From the NCBI GenBank assembly GCA_007125005.1, contig SLDY01000127.1, positions 1 through 52,839 on the forward strand: 52,839 bases of DNA, given 5' to 3'. The notes under the pieces were generated by a model, which was not told the origin of the DNA, did no database searches, and was given only the letters and a program-made list of their open reading frames with translations. Both the position numbers and the translations under genes were made by a program. Positions 1-52,839 of the stretch are shown one piece after another; position 1 is the first letter of the stretch; every line of letters begins with the position of its first letter. This DNA is from Natronohydrobacter sp. GTDB lineage: Bacteria > Pseudomonadota > Alphaproteobacteria > Rhodobacterales > Rhodobacteraceae.

Positions 1-234
1 GATCATTTCCGGGGCGAGGTTGCTCTCACATAAAACAACTGCATTCACAAAATCGGGACCACTACCCGGCGGGAAACAGGGGGTTTTGAACAACCTGCTT
101 TTACGCCTAACTGTCAGACCTGCCTCATCAATTGCTTCCATTGCGGCGCGCAATTGACCAATCGGGCTATCCTTTTGCCCCGCCATGTTAGCCCCAAGTG
201 CGACAAGCACCTGATTGCATATTTCTCTCTGCAC
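1..234 (-). CDS. folK: FolK, dihydropterin pyrophosphokinase (partial, C-terminus off the left edge)
   Basis: FolK (2-amino-4-hydroxy-6-hydroxymethyldihydropteridine pyrophosphokinase) transfers pyrophosphate from ATP to the pterin in cytoplasmic folate synthesis. Read leftward from a GTG at 234, 78 codons remain open to the edge, so roughly the second half of the usual 150-180 residues is missing. The family N-terminus is clear: VLVALGANMAG, then the pattern S-P-I-x-x-L-x-x-A, an S-x-L-F-K-T-P segment and PDFVNAVV. The start is chosen because GGAAG lies five bases upstream of the GTG; another in-frame GTG lies at 246. It is divergent from the NYN gene at 347, leaving a gap of about 110 bases for both promoters. 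The family call is firm; the exact start is less so. Confidence 0.85.
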   Translation of the reverse strand, partial: MQREICNQVLVALGANMAGQKDSPIGQLRAAMEAIDEAGLTVRRKSRLFKTPCFPPGSGPDFVNAVVLCESNLAPEMI

Positions 235-346
235 CCTATCTTCCACCGCATGTGAGTGACGCGTGGTCCCGTTTTGGGGTGACTTCAGTTCGAAGCCAAT
301 TTCTTGCGTCATTAAACGAGAAAACCTGATTCGTAAGGTACATTCG

Positions 347-922
347 ATGTTCTACAAAGACGAACGGCTGGCACTCTTCATCGATGGCGCCAACCTCTAT
401 GCCGCTGGCAAGGCACTGGGGTTCGACATTGATTACAAGCTCCTGCGCCAGGAATTCATGCGTCGCGGCAAATTGCTGCGCGCATTCTACTACACGGCGC
501 TTCTGGAAAATGACGAGTATTCGCCGATCCGGCCGCTCGTCGATTGGTTACACTATAATGGCTACAATATGGTGACCAAACCCGCGAAAGAATATACAGA
601 CTCGATGGGCCGCAGAAAGGTCAAAGGCAATATGGATATCGAACTCGCAGTCGATGCCATGGAGCTTGCGCCGCGTCTTGATCATGCCGTGCTCTTCTCT
701 GGCGACGGAGATTTCCGTCCGCTGGTCGAAAGCCTGCAGCGCCAGGGTGTGCGGGTGTCGGTGGTCTCGACCATCCGTAGCCAGCCTCCGATGATTGCCG
801 ATGATCTGCGTCGTCAGGCTGACAATTTCATCGAGCTTGATGAATTGCGTGATGTCATCGGCCGCCCGCCACGCGAGCCGCGCTTTGAGCGCGAAACCGA
901 GTCGGAACTCGCCGAGTCCTGA
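347..922 (+). CDS. NYN-domain protein (LabA/DUF88-like putative ribonuclease)
   Basis: 191-residue cytoplasmic protein of the NYN (PIN-like) fold, a family of metal-dependent RNA-cleaving or RNA-processing enzymes. Conserved acidic residues are visible in LFIDGANLYAAG near the N-terminus, in NMDIELAVDAM mid-domain and in SGDGDFRPLV, spaced as in active NYN proteins. The C-terminal 25 residues are charged (R/E-rich) and outside the domain. An in-frame GTG at 263 would add 28 residues that do not resemble the family; the ATG at 347 places the domain directly at the N-terminus and is preferred. It faces away from folK and converges with the TauE gene, 20 bases apart. The RNA target is unknown. 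Confidence 0.85.
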   Translation: MFYKDERLALFIDGANLYAAGKALGFDIDYKLLRQEFMRRGKLLRAFYYTALLENDEYSPIRPLVDWLHYNGYNMVTKPAKEYTDSMGRRKVKGNMDIELAVDAMELAPRLDHAVLFSGDGDFRPLVESLQRQGVRVSVVSTIRSQPPMIADDLRRQADNFIELDELRDVIGRPPREPRFERETESELAES

Positions 923-942
923 TTGGGTTGGTGAAAGCAATT

Positions 943-1716
943 TCAAAGCCCGGCAGCCTGTCGCAACAGGTTAAGTCCGATAACCACCATCCCGATGAGT
1001 GTCAGCCGCCGAAACAGCGCCGCATTAAGCCTGTCCTGAACCTTATATCCAAGCCACAGTCCCAGCATACCGGGCAGGATCAGGACAGCCGAGAAGCTCA
1101 TTGTGTTTGCGTTTGCCACGCCTGAGATCAGATGCCCAATGATCAAGGCTACACCACCAATCAGGAATACCACACCCAGAACGCGCACCATGTCGCGCTT
1201 TTCGGTATCCACAGACAAGAGATACACCATGACAGGTGGCCCCCAGACCCCGGTCACACCGCCATAGAGCCCTCCGACAATGCCACTCATCCATTCCGCG
1301 CGCCGCCGGCGTGCAACCTGAATACGCAGCGGCACGCCCCATAACTGAATGAGCGCGAATGCCGTGATCGGCGCGCCCAGAAGCGCCAGCATGACCGGCC
1401 CGGAGAGGAAGCCTAACACCTGAGCACTCAGGATCATGCAGATGACGATGGCGACCAACATCCGCCAGTAACGCAGCAGGGAAGACCGCGCAGCAGGCCA
1501 ACCCTGACGCAAAGACTGGCTGAGATTGGTCAGCAGTGTTGGCAGCATGAGCCCGGCAAGCGCCAGCTCCACAGGTAGAAAGCTGCTCAGGCCCGAGATC
1601 ATGACGATGGGCATGGCAAAACCGAGCGCGCCCTTGACGAGCCCGGCCACAAAAGTCACGGCACCTGCGGCCAAAAGGACTGGCAGCGTAAGTTCAACCA
1701 GCAGATATTCCAGCAT
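943..1716 (-). CDS. TauE/SafE-family membrane permease
   Basis: 257-residue inner-membrane protein with about eight hydrophobic segments, the usual size for the TauE/SafE (sulfite exporter) family. The repeat architecture shows in two glycine-rich half motifs: VAGLVKGALGFAMPIV near residue 25 and GIVGGLYGGVTGVWGPPVMVYL near residue 150, typical of these two-repeat permeases. Members export sulfite, sulfoacetate or other organic anions, but the substrate cannot be deduced from sequence, and no sulfur-metabolism gene lies nearby. The ATG at 1716 faces mcd across a 185-base divergent spacer. Its 3' end converges with the NYN gene. Confidence 0.85.
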   Translation of the reverse strand: MLEYLLVELTLPVLLAAGAVTFVAGLVKGALGFAMPIVMISGLSSFLPVELALAGLMLPTLLTNLSQSLRQGWPAARSSLLRYWRMLVAIVICMILSAQVLGFLSGPVMLALLGAPITAFALIQLWGVPLRIQVARRRRAEWMSGIVGGLYGGVTGVWGPPVMVYLLSVDTEKRDMVRVLGVVFLIGGVALIIGHLISGVANANTMSFSAVLILPGMLGLWLGYKVQDRLNAALFRRLTLIGMVVIGLNLLRQAAGL

Positions 1717-1901
1717 TAAAGATACCCAAGCTGTTTTTCGCAGCTATACTCTCAATCGAGCTGGTGTGGCACCCCGAAACAGGTTGCGACATAAATGCAA
1801 AGATCTTGCATATCATTGGCATTTTTGTTGCGACCCGCATGCGAAGGGCCTATGTAATGCCGCAACTGCACAATGCCCGAGTAACAGGATTGGAGTGACA
1901 C

Positions 1902-3563
1902 ATGCCGCATGACGGACAAGCCTTGCCCTCGCCCATAATGGCCGATCTTCTGGATGTGACCCGAGCAGCACTTCCGCCGGTGGAGACGTTGCTTGAGCAG
2001 GCCAAAGAGGTCATGCGGGAGCGCGTTGCTCCGGCAGGCAAGATCGATGCCGTGTTGCTGGAGGCCGATCAATACGCTGCACACGGGCTTGCATGGCTTG
2101 CAACCTATGTCGAAAGCCTGCGCCAGATGCAGGCCTGGGCCGAACGGCTGGAACAGGAAGGCCGCTTCGGCGCGATGGAACAGTTGATCCATCAGATTGG
2201 TTTTGGCGAATATCTCAACCAGATCGCAGGCGGCATCCCGATGAATCAGGGCGAAGTCATGCGCCTCTGCGATTTGGGTGTGCAGGCAGATCTCGACAGC
2301 GGCGCGGTTGGACAACTGCGCGCCAATGGCAATACTGATGCCGCACGCATGGCGCTCGTGGCCCATATGCGCGACAACCACGGTCGCGCGACCTTCGGCG
2401 CGAGCGGGCTTGATGAAGAACTTGAAATGATCCGCGACCAGTTCCGCCGTTATGCCGACGAGCAAGTTATCCCGCACGCGCATGAGTGGCACCTCAAAGA
2501 TGAGCTGATCCCGATGGAAGTGATCGAACAGCTTTCTGAAATGGGTGTCTTTGGCCTGACCATTCCAGAAGAATTCGGCGGCCTCGGGATGCCCAAATCG
2601 GCGATGGTGGTGGTCTCGGAAGAGTTGTCGCGCGGCTATATCGGGGTGGGTTCGCTCGGCACGCGCACCGAGATTGCAGCCGAATTGATCATCTGCGGCG
2701 GCACACAAGCGCAAAAAGAGCACTGGTTGCCCAAACTTTCGTCGGGCGAAATCCTGCCCACCGCTGTGTTTACAGAGCCCAATACAGGTTCCGATCTCGG
2801 AAGCCTGCGCACCAAGGCGGTCAAGGATGGCGATGATTGGGTGATCAATGGCAACAAGACATGGATCACCCATGCCGCGCGCACTCATGTCATGACCGTG
2901 CTCGCGCGCACCATTCCAGACACCAAGGATTACCGCGGCCTGTCCATGTTTCTGGCCGAAAAGACGCCCGGCACGGATGAAAAACCCTTTGTCGATGCGG
3001 GCCTCTCGGGTGGCGAGATCGAGGTTTTGGGCTATCGTGGCATGAAGGAATACACGCTCAATTTCGACGATTTCCGCGTAAAGGGCGAGAACCTTTTGGG
3101 CGGCGAAGAGGGGCAAGGCTTCAAGCAACTGATGCAGACCTTTGAATCCGCGCGCATCCAGACAGCGGCCCGCGCCATAGGCGTGGCGCAGAACGCGCTG
3201 GAAGTTGCGATGCAATATGCCGAGGATCGCAAGCAATTCGGCAAATCGTTGATCGAGTTTCCGCGTGTCGCGGCCAAGCTCGCCATGATGGCCGTGGAGA
3301 TCATGATTGCGCGCCAGCTCACTTATTTCAGCGCACGCGAGAAAGATGCCGAGCGGCGCTGCGATCTTGAGGCAGGCATGGCCAAACTTCTGGGCGCGCG
3401 TGTAGCATGGGCGGCTGCGGATAACGGGCTGCAAATCCACGGTGGCAACGGTTTTGCGCTGGAATACCAGATCAGCCGCATCCTGTGCGATGCGCGTATC
3501 CTCAATATCTTCGAGGGCGCGGGCGAAATTCAGGCACAGGTCATCGCCCGCCGTCTGCTCTGA
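1902..3563 (+). CDS. mcd: Acyl-CoA dehydrogenase, probable (2S)-methylsuccinyl-CoA dehydrogenase
   Basis: 553-residue FAD-dependent acyl-CoA dehydrogenase. Ordinary family members have about 380-400 residues; this one carries an N-terminal extension of about 165 residues before the dehydrogenase core (core from about DEELEMIRDQFRRYADEQVI). That arrangement is characteristic of methylsuccinyl-CoA dehydrogenase of the ethylmalonyl-CoA pathway, which oxidises (2S)-methylsuccinyl-CoA to mesaconyl-CoA. Core motifs include FTEPNTGSDLGS, YAEDRKQFGKSL and, near the C-terminus, IFEGAGEIQ, where the family's catalytic glutamate normally sits. GGAG six bases before the ATG supports the start. No other pathway gene (ccr, ecm, meaC) is in the window, so the specific substrate is inferred from the long N-terminal domain and the taxonomic context. 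Confidence 0.75.
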   Translation: MPHDGQALPSPIMADLLDVTRAALPPVETLLEQAKEVMRERVAPAGKIDAVLLEADQYAAHGLAWLATYVESLRQMQAWAERLEQEGRFGAMEQLIHQIGFGEYLNQIAGGIPMNQGEVMRLCDLGVQADLDSGAVGQLRANGNTDAARMALVAHMRDNHGRATFGASGLDEELEMIRDQFRRYADEQVIPHAHEWHLKDELIPMEVIEQLSEMGVFGLTIPEEFGGLGMPKSAMVVVSEELSRGYIGVGSLGTRTEIAAELIICGGTQAQKEHWLPKLSSGEILPTAVFTEPNTGSDLGSLRTKAVKDGDDWVINGNKTWITHAARTHVMTVLARTIPDTKDYRGLSMFLAEKTPGTDEKPFVDAGLSGGEIEVLGYRGMKEYTLNFDDFRVKGENLLGGEEGQGFKQLMQTFESARIQTAARAIGVAQNALEVAMQYAEDRKQFGKSLIEFPRVAAKLAMMAVEIMIARQLTYFSAREKDAERRCDLEAGMAKLLGARVAWAAADNGLQIHGGNGFALEYQISRILCDARILNIFEGAGEIQAQVIARRLL

Positions 3564-3586
3564 CGCATGGTCAGGCGGCCCGGCCC

Positions 3587-3663
3587 GCCTGTGCCACAGG
3601 CACAGGCAGCGCCCGCGCGGCGTGCAGGGTCGGGTGGGTGGGTGCGGCGCGCGGGCGCTTCCC
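3587..3663 (+). repeat. Dispersed structured element, copy 1 (hairpin plus G-rich loop in an 11-bp stem)
   Basis: First of three homologous intergenic elements. A perfect 9-bp hairpin (GCCTGTGCC 3587-3595, loop ACA, GGCACAGGC 3599-3607) is followed by an 11-bp stem, AGCGCCCGCGC (3608-3618) with GCGCGGGCGCT (3649-3659). The stem encloses a 30-nt loop containing four GGG runs separated by one or two bases (3627-3642). A pyrimidine tract, TTCCCCCTTTCT, follows. It lies 24 bases after the mcd stop and ends just before the convergent photolyase-like gene. See copies at 20863 and 27998. Confidence 0.85.
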
Positions 3664-3668
3664 CCTTT

Positions 3669-4886
3669 CTACAAAAGCTGACGTTGCGAAATGATACGCG
3701 GGATAGCTTTCTTCACCTTGAAGAAACCTGCAGTCGCATGGGGCCAGATCGCCTTGTCCCAGTCCCGCTGCCATTCGCAAAGCGTGATCCCAGCATCCCG
3801 CAAAGCTGGGGCGGCCTCATTCAGCCAGTCACGCAACGGCCCTTCGGGCACATAGCCCGTTACGATCTGCCGGGCCCCGGCATTTGCGGCCCATTGTGCA
3901 AGATCTGATGCAACCCCCGCGCGCAAACCCTCCGCCCCGCCACTTGCGCGCGCCGCCGCGTCACGCAATGCCCCCGCTTCGAAATCCGCCACTGCCGCGC
4001 TTACATGGCCGGGCGAGCGCAGATGCGAGGCTGCGAAGGTGGCATTCGCGCGTATGTCATACCCCCCGAGCCCGAAATCCTCGACCCGGCAATCTTCTTC
4101 GGTGATTAGTAATGCACAGGGCTGTGCAGGATCCGGCGCAGCCGCTTTACGAAGCGGAACCACCGGCGGCAGCCCTTCGGGCTCACTGGCCTGCAGCCCT
4201 TCCACTGTCACGGCCAGATCCTGCGCGCGGGGTGTGAAACGCTGCCCCGTGAACTGCGCGATATTCCATGCCTGAGCGGCATAGGCTTTCCCGCGTGTAT
4301 GCAGCCCCGCCACCCAGCGCCAGCCAAGCGTGTTGGAGGCGGGATCACCATCGAGCAGATGCCTGTAGAAGAAATCCGCCCCGAGCCGCCAGGGCAGATC
4401 CAGCGTGAAAATCCAGATCGAAGCAAACCACATGCGCGCGTGATTATGCAGATAGCCCGTATCGACGAGCTCTTGTGCCCAGAAATCGAAGCATTCGATG
4501 CCAGTTTGCCCCGATTCCGCCAAGGCCACAGCACGGCGCAGATTGCGCGCGCCCTCCAGTGCTTCCAGATCACGCAATAGCCCTGTGCGGTAGCTTGCCC
4601 AGATGCTTGGGCGGTGCTCGAGCCAGCCCTTGAAGTAACCTCGCCAGATCACTTCCTGAATGAATTTCTCCGCCGCATCCGGCCCATGCCCTTTCAGCGC
4701 AGCCGCGACCACTTCCTCCTCAAGCACCAAGCGGCGCCGCAGAAAGGGCGATAGCCCGGACACATCACGATGCGCATTTGGCCCGTGATCGAAATTCCGC
4801 CCTTTTGCGTAGGCCTGCCCCATGCGCGGCTCAAAAGCACGCATTCGGGCCAGCCCCTCTTCGCGGGTTGCGGCGGTGTAACGCAT
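3669..4886 (-). CDS. DNA photolyase/cryptochrome-like FAD protein with unusual domain order
   Basis: 405-residue protein. Residues about 1-245 match the C-terminal, all-helical FAD-binding domain of photolyases: SGLSPFLRRRLVLEEEVV, FIQEVIWRGYFKGWLEHRP, FWAQELVDTGYLHNHARMW and DGDPASNTLGWRWVAG are the family's helices contacting FAD and DNA. The usual N-terminal Rossmann (antenna) domain is absent in front. Instead residues about 260-405 (CALLITEEDCRVEDF, then IVTGYVPEGPLRDWL, then TAGFFKVKKAIPRI) look like that domain placed behind the FAD domain. It would be a blue-light DNA-repair or signalling flavoprotein in the cytoplasm; repair activity is inferred. It follows rmuC and mutL on the same strand, 79 bases after rmuC, in a DNA-repair neighbourhood. 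Confidence 0.75.
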   Translation of the reverse strand: MRYTAATREEGLARMRAFEPRMGQAYAKGRNFDHGPNAHRDVSGLSPFLRRRLVLEEEVVAAALKGHGPDAAEKFIQEVIWRGYFKGWLEHRPSIWASYRTGLLRDLEALEGARNLRRAVALAESGQTGIECFDFWAQELVDTGYLHNHARMWFASIWIFTLDLPWRLGADFFYRHLLDGDPASNTLGWRWVAGLHTRGKAYAAQAWNIAQFTGQRFTPRAQDLAVTVEGLQASEPEGLPPVVPLRKAAAPDPAQPCALLITEEDCRVEDFGLGGYDIRANATFAASHLRSPGHVSAAVADFEAGALRDAAARASGGAEGLRAGVASDLAQWAANAGARQIVTGYVPEGPLRDWLNEAAPALRDAGITLCEWQRDWDKAIWPHATAGFFKVKKAIPRIISQRQLL

Positions 4887-4965
4887 CTATCCTCTCACCT
4901 CTTCCCGAGGCAGAGAAATAGCGGGACATCTTGTCAGGTCCAGCAATCAGGCGCGCATAAACGCA

Positions 4966-6024
4966 TCACTCCTGCGATTTCGCGAAATCGAAATCATCCA
5001 GCCGCGCTCCGCGCCGGGTGATCTTGTCCACTGAAATCCGTATCTCCGACAAATCCCCCTGAACGGAAGCGAAATGCGCCTCGAGCCTGCCCACACGGTT
5101 CCCCAACCGCGTAACATCCTCGACCAGCAACTGCACCTCGCGCCGCACTGCACGTGCCTCATTGCGCAGCCGCGTGTCTTTCAGGATCGCGCGCAACGTG
5201 TTGAGCGTCGCCATGCAGGTCGAGGGTGCCACGATCCACACTTTTGCCGCATAGCTCTCTCGCAGAACATCAGCCATATTGGCATGGATTTCGGCATAGA
5301 TCGCCTCGGAGGGCAGGAACATCAGCGCGCCATCCGCCGTTTCCCCTGGCAGGATGTATCGCTCTGCAATCGCGCGGATATGCGCCTTCAAGGCCCGCGC
5401 AAGTGCCTGCCGCGCATGCGTGCGCCCTGCCTCGTCGCTTGCCCGCGCCAAAGCCTGCCATCCCTCCAGTGGGAATTTCGCATCGAGCGCCAACGGTGGG
5501 TCCATCTGGACCAGCGCATCCACACGCCGCCCGTTCGAAAGCGTCGCCTGAAGACTATAGGCATCAGATGGCAACGCATCCGCCAGAAGCGCCTCAAGCT
5601 GCACTTCACCAAACGCACCGCGCGCCTGTTTATTGGAAAGGATATCCTGCAAACTCAGCACATTACCCGACAGCGCCTCAATCTTGGCCTGTGCTGCGTC
5701 AATCACCGCCAGCCGCTCGCGCAACGCCCCCATGTTCGTCGCCGTCGCCTGCGCATTGCCCGCCAGCGTTTCGCCCATATAGCGGCCCATATCCGCCAGC
5801 CGCGATTCCACCAGCCCGATTACCTGTGTCTGACTCTGCGCCACCTGCCCCAGGCCACCAGCCAGCTGGTTCTGATGCTCCCCCAGATCCGAGAGCCGCG
5901 CATCAAGCACCGCAAGACGCCCCGCAAGCGGCCCCAGAAGCCGCGCGAGTCGCCACAGGATCACCAGTGCAACAGCCCCGAGCGCAAACCCCAACACAAC
6001 AGGATCATCCCATGTTAGGTTCAT
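4966..6024 (-). CDS. rmuC: RmuC-family DNA recombination protein
   Basis: 352-residue protein of the RmuC family, which restrains inversions and other rearrangements and has a predicted nuclease-like core. A single N-terminal membrane segment ([16 protein letters not shown]) is followed by a long helical, probably coiled-coil stretch (about 35-125) and the conserved core, seen in [37 protein letters not shown] and [16 protein letters not shown]. The start is the ATG at 6024, whose last bases overlap the mutL stop (ATGA), indicating translational coupling. An in-frame start 23 codons further upstream lies inside mutL and adds a non-family sequence. Operon order mutL-rmuC-photolyase-like suggests a shared genome-maintenance role. 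Confidence 0.9.
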
Positions 6025-7847
6025 CTGCGCGCAAAAAGCTTTTCTATCTGTGCAAGCGAAAGCTCCACATAGGTCGGGCGGCCATGATTGCACTGGCCCG
6101 AATGCGGCACCGCCTCCATCTCGCGCAGGAGCGCGTTCATCTCTTCCACCCGCATCATCCGGCCCGCGCGGACCGAGCCGTGACAGGCCATGCGCGAAAG
6201 CACTGCATCAATCCGTGCCTCCAGCCGCTCGCCCTGCCCCAGATCGGCCAGATCATCCACAATCTCGCGGATCAGCGCATGCGCATTTACCTCGCCAAGG
6301 ATCGCAGGCGTCTCGCGCACCACCACGCTCGCCCCGCCAAAGCCTTCGATCACCAGTCCCAGCGCGGCGAGATCAGGCGCAATTTCCAGCAGATGCGCGG
6401 CCTCGTGCACGGATAGCTCCACAATCTCCGGGATCAAAAGCGCCTGAGCGGCCACGCCATTCTCAGCCCGCTGCCTTTTGAGCCGCTCATAAACCAACCG
6501 TTCATGCGCCGCGTGCTGATCAACGATCACCATGCCGGTTTCGGTCTGGGCGATGATGTAATTTCCATGCAGTTGCGCCCGCGCGGCCCCCAAGGGCGCG
6601 GCCTCATGTTCCGGTGCGGGGGCCGGGGTTTGCGGTGCCGAAACAACGCCAGCCTCCCAAAGCCCTGCATCTTCGGCAAACCCCTGCGGCGCCTGCATCT
6701 GATAGGCCTTGCGCAGCGCACCGCCCGAGGGGCGCTCCATCTGATAGCGATGCGCCGATTGCGGCTGCATTGCCCCCAGCATCGCATCACCCACTGTCGA
6801 GGAAGAGCGATGCCCGCCTGCAGCCAACGCATGGCGCAGCCCCGAGATCACGAGCCCTCGCGCCAACCCCGGATCACGGAACCTGACTTCCGATTTTGCC
6901 GGATGCACATTTACATCCACCAATTCCGGCGCACAATCCAGATTGAGCACAATAACCGGATGCCGATCGCGCGCGAGCACATCCATATACGCCGCACGCA
7001 AGGCCCCAAGCAGGAGTTTGTCGCGCACCGGGCGGCCATTGACGAAGAAGAATTGCGCGATCGCAGCGCCGCGTGAATAGGTGGGCAGCCCTGCAAATCC
7101 GCTCAGCCGCAGCCCCTCTCGCTCTGCATCGATCCGCAGCGCATTCTCGGTGAAGTCACGACCGAGAACCCGGGCAAGTCGTTCTTCCAGCGCATCGAAG
7201 AGTGCCCCCTGCGCTGCATCCGCCCGAAATATCTCTCGCTGTTCCGAGCCCGACATATCCCGCAGCACGAACCCAACATAGGGTGCAGCCATCGCGAGCC
7301 GCTTGACGGTATCGGCTATCGCCTGTGCCTCCGCCCTGTCCGAGCGCATGAATTTCAGCCGCGCCGGTGTGGCATGAAAGAGATCGCGCAGCGTGACGAC
7401 CGTGCCGAATTGTGCGGCATCAGGCCGGACCAGACCCATGCGCCCGCCATCAACTGTGATCGACGCGCCCTCCTCTCCGGCCATGCGGCTCGTGATTGTC
7501 AACCGCCCAACCGCAGCAAGCGAGGGCAAGGCTTCCCCGCGAAAGCCGAAAGAATGAATGTTCAAAAGGTCAGAGCCGTCAATTTTCGAGGTCGCATGTC
7601 GCGAAAGTGCGAGCGGCAAGTCTTCGCCGCGCATCCCATGCCCGTCATCTCGCACCCGGATCAGCGTCTTGCCGCCATCGGCGTAATCGATCTCGATCCG
7701 CTGCGCGCCGGCATCCAGCGCATTCTCGGCGAGTTCCTTTACGGCCGAAGCGGGGCGCTCCACCACTTCGCCCGCCGCAATGCGATTTATCGCTGCTTCG
7801 TCAAGTTGGCGGATGGCTGGGCGTATGTTGCGGTCAGTTGCGTTCAT
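6021..7847 (-). CDS. mutL: DNA mismatch repair protein MutL
   Basis: 608-residue MutL, the ATP-dependent matchmaker and nicking endonuclease of methyl-independent mismatch repair. The N-terminal GHKL ATPase shows [37 protein letters not shown] and [12 protein letters not shown]. The C-terminal dimerisation/endonuclease domain has [16 protein letters not shown], matching the DQHA-x2-E-x4-E metal-binding motif of endonuclease-competent MutL, so this is not the E. coli type. A near C-terminal GQCNHGRPT segment is also typical. The start ATG lies in the 3' arm of a perfect 12-bp inverted repeat (7840-7870) and lacks a strong Shine-Dalgarno. rmuC begins in its stop codon. Confidence 0.95.
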
Positions 7848-7870
7848 GCTACCGGATATAGCATGAACGC
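7840..7870 (-). promoter_or_regulatory. Perfect 12-bp inverted repeat enclosing the mutL start codon
   Basis: GCGTTCATGCTA (7840-7851) and TAGCATGAACGC (7859-7870) are exact reverse complements with a 7-base loop. In the leftward transcript the true mutL ATG (7847-7845) sits in the 3' arm, so a folded mRNA would hide it. There is no U-run after it, so it does not look like a simple terminator for the M16 genes upstream. The role (translation control or 3' protection of the M16 mRNA) is inference. Confidence 0.6.
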
Positions 7871-7887
7871 CCCAAGCCTGCCAAGCG

Positions 7888-9183
7888 TCAGTTCAACCCG
7901 ACCGGCTGCCCGACAATGACGAAAAACAGTGCCTCGGGATCATAAAGTCGCGCGGCCATATCATTGACCTGCTCAAGCGTAAGTGCGTTCACCAGATCAT
8001 TGCGGATATTCACGTAATCAATGTCGAAACCCTGATACTGCATGGACGCCATGGAGGAGGCGATCGAGGAGTTGCCATCGAATCGCAGCGGATAAGCCCC
8101 AGTCAGATAGGTCTGGATACGCTCCAGCTCTTCCGCCGTGATCCCGTCCCGCGCCATCCGCGCCCATTCATCGCGCAGGAGTTCTATCACCATCTCAACA
8201 TTGGCATTGTCCGTCGACAGGCGCCCCTGATAGGTTTCTCCAAGGGCCCCAGAAGAAAGAAAAGTTCCAATTCCGTAGGTTAGGCCGCGCTCTGTACGCA
8301 AAGACTGCATCAGCCGCGTGCCAAAACGCCCGCCCCCGAAGACTTCATTTACAACAAAGGCGGTCAGAAACTCCGGATCATCACGAGGGATACCGGCATG
8401 ACCAAAGGCGACCACAGATTGCGGGCCAACAAAGGGAATAATCTCGATCCCCGGTTCCGCCAGAAACTCCGCACGCCCGACCGGTTCTGCACCTGTCACT
8501 GGGATGCCCTCGAACAGCCGATCCAGCAGAAGCCCCAGATCCTCTGCCGAAATATCACCGGCAGCGCCGATAAAGACACGATCCCGCGTGATCGCGTTGC
8601 GATGCGCTGCTTCTATCGCGTCACGGTCCAGCAGGGCTACAGTCTCGGGCGTGCCATTACTCTCGCGGCCATAGGGGTGCGCGCCAAAAGCTGCATGCGC
8701 GAATGCCTGCGAGGCGATAGTGTTCGGATTCAGCGCATCACGGCGTAGTTGCGCAACAATCTGCCCGCGGACGCGCTCGATGGCAGGCGGATCAAAGCGC
8801 GGCTCGGTCAATGCAAGGCGCAGATGATGGATCACATCTTCTGCGTCTTCTGTCAAAAACCGCGCAGAGACGCTCACCGTATCGCGTCCGGCCTCGAACT
8901 GAAGCCGAGCAGCGAGCTCTTCCGTGCGCGCTGCAAAGCGCTGCGCATCCAACTCGCCGGCCCCCTCGCTCAAGAGCGCCGCCATCAGATTCACCGCGCC
9001 GGCCTCCTCATCGCTATCAAGCGTAGCGCCTCCCGCGAAGATCAGTTCCAACGAGACAAACGGGATCGAGCGCTCCTCGACAAGCCATGCTTCCAAGCCG
9101 GAAGCGGATGTGACATGCGTAATGTCGACCTCTGCGCGCAACGGTGCCGCGATAAGCACGAATATTGCAATCCAGCGGTTCAT
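7888..9183 (-). CDS. M16-family peptidase, probably catalytically inactive partner subunit
   Basis: 431-residue exported member of the M16 (insulinase/processing-peptidase) family. A signal peptide is visible ([17 protein letters not shown]). At the place where active members have HxxEH, this protein reads [17 protein letters not shown], with no zinc ligands, so it should be the non-catalytic half of a heterodimer. The C-terminal half keeps the family R/Y region ([18 protein letters not shown]). It overlaps its active partner by ATGA at 9180-9183, as expected for stoichiometric subunits. Periplasmic peptide degradation is the likely role; specific substrates are unknown. The mutL hairpin follows 17 bases after the stop. 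Confidence 0.88.
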
Positions 9184-10526
9184 TGGCTCAACTCCGGTGC
9201 AGCGGGCTGTGTCAGGTAACCCGTCACCGAGGCGCGACGATCAAGCAGGTTTTCACCCGCAGCGATCACGTCTTCGGGCGTGATGGCCTCTATGACATCA
9301 ATCCAGCCTTTCACATCCTCAACATTAAGCCCAATGCTCAGCCCCACACCAAAACGCCGCGCGCGGGCCTGTGCGTCATCGAGCCCATATATTTCAGAGG
9401 CACGCATCTGGTGGCGCACCCGCTCGAATTGCTCAAGGTCTACACCTTCTTGCAGAAATTCAACAATCACCCGATCCATCGCAGCCTCGGCCTCTTCCAG
9501 CGAGACGCCCTCCACCGGCGCGATACCCACCGAGAACGTGCCATAATCGCGCATCATACCGCTATAGCTGGCCCACGCCGACAGCGCGATCCCCTCCTCA
9601 AAATTCAACCTGCGCTCGAGCACCGAAGTGGTAGCACTCCCTCCCAGAAGGGCGGCCAGCATCTGCAGCGCTGCGGCTTCGGACTGATCGCCCGTGCGCC
9701 GCGGCGGGACAAGATACATACGGTTCACATAAGGCGTGCCGACACGCGAATCCTTGAAAACAAGCCGGCGCTCGGCAAGATGGGGAGGCTCAGCGGCACG
9801 GCGCACCTCCGCAACATGTGGATTGGGCGGGATATCCCCGTAATGGCGCCGCGCGAGCGCCAAGGCGTCCTCTGTATCGACATCTCCGGCGATCACCAAA
9901 ATGGCGTTATTGGGGCCGTAATGTTGCTGATAGAACGCCATCGCCATCTCGCCAGTGAGAGTTTCCATCTCATGCCGCCAGCCGATAATCGGGATGCCAT
10001 AGGGATGTGTCTTGTAAAGCGCTGCCATCATCGCCTCATTGAACTGCGCGCCCACGCGGCTTTCCAGAACCTGTCCGCGCTCTTCTAGGATCACATCGCG
10101 CTCCGGCAGCCATTCGGCTTCGGTGAAGTGTAGATTCTGCATCCGATCCGCTTCCATCTGCATCATCAACTCCAGCCGATCAGAGGCAACACGCTGAAAA
10201 TAACCCGTGTAATCCCAAGACGTGAAAGCATTATCACGCCCACCATTGGCTTCGACCAGCGCAGAGAACTCTCCGGGTGCCATGCTCTCGGTGCCCTTGA
10301 ACATCAGATGTTCCAGAAAATGCGCGATCCCCGATTGCAGCACCGGCTCATCTGCCGCGCCAATGCGATACCAGACCATATGAACCACCACAGGGGCGCG
10401 GCGGTCTTCGATCACGACAATCTCCAACCCGTTCTCGAGCTGTGCATATGTGACGGGTTCGGCATAAGCCGGGCGCAGCAGGCTGGCCACAATCAGGGCC
10501 GCAAGGGCGATATGGTGCGCGAACAT
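9180..10526 (-). CDS. M16-family zinc metallopeptidase, active subunit
   Basis: 448-residue exported zinc peptidase. It has the inverted zinc motif in GIAHFLEHLMFKG (HxxEH) with the downstream glutamate expected in the MMQMEADRM region, and the C-terminal R/Y motif in the VGTPYVNRMYLVPP area. Three tandem ATGs occur at 10532, 10529 and 10526; GGAGG at 10533-10537 is ideally spaced (6 nt) only for the third, giving MFAHHIALAALIVASLLRPAYA as a signal peptide. Longer in-frame versions upstream add a sequence with no signal character. It is translationally coupled to the inactive partner downstream and would act in the periplasm. Confidence 0.9.
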   Translation of the reverse strand: MFAHHIALAALIVASLLRPAYAEPVTYAQLENGLEIVVIEDRRAPVVVHMVWYRIGAADEPVLQSGIAHFLEHLMFKGTESMAPGEFSALVEANGGRDNAFTSWDYTGYFQRVASDRLELMMQMEADRMQNLHFTEAEWLPERDVILEERGQVLESRVGAQFNEAMMAALYKTHPYGIPIIGWRHEMETLTGEMAMAFYQQHYGPNNAILVIAGDVDTEDALALARRHYGDIPPNPHVAEVRRAAEPPHLAERRLVFKDSRVGTPYVNRMYLVPPRRTGDQSEAAALQMLAALLGGSATTSVLERRLNFEEGIALSAWASYSGMMRDYGTFSVGIAPVEGVSLEEAEAAMDRVIVEFLQEGVDLEQFERVRHQMRASEIYGLDDAQARARRFGVGLSIGLNVEDVKGWIDVIEAITPEDVIAAGENLLDRRASVTGYLTQPAAPELSQ

Positions 10527-10661
10527 CATCATCCTCCGGGAAGTTTTAAAGCAAACTACGCTGACTTCGCCCGGATTCAAGCGCACCCACGCAAGCGTGA
10601 GGGACGGCATGGCACCCAAAAGCCCGCCAGCAGCGGTTTACTCTACCGTGATCGTGTTGAT

Positions 10662-10997
10662 TTAAGGCATTATCGGCGCACCATGCGGGACATGATTGTG
10701 ATCACCCATCGGCAGGTAGGTCGCAGGCATGCCCGGTGGCAGATCGAGTGTTACCTCGGTTTACCCGCCCGCGAGATTGAGATTCTGATCATCTGCCGTA
10801 AACCCGGTTTTCATCTCTGCCAGTTCGGGCATGATCGGCACGTGATAATACCGGGTATCGGACGATTTAGCATGAGCAGGCCCCATCACGTTCTGCTGTG
10901 CAGCAAAATGTGCTGCGACAGGGCTTCAGACCGTCACCCCTGCTTCCAGCCCGATGGGATTAACATCCTTCCCTGCAGGCGAGGCTGTGCGCTCCAT
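10662..10997 (-). pseudogene. Decayed reading frame with two internal stops, unrecognised family
   Basis: The 618 bases between the BamF-like gene and the M16 pair hold no intact gene. One leftward frame from an ATG at 10997 is protein-like for 112 codons but is broken by TGA at 10928-10926 and TAA at 10763-10761, ending at TAA 10664-10662. It reads on coherently in the same frame after each stop, with NVMGPAHAKSSDTRYYHVP, then PELAEMKTGFTADDQNLNL, then a Met/His/Pro-rich tail LPMGDHNHVPHGAPIMP. That is what point-mutated remains of a small gene look like. I do not recognise the family; the tail hints at metal binding, which is speculation. The rest of the gap (10998-11144) shows nothing I can name. 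Confidence 0.4.
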
Positions 10998-11144
10998 CCC
11001 GCGATGCGGATGCAACGCTAAGGCTCATGAGCAATCCTGATGGTCTGATAATGCTCTTGCCCTCCAGATCCAGCATTGCTTTGAAAATGGAAGGATAGCT
11101 CAAATCCCGGAAAATCTGGCCAGTTCCGGAAATACGGCCCCGGC

Positions 11145-11669
11145 CTATTCAGGTGGCGGCGGAGCAGTGGGCGTGCGGACACCCGCACGGCGCCAGCGCT
11201 CAAGCTCTGCATATTTGTCGAGCCACATGAACTGATAGGCATTGTGATACACATTGACCGAGAACAGGCGCTCCAGAAGCCGACCCTGATTGCGACGGCG
11301 GAAATCCAGATCCTCGGCGGCCAGTTGTTCACGAATAGCTGCATCGCGGCCAAAGCGGCTTGCGTGGTTCACGATCGCGCCATCAGCTGCGCCGGGCGCA
11401 AGTGCCGCTGCCGGGCTCCCACCAAGAGCGCGCGCAATATCCGCACGCGGTTGGGGATCCACACGGTTTACGCCAGCAGGATTCGGGGGCGGCAATTCAG
11501 ACAGGCTTGGCGGCATTTCCAACGGCTTTGTCGGCACGATGCTGAATTCATCCGGGCCGCGCTCCTGCGCGGCTGCATGCATCAGAATCGGGTTTTCGTT
11601 CTCCGAACAGGCCGCCAGCGCCAGCACGGATGCGCCTGTAATCGCCAGAATGGTCTGCCTGACTGACAT
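11145..11669 (-). CDS. DUF3035 lipoprotein, BamF-like outer-membrane assembly subunit
   Basis: 174-residue lipoprotein with a lipobox at the end of the signal peptide (ASVLALAACSEN, lipidation on that Cys), so it should be anchored in the outer membrane facing the periplasm. The rest matches the alphaproteobacterial DUF3035 family, annotated as the BamF subunit of the beta-barrel assembly machine: proline-rich PTKPLEMPPSLSELPPPNP, then a helical C-terminus ending in a proline run. The ATG at 11669 is preceded by GAGGGG; an upstream in-frame ATG at 11726 would bury the signal peptide 19 residues in. It follows lspA, whose product matures such lipoproteins, by 87 bases. The family call is good; the BamF role comes from family knowledge. 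Confidence 0.75.
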   Translation of the reverse strand: MSVRQTILAITGASVLALAACSENENPILMHAAAQERGPDEFSIVPTKPLEMPPSLSELPPPNPAGVNRVDPQPRADIARALGGSPAAALAPGAADGAIVNHASRFGRDAAIREQLAAEDLDFRRRNQGRLLERLFSVNVYHNAYQFMWLDKYAELERWRRAGVRTPTAPPPPE

Positions 11670-11756
11670 TAAACCCCTCATCTTCCCAATCCGTGCGCGT
11701 CTTGCTCTTAACGCATTCAAGTTCAAAGGTCACGCCCTGGCCGTTGATTTATTCAC

Positions 11757-12233
11757 TCACTCTCCTTGCGATGCTCTACGTCCAGAAAACAGGATTAACG
11801 CAAAGGCACCAGCAAAGATCGCAGCATCGGCAATATTGAAAGAATACGGATTTCTGAACCCGCAACAAGACATGTTGATAAAATCAGCCACGGCCCCCCA
11901 GCGCAATCTGTCGATCACATTGCCGAGCGCCCCCCCGACAAGCAACCCCGCGCCGATCTGCATCAACGGCGTTGGCCCCTCGCGGCGCACCCAGAGCCAG
12001 ACAAAGCCACTGATCAAGAGCGCAAGCGCAACCAGTGCAAAGCGCATCACATCGCTATCAGAGCCGAACAATCCGAAATTGATCCCGGTATTCCACGCCA
12101 TCGCGAAATTGAGATAAGGATCCATCACCTCGATGAAGAGGCGCTGATCCAGCGCCATGCGGTTCACCACCCAATATTTGCTTGCCTGATCTGCGATCAG
12201 TGTCAGAACAAGCACTCCTGTAGCGATGCGCAT
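11757..12233 (-). CDS. lspA: Lipoprotein signal peptidase II
   Basis: 158-residue inner-membrane aspartic protease that removes signal peptides from diacylglyceryl-prolipoproteins. Four membrane segments and the conserved family blocks are visible: LIADQASKYWV near the N-terminus, NTGINFGLF, GGALGNVIDRLRWGAVADFI and FNIADAAI. The catalytic aspartates are the D in NVIDR and the D in NIADA. The length equals the family norm. It starts 12 bases after the purH stop on the same strand and precedes the DUF3035 lipoprotein gene, a plausible substrate. Confidence 0.95.
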   Translation of the reverse strand: MRIATGVLVLTLIADQASKYWVVNRMALDQRLFIEVMDPYLNFAMAWNTGINFGLFGSDSDVMRFALVALALLISGFVWLWVRREGPTPLMQIGAGLLVGGALGNVIDRLRWGAVADFINMSCCGFRNPYSFNIADAAIFAGAFALILFSGRRASQGE

Positions 12234-12245
12234 GGGCGTCCCCCT

Positions 12246-13835
12246 TCAATGGCGGAAATGGCGCTGACCAGTAAACACCATCGCAAGCCCGACTTCATCG
12301 GCAGCGGCGATGACCTCTTCGTCACGCATCGACCCACCGGGCTGGATGATGGCCCGCGCACCGGCCTCGGCAGCGGCCAGAAGTCCGTCTGCAAAGGGGA
12401 AGAACGCATCCGAGGCCACAACTGAACCTTGCGTGAGCGGTTCTGACAACCCCAGCACCTCCGCCATATCGCGCGCCTTTTGCGCCGCGATACGGGTCGA
12501 ATCGATGCGACTCATCTGGCCTGCCCCCACTCCGACAGTTGCCTGATCCTTCACATAGACGATCGCGTTGGATTTCACATGCTTGGCCACTTTCCATGCG
12601 AAGAGCAGATCGGCGAGTTCTTCCTCCGAGGGCGCGCGTTTGGTGACAACGCGCAGATCCCCGGCCCCGATCAGGCCATTGTCGCGATCCTGCACCAGAA
12701 ACCCGCCCGCAACCTGCCGAAACGCCAGCCCGCCCTCGCCCGGATTGGCAAGCCCCGGAGTGGTCAGCAGTCGAAGGTTCTTTTTCTTGCCGAAATGCGC
12801 AATCGCATCATGATCCGCACCCGGCGCGATCACGACTTCAGTAAAAATCTCGGTAATTGCCTGAGCGGTTTTCAGATCAAGCTTGCTGTTGAAAGCTATG
12901 ATGCCGCCGAAAGCTGATGTGCGGTCGCAATCATAAGCGCGCTCATAGGCTTCGGTGAGGGTTACGCCCTTGGCGACACCGCAGGGATTGGCGTGCTTGA
13001 TGATGGCGCAGGCCGGCCCGTCTGCAGGCAGAAACTCCGAAACCAGTTCAAAGGCCGCATCGGTATCGTTGATGTTGTTGTAGCTCAATTCCTTGCCCTG
13101 ATGCTGCGTCGCAGTTGCAACGCCGGGCCGCCCGGACCCATCGTGATAGAATGCCGCGGCCTGATGCGGGTTCTCGCCATAGCGCAAGCGCTGCGCCAGC
13201 ACGCCTGCAAAGGCACGGCGGCGCGGGGCAGGCTCGCCCAGCGCATCAGCCATCCAGCTAGAAACCGCCGCATCATAGGCTGCCGTGCGCGCATAGGCAC
13301 GCTGCGCCTGACGCTGCCGGAAGGCCAGCCGGGTCTTTCCTTCCTGCGCATCAAGTTCGGAGAGCAGAGGCAGATAATCCTCGGGATCGGTTACAACCGT
13401 AACAAAAGCGTGGTTCTTCGCGGCGGCGCGAATCATGGCAGGGCCGCCGATATCGATATTCTCGATGGCCTCTGCATAAGCTGCCCCGCGCGCGACTGTC
13501 GCCTCAAACGGGTAAAGATTAACCACAAGAAGATCGATCGGCTTGATCCCATGCGCGACCATGGCACCCATATGCGCCTCATCATCGCGCAACCCCAGAA
13601 GGCCGCCATGCACGCCCGGATGCAGCGTCTTGACACGCCCGTCCATCATCTCGGGAAAGCCCGTGAGATCCGCGACATCCTGCACGGCAAGCCCTGCCTC
13701 ACGCAACGCTCGCGCCGTACCCCCGGTCGAGACAAGCTCGACCTTGCGGGCCGCCAGCGCCTTTGCCAGATCAATAAGCCCGGTCTTGTCGGAAACGGAA
13801 AGCAGCGCACGTTTCAGCGGAGCGAAGTCTGTCAT
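12246..13835 (-). CDS. purH: Bifunctional AICAR transformylase/IMP cyclohydrolase
   Basis: 529-residue PurH, which performs the last two steps of IMP synthesis: formylation of AICAR with 10-formyl-tetrahydrofolate, and ring closure. The N-terminal MGS-like cyclohydrolase domain (about 1-190) has [31 protein letters not shown] and [13 protein letters not shown]. The C-terminal transformylase domain shows [25 protein letters not shown] (with the Lys-His pair used in catalysis) and [11 protein letters not shown]. The ending [14 protein letters not shown] is typical. AGGAC precedes the ATG. It is 22 bases after the heparinase-like gene in the rsmB-lspA operon. Confidence 0.97.
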
Positions 13836-13857
13836 GTCTTGTCCTTGAGTTCAGTCT

Positions 13858-15603
13858 CTAGAGCCGCGGTACGGCAAGGGGATTGTCTTGCGCAAGGTCA
13901 CGGACAGCCAAGGGCGTCTCATGTGCCTTTGCCAGTGACCAGTTGACCCGCGTCGTATAGCCCGCAGCGCGTAAGGACAACACGATCTGTTGGCTCGCGC
14001 GGGGTTTGAGACGACCTTTTTCCAGATAAACCGAAGGCGCAATACTCAGATGCAGCCCTTCAGCCCGAAACACCCAGATTTCGTCCGAGGGCAACACCAC
14101 CGAAACCGCAGTGCCATTCATATCCAGCGAAGGCTCAGCTTCGGGATGCAGATGAAAGCGCAACGAAAACGGCACACCAGTCTGACCGCTACGGGCCATC
14201 ACCTCGTCGAATCGGCGCTTTTCGGCACGCGTCGTAGCGACCAGCATGTCCTCGCCACTCAAGACCCGTCCATCCACCGACAGATCGAGATAACGCAGAT
14301 GCTCTACCCCGTGGCTGTTGATATAGCCGTCATGGCTCAGAGCCACGGTGCGCGCATGCGCCGCGTGGCGAAATTCGACACCGACCTTGCGCGGCCCGTC
14401 GGATAGCTCCAGCCGTGCGCGGCGTTGTGTCGAAAACCGCGCCGATGAATAACCCTCGAAGGCCAATGTGCTGTGCGAGGCCGTTGCCCGGCTTGCCCGA
14501 AACCATTCAGCGCCAAATTCGCGCCCATCCCCACAAGAAACAATCAGAGGACGGCGATTCGAAGTCAACTCAAATGCCAGCGTCGAAGCATGGGCACGCG
14601 CAGGGGCTGCGCCCAAAGGAGGGGGAGCGGCATCAATGATAACCGTGCTTCGTCCAGCCGCGAGGCGCGCAAAACCCATTGCGGCATTGCCGGTTGGCAC
14701 AATCTGCGCCTGCCCCAGCGTAGTCTGGATGGCAAGCGCCGCACTGAGCGCTCCCTCCTGCCCGCGCCCGCCGCCGTGAAATCGCGCAAGTCCGCCATCG
14801 GCATGGCGCAGACAACGCAATGCAGAGGCCATGCTATCGAGCAATGACAGCAACTTGCTGCTCACTGGCCGCGTATGATCGGCAAGCGATTGCGCGGCCC
14901 AAGCAAGCAACTCGAAGGTTTCCAGCAACTCCTCGGGGTTGCGCGTGGCGATACTGCCATCCGCCGCAACCACGGCATGTGCGGCACCCAAAAGAGCCTC
15001 GCTTGCGGGTTGGATACGCGCCTCCCACCCCTCCAGCGAAAGCGCGGCATAAAGCAGGCCGACATGCGCTTCGATACGCGTCCGGCCCTGCGGCGTGCGT
15101 GCGGCGCGACGCTCCAGAAAAGACGCCTGCAAGGCAAGTGCCGTCAGGAATTGCCTTTGCGCTTCAGGCTCCATGGCCTGCATCAGGAATACAGCATGGG
15201 CCACCCAGCGGATTACCCGACGCCCCACCAGCCCCGGCTCCCAGCCCGGCCCGGCACCACGTCCAAAGCGCGTGATCCAGTCCTGCACTGCGCTCTGCGC
15301 CAGCTTGCGTGCCTCAAGGTCGCCAACAGCGACAAGATGATCGAGCCAGCCAAACCCGTGCAAATCCTCTTGTGCGCTCAGCGTCTCGGCGCTGAAGGGC
15401 ACACGTCCAGGCGCTTCGATCAATTCACCCGCAAGCAGGTAATTGCCCGCAAGCATCTGCTTTCCGCGCGCATATAGACCTTGCATGCGCGGTTCGGGCT
15501 CCGAAACGAATGCCGTTGCCCCAACGCGCCCGGCCAACCAGCGGATCAGCAGCCGATCAACCAGCCGCGCCTGCACTGCCTGTTTTGCACCCTTCTCACG
15601 CAT
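13858..15603 (-). CDS. Heparinase II/III-family protein
   Basis: About 581 residues. The C-terminal half has the heparinase II/III beta-sandwich signature (HGGGRGQEGALSAAL, LAFELTSNRRPLIVSCG, ATASHSTLAFEGYSSARF, ALSHDGYINSHGVEHLRYL) and the N-terminal half is the helical (alpha/alpha) domain. Family enzymes are polysaccharide lyases, but this variant sits next to rsmB and purH across Rhodobacterales and its substrate is unknown. No signal peptide is evident. I place the start at ATG 15603, which has AGG five bases upstream; an in-frame ATG at 15654, eight bases from the rsmB stop and with a poor ribosome site, would add 17 residues. Confidence 0.82.
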   Translation of the reverse strand: MREKGAKQAVQARLVDRLLIRWLAGRVGATAFVSEPEPRMQGLYARGKQMLAGNYLLAGELIEAPGRVPFSAETLSAQEDLHGFGWLDHLVAVGDLEARKLAQSAVQDWITRFGRGAGPGWEPGLVGRRVIRWVAHAVFLMQAMEPEAQRQFLTALALQASFLERRAARTPQGRTRIEAHVGLLYAALSLEGWEARIQPASEALLGAAHAVVAADGSIATRNPEELLETFELLAWAAQSLADHTRPVSSKLLSLLDSMASALRCLRHADGGLARFHGGGRGQEGALSAALAIQTTLGQAQIVPTGNAAMGFARLAAGRSTVIIDAAPPPLGAAPARAHASTLAFELTSNRRPLIVSCGDGREFGAEWFRASRATASHSTLAFEGYSSARFSTQRRARLELSDGPRKVGVEFRHAAHARTVALSHDGYINSHGVEHLRYLDLSVDGRVLSGEDMLVATTRAEKRRFDEVMARSGQTGVPFSLRFHLHPEAEPSLDMNGTAVSVVLPSDEIWVFRAEGLHLSIAPSVYLEKGRLKPRASQQIVLSLRAAGYTTRVNWSLAKAHETPLAVRDLAQDNPLAVPRL

Positions 15604-15662
15604 ACCCACCTGCCCGCGAGGGGGCCTTGTGCCCCTGCCTTGCTCTAGAGCCATCCATCCAG

Positions 15663-16937
15663 TCAGGCAAGCTGTTGCAGCTGAGCGATGTAAAACCCGT
15701 CAAGCCCGCCATACTCTGCCCAGTAATCGGGCCTTGTGCGCACTGCGCCATCAGGCAGACGCCAGCTTTCAGGCAGACCGGGCAGATCGGCGGGCAAGCT
15801 CTTTGCCTTATGGCGCTTCAGGGCTGCGGCAACCTGATCCTCTCCCTCTGCGGGGAGAAGCGAGCAGGTGCAGTAAACCACTCTGCCACCCCGCTGCAAA
15901 AGCCCTGTGGCAGGATCCAGCACCCGATCCAGGAGCGCCGCCTGCAAGGCACGCAAGGCGATGACATCTTCCTTTGCGCGTATGAGCGGCAATTCGGGAT
16001 GGCGCCGGATCGTGCCCGTGGCAGAACAGGGCGCATCCAGCAAAACCGCATCAAAGGGGTGTTCGGGGCGCCAGTCCAGCGCATCGGCGACGACTATTTC
16101 GGCCTTGAGCCCTGTGCGGGCAAGGTTTTCGCGCAGCCGTTCCATGCGATGGGCGGATATATCGAGCGCCGTCACATGCGCCCCTTGCGCAGCAAGCTGC
16201 AGGGTCTTGCCGCCGGGCGCGGCGCATATATCAAGGATGCGCGCGCCATCCATGTCGTGCAAAAGCTGCGCGGGCAGTGCGGCGGCGGCATCCTGCACCC
16301 ACCATGCGCCCTCCTCATAACCCGGCAGCGCCGTGATCTGTCCCGGCGCATTCAGCCGCAGGGTTCCGGTTGGCAGACGCTGCCCCTCCAGACCTTCCGG
16401 GCATGCGCCCTTGAGCGTCAGATCAAGCGGTGGGGCAAATTGGTGCGCGGCTTCGATCGCTGCAGTTCCCTTTGCGCCATAAGCGTTCTGCAAGGCACCA
16501 CGCAGCCAATCGGGCAGGCGCGGAACAGGCGCCGAGGCCCAGTCCAGACCTTTGTCCGCGTGCCGCAGCACAGCATTGACGAGGCCCGACAGCTTGGGCA
16601 GGCCAGCATGTCGTGTCAGCTCGACTGCATCATGGATAACCCCATGCGCTGGCGCACCCAGAACATGCATCTCCACAAGCGCAAGACGCAGGATCCACAT
16701 CACGGGCTCGGGCGGGGTTTTGCGCAGCGCATGGCGCAGATGATGATCCGCACGCCCGCGCGAGCGGAAGGTCTCCAGCGCCAGACGCTGCGCGCGCGCG
16801 CGCTCTGCAGCAGACAAGGTGCGGAAGTTCTCTGGCGCGCGTGCAATCACATCGCTCAGACCCCTGCGTTCCGACAAAACGCCCATGATGAGATCCAGCG
16901 CGCCGGAGCGCGGCGCAAGCGAGACATTCTCACTCAT
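15663..16937 (-). CDS. rsmB: RsmB-family rRNA/tRNA cytosine-5 methyltransferase
   Basis: 424-residue SAM-dependent m5C methyltransferase, probably acting on 16S rRNA C967. The N-terminal NusB-like RNA-binding domain (about 10-140) has RARAQRLALETFRSRGRAD and HGVIHDAVELTR. The methyltransferase domain has the SAM loop ILDICAAPGGKTLQLA, motif IV VLLDAPCSATGTIRRHPE and motif VI VVYCTCSLLPAEGEDQV, so both cysteines needed for methylation and product release are present. It heads the leftward operon leading to the heparinase-like gene, purH, lspA and beyond. Site specificity is inferred from the family. Confidence 0.9.
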   Translation of the reverse strand: MSENVSLAPRSGALDLIMGVLSERRGLSDVIARAPENFRTLSAAERARAQRLALETFRSRGRADHHLRHALRKTPPEPVMWILRLALVEMHVLGAPAHGVIHDAVELTRHAGLPKLSGLVNAVLRHADKGLDWASAPVPRLPDWLRGALQNAYGAKGTAAIEAAHQFAPPLDLTLKGACPEGLEGQRLPTGTLRLNAPGQITALPGYEEGAWWVQDAAAALPAQLLHDMDGARILDICAAPGGKTLQLAAQGAHVTALDISAHRMERLRENLARTGLKAEIVVADALDWRPEHPFDAVLLDAPCSATGTIRRHPELPLIRAKEDVIALRALQAALLDRVLDPATGLLQRGGRVVYCTCSLLPAEGEDQVAAALKRHKAKSLPADLPGLPESWRLPDGAVRTRPDYWAEYGGLDGFYIAQLQQLA

Positions 16938-17044
16938 ATCTTGGCCTTCCTTGCTCTAGGGTTTGGGCGATACAGCAGGCAGTCGCCTTGTAGCAAGACA
17001 GACTTGCGCATGCCCTGCTGCCGTTGACGTGGCTTACACATTTC

Positions 17045-17072
17045 TTGCCCTGAAGTGCTTGCGCGGTATATG
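17045..17072 (+). promoter_or_regulatory. Possible sigma-70 promoter for the SDHAF4-like gene, perhaps leaderless
   Basis: TTGCCC (17045-17050) and TATATG (17067-17072) are 16 bases apart. Transcription would begin about 7 bases later, at or next to the ATG at 17080, and no Shine-Dalgarno precedes that ATG, so the mRNA may be leaderless. This is a motif call only. Confidence 0.35.
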
Positions 17073-17079
17073 AGATGGC

Positions 17080-17313
17080 ATGTCCGAAGCAAAGCCCGAT
17101 CCGATGACCGAAATGCACCCCCCGCAGCCGATCAGTGAAGAAGAGCGCCGCGCAACGCTGCCCGATGTCGCGCGCCGCGCATTGGAGGAGGCAGACGCGC
17201 GGCGTGCCACTGCCCCAGATGTCGCACTGCCAACCGAGCTTGGTGGCCGCAAGGGCCCGGAGCCGGTGCGCTACGGCGACTGGGAGAAAAAAGGCATCGC
17301 GATCGATTTCTGA
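17080..17313 (+). CDS. DUF1674 / SDHAF4-like succinate dehydrogenase assembly factor
   Basis: 77-residue soluble protein. Its C-terminus carries the DUF1674 signature GGRKGPEPVRYGDWEKKGIA followed by IDF, shared with the mitochondrial assembly factor SDHAF4 that binds the flavinated SdhA subunit. The N-terminal 45 residues are acidic/polar and probably disordered. It stands alone between the divergent rsmB operon and the convergent rpoH gene, so the sdh operon is elsewhere. The 227 bases after its stop, up to rpoH, hold no gene or RNA I can identify. Confidence 0.85.
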   Translation: MSEAKPDPMTEMHPPQPISEEERRATLPDVARRALEEADARRATAPDVALPTELGGRKGPEPVRYGDWEKKGIAIDF

Positions 17314-17540
17314 AGCGGGAGGCAATTTTCACCACCCCCCGCAACAGCCGACACCTTTTCAGGTTCAAGTTCAAGCCTTCCAAAGGGCTGGTAAGTGCCA
17401 CGCGCTCAGTCATTCTCCAGAGCTTCGCGAAGAAAAGAGCGCAAGTCGCAACCCTCGGCCACGCTATGCGCAAAATCGCAATGCCCGGATCAAGGCCCCA
17501 ATCATGGCATTGCAGCTGCGCATCAATGCGGCAAACGCAA

Positions 17541-18437
17541 TCAATTCACAGGAACGGCCATGCCCTTTTCGCGCGCCAGAGTGCGCATCCGCCCCTGAAG
17601 CTTTTCAAATGCGCGCACCTCGATCTGGCGAATCCGCTCGCGGCTGACATCATAGTGCTGTGAAAGCTCCTCCAGAGTCACAGGCTCTTCGCTCAGCCGC
17701 CGCTGTGTCAGCACATCGCGCTCACGATCATTGAGAACATCCATTGCTTCCATCAGCAACTCGCGGCGCAATTCAAACTCATCGCGCTCTGCATACTCGC
17801 TGGCCTGATCGGCATCCTCATCTTCCAGCCAATCCTGCCAGCTTGACGCGCCGTCTTCACTGCCAACCGTTGCATTGAGCGACGAATCGCTGCCCGAAAG
17901 GCGCCGATTCATGGAGATGACTTCTTCTTCGGTCACATTCAGGTCACGCGCGATCTGCGCGACATTCTCCGGCCGCAGATCGCCATCTTCCAGCGCGCCG
18001 ATCTTGGTCTTGGCCTTGCGCAGATTGAAGAAGAGCTTCTTTTGCGCACTTGTCGTGCCCATCTTCACCAGCGACCACGACCGCAGGATATATTCCTGGA
18101 TCGAGGCGCGGATCCACCACATCGCATAGGTGGCAAGCCGGAAGCCCTTATCCGGGTCAAACCGCTTGACCGCCTGCATCAGCCCGACATTGGCCTCCGA
18201 GATTACTTCGGCCTGCGGCAGGCCATAACCGCGATAGCCCATTGCGATCTTGGCTGCGAGTCGCAGATGGCTCGTCACAAGCTTATGCGCGGCGTCCGTG
18301 TCCTGATGATCGACCCAACGCTTGGCGAGCATGAATTCCTCTTCCGGCTCCAGCATCGGGAAGCGCCGGATTTCCTGCATATAGCGGTTCAGCCCCTGCT
18401 CGGGACTTGGGGCGGGAAGATTTGTGTAACTGCTCAT
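17541..18437 (-). CDS. rpoH: RNA polymerase sigma-32 (heat-shock) factor
   Basis: 298-residue RpoH. Region 2 is clear (LVTSHLRLAAKIAMGYRGYG, SEANVGLMQAVKRFDPDKG, TYAMWWIRASIQEYILRSW), followed by the RpoH-specific box in QKKLFFNLRKAK, which contributes to DnaK/FtsH-linked turnover and core binding. Region 4 ends in EELSQHYDVSRERIRQIEV with the recognition helix. It directs transcription of chaperone and protease genes. Alphaproteobacteria of this group often carry two RpoH paralogues; this sequence looks like the standard heat-shock RpoHI, but I cannot rule out RpoHII from one copy. AGGA lies five to six bases before the ATG. It converges with the SDHAF4-like gene. Confidence 0.95.
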   Translation of the reverse strand: MSSYTNLPAPSPEQGLNRYMQEIRRFPMLEPEEEFMLAKRWVDHQDTDAAHKLVTSHLRLAAKIAMGYRGYGLPQAEVISEANVGLMQAVKRFDPDKGFRLATYAMWWIRASIQEYILRSWSLVKMGTTSAQKKLFFNLRKAKTKIGALEDGDLRPENVAQIARDLNVTEEEVISMNRRLSGSDSSLNATVGSEDGASSWQDWLEDEDADQASEYAERDEFELRRELLMEAMDVLNDRERDVLTQRRLSEEPVTLEELSQHYDVSRERIRQIEVRAFEKLQGRMRTLAREKGMAVPVN

Positions 18438-18563
18438 AAAACATCCTGTATCTCAAAGACCGCTCAGGCGACATATGGGGCCAACCATCCGGCCGCAAGC
18501 CAGTCTGACACCAAATCCTTACTTAACCTTAAACGCAACGACCGGCAAAATACGTCAGCTGCC

Positions 18564-19607
18564 TCACGCATATGTGTTGCTCAAGTGAGCGATGAGCCCG
18601 GCCATGTCTTCCGGCAAAGGTGCCTCGAAGGCCAGGTCCACAGCTGTCACCGGATGTCTGAAGCCAAGCGCCGCAGCATGTAAAGCCTGTCGCGGAAAAC
18701 CTGCGCAGGCCGCAACAGCCTCTGCGCTCAGCGCTCGCTCGGAGAGCTTGCGCCGCCCACCATAGACCGGATCACCCACCAGCCCGTGACCCGCATGCGC
18801 CAGATGCACGCGGATCTGATGCGTCCGCCCGGTTTCCAGCCAGCATTCCACCAGCGCCAGCGCGGGTGGCGCGCCGAACGCTTCCAGCACCCGCGCGCGG
18901 GTCACGGCATGTCGTCCCCCGGCCCAGACCACGGCCTGTTTCTGCCGGTCATGTTTGCTGCGCGCCAACTGGCTGGTAATCTTGAGAATATTGCCCGCCT
19001 CGAAACTCGCGCCCCGCACCCCGCGCAGGCGTGGATCACCCGCATCCGGCAGGCCATAAACCAGCGCCAGATAGCGGCGCATCACGCTGTGGCGCTCAAA
19101 TTGTGCTGCAAGCCCCTGATGCGCGCGGTCCGTTTTCGCCACCACAAGCAGCCCGGTGGTGTCTTTGTCGATGCGGTGCACGATGCCGGGGCGCTTCTCG
19201 CCCCCGATACCCGACAGGCTCTCGCCGCAATGGTGCAGGAGCGCATTCACAAGCGTCTGATCCGGGCTACCCGGGGCCGGATGCACAACCATCCCGGCCG
19301 GCTTGTTGATGACGATCAGCTCCTCATCTTCCCAGACCACATCAAGCGCAATCGCCTGAGCGCGGGTTTCAATCTCGGCCGCCTCTTCCAGCCGAAGCAC
19401 GATCACATCGCCCTCGGCCACACGTATGCGCGGGCTGTCCAGCACTTTGCCTGCCCGGCGCACAGCCCCAACCTCAATCAGCTTGGCAACCCGCGAGCGC
19501 GACAGCCCTTCCCCCTCTGGCACATCGCGCGCAAGCGCCTTATCAAGGCGCACAGGGGGCTCTGGCCCGATCGTGACATGTATTTCCCGCAAAGGCGCTT
19601 CCGCCAT
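18564..19607 (-). CDS. RluA-family pseudouridine synthase, RluD-like
   Basis: 347-residue RNA pseudouridine synthase. It has an N-terminal S4 RNA-binding domain (RLDKALARDVPEGEGLSRSR onward) and the RluA catalytic core, with the nucleophilic aspartate in HRIDKDTTGLLVVAKTDRA and the HQIRVHLAHAGHGLVGDPVY block. The S4 domain and length favour RluD, which modifies helix 69 of 23S rRNA at positions 1911/1915/1917. The start at 19607 is preceded by GGAG eight bases upstream and overlaps the start codon of the divergent gene at 19606 (within CCATGG). Longer frames upstream run antisense to that gene and are rejected. Confidence 0.88.
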   Translation of the reverse strand: MAEAPLREIHVTIGPEPPVRLDKALARDVPEGEGLSRSRVAKLIEVGAVRRAGKVLDSPRIRVAEGDVIVLRLEEAAEIETRAQAIALDVVWEDEELIVINKPAGMVVHPAPGSPDQTLVNALLHHCGESLSGIGGEKRPGIVHRIDKDTTGLLVVAKTDRAHQGLAAQFERHSVMRRYLALVYGLPDAGDPRLRGVRGASFEAGNILKITSQLARSKHDRQKQAVVWAGGRHAVTRARVLEAFGAPPALALVECWLETGRTHQIRVHLAHAGHGLVGDPVYGGRRKLSERALSAEAVAACAGFPRQALHAAALGFRHPVTAVDLAFEAPLPEDMAGLIAHLSNTYA

Positions 19608-19923
19608 GGCTGCATCTCCAGACAAACCGCCCGTCGCGCCACACCCGCCCGAACTGCGCTTTATAAAGCGGCTGGTGGTGGTGCTGACAAGCGTGATGAT
19701 CCTCGGCCTCATAGTCATCATTGGCCTGCTTGTCACCCGCCTTGGCATGGCACCGGCACCATTGGCCCTGCCCGAGAGCATTACTCTTCCTGAAGGCATG
19801 CGGCCCGATGCGATCACGCTCTCGGCTGAATGGGTCATCGTGCTCACGCGAGAGGAGACGATACTGCTTTATGACCGCCGCTCAGGGCAGCTACGCCATG
19901 AGATCGGTTTGCCCACGCCGTAA
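19606..19923 (+). CDS. DUF6476-like small membrane-anchored protein
   Basis: 105-residue protein with a short proline-rich cytoplasmic N-terminus, one strong transmembrane segment (LVVVLTSVMILGLIVIIGLL) and a small C-terminal domain (ITLPEGMRPDAITLSAEWVI to LRHEIGLPTP). This layout matches a small uncharacterised family seen next to rluA-type genes in Rhodobacterales (DUF6476, from memory). Function is unknown. Its ATG shares two bases with the ATG of the divergent pseudouridine synthase, so each gene's promoter must lie inside the other's coding sequence. No convincing Shine-Dalgarno precedes it. The MBL-fold gene starts 72 bases after its stop. Confidence 0.7.
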   Translation: MAASPDKPPVAPHPPELRFIKRLVVVLTSVMILGLIVIIGLLVTRLGMAPAPLALPESITLPEGMRPDAITLSAEWVIVLTREETILLYDRRSGQLRHEIGLPTP

Positions 19924-19995
19924 ACAAACAGAGATTTGCCTGCCCGCATGTGTCAGGCTAAGTTTGCGCAGATCACATGCGAGGGAGGAGCCTGA

Positions 19996-20835
19996 ATGTC
20001 GCGCACTGTTACAACTAAGATCGGCGAGGCCGAGGTCAGCATCATCACCGATGGCGCAATCAGTTTCACCCCGGACCTCTTTCCCGGAACCCCGGAAGAG
20101 ACAATAAAGGCGCTGCTTGCAAAGGCAGAAACCTCCGAGATCCAGACCAATTTCAACGCCGTGCTGATCCGGCATGGCGGCAAGGTGATCCTTGCCGATG
20201 CCGGACCGCGCGATCTGTTCGGGCCTGATTGCGGGTTCTTGCAAGAAGGGCTCACTGAGCTGGGGGTAACGCCTGACGCGGTGGATATTCTGCTTGCCAC
20301 GCATCTGCATCCTGACCACGTGGCCGGAATGATCACATCCGAAGGCGCAGCGGTCTTTCCCAATGCAACGCTGCATGTCACCGAAGCGGATCGCACCTTC
20401 TGGTCGGATGACGGCAATTTTGCCGGTGGTCTCTCGGGCATCGCTGATTGGGCCAAGCTCGCTCAGGCCGTGCTTGCCGCCTATGGCGACAGGCTGGCAA
20501 CACTGGACGATGGGCGGGAAGCCGCGCCCGGGATTTCGGGGCTGGCACTTCCGGGGCACACGCCGGGGCATTTCGGCTGGCGGCTGGAAAGCGGCGGGCA
20601 GAGCCTCATTCATGTGGGCGACATCGTGCATGCACCCGCTCTGCAGGTGGCCGACCCGGAGGTCGCGATCAGCTTCGACCTTGATATGGACACCGCGCGC
20701 ACCACCCGCAAACGCCTGCTCGACCGGCTTGCCAGCGACGGCACGCTCTTCACAGGCGGGCATTTCCTGCAACCCGCCTTCAACCGGGTCGTGCGCAAGG
20801 GCGCAGGTTACGCACTGGAGCCGGGGGCGGGCTGA
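19996..20835 (+). CDS. Metallo-beta-lactamase-fold hydrolase
   Basis: 279-residue MBL-fold enzyme. The zinc-binding motif ATHLHPDHVAGM (HxHxDH) is intact, with later ligands in ALPGHTPGHFGW (His) and VGDIVH (Asp) and a final TGGHFLQP histidine, so a two-metal site is expected. The closest functional groups are quorum-quenching lactonases and related hydrolases, but substrate assignment from sequence alone is not safe. There is no signal peptide, so it is cytoplasmic. A GGAGG-rich segment (gggaggag) lies before the ATG. It is followed, 27 bases after the stop, by structured repeat copy 2. Confidence 0.85.
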   Translation: MSRTVTTKIGEAEVSIITDGAISFTPDLFPGTPEETIKALLAKAETSEIQTNFNAVLIRHGGKVILADAGPRDLFGPDCGFLQEGLTELGVTPDAVDILLATHLHPDHVAGMITSEGAAVFPNATLHVTEADRTFWSDDGNFAGGLSGIADWAKLAQAVLAAYGDRLATLDDGREAAPGISGLALPGHTPGHFGWRLESGGQSLIHVGDIVHAPALQVADPEVAISFDLDMDTARTTRKRLLDRLASDGTLFTGGHFLQPAFNRVVRKGAGYALEPGAG

Positions 20836-20862
20836 GTCACGCCAGCCATTCCGGCCTGCCCC

Positions 20863-20938
20863 GCCCACGCGCCAGCGTGGGCAGCACCCTCGGGGCGTGC
20901 AGGGGCGGGTGGGTGGGCGCGGCCCGAGGGTGCTTTTC
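20863..20938 (+). repeat. Dispersed structured element, copy 2
   Basis: Hairpin GCCCACGC (20863-20870), loop GCCA, GCGTGGGC (20875-20882). Then comes an 11-bp stem AGCACCCTCGG (20883-20893) with CCGAGGGTGCT (20924-20934), enclosing a 30-nt loop that differs from copy 1 at two positions and contains GGGG-C-GGG-T-GGG-T-GGG (20902-20917). TTTT completes it. Both stems differ from copy 1 by compensatory changes. It lies after the MBL-fold gene and before the convergent selO. Confidence 0.88.
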
Positions 20939-20964
20939 AGCGATTGAAGACCGCAGGCCGCTTC

Positions 20965-22419
20965 TCATGTCCCGCAATAGGTCACGACTTGCGGAGTGTC
21001 CGCAGGGGCAGGATGTTCGAAGCGCTCCATACCACTCACTGGCTCGAACGGCGCCTGCAAAAGCGAAAGCAGCGCGTTGAACGGCGCCATGTCGCCTTTG
21101 AAGCTCGCGGCATGGAGCGCTTCCTCGACCAGATGGTTGCGCGGAACATAAACCGGGTTAACCATGCCCATCCGCGCCTCAGCTGCCACCGGATCGGGCA
21201 CAGCAGCGCGGTATTGTGCAAGCCAGTCCTCCACCCCTGCGGGCGCCGCGAATAGGGCGCGCAGCGGCGCGTCAACGCCGCGCAGGGCTTGTGGCAGCAG
21301 CCGGAAGAAGCGCGTGAAATCAACGCCCTGCCCTTCCCATAGCTTGTGCATCCCCTCAACAAGTGCTGCATCCGGCACATCCAGCCCGAGCTTGCGTGAA
21401 AAAACCTCATCCCGCGCGCTGCGATAGGCCGTCTGCGTCTGTGTGATCACTTCGCTTGCACGCGCAATGGCCCGCTCTTCCTGCGCATCGATCAGCGGCA
21501 GGAGCGCCTCCGCCAGCCGCGCAAGATTCCACAACAGTATCTGAGGCTGGTTGCCATAGGCATAGCGCCCCATCTGATCAATCGAACTGAACACAGTGGC
21601 TGGATCATAGCTGTCCATGAAAGCGCAAGGTCCATAATCAATCGTCTCGCCCGAAATGGTGGTGTTGTCAGTATTCATCACACCGTGGATAAATCCGAGC
21701 CCCATCCACTGCGCGACAAGCCGCGCCTGACGCGCACCAACACGCGCAATAAATTGCAGCGCGGCATCCGCAACGCCTGCCAGATCCGGATCATGGCGGG
21801 CAATCGCGTAATCCAGCAAAAGGTGCAGCTTGTCATACTCGCCCCTCGCGGCAAAGAACTGAAACGTTCCCACGCGCAGATGACTCGACGCCACGCGCGC
21901 AAGCACAGCGCCCGGCTCAAGCCCGAACTGACGCAGCACGCGATCGCCTGTGGTGCAGCACGCGAGCGCGCGGGTGGTAGGCACGCCCAGCGCGGCCATC
22001 GCCTCGGAGATCAGGTATTCGCGCAAAACCGGCCCCAGAACCGCGCGCCCATCGCCCCCTCGCGCAAAGGGCGTGCGCCCCGAGCCCTTGAGGTGGATGT
22101 CCCAGCGCGCACCCTCTGGGTCTATCACCTCGCCCACAAGGATTGCCCGTCCATCCCCCAATTGCGGCGAGAACCCCCCAAACTGATGCCCGGCATAAGC
22201 CTGTGCGAGTGGTCGTGCGCTCTCGGGCACTGCATGGCCCGAGAGCATCGCCACCCCGTCAGGGCTGCGCAAAGCCTCCGGATCCAACCCCAGCGCTTCT
22301 GCCAGCGGGGCATTGAGCAACGCCAGTCGCGGATGAGGCCATTCCTGCCCTTGCCATGGCACATAAAGGCCGACAAGTTCCTGCGCATAGCTGTTGTCAA
22401 AGCGGATCGAGAGGGTCAT
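20965..22419 (-). CDS. selO: SelO (YdiU) protein adenylyltransferase, pseudokinase family
   Basis: 484-residue SelO/YdiU protein. The family has a kinase-like fold with inverted ATP and transfers AMP onto Ser/Thr/Tyr of target proteins, linked to redox homeostasis. Recognisable blocks are AGHQFGGFSPQLGDGRAILVG near residue 90, RWDIHLKGSGRTPFARGGDG with the nucleotide-binding Lys/Arg, GVPTTRALACCTTG, FIHGVMNTDNTTISGETIDY (the metal-binding Asn/Asp) and YGPCAFMDSYDP. The length is the bacterial norm. The protein ends VVTYCGT, with a near-terminal Cys as in bacterial SelO. It lies next to msrB (61 bases apart), which fits an oxidative-stress theme. Confidence 0.93.
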   Translation of the reverse strand: MTLSIRFDNSYAQELVGLYVPWQGQEWPHPRLALLNAPLAEALGLDPEALRSPDGVAMLSGHAVPESARPLAQAYAGHQFGGFSPQLGDGRAILVGEVIDPEGARWDIHLKGSGRTPFARGGDGRAVLGPVLREYLISEAMAALGVPTTRALACCTTGDRVLRQFGLEPGAVLARVASSHLRVGTFQFFAARGEYDKLHLLLDYAIARHDPDLAGVADAALQFIARVGARQARLVAQWMGLGFIHGVMNTDNTTISGETIDYGPCAFMDSYDPATVFSSIDQMGRYAYGNQPQILLWNLARLAEALLPLIDAQEERAIARASEVITQTQTAYRSARDEVFSRKLGLDVPDAALVEGMHKLWEGQGVDFTRFFRLLPQALRGVDAPLRALFAAPAGVEDWLAQYRAAVPDPVAAEARMGMVNPVYVPRNHLVEEALHAASFKGDMAPFNALLSLLQAPFEPVSGMERFEHPAPADTPQVVTYCGT

Positions 22420-22479
22420 TGCGCGCTCCGTCTGTCAAGCTTTCCTTACAGATAACTCGGCCAATCGCGCTGACCAGCC

Positions 22480-22923
22480 TCAAGTCTCTACCTGATCCAT
22501 CAGATCGCCATACCCTTCGGCCTCCATCTCTTCGAGCGGGATGAACCGCAAGGCCGCCGAATTGATGCAATAGCGCAGCCCGCCGCGATCCTGCGGGCCA
22601 TCGGGGAAAACATGGCCCAGATGGCTGTCACCATGGCGTGAGCGCACTTCAGTGCGGATCATGCCATGGCTCGTGTCGCTGTTCTTAATAATGTGATCAC
22701 GTATCAGAGGTTTGGTAAAACTCGGCCAGCCACAGCCGGACTCGTATTTGTCGCAGGAAGCAAAGAGCGGCTCGCCAGAAACAATATCGACATAGATACC
22801 CGCACGCTTGTTGTTGTTATACTCCCCGGTCCAGGGCCGCTCGGTCCCGTTTTCCTGCGTTATTCGATATTGCTCGGGGCTCAGAGCAGTGATAATCTCG
22901 GCGCGGCGTTCGTAGCGGGGCAT
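22480..22923 (-). CDS. msrB: Peptide-methionine (R)-S-oxide reductase MsrB
   Basis: 147-residue MsrB, which reduces methionine-R-sulfoxide in proteins. Core motifs are [49 protein letters not shown] and [15 protein letters not shown]; the catalytic Cys is in RYCINS and the probable resolving Cys in ESGCGWPSF. The two CxxC zinc knuckles of E. coli MsrB are absent, as in the non-zinc subgroup. The start at 22923 has AGGAG seven bases upstream. A longer frame to 23133 runs antisense to the NDUFA12 gene and is not used. The product is probably cytoplasmic. Confidence 0.94.
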
Positions 22924-23087
22924 GATGGCGCTCCTGTTGCTGTTATCTGGCAGAGATATAAACCGGCCGTGCAGGATTTTCCACAAATCGGCATGGCAAT
23001 GCGCGACACTCCTTGGCTCTGGATTTCCCTGCCAAGCTGGTGCATAACAGCGCCAATTCTGCTGTGCCCTGAGATCCGAGGTGGACG

Positions 23088-23462
23088 ATGAAATTCCTGC
23101 TGCGCCTGCTGACATGGTGGAACACTTCCACACTCAACACGGCTTTCTTCACATGGCGCCATGGCGTGAAGGTGGGCGAAGACGTGCAGGGCAACATCTT
23201 CTATCGCTCGCGCGATGGCAAGAAACGCTGGGTCATCTACAATGGCGAATCCGAAGCCAGCCGCATTGCGCCAGATTGGCATGGCTGGCTGCATCACACA
23301 TGGGATGAGCCACCGACAGACCGCCCGCTGGCGCATAAGGAATGGGAAAAGCCACATCAGGAAAATCTGACCGGCACAATGCTGGCCTATGCCCCAAAAG
23401 GCTCGATCCGGCGCAAGAATCCCGAGCCGCGCAAGGATTATGAAGCCTGGAGCCCGGAATGA
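23088..23462 (+). CDS. NDUFA12-family complex I accessory subunit
   Basis: 124-residue homologue of mitochondrial NDUFA12 (B17.2), an accessory subunit of NADH:ubiquinone oxidoreductase found in alphaproteobacteria. Matching blocks are [55 protein letters not shown] and the C-terminal KDYEAWSPE. It should sit peripherally on complex I near the N-module, facing the cytoplasm. It is separated from the main nuo operon (not in this window) and followed by DUF2155 and convergent aat, an order I associate with Rhodobacterales. Confidence 0.92.
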
Positions 23463-23532
23463 ACCTCAATCAGGCCATCCGGTTGCTGATGCGGCTAATC
23501 CGTCAGGTACAGCGCAACAAACGCAGGTGATC

Positions 23533-23922
23533 ATGCGTAGCGGATTTCTTCCAGTCATCGTGGGTTTTCTCGCGGCGCTTGGCGCGCAGGCGCAGGAAAT
23601 AGAGGTGCCTCAGGCCTCCGACCGCATCGCCTCCAGCAATGGCGCGTTTTTGCGCGGACTGGATCGTGTGGCAGGAACCACAATAGACATCGAAATCCAA
23701 CGCGGCGATACTGCCAGCATCGGGCATCTGATCGTGATGCTGGAGGATTGTCGCTACCTTGTCGAAAATCCGGCCGGCGAGGCGTATGCCTGGATCGACA
23801 TTTTCGATACGCGCGCAGATGATGTCATCTTCTCGGGCTGGATGATCGCGTCAAGCCCCGCCCTCAACGCACTTGACCATTCCCGCTATGATCTGTGGGT
23901 GCTGGGCTGCAAGACCTCCTGA
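23533..23922 (+). CDS. DUF2155-family periplasmic protein
   Basis: 129-residue exported protein with a clear signal peptide (RSGFLPVIVGFLAALGAQA). The mature part matches the DUF2155 family: ANGA-like SSNGAFLRGLDRVAGTT, IGHLIVMLEDCRYLVENPAG, EAYAWIDIFDTR, VIFSGWMIASSPALNALDH and YDLWVLGCK. Two cysteines, in LEDCRY and LGCK, are conserved in the family and may form a disulphide. Function is unknown; the family is restricted mainly to Alphaproteobacteria. The last 37 bases overlap the 3' end of convergent aat. The start is chosen because it gives the signal peptide; an earlier in-frame start would run through the NDUFA12 gene. Confidence 0.85.
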   Translation: MRSGFLPVIVGFLAALGAQAQEIEVPQASDRIASSNGAFLRGLDRVAGTTIDIEIQRGDTASIGHLIVMLEDCRYLVENPAGEAYAWIDIFDTRADDVIFSGWMIASSPALNALDHSRYDLWVLGCKTS

Positions 23923-24524
23923 GCCCCCGGCAACGAAAAACGCCCGAAATCTGCATCTGCCTGCAGGGCAAGCTCAAGTCTTGCCCGATAGGCTGCACGG
24001 GAGATTTCGCGCCCACCAAGGCTTGCCAGATGATCGGTGAGATATTGCGTATCAAAAAGCGTGAAACCACACAGGCGCAGATGCGCAACCAGATAGGCCA
24101 GCGCAACTTTGGAGGCATCAGTGCGGCGTGAAAACATGCTCTCTCCGCAAAAAACACCACCCAGTGCAAGGCCATAGACACCACCAACCAGCGCGTCACC
24201 TTCCCAGACCTCGATCGAATGGGCATGACCCAGGCTGTGCATCTCCCGAAAGAGTGCCGCGATTTCGGCATTGATCCAGGTCGTCTCGCGGTCAGCGCAT
24301 CCAGCAATGACATCGGCAAACGCCTGATCGAGCGTCAGCCGGAAAGGTTCGGCCCGGATGCGCCGTCTCAAAGAGCGCGACAGGTGCAGCCCATCAAGCG
24401 GCAGGATGCCGCGCTGCACCGGATCAAACCAGTAAAGCCGGGGATCATCGCAGCCCTCAGCCATCGGGAACACGCCGATCCGGTAGGCTTGCAGCAATAT
24501 CTCCGGGGTCAGAACAGACCGCAT
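23886..24524 (-). CDS. aat: Leucyl/phenylalanyl-tRNA-protein transferase
   Basis: 212-residue Aat, which adds Leu or Phe from tRNA to N-terminal Lys/Arg residues and so marks proteins for the N-degron (ClpS/ClpAP) pathway. Diagnostic blocks are LLQAYRIGVFPMAEG, YWFDPVQRGILPLDG, WINAEIAALFREMHSLGHAHS, EVWEGDALVGGVYGLALG, FCGESMFSRRTDASK and LFDTQYLTDHLASLG. The length is typical. It is the last gene of the ribBX-ribH-nusB-aat operon, starting 9 bases after nusB, and its 3' end overlaps the DUF2155 gene on the other strand. Confidence 0.96.
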   Translation of the reverse strand: MRSVLTPEILLQAYRIGVFPMAEGCDDPRLYWFDPVQRGILPLDGLHLSRSLRRRIRAEPFRLTLDQAFADVIAGCADRETTWINAEIAALFREMHSLGHAHSIEVWEGDALVGGVYGLALGGVFCGESMFSRRTDASKVALAYLVAHLRLCGFTLFDTQYLTDHLASLGGREISRAAYRARLELALQADADFGRFSLPGAQEVLQPSTHRS

Positions 24525-24533
24525 GGTTGCGGC

Positions 24534-25016
24534 TCAGAACTCGCCTGCGCGCGCCTCACGCGCCATGTGATCGAGAACAGCATTCACGAAATTGATCTCG
24601 CGCCCTTCTGGAAAGAAAGCCCGCGTGATGTCCACGAATTCCGAGATCACAACGCGCGCAGGAGTCTCGGTGCCCAGCAACTCGCCCCCGGCTGCACGAA
24701 ACAGCGCGCGCAATGTCGGATCGATCCGGTCGATCTTCCATTTCGCAACCAGCGCGCGGTCGGTCAACTGGTCAATTGCAGCCTGACGCTCGACAACCGT
24801 CTCGATCAGACGCCGGAAATGCGCAAGGTCAGCCTCGACCCATGTCTCGGTTTCGGTCTCGGCGCCGATACGGTGCGTCTCGAACTGGCGCGTAATCTCG
24901 CCAATCGGCACGTCCGAGGCTTCCATCTGAAACAGCGCCTGCACCGCATAAAAACGCGCGGCCGCCTTGCGGGCACGGCGTTCCTGCAGCGTGGGTCGAT
25001 GCTTGCTCCCGCTCAT
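24534..25016 (-). CDS. nusB: Transcription antitermination factor NusB
   Basis: 160-residue all-helical RNA-binding protein which, with NusE/S10, nucleates rRNA antitermination complexes at boxA. The family pattern is seen in RKAAARFYAVQALFQME near the N-terminus, LIETVVERQAAIDQLTDRAL, and the C-terminal ELLGTETPARVVISEFVDI and EINFVNAVLDHMARE. The start ATG at 25016 overlaps the ribH stop (ATGA). Positioning after ribH is a widely conserved arrangement in bacteria. Confidence 0.95.
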   Translation of the reverse strand: MSGSKHRPTLQERRARKAAARFYAVQALFQMEASDVPIGEITRQFETHRIGAETETETWVEADLAHFRRLIETVVERQAAIDQLTDRALVAKWKIDRIDPTLRALFRAAGGELLGTETPARVVISEFVDITRAFFPEGREINFVNAVLDHMAREARAGEF

Positions 25017-25561
25017 GCCACAGGCCCCTTGTTGCCCGAGGCGATCTGAAACTCGTCCGTATCGGGCAGAAAACCCACAGAGCGCCGCGCGCCTCCCCAA
25101 CGCCGCGCAAGTGCGATCAGATGCAGCGCCGCCGCTGCAGCCCCGCCGCCCTTGTTCTGGCCATCCATTGCGGCGCGCACTTCCGCCTGCGCGCGGTTCT
25201 CCACCGTCAGGATGCCATTGCCGATGCAAGCCCCCTGCAAACCCAGCAGCGTGATCGCCCGCGAACTATCGTTGCACACTGTGTCGTAATGCGTGGTCTC
25301 ACCACGGATGACACAGCCCAGCGCCACAAAACCATCAAAATTGGACATGCGAAACGCTTGCCCGATGGCCGTGGGCACTTCCAGTGCGCCAGGCACTTCG
25401 ACAATCTCATGTGTGCCGCCCACTTTCTCGATCTCCGCGCGCGCGCCTGCAACAAGCTGATCGGCAATATCCTTGTAATATGGGGCCACCACGATCAGCA
25501 GTTTCGGTGCCTTGTCGAATTCCGGCAGCGGCAGGCTGTAATGCGTCTCGGTTCCAGCCAT
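25013..25561 (-). CDS. ribH: 6,7-dimethyl-8-ribityllumazine synthase
   Basis: 182-residue lumazine synthase, condensing 5-amino-6-ribitylaminouracil with 3,4-dihydroxy-2-butanone 4-phosphate in riboflavin synthesis. Motifs are LLIVVAPYYKDIADQLVAGA, EIVEVPGALEVPTAIG (substrate phosphate/ribityl contacts), FVALGCVIRGETTHYD (catalytic His near the end) and NGILTVENRAQAEVRA. The C-terminus (RRSVGFLPDTDEFQIASG) is longer than in the shortest homologues. It starts one base after the ribBX stop and ends inside the nusB start, so the three genes are translationally coupled. Confidence 0.95.
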   Translation of the reverse strand: MAGTETHYSLPLPEFDKAPKLLIVVAPYYKDIADQLVAGARAEIEKVGGTHEIVEVPGALEVPTAIGQAFRMSNFDGFVALGCVIRGETTHYDTVCNDSSRAITLLGLQGACIGNGILTVENRAQAEVRAAMDGQNKGGGAAAAALHLIALARRWGGARRSVGFLPDTDEFQIASGNKGPVA

Positions 25562-25562
25562 G

Positions 25563-26693
25563 TCAGGCACCTCTCGCAGAAGGAATCTTGCGGGTTCCGG
25601 TGATCGATAACCCATATCCATCCAGCCCCACCACCTTTGGCGTGGCGGAATTGGTGAGCAGGATCAATTCATGCAGCCCCAACGAAGACAGGATCTGCGC
25701 ACCAAGCCCATATTGCCGCAGCGTCTGCGGAGAGGCTTCTTCCGAGACCGCCATCTTCATATGTGTATCCCGCAGCAATACGACCACACCGCGCCCTGCC
25801 TCACCGATCAACCGCATCGCATCGCCGAACTCATCGGCACGGCTGGCCCCGGCCACACCCACCAGATCCTGTAGCGGATCGAAGGCATGCATCCGCACCA
25901 TCACTGGCTCGGGCGTGGTTATATCGCCCTTGATCAGCACCACATGCTCAGCACCCTGCGTGGTGTCGGAATAGATGCGCAGCGTCCAGTCGCCGCCGAA
26001 AGCCGAGGTGATCTGGCGCTCGCTCATCACCCGCACAAGATTGTCATGCCGGCGCCGATAGGCAATCAGATCCGAGATGGTGCCGATCTTCAACCCGTGT
26101 TTCTGTGCGAAACCCACCAGATCAGGCAGTCGCGCCATCGAGCCGTCTTCGTTCATGATCTCGCAGATCACGCCTGAAGGATTCAAGCCCGCAAGCCGCG
26201 AGATGTCAACCGCCGCTTCTGTATGCCCTGCGCGCACAAGCACGCCGCCATCGCGTGCGCGCAGCGGAAAGACATGCCCTGGTGTCGCAATATCCGCTGC
26301 GCCCTTGGCCGGATCAATCGCTACTGCCACCGTGCGCGCCCGATCATAGGCAGAAATGCCCGTCGAGACTCCCTCGCGCGCCTCGATGGATACAGTGAAC
26401 GCCGTTTCATGGCGCGAAGAATTGCTCGACGCCATCAATGGCAGGCCAAGCTGGTCAATCCGCTCGCCCGGGAGCGTCAGACAAATCAGCCCCTTGCCAT
26501 GCGACGCCATGAAATTGATCACTTCGGGCGTGGCCATCTGCGCGGGGATCACCAGATCCCCTTCATTCTCGCGATCCTCATGATCGACGAGGATGAAAAT
26601 GCGGCCCTGACGGGCTTCTTCAATGATCTCTTCGATCGAGGAGATGGCCTCTTTCCAGTCCTGCTCCACCTCGCCGGGGGTCTCATATTGCAT
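25563..26693 (-). CDS. ribBX: RibBX: DHBP synthase with degenerate GTP cyclohydrolase II-like domain
   Basis: 376 residues. The N-terminal half (about 20-210) is 3,4-dihydroxy-2-butanone-4-phosphate synthase: [19 protein letters not shown] (metal-binding acidic loop), [33 protein letters not shown]. The C-terminal half aligns with GTP cyclohydrolase II but lacks the zinc cysteines (where RibA has C-x2-D-C, this reads DPLQDLVGV) and the RGIGL catalytic loop (here [11 protein letters not shown]). This matches the RibBX variants described in Proteobacteria, where only RibB is active. A separate RibA must then exist elsewhere. The start is ATG 26693; longer frames run antisense to the endolysin gene. 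No FMN riboswitch is evident upstream. Confidence 0.88.
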
Positions 26694-26832
26694 CACGCGG
26701 TCCTTTGTCTCTGGCCTTGGCAAATAGACCAAAGGCGCAGGCAGGGAAAGGGGCAGCGTACGCTCTGCTAACGTGGTTTTTCCCTTCTCAAGGCATCTTG
26801 CCGGGCATGACATCTTGCAAGGGAGCCTCCCC

Positions 26833-27432
26833 ATGAAAACAGTCCGCCAACTGGCCGAAGAAATCGTCGCCCGCGAAGGTAGCTTCGTCAATGACCCCGC
26901 AGACCCGGGCGGGGCCACAAATTATGGTGTGACCATCCACACCCTGCGCCGCCTGCGCCCCGGCGCGCATGTGACCATCGACGATGTCCGCGCACTGACC
27001 CGCGAAGAGGCCATCGCGATCTATATCGAGCACTATTTCAACGCTCCGCGCATTGCTGAACTGCCCGAACCTCTCTGGCCGACTGTTTTTGACATGTATG
27101 TGAATGCCGGAGCCAATGCCGTGCGCATCCTGCAAAGGCTTATCGTACAGATGGGTCTCGATATCGCTGTAGACGGGATCATCGGCCCTCAGACCATTGC
27201 CGCAACCCAACGCGCTTATGAAATGGCACCGGGGCATCTGGTCGATGCCTATGGCATCGCAAGGCGCGATTACTACTATCGTATCGCCGATAATCGCCCC
27301 GCCAGTCGCAAATTTGCGCGCCGGCGCGATGGTGGCAAGGGTGGCTGGATTACCCGCGCGGAGGAATTCATCTCTGCCCGCTTCCATCTCAGCGATGCAG
27401 AACACCGCGCCCGCACGAGGGCATGGGTATGA
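26833..27432 (+). CDS. GH108-type N-acetylmuramidase (endolysin of a GTA-style lysis cassette)
   Basis: 199-residue peptidoglycan hydrolase. The N-terminal glycoside hydrolase 108 domain shows IVAREGSFVNDPADPGGATN (catalytic Glu in the EG motif) and YGVTIHTLRRLR. The C-terminal peptidoglycan-binding-like region has VDGIIGPQTIAA followed by YYRIADNRPASRKFARR. It has no signal peptide, so export would need the holin encoded next, whose ATG at 27429 overlaps this stop. The same endolysin/holin pair (rcc00555/rcc00556) releases gene transfer agent particles in Rhodobacter capsulatus; assignment to that role here is by analogy. GGGAG precedes the ATG. Confidence 0.85.
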   Translation: MKTVRQLAEEIVAREGSFVNDPADPGGATNYGVTIHTLRRLRPGAHVTIDDVRALTREEAIAIYIEHYFNAPRIAELPEPLWPTVFDMYVNAGANAVRILQRLIVQMGLDIAVDGIIGPQTIAATQRAYEMAPGHLVDAYGIARRDYYYRIADNRPASRKFARRRDGGKGGWITRAEEFISARFHLSDAEHRARTRAWV

Positions 27433-27968
27433 TCCGCTCGCTTTTCGGCCTTGTCTTCGGCGGCGCGCGCGAGGCCCGCGCACTGGGCCAGACAGTCACA
27501 TCGGTGGCCGAGGTCTTTCGCCCAAATGCCACCCGTGCGCTGGAGCTTGGTCATGACGCCTACAAGGCCGCCCATGCCAGCCACACGGCCGAGTTCCAAT
27601 ATGGGCGCGGCGGCTGGTTCGACAGCTTCGTCAACGGGCTGAACCGTCTGCCCCGCCCGCTTCTGGCACTCGGAACACTTGGGCTATTCGCCTATGCAAT
27701 GGCTGACCCGCAAGGCTTTGCGATCCGGATGCAAGCGCTTGGGGCCGTGCCCGAGCCGCTCTGGTGGCTCCTTGGCGCTGTGGTGGCGTTTTATTTCGGC
27801 GCACGCGAGGCGCATCATCTGCGCTGCCACAAGGGCGGGGCCACACCGGGCAGACCTTTGCCGGCACTCCCCGAGGCGCGCGTGCCAAAAAACGGGGCGG
27901 AGGGCATATCGCAAAATCCCGCGCTCGCAGAATGGCAAGGGACAACAGGCATTCCACCCGCCGCATGA
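27429..27968 (+). CDS. Holin of the 3-TM GTA-release family
   Basis: 179-residue membrane protein with hydrophobic segments in IRSLFGLVFG, RPLLALGTLGLFAYAMA and LWWLLGAVVAFYFGAREAHH, resembling the family annotated as three-TM holin for gene-transfer release. A basic/polar C-terminal tail of about 45 residues follows. The ATG at 27429 overlaps the endolysin stop (ATGA) and has GAGG eight bases upstream; another in-frame ATG at 27423 is too close to that site. It would form membrane lesions that let the muramidase reach the wall. It is followed by structured repeat copy 3. Confidence 0.82.
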   Translation: MIRSLFGLVFGGAREARALGQTVTSVAEVFRPNATRALELGHDAYKAAHASHTAEFQYGRGGWFDSFVNGLNRLPRPLLALGTLGLFAYAMADPQGFAIRMQALGAVPEPLWWLLGAVVAFYFGAREAHHLRCHKGGATPGRPLPALPEARVPKNGAEGISQNPALAEWQGTTGIPPAA

Positions 27969-27997
27969 TCGCAATTAGCGCGGCTTCGCGTCTGCCC

Positions 27998-28073
27998 GCC
28001 TGCGCATCAGCGCAGGCAGCGCCCTCGGGGCGTGCGGGGGCGGGTGGGTGGGCGCGGCCCCAGGGCGCTTTAT
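27998..28073 (+). repeat. Dispersed structured element, copy 3
   Basis: Hairpin GCCTGCGC (27998-28005), loop ATCA, GCGCAGGC (28010-28017). Then an 11-bp stem AGCGCCCTCGG (28018-28028) with CCCAGGGCGCT (28059-28069), one C-C mismatch, enclosing a 30-nt loop that differs from copy 2 at a single base and has the same G-run pattern (28036-28052). TTTAT follows. It lies 29 bases after the holin stop, and the convergent DUF3775 gene ends within its last bases (stop at 28070). Confidence 0.88.
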
Positions 28074-28402
28074 CTTGAGCCCTGACGCAGGAAATCCTCT
28101 TCCTCGCCGGTGACATCGATCCCGAGTTCCTCGAGCCCGCTTTCGAGGTTCTCTGCCAGATGTGGCATCCCGAGCAGGTAATCCGCCGTCGGCGTGGTTG
28201 CTTCGGCCATCGCGGTCGCAACGGCCTCATCATAATCCTCGGCATCGAACGCACCGCGCCCGACCCAGGCGACAGCCGTCAGGCTCGCCTGCTCATCCTC
28301 ATTGAGCGCATCAATGAACGCATGCACTTCTGCACTGCCGATACTGCCCTCACGGGCAAGGTAGATGATATGAACGATCTTGCGCGGGCTAATGGCAAGC
28401 AT
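28070..28402 (-). CDS. DUF3775-family protein
   Basis: 110-residue acidic cytoplasmic protein of the uncharacterised DUF3775 family. Visible blocks are KIVHIIYLAREGS, the D/E-rich ALNEDEQASLTAVAWVGRG and TPTADYLLGMPHLAENLESG ending in a helical acidic tail. No catalytic motif is evident. Its stop codon abuts structured repeat copy 3. The 96 bases between it and the SDR gene are empty. It may be cotranscribed after the SDR gene of the RpoE-linked operon, since it lies on the same strand 96 bases downstream; that is a weak inference. Confidence 0.8.
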   Translation of the reverse strand: MLAISPRKIVHIIYLAREGSIGSAEVHAFIDALNEDEQASLTAVAWVGRGAFDAEDYDEAVATAMAEATTPTADYLLGMPHLAENLESGLEELGIDVTGEEEDFLRQGSR

Positions 28403-28498
28403 GGTGGCCTCCTTTGCTCACAAAACTGTCGCGCAAATGAACCCTTCATGCAAGCGCAACCGGCACCAGCCAATGCCTTGGCTTTGCGCATCCTGAAA

Positions 28499-29236
28499 TC
28501 ACTTGCCGCCGAACACGCGGAAATAAGCCCAGTCGGGCAAGAAATTCGCACCACGAAACACCAGCGAAAAAAGGCGCGGAAAGGCGCGCTGAAACCGCGT
28601 CGAGCGCATCAGGATCATCATCTCCTCTGCCGCCTGATCGGGCGCCATCAGGAATGGCATGAAAAAATCATTCTTGTCCGTGAGTCGGGTGCGGATGAAG
28701 CCCGGATTGGCAAGCTGCACATCAACACCCGAGCCGCGCAGATCGGCATAGATGGATTCTGCCAGATGCATCAGACCCGCCTTGGAGGAAGAATATCCGA
28801 TCGAGCCCGGCAAACCCCGGTAGCCCGAGAGCGAGCCTGTGAGCACGATGTGCCCCTTCCCTCGAGCCACCATCGCCGGTACGACCTGCCCCAGCACACG
28901 GGCAGCACCGGTCAGATTGATGTCGAACATTGCCTCGGTCTGCTCGGGATTCCACGCACTGGCCGGGAAAGGCCAGTAAACCCCGGCCAGATAGACAATC
29001 CCGTCAATCTCGCCCACAGCCTCCGCCGCAGCGATCACCGAGTCACGATCCGATACATCGCAGGGCACGATCCGGGCAGGCCCGGACAATTCCGCCGCCA
29101 GCGCCTTCAGACTATCCTCCCCTCGCGCGCTCAGCACCAACGAAGAGCCCGCTTGCGAGAGCTTCAAGGCCAATGCCCGCCCCAACCCTTCTGACGCGCC
29201 AACAAGCCAGTAGGTCTTTCCCGAGAGTTTTCTCAT
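28499..29236 (-). CDS. SDR-family oxidoreductase of the RpoE-linked operon
   Basis: 245-residue short-chain dehydrogenase/reductase. The cofactor loop is YWLVGASEGLGRALALKLSQ (TGxxxGxG-like, here GASEGLG), with the structural YLAGVYW (NAG-like position) and the catalytic Ser-Tyr-Lys in LTGSLSGYRGLPGSIGYSSSK, where Y-x3-K is intact. The substrate is unknown. It overlaps the DUF3833 gene by ATGA (29233-29236) and is the fifth gene of the operon divergent from rpoE-chrR; in Rhodobacter sphaeroides the equivalent operon (RSP1087-1091, from memory) is RpoE-dependent. A role in membrane-lipid modification or repair after singlet oxygen is plausible. Confidence 0.9.
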   Translation of the reverse strand: MRKLSGKTYWLVGASEGLGRALALKLSQAGSSLVLSARGEDSLKALAAELSGPARIVPCDVSDRDSVIAAAEAVGEIDGIVYLAGVYWPFPASAWNPEQTEAMFDINLTGAARVLGQVVPAMVARGKGHIVLTGSLSGYRGLPGSIGYSSSKAGLMHLAESIYADLRGSGVDVQLANPGFIRTRLTDKNDFFMPFLMAPDQAAEEMMILMRSTRFQRAFPRLFSLVFRGANFLPDWAYFRVFGGK

Positions 29237-29793
29237 GCTTCCACCCGTCGCATGGTTGCAACAAGCTCGGCCACCTTGATCCCGAATTTGCGAAACTGGC
29301 TGCGATTCACGATGGTCTTGTCATCGACCAGATACATCCAGTCCGTTACTTGCAGAGAATGCCCACCGGCGCTGTCGGGCAATCGGATGGTGTAGCGCAG
29401 TTGGACACTCGCCCCCTCCTGCTGACCGGACCCCGCGCCAACCAGATCATCAGCCTCGGCCACCAGCTGGCCGCCATTGCCGATCGTCAAGCGCCACTCA
29501 CGATCCTGCTTGGTGCCGCTATCATAGGTGAAATGCTCCGCCAATATGCCGCGATTGCCATCCCAGCGCCCTTCCATATCCGCTGTGAAGCGCGAAGTAA
29601 CGCGCCCCATCGGCCCGTAAATCACACCCTCGCAGCGTATCGGCCCGGACAGATGCTTGCGGATATCCACTCGGGGTTCGAGTTTCGCATAATCCTGCGG
29701 TCTCTGAGCCTGAAAGCCCATCACCCTTTGCGCCAGTGCCAACAACGCCAGCGTCAGCGCAATACCTGTCAGCAGCGTCAGAAAAGTGCTCAT
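29233..29793 (-). CDS. DUF3833-family membrane-anchored lipocalin-like protein
   Basis: 186 residues with one N-terminal hydrophobic anchor (STFLTLLTGIALTLALLALA) and a domain of the DUF3833 family: RVDIRKHLSGPIRCEGVIYG, GRVTSRFTADMEGRW, LAEHFTYDSGTKQDREWRL, LQVTDWMYLVDDKTIVNRS. The alternating strand pattern suggests a small beta-barrel that could hold a lipid, but that is inference. It starts two bases after the MFS stop and overlaps the SDR start, inside the ChrR/RpoE-linked operon. Longer frames upstream overlap the MFS gene and are rejected. Confidence 0.85.
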   Translation of the reverse strand: MSTFLTLLTGIALTLALLALAQRVMGFQAQRPQDYAKLEPRVDIRKHLSGPIRCEGVIYGPMGRVTSRFTADMEGRWDGNRGILAEHFTYDSGTKQDREWRLTIGNGGQLVAEADDLVGAGSGQQEGASVQLRYTIRLPDSAGGHSLQVTDWMYLVDDKTIVNRSQFRKFGIKVAELVATMRRVEA

Positions 29794-29795
29794 GC

Positions 29796-31049
29796 TCAAC
29801 TCTCCTTCAAGGGTGTCAGCGCCAGAAGCGCGATGGCGATTGCCTTCAGGGCCGAAGGCAGCGCCGCGTATAACAAGATAAGTGTCGTGATTGCTGTGGG
29901 GCTGTTTTCGGCCCCGGCCTCGAACCCTGCAAAGCCGAGCGCCGGAAATACCATCAACGCTGCAAGCGCGAGCGTTGCCTTGGTGACGAAGGCCCATAGG
30001 CCGAAGCCCTTGGCCGCCTCGGGCGACAACTCTGCCATCCGGCGCGAGAAGATCGCGGGCAAAAGCGTCAGATCCGCCCCGATCCCCGCGCCCGAAATCA
30101 CGCATATCATCGCAAACAGCGCCAGATCTCCCGGCCCCAGCGTGATGACAAAGGCAAAGCTGACAGCCGCCAGCGCCATGCCCGACAATAACGCGGCTTT
30201 CGCGCCCACGCGCCGCGCCAGCCGGGCCCAGAGCGGCGCCGAGACAGCAGCCGAAAGAAACAGCAGGATCAGCAAAACACCTTCTGCTCCATTCGTCTGC
30301 AGCACGGCTTCGGCATAGAAGAGAAACAGCGTCGAGGTGATTGCTACCGGGGTTGCGTTCACCAATGCGATGATCAGCAAGCGCCGCGCCGTGACATCCG
30401 CAAAGACATCCCGCAAAGACAGGCTCGCCGCTTCAGGTTCTGCCCGGTAGCGCGGCCATTCCGCACGCATCGCAATCACTGCGAGTGCCACGATGACCAC
30501 AAACCCAAAGGCGAAACCCATAAACGGCGCAGGCATCACCGCCTCGAGTGCCACCGGGGCCGCAGCCGCAAGACAGACGCCCAACAGCGCCCCGGTTTCA
30601 CGCCAACCGGCAAGATATACATGCCCGCCTTTGCCCAGCGTATCGCCGCGCGCAACACCTGTGGCGTAGAAGCAGATCGTCAGAAACGAATAGCACGAAA
30701 AGAGCAGCGTCAGGGCGATGGCAAACCACAAAAGCGGCGCGAAAAGCGGCGGAACCGCAAAAAGCATCAGCATTGCGCCCGCCATGATGGTGGCCGCCAA
30801 GGTAACTGCCAGCCCGCGCGCATGACCAAGCTTCGCAGCGAGCCACCCCAATGCCGGATCCTGCACGAAATCGAGCCCGCGCAGCACAAACAGCACAGTG
30901 CCAAGGGCGGCCAGCGAGACCGCGTAGCTATCAACATAGAAATAGGGCGCGTGGATATAGATCGGCAGCCCGGCCATCGCGAGCAGCCCGCCAAAAAGCG
31001 AATAGCCCCAAAGCCGCGGGCGCGCAGTTATGTTCACCGCCTCACTCAC
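29796..31049 (-). CDS. MFS transporter of the GPH-like (sugar/cation symporter) type
   Basis: 417-residue, 12-segment major-facilitator protein resembling the GPH group. Cytoplasmic loop motifs include FVLRGLDFVQDPALGWLAAKLG (motif A-like, with the D-x2-QDP signature of GPH proteins) and the mid-protein LFLFYAEAVLQTNGAEGV. The start is GTG 31049, because GTGA there overlaps the upstream DUF1365 stop; a longer frame to 31106 lies within DUF1365. The substrate is unknown; in this locus a lipid or lipid-derived compound is a candidate. It is coupled to DUF1365 upstream and to DUF3833 downstream. Confidence 0.88.
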   Translation of the reverse strand: MSEAVNITARPRLWGYSLFGGLLAMAGLPIYIHAPYFYVDSYAVSLAALGTVLFVLRGLDFVQDPALGWLAAKLGHARGLAVTLAATIMAGAMLMLFAVPPLFAPLLWFAIALTLLFSCYSFLTICFYATGVARGDTLGKGGHVYLAGWRETGALLGVCLAAAAPVALEAVMPAPFMGFAFGFVVIVALAVIAMRAEWPRYRAEPEAASLSLRDVFADVTARRLLIIALVNATPVAITSTLFLFYAEAVLQTNGAEGVLLILLFLSAAVSAPLWARLARRVGAKAALLSGMALAAVSFAFVITLGPGDLALFAMICVISGAGIGADLTLLPAIFSRRMAELSPEAAKGFGLWAFVTKATLALAALMVFPALGFAGFEAGAENSPTAITTLILLYAALPSALKAIAIALLALTPLKES

Positions 31050-31816
31050 CGGCTGACCTCTTGTGCCGGCGGTTCGGGCCGTGCCCGGAACCCTGCGCCT
31101 CGCCACCAGAGTTTCAGTGCCTGCCAGTGAATCAGCGCCAGAACCCGGCGCGAGCCCATACGCCTTACCATCGCGCCAAGAATCGCGGCATTGGTCAGCG
31201 GCTTGCGCGCGCCAGTGAGCGTGGCGACCAGACCAGCGTCAGGGGCCTCGGTGTCCTGCCGGTAGCCAATACGGATCGCGACCTTTTCGGGGGTTATATC
31301 GAAATGAAAGGCATATTGCCCGGTCACAGGCTGAAAGGGCGAGACATGGAAGATCTTCTGCGCGCCCAGTTCATCCTGCGCAGAAATCACGGAACGGTCG
31401 GGCTTGACGCAGAGATAGGAATGTCTGTCGCCATAGGTGTTGTTGACCTCGGCGATCACCACGCGCAACCCGCCTTCGCGATCATGACAGAGCCAGAAGC
31501 TGACCGGGTTGAACAAATGCCCCAGCACCCGCGGCTGCGTGAGAAGCTGCACCGGGCCACCGGCCACGCGCTCCAGCTGATGCGCGGCCAACACCTCGCG
31601 CACCCACACAGCGCCCCGCCCCTGCCCCGGCGCGCCGCCGTGATCACGATCACTGAGTGATGCCAGATTGCGCCGGTTGCGCGACAGAAAGCGCGGCATA
31701 TCAAGCTCGGCTTCGGCATCGAAGAGCACATAATCGACACCATAGGTGAAGCGATTATGCACCGGGCCGCGGCGACCGTGAAAGGTCTGCCCCGCGATAT
31801 GGTCTACCTTGCTCAT
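31046..31816 (-). CDS. DUF1365-family protein
   Basis: 256-residue DUF1365 protein. Signature blocks are GRRGPVHNRFTYGVDYVLFD at the N-terminus, RVLGHLFNPVSFWLCHD mid-protein (the hallmark NPVSFW), VNNTYGDRHSYLC and KIFHVSPFQPVTGQYAF. The family accompanies FAD oxidoreductases and often cyclopropane-fatty-acid synthases; no CFA synthase gene lies between them here. It overlaps the FAD gene (ATGA, 31813-31816) and the MFS start (GTGA). No catalytic role is established; a function in modifying membrane fatty acids after photo-oxidative stress is inferred from the association. Confidence 0.88.
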   Translation of the reverse strand: MSKVDHIAGQTFHGRRGPVHNRFTYGVDYVLFDAEAELDMPRFLSRNRRNLASLSDRDHGGAPGQGRGAVWVREVLAAHQLERVAGGPVQLLTQPRVLGHLFNPVSFWLCHDREGGLRVVIAEVNNTYGDRHSYLCVKPDRSVISAQDELGAQKIFHVSPFQPVTGQYAFHFDITPEKVAIRIGYRQDTEAPDAGLVATLTGARKPLTNAAILGAMVRRMGSRRVLALIHWQALKLWWRGAGFRARPEPPAQEVSR

Positions 31817-33114
31817 GCCACTTCTGCCAGTTTGCGCGCGCGCTCATCCATCGCGCGCGCCACGTCGACTGCGCTTGCAAAGCCGTCCTCATGGAAGCCA
31901 TTGCGCATCCATGCACCACAGAACCATGTGCGGTTCGTCCCATTGAACCCGCGAATTGCACTCTGCGCCTTGAGCGCGGCCATGTCATAGACCGGATGAT
32001 CGAATGTGTAGGTATCGTAGATGCACTCTTCGCGAACAGGATGATTGGCGTTGAGCGTCACGAACATCGGATCATCAAGCGGGATCGGCTGGAGCGAGTT
32101 CATCCAGTAGCTGAGCGAAATGCGCTCGCGATCCTGCGGGCCGCGCTCGGTATAGACCCAGCTTGACCAGCATTTACGCCGCTTGGGCATGAAATCCGCA
32201 TCGCAATGCAGGATCGCGTCATTGGGCTGATATTTCACGGCCCCCAGCGCCTTGGCCTCGGCCCCTGTAGGATCGGCCAGCAGGCGCAGTGTCACATCGG
32301 AATGCGTGGCAAAGATCACCTCGTCATATTGCTCTTCCTCGGCCCCATGAGCCTTGAGCCAGACACCCATCGGCCCGCGCCGGACAGATTGCACAGGGCT
32401 GCCCGCGCGCAGGGTGACCCCTGCACGGTCCAGATAGGCTCTCAGGCGCGAGACATATTCGATGGATCCCCCCTGCACCGTGTACCACTGATGCTGGCCC
32501 TCATACCCCAGAAGCGCATGGTTGCGGAAAAACTCCATCATTGCATGCGCCGGGAAATCGAGGATTTTGGAGGTCGGCGTAGACCAGATCGCGCCCGAAA
32601 AGGGCAGAAGATAGCGCTCGCGGAACCACTCGCCCGTCCCGAGGCGCTCCAGCAACCCGCCGATGGTCAGCGAGGGATCGGCCTGCGCGACTTCAAGCCC
32701 GCGCTTGTTGAAATGCAGGATGTCGCGGATCATCCGCCAGTAGCGCGGATTGGCCAGATTGGCGCGGGTGGCGAAGACTTCGTTAAGGCCCGAGAGCGAA
32801 TACTCGAAACGCCCTGCGTCAAACGATGCCCCGAACGACATGCTGGATTTCGCGACCGGCACGTCGAGCTTTTCGAAAAGTGCCGTCAGATTGGGGTAAT
32901 TCGCGTAATTGAACACGATGAAACCCGTATCAACTGGCTGATCGCCGCGTTTGCCCGCCATAACGGTGCGCGCATGCCCTCCAAGGCGCGGCTCGGCCTC
33001 ATAGAGCGTTACACGATGTCGCTGTGACATGAGCCAGGCACTGGCCAGCCCCGAGATGCCCCCACCGATCACGGCAATGTTGCGGGCGGGGGTATCATTT
33101 AGTTCAAATGGCAT
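31813..33114 (-). CDS. FAD-dependent amine-oxidase-like protein, first gene of the RpoE-linked operon
   Basis: 433-residue flavoprotein with an N-terminal dinucleotide-binding loop NIAVIGGGISGLASAWLMSQ and acidic YEAEPRLGGHARTV, followed by VDTGFIVFNYANYPNLTALF and the C-terminal FAD contact region FCGAWMRNGFHEDGFASAVD. These are features of the NAD/FAD amine-oxidase/desaturase-like family paired with DUF1365. In R. sphaeroides the orthologous operon next to rpoE is part of the singlet-oxygen regulon, and I recall members being implicated in furan fatty acid synthesis, but which gene does which step I cannot state. GGAG lies eight bases before the ATG; an RpoE-type promoter is at 33145-33174. 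Confidence 0.88.
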   Translation of the reverse strand: MPFELNDTPARNIAVIGGGISGLASAWLMSQRHRVTLYEAEPRLGGHARTVMAGKRGDQPVDTGFIVFNYANYPNLTALFEKLDVPVAKSSMSFGASFDAGRFEYSLSGLNEVFATRANLANPRYWRMIRDILHFNKRGLEVAQADPSLTIGGLLERLGTGEWFRERYLLPFSGAIWSTPTSKILDFPAHAMMEFFRNHALLGYEGQHQWYTVQGGSIEYVSRLRAYLDRAGVTLRAGSPVQSVRRGPMGVWLKAHGAEEEQYDEVIFATHSDVTLRLLADPTGAEAKALGAVKYQPNDAILHCDADFMPKRRKCWSSWVYTERGPQDRERISLSYWMNSLQPIPLDDPMFVTLNANHPVREECIYDTYTFDHPVYDMAALKAQSAIRGFNGTNRTWFCGAWMRNGFHEDGFASAVDVARAMDERARKLAEVA

Positions 33115-33144
33115 GCAGGTAGCTCCGTCGCAGTGTGATTTACA

Positions 33145-33174
33145 GGTTTACGCGCCGCCGGAAGCGGCGGATCA
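33145..33174 (-). promoter_or_regulatory. RpoE-type promoter for the FAD/DUF1365/MFS operon
   Basis: On the minus strand, TGATCC (33174-33169) is followed after exactly 18 bases by TAAACC (33150-33145). The -35 sequence and spacing match the RpoE (ECF11) promoters I recall from R. sphaeroides and are identical in layout to the promoter on the opposite strand at 33223. Transcription would start near 33138, giving a leader of about 25 bases before the ATG at 33114. Confidence 0.7.
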
Positions 33175-33222
33175 TTTCAGAAAACATGTGATTTCGATAT
33201 GTGTTTTTTTCCTGCGCCGGAG

Positions 33223-33252
33223 TGATCCGATCCACCTGGACGCGCGTAATGG
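33223..33252 (+). promoter_or_regulatory. RpoE-type autoregulatory promoter of rpoE-chrR
   Basis: TGATCC (33223-33228), an 18-base spacer and TAATGG (33247-33252) match the layout of the divergent promoter at 33145-33174. Transcription would start near 33259, which excludes the ATGs at 33201, 33249 and 33258 as starts and supports GTG 33366 for rpoE. Confidence 0.7.
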
Positions 33253-33365
33253 GAGATATGTTCGATATTGCACGCCCATCCCACACTGCTCGACAAGCCG
33301 TTGAGGCTGCGGATAAGATATTTGCAGAGCGCGAGACCAAGCGCCGTGGGAAAAGGCAGCCGGCA

Positions 33366-33908
33366 GTGAGTGCAGCAAACGGATTGGAATGGGTTACACT
33401 TCTCAGGAAGGTGGCTGACGCGCAGGATACCGACGCTTTCACAGCGTTGTTCGAGCATTTTGCGCCCAGGGTCAAAGCCTTTCTGATAAAGTCCGGGGCG
33501 GATCACGCCATGGCAGAGGAATGCGCGCAGGATGTGATGGTGACGGTCTGGAAGAAAGCGGCACAGTTCGATCCGTCGCGCGCCAGCGTTGCGACATGGA
33601 TATTTACCATCGCCCGCAATCGTCGGATCGATATGTTGCGCCGCGACCGGCGCCCGGAACCCGAGGATCTGAGCTGGGGTCCGGATGAAGAGCCTGATCA
33701 ACTTGATATCCTGAGCCTGCAACAGGAAAGCGACCAGCTCGCGGCCGCGATAGCACAACTTCCGCACAAGCAGCGCGTCATGATCGAGCGCGCCTATTTC
33801 GGTGACCTGACCCATAGCGAGATCGCCGACGAAACAGGGCTGCCGCTCGGCACCATCAAATCCCGCATCAGATTGGCGCTGGAACGCCTCCGCCATTCCT
33901 TGAGTTGA
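33366..33908 (+). CDS. rpoE: ECF sigma factor RpoE (ECF11, partner of ChrR)
   Basis: 180-residue extracytoplasmic-function sigma factor controlling the response to singlet oxygen and organic peroxides. Region 2 shows ALFEHFAPRVKAFLIKSG, ECAQDVMVTVWKKAAQFDPS and the -10-reading ATWIFTIARNRRIDMLRRD; region 4 shows IAQLPHKQRVMIERAYFGDL and the -35-reading EIADETGLPLGTIKSRIRLA. The frame is open to 33201, but an RpoE-type promoter at 33223-33252 implies initiation near 33259. GTG 33366, with AAGG nine bases upstream, gives the size and N-terminus expected of this group. It is followed directly by chrR, its anti-sigma factor, and is divergent from its target operon. Confidence 0.92.
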   Translation: MSAANGLEWVTLLRKVADAQDTDAFTALFEHFAPRVKAFLIKSGADHAMAEECAQDVMVTVWKKAAQFDPSRASVATWIFTIARNRRIDMLRRDRRPEPEDLSWGPDEEPDQLDILSLQQESDQLAAAIAQLPHKQRVMIERAYFGDLTHSEIADETGLPLGTIKSRIRLALERLRHSLS

Positions 33909-33922
33909 GAAAGACCACACGT

Positions 33923-34570
33923 ATGATTAACCACCACCTTAGCGACAAGTTATTGATGGCCTACTCAGCAGGCAGCCTTCCCGAGGCCTTCAATCTGGCG
34001 GTCGCGACACATATCGCGTTGTGCGACGAGTGCCGCGCGCGTCTGGCAAGCTTTGACGCTCTGGGCGGCGTGATTCTGGAAGAGGCGAGCGCGCCCGACG
34101 TGAGCATGGAATCCTCGGCGCTTTCGGCAACGCTGGAGCGGGTGAAGACGGGCAAGCCGACACCACGCGCGCGTCAGACCGCGCCGCAAGACGCCTTGCT
34201 GCCCGCACCATTGCGCGATTACGTCGGCGACCCCTCGCATATCAGATGGCGCAGCCTTGGCGGAGGTGCCAAGCAGATGATCCTCGCGACGACAGAACAG
34301 GCAACCGCACGTCTGCTGTTGATACCCGCGGGAACGAAAGTGCCGGATCACAGCCATGGCGGACTGGAACTGACGCTGGTGCTGCAAGGTGCCTTTGCCG
34401 ATGAGCATGACCGGTTCGGGCGCGGTGATATCGAAATCGCTGATGAAAGCACACATCACCAGCCCATCGCAGAGCCCGGTGAGGATTGTATTTGCCTTGC
34501 CGTAACGGATGCACCGCTGAGATTCCGCGGGTTGCTCCCACGTCTGGCACAACCTTTCCTCGGGATTTGA
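33923..34570 (+). CDS. chrR: ChrR anti-sigma factor with C-terminal cupin
   Basis: 215-residue zinc anti-sigma factor that binds RpoE and releases it on singlet-oxygen or peroxide exposure. The N-terminal anti-sigma domain has the zinc ligands His5, His30, Cys34 and Cys37 (MINHHLSD and VATHIALCDEC). The C-terminal cupin carries His143, His145, Glu149 and His179 (PDHSHGGLELTL, STHHQP), matching the R. sphaeroides ChrR ligands with an offset of one or two residues, so both metal sites look intact. I choose ATG 33923 because it reproduces the ChrR N-terminus. It follows rpoE by 14 bases. A CRP/FNR-like box overlaps its stop codon. Confidence 0.93.
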   Translation: MINHHLSDKLLMAYSAGSLPEAFNLAVATHIALCDECRARLASFDALGGVILEEASAPDVSMESSALSATLERVKTGKPTPRARQTAPQDALLPAPLRDYVGDPSHIRWRSLGGGAKQMILATTEQATARLLLIPAGTKVPDHSHGGLELTLVLQGAFADEHDRFGRGDIEIADESTHHQPIAEPGEDCICLAVTDAPLRFRGLLPRLAQPFLGI

Positions 34571-34580
34571 CCCAGATCAA
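34567..34580. promoter_or_regulatory. CRP/FNR-type box (FnrL-like) upstream of the carboxymuconolactone decarboxylase gene
   Basis: TTGAC-CCAG-ATCAA matches the FNR-family consensus TTGAT-N4-ATCAA with one change. It overlaps the last codons of chrR and lies 60 bases before the next start. A bound activator at -41.5 would put transcription initiation near 34615. Regulation by FnrL, Dnr or a CRP relative is inferred from the motif only. Confidence 0.45.
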
Positions 34581-34605
34581 CGCGTGCCTGTCACAGACCG
34601 TGCGA

Positions 34606-34633
34606 CCTCATATGCGCAAAACACCATATGAGG
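34606..34633 (+). promoter_or_regulatory. 9-bp inverted repeat containing the Shine-Dalgarno of the next gene
   Basis: CCTCATATG (34606-34614) and CATATGAGG (34625-34633) are exact complements around a 10-base loop. The 3' arm contains the GAGG (34630-34633) that lies seven bases before ATG 34641, so in a longer transcript (for example reading through from chrR) the ribosome site would be sequestered. It could equally be a DNA operator. Confidence 0.5.
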
Positions 34634-34640
34634 ATGCATC

Positions 34641-34979
34641 ATGGATTATCCTGCTTTCATTGCAGAGACCCGCACGAAAAGCCGCGAACTGGCCAAGACC
34701 ATTCCCGACGCCATGAAAGGCTTTGGCGCGCTCTCTGCGGGCGTCAAGCAGGGTGGCGTTCTGGGGATGAAGGAAAAGGAGTTCGTGGCGCTTGGCATTG
34801 CCATCGCCGTGCGCTGCGAGCCCTGCATTGCCTTTCATGTCGAGGCGCTGCTGAAAGCCGGGGCAACCCGCGAGGAGCTGGGCGATGTGCTGGCCATGGC
34901 GATCCAGATGGGGGGCGGTCCGGCTGTGATGTATGCGGGCAAGGCACTCGAATGCTGGGACCAACTGGCCGCAAAGTGA
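34641..34979 (+). CDS. Carboxymuconolactone decarboxylase (AhpD-like) family protein
   Basis: 112-residue protein of the CMD/AhpD fold. The redox motif is RCEPCIAFHVEALLKAGAT: C-x2-C followed by the conserved His, as in AhpD-type thiol peroxidase partners and unlike the true decarboxylase, which lacks the Cys pair. A role in peroxide or alkyl-hydroperoxide detoxification fits its position directly after rpoE-chrR on the same strand. The gene may have its own control: a CRP/FNR-like box and a hairpin covering the Shine-Dalgarno lie in the 70-base gap. A GC-rich stem-loop near 35017-35042 follows the stop, without a T-run. Confidence 0.87.
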   Translation: MDYPAFIAETRTKSRELAKTIPDAMKGFGALSAGVKQGGVLGMKEKEFVALGIAIAVRCEPCIAFHVEALLKAGATREELGDVLAMAIQMGGGPAVMYAGKALECWDQLAAK

Positions 34980-35069
34980 TCCAATAGAGCGGCTACGCCG
35001 CAAGTTTATCTGTCACCCCCTGCCCGTTCCGGGCCGGGGGTTCCGGTTGGGCATCTGCTGTTGTGGGGG

Positions 35070-36644
35070 TCAATACCCCAGAGCACAGCCATCCTTGCGC
35101 GGATCAGACGCCCCTTCAAGAACCCCATCGACATGCAGCCGAACAGCCTGCGCGCCACCGATGGGTGTTTTTGCCCGCACCACATTATGGCCGAGCGCGG
35201 CCAGCGCAGCAAGTGTTGTCTCTGGATAGAGCCGCTCCACCGTGAGCGCACCGTCTTCAGCAAAGGCGCGCGGGCAATCGATCGCCGTTTGCAGATCCAT
35301 CCCGTAATCGAGCAGATTACTTACCAGCCGCGCATGCCCCACAGCCTGATAAGCGCCGCCCATCACGCCAAAAGGCAGCATCACGCGCCCCTCATGGCGC
35401 AGCATGGCCGGAATGATCGTGTGCAGCGGGCGCTTGCGCCCTTTCAGCTCATTCACATGCCCCTCTTCAAGCGTGAAGCCCGCACCACGGTTCTGGAACA
35501 AAAGCCCGAAGCGGCGCGAGGCAAGCCCCGAGCCGAAAGCATGAAAGAGCGAAAAGATCAGCGAGACGGCCATGCCCTGCCCATCCACCACCGTCAGATA
35601 GACAGTATCGCGATGCACTTCCTCACTTAGCGGCGCTGGATCGGGCAACACACGGTGCGGATCGATCAGTGCAGCGAGTTTCCCGGCCGTGGCGGGGCTC
35701 ACCATATGCGCAAGGCGCGACACATGATCGGGATCACCCAGAAAACGGTTGCGCGCGTCATAGGCGAGCTTTGTGGCCTCGGCTTCAAGATGCGCGCGCT
35801 CCGGCCCGAGCGGATCAAGGCGCGTCAGATCGAAATGCGACAGGATATTGAGGATCAGATTGGCCGTCGCCCCCTGCCCGTTCGGCGCGTGCTCGACCAG
35901 CTCATGGCCCTTGTAGATGCTGGCGACATGCTCGCTATACTCGCAACGCGTCGCCGCGAGATCATCATGACTATGACAGCCGCCAAGCGCGCGCAGGCTG
36001 TCGATCAGATCAGCACCAACCTCTCCCTCATAGAATCCCGCACGCCCTTCGGCGGCAATACGCCGCAAGACCTCTGCCTGCCCCGGCGCGCGGAAAATCG
36101 CCCCCACGCGCAGCGCCCGACCATCCTTCAGATAGTGGTCGCGCGCAGCGCCCTTGAGATGCACCGCGCCCGGCCAGTCAAAGGCTGTGCGCGGGCTTAC
36201 AGGGACGCCGGCCTCGGCATAGTGGATCGCAGGCGCAAGGATCTCGGCCAGCGGCATCTGCCCCCAATCATCATTGAGCCGACAGAAGGCATCTATGGCC
36301 CCGGGCAATGTCACCGCTTCAATCCCGTAAAGCGGCACAAGTTCGTGACCTGCGGCGCGCAATTGCGCGCCATCCATCCCCGCAGGCGCGCGCCCCGAGC
36401 CATTGAGCGCAAATATCTCCTCGCGCCCGGCGGGTTTGAGGAGCACAAAGCAATCACCCGCCAGCCCGGTCATATGCGGCTCGCATAGCGGCAACATCAC
36501 CGCGGCTGCGATTGCGGCATCGGCTGCATTGCCGCCCCGTTGCAAGATGTCGATCGCTGTCTTGGCAGCCAACGGATGCGATGTGGCGCACAGGCCATTG
36601 GTTGCAAAGACGGCTGAACGACCGGGGGATTGAAAATCACGCAT
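35070..36644 (-). CDS. Gamma-glutamyltransferase-family (Ntn) hydrolase
   Basis: 524-residue gamma-glutamyltranspeptidase-like enzyme. Conserved segments are ATSHPLAAKTAIDILQRGGNAADAAIAAAV at the N-terminus, AGDCFVLLKPAG, and the self-cleavage region HRDTVYLTVVDGQGMAVSLI, where Thr (of DTVYLTVVD) would be the catalytic N-terminal nucleophile of the small subunit. The end has MGGAYQAVGHARLVSNLLDY. No signal peptide is evident, so it may be a cytoplasmic GGT-like acylase (some act on glutaryl or cephalosporin side chains) rather than periplasmic glutathione hydrolase. The start at ATG 36644 has GAGG six bases upstream; ATG 36656 lacks one. Confidence 0.87.
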   Translation of the reverse strand: MRDFQSPGRSAVFATNGLCATSHPLAAKTAIDILQRGGNAADAAIAAAVMLPLCEPHMTGLAGDCFVLLKPAGREEIFALNGSGRAPAGMDGAQLRAAGHELVPLYGIEAVTLPGAIDAFCRLNDDWGQMPLAEILAPAIHYAEAGVPVSPRTAFDWPGAVHLKGAARDHYLKDGRALRVGAIFRAPGQAEVLRRIAAEGRAGFYEGEVGADLIDSLRALGGCHSHDDLAATRCEYSEHVASIYKGHELVEHAPNGQGATANLILNILSHFDLTRLDPLGPERAHLEAEATKLAYDARNRFLGDPDHVSRLAHMVSPATAGKLAALIDPHRVLPDPAPLSEEVHRDTVYLTVVDGQGMAVSLIFSLFHAFGSGLASRRFGLLFQNRGAGFTLEEGHVNELKGRKRPLHTIIPAMLRHEGRVMLPFGVMGGAYQAVGHARLVSNLLDYGMDLQTAIDCPRAFAEDGALTVERLYPETTLAALAALGHNVVRAKTPIGGAQAVRLHVDGVLEGASDPRKDGCALGY

Positions 36645-36704
36645 ATCGGGCCTCATGTCATTTCACATGTGCAGTATAAGCCACGCAACTCCCAGATCCA
36701 GCGC

Positions 36705-36732
36705 CAAAAAAACCCCGCCACAGAGGCGGGGT
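36705..36732 (-). terminator. Rho-independent terminator downstream of ccrM
   Basis: On the minus strand, ACCCCGCC (36732-36725), loop TCTGT and GGCGGGGT (36719-36712) form an 8-bp GC-rich stem followed immediately by a run of Ts (complement of the A-run 36706-36712). It lies 56 bases after the ccrM stop and ends the rnhB-ccrM transcript before the GGT gene. Confidence 0.85.
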
Positions 36733-36787
36733 AAGTGGGCATCCCGGCGGGTAACACGGGACACCGGCGGTAATCATGGCACCGGCT

Positions 36788-37977
<1,190 letters not shown>

Positions 37978-37997
37978 AGTCCCTTGAAAAACTTTCT

Positions 37998-38624
37998 TCA
38001 AGTAACCTCCGGGCACCATATCTTGCGTATCGGGGCGAAAGAGCGCCTATGCTCGGGGGTAACACCCAGATTTGCTATGGCATTTTTGTGACGCTTTGTC
38101 GGATAACCCGCGTTTTCCGCCCAGCCATATCCGGGGTAGCGCTGATCGAGATCCGCCATGATCCGATCGCGCGTGACCTTGGCGATTATACTTGCAGCTG
38201 CGATGGACAGGCTGCGTGCATCCCCTTTCACGACCGCCTGCGCCACACATGGCAGGTCTTTGGGCAAGCGGTTGCCATCGATCAGAAGATGATCGGGCGG
38301 CGCGCGCAATTTGCTAATCGCACGCTGCATGGCAAGAAAAGACGCCTGAAGGATATTGAGCGCGTCAATCTCGCGCGGGCTGGCTTGCCCGATCCCGATT
38401 TCGGCACAGGCTTTGATCTGCACGAACAAATCCTCACGGGCGCGCGCTGAAAGACGTTTGGAATCCTGCAACCCTTCCGGGATATTCGTCGGATCCAGTC
38501 GCACTGCCGCTGCCACGACGGGGCCCGCCAAGGGCCCTCGCCCCACTTCATCAAGGCCAAATATGCGATGCGCCCCAGACCGGGACGCATCTGTTTCGTA
38601 TTCGAAATCTGGGCGCAGTCTCAT
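37998..38624 (-). CDS. rnhB: Ribonuclease HII
   Basis: 208-residue RNase HII, cleaving RNA in RNA-DNA hybrids and single ribonucleotides in DNA. Active-site acidic residues are in FGLDEVGRGPLAGPVVAAAV (DEVGRG) and in HLLIDGNRLP; KGDARSLSIAAASIIAKVTRD (KGD-x-S...) and DQRYPGYGWAENAGYPTKRH complete the signature. The start is ATG 38624; an in-frame TTG at 38660 would add 12 residues, and neither has a strong Shine-Dalgarno. It lies directly upstream of ccrM, about 60 bases before the ccrM promoter region; rnhB-ccrM adjacency is common in alphaproteobacteria. Confidence 0.94.
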   Translation of the reverse strand: MRLRPDFEYETDASRSGAHRIFGLDEVGRGPLAGPVVAAAVRLDPTNIPEGLQDSKRLSARAREDLFVQIKACAEIGIGQASPREIDALNILQASFLAMQRAISKLRAPPDHLLIDGNRLPKDLPCVAQAVVKGDARSLSIAAASIIAKVTRDRIMADLDQRYPGYGWAENAGYPTKRHKNAIANLGVTPEHRRSFAPIRKIWCPEVT

Positions 38625-38686
38625 GAATGAATTTCTGCCCGGTCTGCCCCTGTGTTGCAAGGACCGCGCCTGTCAAGCCACGAGCG

Positions 38687-39010
38687 TCAGCGTTTATAGC
38701 GATGCCGATGCAGGCAGTTCACGTCATATGCGCGCCCGCCATAGCCCGAAACGCGGCACGCAGCGGGCAGCGGATGATAGGCATGCTTTGCAGGATAATA
38801 GGCGCGATGCGAGGTGCGACAGGACTTGCTGCAGGTGCAACTGCGCTTGGCATTATAGTGCGCCGTTGCGCGTAATGCCGTGGCGCCTACCACGAACGCA
38901 GTTAATAAGGGATCGGCGGCTCTTACGGGCTGCGTGGACATGCTCACTGCCCCGAAGGCGAGCACGACAATCGCGACCGAGCGGACGAGACTTGTAATCA
39001 AACCGGACAT
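38687..39010 (-). CDS. Small secreted Cys/His-rich protein, unrecognised
   Basis: 107-residue hypothetical protein with a signal peptide (SLVRSVAIVVLAFGAVSMST to VRA). The mature part is short and unusual: six cysteines in a C-x-C-x3-C arrangement (SCTCSKSC), then two more (AACR and VNCLHRHRYKR), with many His, Tyr and Arg. Disulphide-bonded or metal-binding structure is possible. GGAGG five bases before ATG 39010 makes the start firm. I do not recognise the family. Its upstream region contains TTAA-N8-TTAA, one base off a CtrA box. It sits 62 bases upstream of rnhB on the same strand. Confidence 0.7.
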   Translation of the reverse strand: MSGLITSLVRSVAIVVLAFGAVSMSTQPVRAADPLLTAFVVGATALRATAHYNAKRSCTCSKSCRTSHRAYYPAKHAYHPLPAACRVSGYGGRAYDVNCLHRHRYKR

Positions 39011-39154
39011 TTCAACCTCCATGTTTTAAAACAGTTGTTAAAAAACGACCCATGGCGCAACATTCTGTCAAGCTCATTGGAGTGTTATCGAATAGCGAGC
39101 GCCGTCGGGCGCAGTGCTATTGCATAGCAGAGGCCCAAGCGCGCAAATGAAGAT

Positions 39155-39448
39155 ATGAAAAACGTATCTCTCCTCTCTGCGATCCTGATGGTAACGGCGC
39201 TTGCGGGGCAAGCCTCGGCCCAGTGTTTCGCAGATTACAAAGCCAAGCAGGACAACCCGTTGCGGCTGCAATACGGGATCATCGAGTTGCCAGCCTCGGC
39301 CTGCGGCTCACGTGCGGCAGCACAAGCCCATGCAGATCCGGTGATCGCCGCTTCTGGCTGGACGCTGTTGCAAATCGAGTCCATCTTCGATGCAACTGAA
39401 TTCCAGCGCAGGAGAGCCAATGCAGGGGCCATCCATCTCCGCCAGTGA
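39155..39448 (+). CDS. Small exported protein, unrecognised
   Basis: 97-residue hypothetical protein with a signal peptide (KNVSLLSAILMVTALAGQASA). The mature region starts QCFADYKAKQDNPLRLQYGI and contains one further Cys (SACGSRAAAQ), so one disulphide is possible, and ends GWTLLQIESIFDATEFQ plus a basic tail. The family is uncharacterised as far as I can tell. Its 3' end overlaps the start of the membrane winged-helix gene by 29 bases, so the two are translationally linked and may act as a secreted signal or partner and its sensor; that pairing is inference. Confidence 0.72.
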   Translation: MKNVSLLSAILMVTALAGQASAQCFADYKAKQDNPLRLQYGIIELPASACGSRAAAQAHADPVIAASGWTLLQIESIFDATEFQRRRANAGAIHLRQ

Positions 39449-40124
39449 CCTCATGCGCATGGGCAACCGCGCCGTGGGCTGGGGAATAGCGGCTATTGTC
39501 GGCATCCTCGCGCTCACAGCGGTGCTGCTATTTCTCAAGCTGCCCGATGCCGGCGCCTTCAATGCTCGTGTTGAACGGGTCTTTGTCGAGAATGCGGATC
39601 TGACCAGTCAGGCCGAGATCAAGCTACTGGAAATTCTCGCACAATCGGGCACGGCCTTTTCTGAGACATTGGTCTCCTACCGCATTGTGATCTTTGTTCT
39701 GCTGGTGTTCGCAACAGGGCTTCTGATCACGTCGCTTGTCGTGATCGTGATGCTTGTGACGCTCAATCGCCGCCTGTCGATGGTCGAGAAGCAGGGGCTG
39801 CAAGTCTCGCAACTCGTGATCAATCGGGCCACGAATACGGTCGCGCTCAATGATATGGAGTTCAAGCTCACCCCTGCATCGGTCGAGACCATTGCAGTGC
39901 TGGCCGAAGCGCGGATAGATGATGAAGTGCTCTCGGGGGCAGCGATCGAGGCGATGATTTCCGGCAAACCCGAAATCGATTGCGACGAGGCGGCCGGAGC
40001 CACCCGGATCAAGCGGCTGCGCGATACCTTGGGCAATCAGCTTGTCAGCGAAGTGCTGGTCAAGAACATCGCGCGCCAAGGCTATGTGCTTGCGATTGAT
40101 CGCAAGGTAATCTCGCTGCGTTGA
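39420..40124 (+). CDS. Membrane-anchored winged-helix (OmpR/PhoB-type) transcriptional regulator candidate
   Basis: 234-residue protein with two membrane segments (about residues 19-39 and 88-114) around a periplasmic loop of about 50 residues, then a cytoplasmic domain (about 130-230). That domain reads like a Trans_Reg_C winged helix: VINRATNTVALNDMEFKLTP, VETIAVLAEARIDDEVLSG, then the recognition region RIKRLRDTLGNQLVSEVLVK followed by NIARQGYVLAID, the typical R-x-L-R plus G-Y wing ending. A ToxR-like one-component regulator that binds DNA from the membrane is the natural reading, but with the order TM-then-DNA-binding. GGAG before ATG 39420 fixes the start. It overlaps the upstream secreted-protein gene. 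Confidence 0.65.
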   Translation: MQGPSISASDLMRMGNRAVGWGIAAIVGILALTAVLLFLKLPDAGAFNARVERVFVENADLTSQAEIKLLEILAQSGTAFSETLVSYRIVIFVLLVFATGLLITSLVVIVMLVTLNRRLSMVEKQGLQVSQLVINRATNTVALNDMEFKLTPASVETIAVLAEARIDDEVLSGAAIEAMISGKPEIDCDEAAGATRIKRLRDTLGNQLVSEVLVKNIARQGYVLAIDRKVISLR

Positions 40125-40130
40125 GCGAAG

Positions 40131-41783
40131 TTACACACGCAACCGCGTGCCCGCATGGCGCGCACCGCGCAACTTGCGCGAAATCTCCGGTGAGACTTTG
40201 GTGTCACGTCGCGGTGCCAGAACCTCTTCAAGCTGCGAGGGCAAGGCAAGGGTGCCGGTTTCTTCGGTCTGCGAGAACACCAGCATCGTATTGCCGCCGG
40301 GCAGGCGCGTGGCCGTCATCTCCAGCTTGCCGCCTTGCTTGAGGATCGCGACCCCCGAAAGCCTGCGCGCTGCATCGCGGGTCGAGACAAACTCGGCAAG
40401 CCGCGCCCAGAATGTTGTGGGATGACAGGCTTCTGACCAACCTGCCAAAGCCTGTGCAAGGCCGCGATCTGCGAGATCCGCACAAGGATCGACCTTCCAG
40501 AGCTTGGCGTATTCCGCATTTGTCAGGAGGGTCTGGCCAGTCATCCCGAAAACCGCGATGGAAACACCCAGGGCATCCAGAGCGCTCTGTGAAGTCTCGA
40601 TCTCGGCGCGGAAAGAGCGGGTGAGCGCGGCCTCGGAGGTTATATCCTGCAAGAAGAGCGCAATTGCCCCGTTGGGCTGCGGACGGCCCGTCACAAGATA
40701 GGTCTTGCCACCATCAAGCATCCATTCTTCAGAATAGTCACCCTGTTCTGCTGCCTGCTCCAGATCGAGGATATTGCGCCGCCAGGCGTTGAAGTCCTTC
40801 GGCTCCGGCAGCATCCGCGCTTCGCGCATGGAATAGAGCAATTGCTCCAAACTGGGGCGGGCAGCGAGAAAAATCGGCTCAAGCCCCGTAAGATCGACCA
40901 GAGCGGGGTTGAACACTTGCAACCTGCGGTCGGCATCAAACAGCGCAAGCCCGATGGGCAAGCAGGCAAAAGTCTGGGTCAGGGTCTGCAAAGCTTCGCG
41001 CCGCGCGGCCTCGGATTGCACGGCAGCATCAATGGGGGTTGCAAAATGGGTAATGGCCTCTTGAGCTTCAAAGCAGCTATGTGCGAACCAACTTGTCTGA
41101 TCGGATTTGCGCAACGACAGCCGCGCCTGATCCCCCAGATCATCGGCCACAAAGAGCGCAGGCAAGGGCCAGCCCAAGGTCAGATCTTGGCCCTCGACCT
41201 CTTGCAGGGCGCGCAGATAGGCCGAATTGGCCCAGATGATCCGCCCGTCGCGGTCGCTTTGCCAGACAAGCGAGGGCATATGCCGCAACACATGGCGCAG
41301 CGTGGTCAGCTCCTTTTGCAGCGCCTCATGGCTCAGCCGGTCGAGCGCAATCAGCGAACCTTCTTCCGAACTGTCTCTCAGGCGCAGATGCAGAATGGAT
41401 TTCTGCCGTCGCGCGCTCAACTGCAGGCTTTGCTCTCCCCTGGCCTCGCACTCTATCTGCGCGCCATGAACAAGCTCTGCCAGCAATTCCTTTATGCCGG
41501 GAAACCGCGGGGCAAGATAATCAATCAGCACCGCCAGATCACTGCGCCGCGATTTACCGCCGCTCCCCTCTTCCAGCGCCTTGAGCAACGCCTGCGCGCG
41601 ATCCGAACAATCGATAAGCTTCTGGTCGCGAAAGATGAACACGGCATCCTGCTGCACCTCGGCAAGGGCCGGTTGATCAACCTTCGGTGCGCGCGTGAGC
41701 CCTGCGAAGATTGCCAGACACCCAAACACCACCAACGCCGCCGTAGAAACGATGGTTGCGCCCAACAACACAGCCTGCAGCAT
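40131..41783 (-). CDS. Membrane-anchored multi-PAS protein lacking a kinase domain (DivL-like candidate)
   Basis: 550 residues: one N-terminal membrane segment (LLGATIVSTAALVVFGCLAIFA), then at least three PAS-like modules (about 175-270 with LVWQSDRDGRIIWANSAYLR; about 280-400 with PIGLALFDADRRLQVFNPAL; about 405-510 with LGVSIAVFGMTGQTLLTNAE). It ends without HisKA or HATPase domains. PAS-only DivL of Rhodobacter capsulatus, which modulates the CckA-CtrA phosphorelay, is the best analogy, but the gene neighbourhood is not one I know for divL. A perfect CtrA box (TTAA-N7-TTAA) lies 53 bases before the start. It converges with the winged-helix gene, 6 bases apart. Confidence 0.75.
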   Translation of the reverse strand: MLQAVLLGATIVSTAALVVFGCLAIFAGLTRAPKVDQPALAEVQQDAVFIFRDQKLIDCSDRAQALLKALEEGSGGKSRRSDLAVLIDYLAPRFPGIKELLAELVHGAQIECEARGEQSLQLSARRQKSILHLRLRDSSEEGSLIALDRLSHEALQKELTTLRHVLRHMPSLVWQSDRDGRIIWANSAYLRALQEVEGQDLTLGWPLPALFVADDLGDQARLSLRKSDQTSWFAHSCFEAQEAITHFATPIDAAVQSEAARREALQTLTQTFACLPIGLALFDADRRLQVFNPALVDLTGLEPIFLAARPSLEQLLYSMREARMLPEPKDFNAWRRNILDLEQAAEQGDYSEEWMLDGGKTYLVTGRPQPNGAIALFLQDITSEAALTRSFRAEIETSQSALDALGVSIAVFGMTGQTLLTNAEYAKLWKVDPCADLADRGLAQALAGWSEACHPTTFWARLAEFVSTRDAARRLSGVAILKQGGKLEMTATRLPGGNTMLVFSQTEETGTLALPSQLEEVLAPRRDTKVSPEISRKLRGARHAGTRLRV

Positions 41784-41835
41784 TCCAGTACCCCGACTCT
41801 TTCTGAGATCGTCGGACCAGTCTGCGCAATATTCG

Positions 41836-41850
41836 TTAAACTTTTCTTAA
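41836..41850. promoter_or_regulatory. Full CtrA-type box upstream of the PAS protein gene
   Basis: TTAA (41836-41839), seven bases, TTAA (41847-41850) followed by C: an exact match to the CtrA consensus TTAA-N7-TTAA(C). It is intergenic, between the PAS gene start (41783) and the exonuclease stop (41867). A GANTC site (41795-41799) lies in the same spacer. CtrA binding is inferred from the motif. Confidence 0.6.
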
Positions 41851-41866
41851 CGTCGCGCGCCGTGGA

Positions 41867-43972
41867 TCATTTTGCAGCCGCATCAGTATTCAGATCCTTG
41901 AGCAGCCGCCCATGACGCCGCACCTCACTGAGCACATCGCCGAAGGTGATCAGACCACGCGCCTTGAGCATCGGGATGAGCTTGATAAATGCATCTGCCG
42001 TGGCAACGGTATCGCCGATTGCCGTGTGCCGGGCTTCCTCGGGAATGGTAATCCCGAGCCGCGCGGTCAATGCATCAAGCGAATGCTGCTCAAGCTGGCC
42101 GTAAACAACAGCCGATAGCAGCACCGTATCAAGCACCGGATGGTCAAAACTCGCGCCGATATTCTTCTCGTGGCGGCGCAGGAACTCCATGTCGAAGGGC
42201 GCGTTATGCGCGATCAGAACCGCCCCGCGGGCGAAATCATGAAATCTGCGGCCCGCCTCGGCGATAGTCGGCGCACCCTTGACCATATCCTCGGTGATGC
42301 CATGCACCTCGGTCGAGCTTTGCGGGATCGGGCGCTGCGGATCGACCAGGGTATCGAAGACTTCTCGCCGCACGCGGCGACCATTGACCAGACGCACGGC
42401 AGCAATCTGCACGATTTCATCTGTCGAGGGGGTGAGCCCGGTCGTCTCTGTATCAAACACGACATAGGTGAGATCCTCGAGCCTGCTTTCCAGCACACCG
42501 GCATTGCGCTCTTTCGAGAGCAACTCGAAATCGTAGACCACCTCTCGGTCGATCGGCGCAGGGCGGCGCGTAGCGCGTCGGGCATTCGGGATCGGCAGGC
42601 GCACCACAGCCCAGCCATCGGGGCGCGCTTCGGTCCAGGCTTCGGTCGCATGGGCATTGAGCACGGCACGCGGGGTCAGATCGGGCAGGTCGGCATCGAG
42701 TGGTTCGGTCAGCCAGTCATCGAATTCGCCCACAGGCAGCGCCTCGCCCTGCCACAAGAGATCAAACACCGCACCAGGACCTTCTTCTTCGCTCAGCGTG
42801 AGGCGGAAAGTCTTGGCATGGCCAGTCTCGGCCAGTTTCTCGCCCAGCCAACGGAAGTAGAGCGCAAGCTCGAACCCGTCGCAGGTCAGCATCAGCTCCG
42901 GCCCTTCGGTCTGTACAGATAGCCCGAGCGCATCATATTGTGCGCTGACACCATCCATCAGATCCCGCGAGCGGATCTGCCCCATCGGCCGCCAATCGCT
43001 GCGCCCCTCGTCATAGCGCCGCCCCAGTTCGGTGATCGCACTTGAAAGTATCTGCACCTCGGCCATCATCGCAGCGGTCAGATCAGCGGCCTGCGCCATC
43101 TCGGCATCTTCGGCCAGAACCCCAATCACAGTTTGCAGATTTGCGGCCGGGCGGCGAACCCGGTCAAAAACCTCGGCCAGCAGCGCCTCGCGCGCAGCAT
43201 GGGTTGCAAGATCCGCAGTCACATCGCGCAGGGTCAGCACAAAACCGGGGCGGCGTGTGTTGTCTGTCCGGCGCAGCACGCGCATCCGGCCTGCGAGCAG
43301 CCGCCCGCTGCCTGTTGTGGCGCAGATCAGATCGGTCGCGGCCTCGGGGTCATCGAGCTTGCTGAGACGGTCATAGGCATGGGTCACAGGGCCTTCGCGC
43401 AGATAGTCGAGCAGGTTACGATCCAGCCCCGGCGCACCGCCCGCCTCAAGGATCGTGACCGCCTGCCCGTTATAGAAGACAAGCTGATAATCCGCAGTGC
43501 ACAGAAGCACGGCGACGGGAACATCCGCGAGCAGTTTCTCAAGCCGCGCCTTCTCGGCCGAGAGCCGCGAGGTCTCGCGCGCGACCGACTCGGCCAGCGC
43601 AGAGCGCGTTGCCGCCAGCGAGCGGGTGATCGCAGCAGCAGCCGGCGCAAGATCGCCCAGGTAGCGCGCGCGTTCCTTCTCCACGCCTATATCGTCATTC
43701 ACATCAGCCACAGCGCGGGTGCGGATCGCATTGGCCAGCCCATCGATGGCGCGCGCGACATTGGTATCAAAGAGATACCAGATGCCAGTCACCAGAAAGA
43801 GGATCAGAAATCCGCCAAAGAGCCCTGCGGTCAGCATTGGCTCGATCAATTCGGGCATATCGGCGCGCGCAAGCACCAGCCATCCGCCCATGCCCATCGC
43901 TGCAATCGCCCCCACAGCCAGCAGCGCGAAAAACAACAGGATACGGATGCGTAGGCTCAGCCGTTCAAGCAT
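41867..43972 (-). CDS. Membrane PAS/degenerate-kinase protein fused to a DEDDh 3'-5' exonuclease
   Basis: 701 residues. There are two N-terminal membrane helices (RILLFFALLAVGAIAAMGMG and LFGGFLILFLVTGIWYLF), a HAMP/coiled-coil stretch, a PAS domain (about 150-270: VPVAVLLCTADYQLVFYNGQ) and a dimerisation-helix region. In that region the kinase motif SHELRTP is replaced by FDRVRRP, so the phospho-acceptor His is lost; the weak ATPase-like region to about 480 has no clear N or G boxes. Residues 501-665 are a DnaQ-like exonuclease with all five catalytic residues: Asp507 and Glu509 (FDTETTG), Asp594 (NAPFD), His649 and Asp654 (HTAIGD). The start at ATG 43972 overlaps the response-regulator stop. 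Exonuclease genes accompany acs/actP/DUF294 clusters elsewhere; the fusion to a sensor is notable. Confidence 0.85.
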   Translation of the reverse strand: MLERLSLRIRILLFFALLAVGAIAAMGMGGWLVLARADMPELIEPMLTAGLFGGFLILFLVTGIWYLFDTNVARAIDGLANAIRTRAVADVNDDIGVEKERARYLGDLAPAAAAITRSLAATRSALAESVARETSRLSAEKARLEKLLADVPVAVLLCTADYQLVFYNGQAVTILEAGGAPGLDRNLLDYLREGPVTHAYDRLSKLDDPEAATDLICATTGSGRLLAGRMRVLRRTDNTRRPGFVLTLRDVTADLATHAAREALLAEVFDRVRRPAANLQTVIGVLAEDAEMAQAADLTAAMMAEVQILSSAITELGRRYDEGRSDWRPMGQIRSRDLMDGVSAQYDALGLSVQTEGPELMLTCDGFELALYFRWLGEKLAETGHAKTFRLTLSEEEGPGAVFDLLWQGEALPVGEFDDWLTEPLDADLPDLTPRAVLNAHATEAWTEARPDGWAVVRLPIPNARRATRRPAPIDREVVYDFELLSKERNAGVLESRLEDLTYVVFDTETTGLTPSTDEIVQIAAVRLVNGRRVRREVFDTLVDPQRPIPQSSTEVHGITEDMVKGAPTIAEAGRRFHDFARGAVLIAHNAPFDMEFLRRHEKNIGASFDHPVLDTVLLSAVVYGQLEQHSLDALTARLGITIPEEARHTAIGDTVATADAFIKLIPMLKARGLITFGDVLSEVRRHGRLLKDLNTDAAAK

Positions 43973-44387
43973 CCGCGATCCCTTCTTGCGGCAGATCGCT
44001 GCGTTCGGCCGCAAGGATCCTGCGCACTTGCTCGCGCAGCTCCTTCAACTCGAACGGCTTAGAGATGAAACCATCCGCCCCCATCGCCAACCCCTTGCGC
44101 CGCTCCATCGCAGAGCCACGCGCAGTCATCATCAGAATGCGCACATCCGCACAGTCCGGATCGGCGCGCACGCTCTGGCAGATCTCATAGCCCGACACTT
44201 CGGGCAGCATGACATCGAGTAATACCAGATCGGGCTTGCGCGTGCGGATCATCTCGACCGCGCCTGCGCCCGTGGCAATCCGGGTCTGGCTGTAGCCTTC
44301 GCGCGAGAGCAGATAATTGAGGGCAATTGCGATATTGTCCTCATCCTCGACGACAAGAATCTCAACCTTCTTCGCGGGGTCCTCCAT
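43965..44387 (-). CDS. Stand-alone response regulator (REC domain)
   Basis: 140-residue single receiver domain, no output domain. The phosphorylation pocket is intact: acidic pair in LVVEDEDN, acceptor Asp in LVLLDVMLPEVSGYE, Thr in MMTARG, Lys in FISKPFE. About 15 extra C-terminal residues follow helix 5. The start at 44387 has GGAGG five bases upstream. It overlaps the exonuclease-sensor gene by 8 bases and the upstream membrane-protein gene by 26 bases, so all three are likely made together. Because the adjacent sensor lacks the phospho-acceptor His, its phosphodonor is probably another kinase or a small molecule such as acetyl phosphate; that is inference. Confidence 0.9.
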   Translation of the reverse strand: MEDPAKKVEILVVEDEDNIAIALNYLLSREGYSQTRIATGAGAVEMIRTRKPDLVLLDVMLPEVSGYEICQSVRADPDCADVRILMMTARGSAMERRKGLAMGADGFISKPFELKELREQVRRILAAERSDLPQEGIADA

Positions 44388-44910
44388 GTGCTCCTCCTTC
44401 ACATGCAACTTTCAGGGCCGGATCATCCGGAGCAAGCCGGTACCATTCCACATTCTGTGGAACGCCATCCTCGGCCAGACTTGTTCCTTCGGTCAGATCA
44501 GCGCGCCTTGCATCCGCACAGTCGAAAATCGACTTGAACCCCATTGTCAGCGCCCAGCGCTCCTGCAGGATCACACCTGTCATCACCAGATCAGGGTGAT
44601 TGCGGTTGGTCTGGCGCACGCGATTGTCGATGGCGATGATCCGGTTTGTCAGCGGCACGGCATAGGTCCATGGCCGCATCCAGCTTTGATGCTGGTTCTT
44701 GCTCACAACGACAATTTCATCGGGCAACCCACCCTCGAACCGTGCGGCCCATGAATATTCAAGATAGATCACCATCGCGAGCATCCCGGCGGCAACCCCG
44801 GCAGGGGTCAGCCATTCGGGCAGACGCCGCCCGCTCAGGCGGCGCAGCAGATGTGCCACCCCACCACCGCCAAAACCTGCCACTATAACTGCCAGAAATT
44901 CCAGCAACAT
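44362..44910 (-). CDS. Small membrane-anchored protein of the acetate cluster, unrecognised
   Basis: 182 residues: two hydrophobic N-terminal segments (FLAVIVAGFGGGGVAHLL and WLTPAGVAAGMLAMVIYLEY), then a soluble domain from about residue 55 (GGLPDEIVVVSKNQHQSWMR, DNRVRQTNRNHPDLVMTGV, FDCADARRADLTEGTSLAED). It contains two cysteines and no known catalytic motif. I do not recognise the family. Its tail overlaps the response-regulator start by 26 bases and it begins 15 bases after the DUF294 gene, so it belongs to the same transcript. A periplasmic location of the soluble part is likely but not certain. Confidence 0.72.
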   Translation of the reverse strand: MLLEFLAVIVAGFGGGGVAHLLRRLSGRRLPEWLTPAGVAAGMLAMVIYLEYSWAARFEGGLPDEIVVVSKNQHQSWMRPWTYAVPLTNRIIAIDNRVRQTNRNHPDLVMTGVILQERWALTMGFKSIFDCADARRADLTEGTSLAEDGVPQNVEWYRLAPDDPALKVACEGGAHGGPREEG

Positions 44911-44925
44911 GCGCTTAGCGCCCCC

Positions 44926-46752
44926 TTATCCCAAAGTGCCCGCGAGTTGCCCCACGGCGGATTGCATTGTGCGCACAACCACGAAAGCATCGCGCAGATG
45001 GCTGCGCTCGAAATCCGACAGATCCGAGGGTGCGAGGAAATTATCGGGCTTGCGCCCCATGCGCACCAGATTGGCCTGATTCTCCAGCCGAAGATTGGCG
45101 ATCAGGTCAAACGCCTCGATCAGATCGCGCGCGCCCGAGACCGAGATGATCCCCTTCTCCTCGGCCTCCAGAAGCCGCGCGCGGGTATTGGCCGCCGATA
45201 TCCGCCCACGCAGCGCATAAACCCGCGCCAGATCGGTGACAGGCACCACACCGGTCAGCTTCATATCGACATGGTTCTTGTGCTCTCCCGAACGGATCGT
45301 GGCAAAGCTGCGCAACAATCCCAGCGGCGGCGTGTGCTTGACCGAGTTGGAGATCATATGCGCCACGAAAATCGAGTTCTTGGAGGCTTTCTCCAAAGTC
45401 TCATCCTGCAGATTGCGGAACAGGCTTACCTGCCCGCCAATAGGGCGCAGATCGAACATGACCGAGGCCAGCATCTGCGCTTCGGGCGAAGGCGTGTTGA
45501 TCCAGCCCTGGAAATAACGCCGCCAGATCGCCACCGGCTGGCACCAGCGCGGGTTGGTGGCCATCATGTCGCCCGGACAGTAGAAATACCCTGCCTCGTT
45601 CAGCCCGTCAGAGACAAAGCGGGCAAGCTCTGCAAAATAGGGCATGTCATCGGGCGTGACCGCGTCATCTATGATAATGCAATTGTCCTGATCGCTGACC
45701 CCGGTTTGCTCCTGCCGCCCCTGAGAGCCACAGGCGGCCCAAAGATAGGGCACAGGCGGGGGGCCGAGCTTTTCTTCGGCGAGCTTCAGAAGCCGCCGGG
45801 TCACTGTATCGGCGATATCGGTGATCAACCGCGTGACCACCTCATGCGCGTTATGCGCCGCCACAAGCTGGACCAGAAGCTGCGGGATGCGCTCGGTCAC
45901 ATGCGCGAGATCCTGATAGCTTTCGGCCATAGCTGCGTCGCGCACAAGCTGGGCCGAGGAGATCGCCTGAAAGCGCGTGAGATCCGTCTGGGTTATCATG
46001 CCCAGAAGCTTGCCATCACGCGCGACGGGCAGATGCCCGATGCGGTTTTCGAGCATGATATGCAGGATATCCGAGCCCAGCGATTGCGGCGAAAGCGAGA
46101 GCGGATCGGGCGTCATGATCTCGGAAACCGGCGTGTCCGGCGCACGGCCCTCGGCCAGCACCCGCCCCGAGAGATCGCGCGTGGTCACAATACCCACCAG
46201 CATCTCGCCCTCAACCACCGGCACACAGGAAAACCGCTTCTCGCGCATCAGTTTCGCGGCTTCCTGCGCAGTGGTTTGCGGCGTGACGCTCACGGGCTTG
46301 CGCGCCATCAACTCGGCCACCTTCAGCGTGGCGAGATCATTCTGACGGGCCGATCTGCCACTCTGGCCACGGCTGAAGAAGCGCTCGAAGGCCGGGAAAT
46401 TCGCGATCAGATGGCGCAGTTCATCGCCGGGTAGCGACAGGATGACCGAGTCGGATGTGGTGGTGGCCGTGGTCACGGCAAGCCCGTCGCGCATAAGGCC
46501 CCGCTCGCCAAAGGAATTGCGCGGGCTGAGCATCGAGACCAGCGCACCATGCGCATCGGTCACCTCGATTGTGCCCGATTTCACCAGATAGACAGAGGTG
46601 ATCGGATCACCCACTGTATATATCGCAGTGCCCGAGGGCACTTCACTGCGGCAGAAGCAACTGGCGACACGCACCAGCTCGTCCTGCGGCAGAGAATCGT
46701 AGGGATGAACATGCTGCAGAAATTCCAGAACCTTGGGGGAAACGTCAGTCAT
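44926..46752 (-). CDS. cNMP-binding/CBS/DUF294 putative nucleotidyltransferase
   Basis: 608-residue cytoplasmic protein with four modules: a cyclic-nucleotide-binding-like domain (about 15-125: VYLVKSGTIEVTDAHGALVS, FGERGLM), a CBS pair (about 150-265: KRFSCVPVVEGEMLVGIVT, NRIGHLPVARDGKLLGMIT), a GlnD-like nucleotidyltransferase core (about 340-370: ACGSQGRQEQTGVSDQDN with the D-x-D metal pair) and a C-terminal DUF294 helical domain. Such proteins are regularly encoded next to the acetate symporter and DnaQ-like exonuclease in Proteobacteria and are thought to be regulatory nucleotidyltransferases; the target is unknown. It lies 86 bases after the symporter gene, behind a hairpin at 46792-46821. 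Confidence 0.88.
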   Translation of the reverse strand: MTDVSPKVLEFLQHVHPYDSLPQDELVRVASCFCRSEVPSGTAIYTVGDPITSVYLVKSGTIEVTDAHGALVSMLSPRNSFGERGLMRDGLAVTTATTTSDSVILSLPGDELRHLIANFPAFERFFSRGQSGRSARQNDLATLKVAELMARKPVSVTPQTTAQEAAKLMREKRFSCVPVVEGEMLVGIVTTRDLSGRVLAEGRAPDTPVSEIMTPDPLSLSPQSLGSDILHIMLENRIGHLPVARDGKLLGMITQTDLTRFQAISSAQLVRDAAMAESYQDLAHVTERIPQLLVQLVAAHNAHEVVTRLITDIADTVTRRLLKLAEEKLGPPPVPYLWAACGSQGRQEQTGVSDQDNCIIIDDAVTPDDMPYFAELARFVSDGLNEAGYFYCPGDMMATNPRWCQPVAIWRRYFQGWINTPSPEAQMLASVMFDLRPIGGQVSLFRNLQDETLEKASKNSIFVAHMISNSVKHTPPLGLLRSFATIRSGEHKNHVDMKLTGVVPVTDLARVYALRGRISAANTRARLLEAEEKGIISVSGARDLIEAFDLIANLRLENQANLVRMGRKPDNFLAPSDLSDFERSHLRDAFVVVRTMQSAVGQLAGTLG

Positions 46753-46791
46753 AACACATGTTCCTGATCACACCGTCCCGGGTTTTTGGGC

Positions 46792-46821
46792 GGCCTGCCC
46801 CCAATAGCATGGGGACAGGCC
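46792..46821 (-). terminator. Stem-loop between the symporter and DUF294 genes (attenuator-like, no U-run)
   Basis: GGCCTG-CCCC arms (46792-46802) pair with GGGG-CAGGCC (46811-46821), with a single internal mismatch and an 8-9-base loop. It follows the symporter stop by 17 bases in the leftward transcript but lacks a T-run, so it may protect the 3' end or partially terminate, lowering expression of the DUF294 part of the operon. Confidence 0.45.
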
Positions 46822-46838
46822 ATCGTCTTTGCGTCAGA

Positions 46839-48605
46839 TCAGTGATCGACTGCCGCGCCAGCGCCTTTCGGCACGCGGATCGATTCCACCAGTTCCTGAA
46901 TCTCGGCAGGAGCCTCGGTGGTCATCTTCAGCGTGATCCAGGCCGCCAGGAAGTTCAGGATCGCACCCACAGTCCCGAAGGAAAGCGGCGAGATGCCGAA
47001 CAGCCAGTTATCCGGCGTGTTGGGCAGCATGTTGGTGCCCGGGATGAAGAACCAGCCCAGATAGGTGAAGATATACAGAACGGTCGAAAGCAGACCGACC
47101 AGCATCCCCACGATCGCACCCGTCGAGTTCATCTTCTTCGAGAAGATGCCCAGCATGATCGCCGGGAAGAGCGATGCAGCCGCCAGACCAAAGGCCAGCG
47201 CCACCACCTGCGCGGCAAATCCTGGTGGGTTCAGGCCCAGCCATGTTGCCAGCGCAATCGCAAAGGCCATCGAGATCCGGGCGGCCAGAAGTTCGCCCTT
47301 TTCCGAAATGCCCGGATTGATCATCTTCTTGATCAGATCGTGTGACACGGCCGAGGAAATGGCCAGCAACAGACCTGCCGCCGTGGACAGAGCAGCCGCA
47401 AGACCACCTGCCGCGATCAGGCCGATCACCCAGCCCGGAAGCTGTGCAATCTCGGGGTTGGCGAGAACGAGGATGTCGTTGTTGAACAACACCATCTCAT
47501 TGCCTTCCCAACCTTCCTCGATAGCACGCGCGGGCGGGTTGTTCTGGTTGTAGTACTGGATCAGGCCATCGCCATTCTTGTCCTCGAAGCGCAACAGACC
47601 TGTGCGTTCCCAGTTCAGCATCCAGTCGGGCTTTTCATCAAATGCCAGCGGCTCGCCTTCAATGCCTTGCGGCCAGAGCGTGGTGATGATGTTCAGACGC
47701 GCCATCGCCCCCACAGCCGGAGCGACCGTGTAAAGCAGCGCGATGAAGACCAGCGCCCAACCAGCCGAAGTGCGGGCATCAGCCACGCGCGGCACAGTGA
47801 AGAAGCGGATGATGACGTGGGGCAGACCGGCGGTGCCGACCATCAGCGACATGGTGAACAGAACCATGTTGAAGGTCGAGCCGTGATTGCCAGTGTAGTC
47901 ATTGAAGCCCAGATCCATCAGCACTTCGTTCAGCGTGGTCAGCAGCGGCTGGCCCGAAGCTGTATGCGTGCTCCACAAACCGAGCTGCGGCAGCGGATTG
48001 CCAGTCAGTTGCATCGAGATGAACACCGCCGGAATGGTATAGGCGACGATCAGCACGCAGTATTGCGCAAGCTGCGTGTAGGTGATGCCCTTCATGCCGC
48101 CAAGAACGGCATAGATGAACACAACGCCCGACGCGATGAACAGACCGGTGGTGTTGTCAACTTCCAGAAAGCGCGAGAAGGCAACGGCCGCACCAGTCAT
48201 CTGCCCGATAACATAGGTCACCGAGATGATGAGCAGCGAGATCACCGCCACCAGACGCGCGGTCTGGCTGTAGAAGCGGTCACCGATGAAATCAGGCACC
48301 GTGAAGCGACCGAACTTGCGCAGATATGGCGCAAGCAGCATTGCCAGAAGCACATAGCCACCTGTCCAGCCCATCAGGAAGGTCGAGTTGCCATACCCGA
48401 CAGCTGCAATAAGACCCGCCATCGAGATGAAGGACGCGGCCGACATCCAGTCCGCCGCCGTGGCGGCACCGTTGACGACCGGGTTAACGCCACGCGAGGC
48501 CGCGTAGAAGTCTGCGGTCGAGCCAGCGCGGGCCCAGATCGCAATACCGACATACAGCGCGAAAGAGCCCCCGACGAAGATTAGGTTTAGAATATACTGA
48601 TCCAT
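46839..48605 (-). CDS. Sodium:solute symporter, VC2705/acetate-permease-like large subunit
   Basis: 588-residue SSS-family transporter with about 13 membrane segments. Family regions include FYAASRGVNPVVNGAATAAD and ADWMSAASFISMAGLIAAVG near the N-terminus (sodium and substrate site helices), VLGGMKGITYTQLAQYCVLI, and GTAGLPHVIIRFFTVPRVAD. A polar insert at about 320-375 (FDEKPDWMLNWERTGLLRFE and on) is typical of the subfamily that works with a DUF4212 small subunit. The likely substrate is acetate or another short-chain monocarboxylate, given adjacent acs. It starts 13 bases after the DUF4212 stop. ActP proper is a close relative, so I withhold a symbol. Confidence 0.88.
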   Translation of the reverse strand: MDQYILNLIFVGGSFALYVGIAIWARAGSTADFYAASRGVNPVVNGAATAADWMSAASFISMAGLIAAVGYGNSTFLMGWTGGYVLLAMLLAPYLRKFGRFTVPDFIGDRFYSQTARLVAVISLLIISVTYVIGQMTGAAVAFSRFLEVDNTTGLFIASGVVFIYAVLGGMKGITYTQLAQYCVLIVAYTIPAVFISMQLTGNPLPQLGLWSTHTASGQPLLTTLNEVLMDLGFNDYTGNHGSTFNMVLFTMSLMVGTAGLPHVIIRFFTVPRVADARTSAGWALVFIALLYTVAPAVGAMARLNIITTLWPQGIEGEPLAFDEKPDWMLNWERTGLLRFEDKNGDGLIQYYNQNNPPARAIEEGWEGNEMVLFNNDILVLANPEIAQLPGWVIGLIAAGGLAAALSTAAGLLLAISSAVSHDLIKKMINPGISEKGELLAARISMAFAIALATWLGLNPPGFAAQVVALAFGLAAASLFPAIMLGIFSKKMNSTGAIVGMLVGLLSTVLYIFTYLGWFFIPGTNMLPNTPDNWLFGISPLSFGTVGAILNFLAAWITLKMTTEAPAEIQELVESIRVPKGAGAAVDH

Positions 48606-48618
48606 TATTCAGCTCCCC

Positions 48619-48873
48619 TCACTCTTCCACACCAAACTCTTTATCGAGTTTGTTCATGTAAGAGCGGTAATAAAAGATCAGCACGATAAAGGTCAGCATG
48701 GACCCCTGCTGCGCGAACCAGAACCCCAGATCGGTGCCACCGATCGGAATACCCGCCAGAAGCGGGCGAAATACAATGCCGAACCCGAAAGACACCAGCG
48801 CCCAGATCACCATGCAGATGGTGATGATGCGCACATTGGCCTTCCAGTAGTCGTCCGTCGATTTGTCTGACAT
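48619..48873 (-). CDS. DUF4212 small subunit of the sodium:solute symporter
   Basis: 84-residue protein with two membrane helices (IITICMVIWALVSFGFGIVF and GSMLTFIVLIFYYRSYMNKL), beginning SDKSTDDYWKANVRIITIC and ending DKEFGVEE, which matches the DUF4212 family of small subunits paired with SSS transporters. The start at ATG 48873 has GGGAG seven bases upstream; longer frames are not supported. It is immediately upstream of the large subunit (13 bases). It probably stabilises or gates the transporter, but direct function is not established. Confidence 0.9.
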   Translation of the reverse strand: MSDKSTDDYWKANVRIITICMVIWALVSFGFGIVFRPLLAGIPIGGTDLGFWFAQQGSMLTFIVLIFYYRSYMNKLDKEFGVEE

Positions 48874-48972
48874 GTGACGTCTCCCAGTTTCCTCCGATGC
48901 CATCCCGTCATGGGAGTGGCTTCCTCTCACAACCTCCCGACATGCCGTCAGACATGACTTGAGGGTTTGCAG

Positions 48973-49014
48973 GCGCGCTTCGCGCGCTCTGCATTTCGGG
49001 CACCGATCGGTGCC
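48973..49014. promoter_or_regulatory. Two palindromes between adk and the symporter genes
   Basis: GCGCGC-TTC-GCGCGC (48973-48987) and the 16-bp perfect palindrome GGCACCGATCGGTGCC (48999-49014) lie in the 161-base gap between the adk stop and the DUF4212 start. They could form consecutive hairpins separating the acs-adk and symporter transcripts, or the second could be a protein operator. No T-run follows. Confidence 0.45.
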
Positions 49015-49034
49015 AAACCGGTTACCCGGAATTC

Positions 49035-49715
49035 TTAGGCCGCCACTTTCTCCACAATGGCGGCAAGGTCATCGGCGATACGGCCGATCTCTCCCATTGC
49101 ATCGACGCGCTCAAGCACGCCTTTGCCCTCATAATAACTGATCAGCGGCGCTGTCTCGGCGTGATAGGCCGTCAGACGTGCGCCAACCGTTTCGGCATTG
49201 TCATCCGCGCGGCGCTTGAACTCGGTCGCACCACATTTGTCGCAGACACCCGCCACGGCTGGTTGCTTGAAGCTGTCATGATAGCCCTCGCCGCATTTGG
49301 CGCAGGTGTAGCGGCCCGAAACCCGCTCGACCATCGCCGTATCATCCACCTCAAGCGAGATGGCAGCACCGATGCCCATACCTTGCGCGGCAAGCAACTC
49401 ATCGAGCGCTGCCGCCTGCCCCGCTGTGCGCGGGAACCCGTCGAGGATCACGCCCGATTTCGTGTCGGGCTCGGCCATGCGGTCTTTCAGGATGGCCAGC
49501 ACGATCTCGTCACTGACCAGACCGCCCGACTCCATCGCGGCTTTGGCGGCCTGACCGGCCTCCGTGCCTGCAGCGACTGCGGCGCGCAGCAAATCACCCG
49601 TGGAAAGCTGCACGAGCCCGAATTTCTCCTGCAGCATGCGGGCTTGCGTGCCCTTGCCAGCGCCCGGAGGCCCCAGAAGGATCAGAACAGCGGATTTTGT
49701 CATTGCATCGCTCAT
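49035..49715 (-). CDS. adk: Adenylate kinase (zinc-lid, long form)
   Basis: 226-residue adenylate kinase, AMP + ATP to 2 ADP. The P-loop is LLGPPGAGKGTQARML, the AMP-binding region LSTGDLLRAAVAAG and ILDGFPRTAGQAAALDELL, and the lid carries four cysteines (YTCAKCGEGYHDSF and GVCDKCGATEFKRR), giving a structural zinc site. The start is ATG 49715, four bases after the acs stop; an internal ATG at 49703 is possible. Most relatives keep adk in the ribosomal-protein operon, so this may be a second copy dedicated to recycling the AMP made by acetyl-CoA synthetase. Whether another copy exists cannot be seen here. Confidence 0.95.
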   Translation of the reverse strand: MSDAMTKSAVLILLGPPGAGKGTQARMLQEKFGLVQLSTGDLLRAAVAAGTEAGQAAKAAMESGGLVSDEIVLAILKDRMAEPDTKSGVILDGFPRTAGQAAALDELLAAQGMGIGAAISLEVDDTAMVERVSGRYTCAKCGEGYHDSFKQPAVAGVCDKCGATEFKRRADDNAETVGARLTAYHAETAPLISYYEGKGVLERVDAMGEIGRIADDLAAIVEKVAA

Positions 49716-49719
49716 ATTC

Positions 49720-51666
<1,947 letters not shown>

Positions 51667-52138
51667 TCAAGCTCCTCCGGTAGCGAGGGGCTTGCGCCGC
51701 GCGCCACCCCCCTAAACAATTTGTGACGCCAAACGACGTGACGTCACGCTTCCCCGCGGCCTCTATAACCCATTCGTCAAGAAATGTGTAACTTTTTTTG
51801 CCACAACGATTTTTTGGTCAATTTTTTAACATTTTCATCGTAAAAATTGTAAATTAATTTTCGCTGCATTGCAGAAGCGTTGAAAAACCAAGCATTTTTT
51901 TGATCGCGAAAGACCAAGCTCTCACGCAAGAATCACGCAACAGTGATAATTCTATCCAGCCCGAGAGGGAAGACAGGAAAGAAATTTTCGTACGAATGCT
52001 GTCAGGGGCTTGAAATAATGTGATTCGCGCCAGCTCAAAAAGCGCTTACCTCTGCGCGGAGCAGATCGCAGGGCCAACGTGCTCTTGCAACTCCAGCGCA
52101 CAACGCGCAAGTTGCGCCAGAGTTCAGGAAGCCACCCG
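51667..52138. promoter_or_regulatory. Divergent regulatory region upstream of acs and the P-loop gene
   Basis: 472 bases without a gene. Notable parts are a 12-bp perfect palindrome CGTGACGTCACG (51737-51748, about 70 bases before acs), a strongly AT-rich block (about 51780-51910) with T-runs and A-runs that contrasts with the GC-rich surroundings and could act as an UP element or protein-bending site, and CTGCA-T-TGCAG (51864-51874). TTGACC on the minus strand (about 51822-51817) is a possible -35, but I could not find a convincing partner -10. No small RNA or reading frame is evident. Confidence 0.45.
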
Positions 52139-52839
52139 ATGACCGAGCCCGCGCGCGCGCCCGTAAACCGGGCAATGCTGGATCATTACCTGCAGGATTT
52201 GTTCGCCACGATCGAGGCAGGGCCTCTTGCGGACAAGCCCAGCGTGCTCATCAGCGGGGCTGTGCGCTGCGGCAAGACGAAAGTGGCGCGCCAAGTGGCC
52301 GTGCGTGGGGGATTTCATCACCTGCGCACCGATCAGATCCGCAATGCCACCTATCTGCACAGCTGCGAAGCCGAGAAGCGTCGGGCGCTCAAATATCTCT
52401 ACCGGCGCCTGTTGTTGCGGTTTCCGCGCGGGCTTCTGATCGATGGGACAGCATTGATGGATGCCCCATGCGAGTTGCCGGTCTGGGCCAGACAGCGCGG
52501 GATCGCGTTTTTCGCAATTGGTTATTCCTTCCAGACCCCAGAAGCAAAGGCACGCGATCTGCTGGCCTATCGGGCCAAAAACCGCTGCTGGACCAAACAG
52601 AAGCGATCAGATGCGGACATGTTACGGTTCGCGCGCGGCGTGATCCGGCGAAGCACCACGATCCGTGAATTCTGCACAGCCCATGACCTGCCCTATTTCG
52701 ATCTCGACTCGAGCCGTTTCGAGGCGGAGCGCGACCGCATCGTGCGCGCCATCGAGCGCAATCTGGCCGCGCGCGTGACTGCAGGCGCGCCACACTCTCT
52801 GCTGGCGCGCCTGCGATCCTTGCGAAGCCCGCGCCTATA
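52139..52839 (+). CDS. P-loop NTPase-fold protein (partial, C-terminus off the right edge)
   Basis: 233 codons are open to the right edge without a stop. The N-terminal region has a Walker A motif, SGAVRCGKTKVARQVAV (G-x4-GKT), and later LLIDGTALMDAPCELPVWA, where hydrophobics followed by Asp could be a Walker B. The C-terminal part is Arg-rich and helical (RDRIVRAIERNLAARV). A small-molecule or protein kinase, or a sulfotransferase/nucleotide-kinase-like enzyme, is possible; I do not recognise the family. AGGAAG lies 8-9 bases before ATG 52139. It is divergent from acs with a shared 472-base spacer and could share its regulation. Confidence 0.6.
   Translation, partial: MTEPARAPVNRAMLDHYLQDLFATIEAGPLADKPSVLISGAVRCGKTKVARQVAVRGGFHHLRTDQIRNATYLHSCEAEKRRALKYLYRRLLLRFPRGLLIDGTALMDAPCELPVWARQRGIAFFAIGYSFQTPEAKARDLLAYRAKNRCWTKQKRSDADMLRFARGVIRRSTTIREFCTAHDLPYFDLDSSRFEAERDRIVRAIERNLAARVTAGAPHSLLARLRSLRSPRL

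Follow-up and report, generated by a model that had tools for sequence, protein, structure and literature searches.

A family of two-hairpin repeats with a G-quadruplex motif at gene ends in Natronohydrobacter and related Rhodobacteraceae

What are the three similar G-rich hairpin elements that lie between genes of Natronohydrobacter sp., and might they have a function at these sites? The stretch of DNA that was analysed (the window; 52,839 nucleotides, assembly GCA_007125005.1, contig SLDY01000127.1, positions 1 to 52,839 of the forward strand) had been described in an initial annotation as carrying a three-copy element at 3587, 20863 and 27998. All three copies are present in plus orientation, each between a plus-strand gene and a minus-strand gene, with gene borders at 3563 (+) and 3669 (-) for copy 1, 20835 (+) and 20965 (-) for copy 2 and 27968 (+) and 28070 (-) for copy 3. 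These borders come from our own gene calls, made with a small codon-usage caller that was trained on the loci studied and applied to other genera too. The count of three was too low: the same genome holds 16 matches at E<=1, at least 13 of them strong (E<=5e-7; 10 of those 13 were used to build the model). Hence the window copies are members of a larger repeat family, and the earlier observation was correct but understated.

Architecture and constraint of the two-hairpin unit

The features of the window are as follows.

1902..3563, plus strand: acyl-CoA dehydrogenase family gene, flanking copy 1
3587..3607, plus strand: copy 1, hairpin P1, 9 bp with a 3-nt loop
3608..3659, plus strand: copy 1, P2, with a 12-bp outer stem, a G.G mismatch, a 5-bp inner stem and the G-tract loop
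3626..3642, plus strand: copy 1, G-quadruplex motif, GGG tracts starting at 3627, 3632, 3636 and 3640
3660..3667, plus strand: copy 1, tail with a single T, the rest C-rich
3669..4886, minus strand: DNA photolyase FAD-binding domain gene, flanking copy 1
19996..20835, plus strand: metallo-beta-lactamase fold gene, flanking copy 2
20863..20882, plus strand: copy 2, hairpin P1, 8 bp
20883..20934, plus strand: copy 2, P2, stem and loop
20901..20917, plus strand: copy 2, G-quadruplex motif
20935..20942, plus strand: copy 2, tail, short and T-rich
20965..22419, minus strand: protein adenylyltransferase SelO gene, flanking copy 2
27423..27968, plus strand: GTA holin gene (3 TM), flanking copy 3
27998..28017, plus strand: copy 3, hairpin P1, 8 bp
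28018..28069, plus strand: copy 3, P2, stem with one C.C mismatch and loop, its end abutting the stop codon of the minus-strand gene
28036..28052, plus strand: copy 3, G-quadruplex motif
28070..28402, minus strand: DUF3775 gene, flanking copy 3

The element is 75-80 bp long and is built from two hairpins. P1 comes first and is followed by P2. The outer stem of P2 has 12 bp; a G.G mismatch or tandem G.A pairs separate it from a 5-bp inner stem, which carries a 16-nt loop holding four GGG tracts. The initial annotation had given an 11-bp stem around a 30-nt loop; the stem has an extra closing pair, and the loop is not open, since the inner stem lies inside it (CGTGC pairing with GTGCG or GCGCG in the window copies, Watson-Crick in other family members). 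The differences between the 30-nt loops are as first given (two bases between copies 1 and 2, one between copies 2 and 3), and both the paired stem changes and the sole mismatch, in copy 3, are seen in the sequences. The tails do contain T, but the run is short, and in copy 1 it amounts to two T, only one of which is unpaired, followed by CCCCC.

Four GGG tracts spaced by 1-7-nt loops, the rule for a three-tetrad G-quadruplex, occur in 122 of 132 strong hits when the whole hit is counted, and lie inside the loop in 99 of the 105 copies having the standard 52-nt P2. They are absent in the other 10 strong hits, a class that is under-sampled because the search models were built from G-rich copies; one copy of the window's genome (L046), for example, has kept P1 and P2 and lost the G loop. 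When quadruplexes are allowed in ViennaRNA, the lowest-energy fold contains a quadruplex in 125 of 131 copies and retains the outer stem in 124 of these. Folding without quadruplexes and with longer context leads 4 of the 10 complete copies of the window's genome to refold with loss of P2.

Selection for structure, as proposed at first, is borne out by the alignments. In ten copies of the window's genome 95.6% of cells are paired, with double changes at 8 pairs (0/500 shuffles). Across 44 copies from 12 genomes (48 rows, minus L046, L064, L065, L066 and L192, plus window copy 2), 12 of the 17 P2 pairs change on both sides in 70 double-change cells; again this was matched by 0 of 500 shuffles, and slid controls were far lower. 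A failure to find further copies or covariation would have spoken against the proposal, and both were found. The loop is constrained in another manner: changes affect 8 of 945 G-tract cells versus 34 of 210 spacer cells (105 copies; 26 of the 131 were omitted as not 52 nt long or with too few pairs), though such count comparisons are only indicative because same-genome copies and orthologues are non-independent. In addition, the first G tract shifts its register and yet stays GGG at a rate that column shuffling seldom gives (3 of 1000 shuffles reach the observed value).

Distribution, placement and tails

The family is concentrated in one genus of Rhodobacteraceae, comprising Natronohydrobacter and MAGs. 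Carrying genomes hold from one to about fifty copies and the genus ranges from 0 to at least 57, with more than 50 matches in each of two relatives; near-palindromic copies, most notably those of G015, enter these counts with hits on both strands, the single match of several genomes is weak, and the matches in G024, G034 and G036 are a phn-like hairpin of unclear membership. N. thiooxidans AH01 has 7 matches at E<=1e-4 and 20 at E<=0.01. The copies of G015 are mostly without P1. A further search gave at least 40 matches outside the window's genome, and the 26 matches listed, from other genera, were examined for placement. Orthologous copies persist across species.

The 131 non-redundant strong copies lie mainly in convergent gaps (80 copies), followed by tandem -/- (30), tandem +/+ (8) and divergent gaps (4), while the other 9 lie at an edge or overlap a called gene; the loci were chosen for holding the element, so background gap rates are biased. 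The original idea of a family of 3'-end elements is supported. A gene ends at the 3' side of the element in 114 of the 131 copies, and a plus-strand gene lies at the 5' side in 93. The proposed link to the plus-strand gene did not hold, as the C-rich strand is the one read by the adjoining gene in 30 of 38 tandem pairs of the genus and in 13 of the 15 present among the 26 matches listed from other genera. Because of this bias, the quadruplex motif of tandem pairs would mostly be on the adjoining gene's template strand and not in its mRNA. At some junctions common with G015 (L088, L090), and at one weak copy (L069), the strand is flipped. The element is the sole hairpin of at least 7 bp in 63 of the 80 convergent gaps. 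Hairpins of a similar general kind were seen between tandem genes in three species of the genus (L071, L075, L077) and in another genus (L335); judging by eye, with the names unsearched, we take the neighbours to resemble phnI and phnJ in the former and two carboxylase subunits in the latter.

After the closing pair, T is in excess over four positions (89, 69, 51 and 32 percent in 81 convergent copies), and the T content of the family is back to background about four positions past the pair. Only 17 of 80 convergent copies have at least five T among eight tail bases, though a GC-rich stem is present. Over seven bases the T content of the element is no lower than that of 34 unselected tandem-gap hairpins, and the excess is equally strong in -/- gaps, where no plus-strand gene needs it. 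For the minus-strand gene, 29 of 30 -/- gaps and 73 of the 80 convergent ones gave no other canonical terminator; this says little, because the same test detects one in just 13 of 69 tandem gaps that lack the element and span at least 100 bp. Inspection of -/- cases gave no tRNA that might account for the gap in 22 loci and no convincing small plus-strand ORF, the better-scoring ones overlapping the opposite gene.

Alternative explanations and known elements

The strand bias might point to an RNA stabiliser, 3'-terminal or intercistronic, for the gene that reads the C-rich strand. Its two hairpins would block 3'-5' exonucleases, and the G tracts would merely complement a C-rich loop needed for an RNA-binding factor or for pairing. 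The tandem counts (30 versus 8 in the genus, 13 versus 2 among the 26 matches listed from other genera) fit this idea, as do the hairpins between phnI/phnJ-like genes and between carboxylase-subunit-like genes, named by eye. However, kept GGG tracts, free spacers and the register shift of the first tract are what a quadruplex needs, while a C-rich loop has no obvious need of them. Also, the next start in -/- gaps of the genus is often 80-370 nt distant, closer to a unit boundary than to an operon joint. We regard the stabiliser as possible but unlikely.

Similarly doubtful is a mobile origin, in which a REP- or MITE-like repeat would be moved by an enzyme specific for the folded strand and merely tolerated at gene ends. 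It could account for copy numbers from 0 to at least 57 within one genus and for presence or absence at orthologous junctions. REPs, as far as described in the available part of PMC3733652, are located between convergent and unidirectional genes and, like BIMEs, form dispersed intergenic palindromes, many per genome, with subfamilies of alternative complementary stem bases; the element shares this location and has covarying stems. In contrast, REPs are shorter (20-40 bp), have a tag, GTAG or CGTC, and often come with a RAYT transposase, whereas the element has 75-80 bp, two hairpins and a constrained G-quadruplex loop and is untagged, each tag or its complement being seen close to one of the ends in no more than 7 of 129 copies. 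Of 37 genus genomes, just 2 gave a Y1 transposase (Y1_Tnp, PF01797) above cut-off, the copy-rich G001 (31 matches) and G029; neither the copy-rich G013, G015, G033, G012 and G031 nor the window's genome did, in a survey where some genomes are incomplete and most copy-rich ones are MAGs in many contigs. With no tag and a transposase in just one copy-rich genome, we rejected REPs with a RAYT as a general explanation. Orthologous copies with compensated stems and conserved G tracts also speak against mobility.

Other known elements did not provide an identity either. Rfam 15 gave no match at the gathering threshold for the window and 10 loci, and at a relaxed threshold the copy 1 region gave only hits far below gathering; a known Rfam RNA was therefore ruled out, in agreement with the first impression that no named motif fits. 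Kaplan and others (2016) reportedly found that REP-like intergenic sequences of E. coli switch between G-quadruplex, hairpin and duplex. Both cases would involve a repeated intergenic sequence for which hairpin or quadruplex is possible, but the element belongs to a different lineage, has a strand-biased placement and carries its motif on top of a covarying stem, so that its stem and quadruplex can form together. The intergenic G-quadruplex motif upstream of nasT in Paracoccus denitrificans, a relative, is, as presented in the accessible part of PMC5123632, a single promoter-region motif of other sequence without stem or repeat family, and was ruled out as the same element. In the open-licence literature searched, including the available parts of PMC5424462, PMC7015867, PMC3733652, PMC6974567, PMC6060812 and PMC5123632, the element is not described.

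A site acting at the DNA level, such as a gyrase site or a nucleoid site where gene ends converge, or a replication signal with a polarity, seems quite improbable. In G013, the source of all 50 copies in the GC3-skew test, the G-quadruplex strand runs against the majority of nearby genes in 38 of 50 copies and goes with negative corrected GC3 skew in 32 of 50 (p 0.065), or in 26 of 33 on contigs with a skew of at least 0.04, a limit set post hoc. Neighbouring copies on the same contig agree in strand in 18 of 23 pairs (palindromic hit excluded), as do the three window copies. The preference is only partial, however: it is absent in G015, whose convergent sites split 10 to 8 by skew and 10 to 10 by gene majority, the few loci of the window's genome split 4 to 4, and gene-strand bias together with the adjoining-gene rule could produce it. 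The original reading, a small RNA from the 3' UTR of the plus-strand gene or a terminator with an RNA G-quadruplex switch, is very unlikely: plus-strand RNA could display a quadruplex on a stem and a plus-strand gene lies upstream of 93 of the 131 copies, so that it is conceivable for the convergent plus-strand gene, but it does not lead because adjoining tandem genes mostly read the C-rich strand, leaving the quadruplex out of the mRNA, and the 30 tandem -/- copies keep their T excess with no called upstream plus-strand gene, no tRNA and no convincing small plus-strand ORF in those inspected.

A possible boundary element at transcript ends

Orthologous junctions give a further hint. At the copy 1 junction, at least four relatives that lack the element (L226, L231, L244, L245) carry another GC hairpin with a T-run after the plus-strand gene, so the element shares this slot with other hairpins. 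At the copy 3 junction of relatives without the element the gene ends often simply abut, and hence the element is dispensable there. A G-rich-loop hairpin at the copy 1 junction of other species was considered as a repeat family of its own and rejected, its loop pattern matching just six times in 5 of 37 genomes.

The elements probably mark transcript ends, as terminator or insulator. As the best explanation we tentatively propose that the family, long kept and with slow turnover, forms structured boundaries at transcription-unit 3' ends. The folded unit (P1, then P2 with a short-spacer, three-tetrad quadruplex motif at its tip) would help to halt RNA polymerase or define where transcripts end, mainly in convergent gaps. 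It resembles intrinsic (Rho-independent) terminators in its GC-rich stem past the stop codon, its T excess and the alternative hairpins in the slot of relatives, but differs from them in its short T run, its 16-nt G-tract loop, the P1 ahead and its orientation, often antisense to the preceding gene. Where a gene reads the C-rich strand, a quadruplex in the template DNA strand could act as a roadblock that requires no U-tract; for the convergent gene, a highly stable hairpin with a short U-run behind it would form in the RNA. Taken to its full form, this would be a polar, two-sided terminator capped by a G-quadruplex, in which the hairpin-borne template-strand quadruplex, in place of a U-tract, stops the polymerase at the adjoining gene's end and the hairpin serves the convergent gene, and whose spread in some Rhodobacteraceae has reached tens of gene ends; that version is rather doubtful.

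Evolved functions of quadruplexes in bacteria are debated, chiefly on the basis of motif counts. In this family, evolution itself shows constraint, through compensating stems, drifting spacers, near-fixed G tracts, location at gene ends and strand bias. As the family combines such constraint with a defined place and a strand bias, a function of quadruplexes at transcript ends would be directly testable in N. thiooxidans.

Stem pairing and the G-tract loop

The element consists of a hairpin (P1) and a stem-loop (P2) with an outer stem, an inner stem and a G-tract loop; its G-rich strand is called plus. The following features of the window are discussed here:

3587-3663, plus strand: copy 1, between an acyl-CoA dehydrogenase gene (plus) and a photolyase-domain gene (minus)
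20863-20938, plus strand: copy 2
27998-28073, plus strand: copy 3, beside a DUF3775 gene (minus)
27423-27968: gene-transfer-agent holin gene (PF11351), adjoining copy 3

In all three copies P1 is a hairpin of 8-9 bp and is directly followed by P2, which comprises an A-T pair plus 11 pairs, a G.G mismatch, a 5-bp inner stem and a 16-nt loop that carries the GGG tracts. The final G of tract 4 doubles as the G that closes the inner stem. The initial 10 copies had 95.6% of cells paired and double changes in 8 pairs (0 of 500 shuffles). A gap-free P2 alignment of 52 columns, with 44 copies (42 distinct rows) drawn from 12 genomes, was 95.1% paired, with double changes at 12 of 17 pairs (70 cells); none of 500 shuffles reached these values for pairing and double changes, and structures slid by 1-3 columns were at most 54% paired. 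The inner stem is real, since CGTGC/GCACG, CGGGC/GCTCG and GGTGC/GTGCC substitute for one another. Unpaired cells at pairs 10-11 (13 and 12 of 42) belong mostly to copies in which GA faces GA as a tandem G.A arrangement. This replacement of two stem pairs is seen in P2 of the fetched loci L212, L096, L093, L086 and others, where tandem G.A pairing, and with it a bent stem, could result.

The G-tracts are constrained as well. Among the 105 copies whose P2 has the standard 52 nt (26 of the 131 strong, non-redundant copies being omitted), 99 carry four GGG tracts inside the loop. Tracts 2-4 are non-G in 8 of 945 cells and the two spacers non-T in 34 of 210; the search model holds tracts and spacers both nearly fixed and therefore should not favour changed spacers. 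Tract 1 varies in register (AGGGTC, AAGGGC, ATGGGC, AGGGGC) and is retained in 80 of 86 distinct rows, against a column-shuffle mean of 75.4, with 80 or more in 3 of 1000 shuffles. By a looser count the quadruplex motif is present in 122 of 132 strong matches and absent from 10, one of which (L046, in the window's own genome, G000) has both stems and a lost loop; L026, also in G000, has only three G runs in the loop proper. Even without a quadruplex term, the outer stem forms in 125 of 131 copies when each element is folded by itself. When quadruplexes were allowed in ViennaRNA, an energy model and not a measurement, 125 of 131 copies had one in their best fold, alongside the outer stem in 124 of those. 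In plain folds of 135-nt contexts, without a quadruplex term, 6 of 10 complete family copies in G000 formed P2 and the other 4 refolded.

Copies within and between genomes

A model built from 10 copies found 16 matches at E<=1 in G000 (2.83 Mb, 157 contigs) and 13 at E<=5e-7, the latter including all 10 model-building copies. The word GGGTGGGTGGG occurs 27 times in G000, merged into 21 places. In about half of these the motif lies within a long hairpin (plain 135-nt folds); some others are truncated by contig ends, and the place on contig C157 is inside a gene. Outside the family, GGGTGGGTGGG sits at the tip of long intergenic hairpins on contigs C8 (L018 4856), C9 (L019 5077) and C17 (L020 1348); on C20 (L021 3520) and C154 (L032 4995) it lies inside a long stem, next to an inner hairpin. 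Because such non-family hairpins also carry the word, this genome seems to place quadruplex motifs on stems more generally. At five of the 21 places (C20, C51, C62, C107, C128) the motif is no more than 16 bases from a contig end, suggesting a failure of sequencing polymerases or assemblers at those points; repeats may be another cause.

Matches at E<=0.01 were found in 28 of 80 genomes, the own genome included: 27 of the 37 from the genus and one weak match elsewhere (E 0.005). Numbers per genome, counting both-strand matches and scored up to a maximum of 58, range from 0 to 57. An exact pattern search of GTDB genomes returned 58 stretches, every title being Rhodobacteraceae bacterium (MAG) or Natronohydrobacter; we take these genomes to be from soda lakes. 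With a P2-only model, 17 of 394 family genomes (393 genera, own genome included) matched at E<=0.001. Besides the own genome, more than two matches occurred only in G105 (at least 14), G300 (8, of which 7 on a single contig) and G164 (3).

We compared 30 junctions of the genus orthologous to that of copy 1, some truncated by contig ends. The element is present in G000, G013, G007, G003, G025, G010 and G002, with stems strongly altered yet compensated; G022 carries it as well. G008 has a chimeric-looking copy, in G035 the sequence ends after a P1-like hairpin, G031 retains a P1-like hairpin alone, and other relatives have different hairpins in the same slot, some with T-runs. In a one-gene tree the carriers fall into the pair G000/G013 and a well-supported clade of seven species, of which G031 is the member without the element. 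Judged from these sequences, either old sites may have been kept and sometimes lost, or the element may have been gained repeatedly. At the copy-3 junction (30 compared) the element occurs in G000, G013, G001, G012, G032 and G015, and in many relatives without it the two gene ends simply abut. Copy 2 is shared by G000 and G013; at its junction G015 has a stretch resembling the element. Strand is mostly conserved at common junctions, the exceptions being pairs with G015 copies (L088, L090) and with the weak L069, where it is reversed.

Two other hairpins with G-rich loops were seen. One, with the loop GGAGGGAGGAG (one base longer in L241), follows the acyl-CoA dehydrogenase gene at the copy-1 junction in five species (L231, L232, L237, L241, L243); as a repeat family it was ruled out, the pattern occurring 6 times in 5 of 37 genomes. 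The second is orthologous in three species of the genus (near 1501-1584 of L071, L075 and L077), between two tandem genes that look phnI- and phnJ-like by eye.

Gene ends and possible function

Among the 131 copies, 80 are convergent, 30 tandem on the C-rich strand, 8 tandem on the G-rich strand, 4 divergent, and 9 at an edge or overlapping a called gene. A gene end lies on the element's 3' side in 114 copies and a plus gene on its 5' side in 93. From these and the tandem counts, the flank that varies less holds the end of a gene whose sense strand is the C-rich one and whose template is the G strand. Of the 40 matches in other genera, the 26 listed, several of them weak, comprise 13 tandem on the C-rich and 2 on the G-rich strand, 7 convergent, 2 divergent and 2 unclear.

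Along the chromosome of G013, neighbouring copies on one contig share a strand in 18 of 23 pairs; the G strand is opposite the gene majority for 38 of 50 copies, and corrected GC3 skew is negative for 32 of 50 (p 0.065). No such preference was found in G015, whose copies mostly lack P1. The preference is partial, and gene-strand bias could be its source.

We infer transcription termination from the gene-end place, from the element being the sole hairpin in most convergent gaps, and from a slot shared with ordinary hairpins in relatives. On the G strand there is a T excess 3' of the stem, alike in convergent and both tandem contexts; beyond P1 on the other strand no comparable excess was found. 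Over 7 positions the tails are not T-poorer than those of 34 unselected tandem-gap hairpins. Against termination, however, the T run is short, below that of clear terminators at the same loci, the T excess also occurs in gaps without a called plus gene, and copy-3 junctions are empty of the element in many relatives. The terminator test was weak: among 69 tandem gaps that lack the element it detected a terminator in just 13. What likelihood is left beside the boundary reading is divided among an mRNA stabiliser, a REP-like repeat, a DNA-level site and an RNA switch. The reading that fits best, to which we give somewhat less than an even chance, is that the family marks boundaries at gene ends and truly requires the quadruplex motif.
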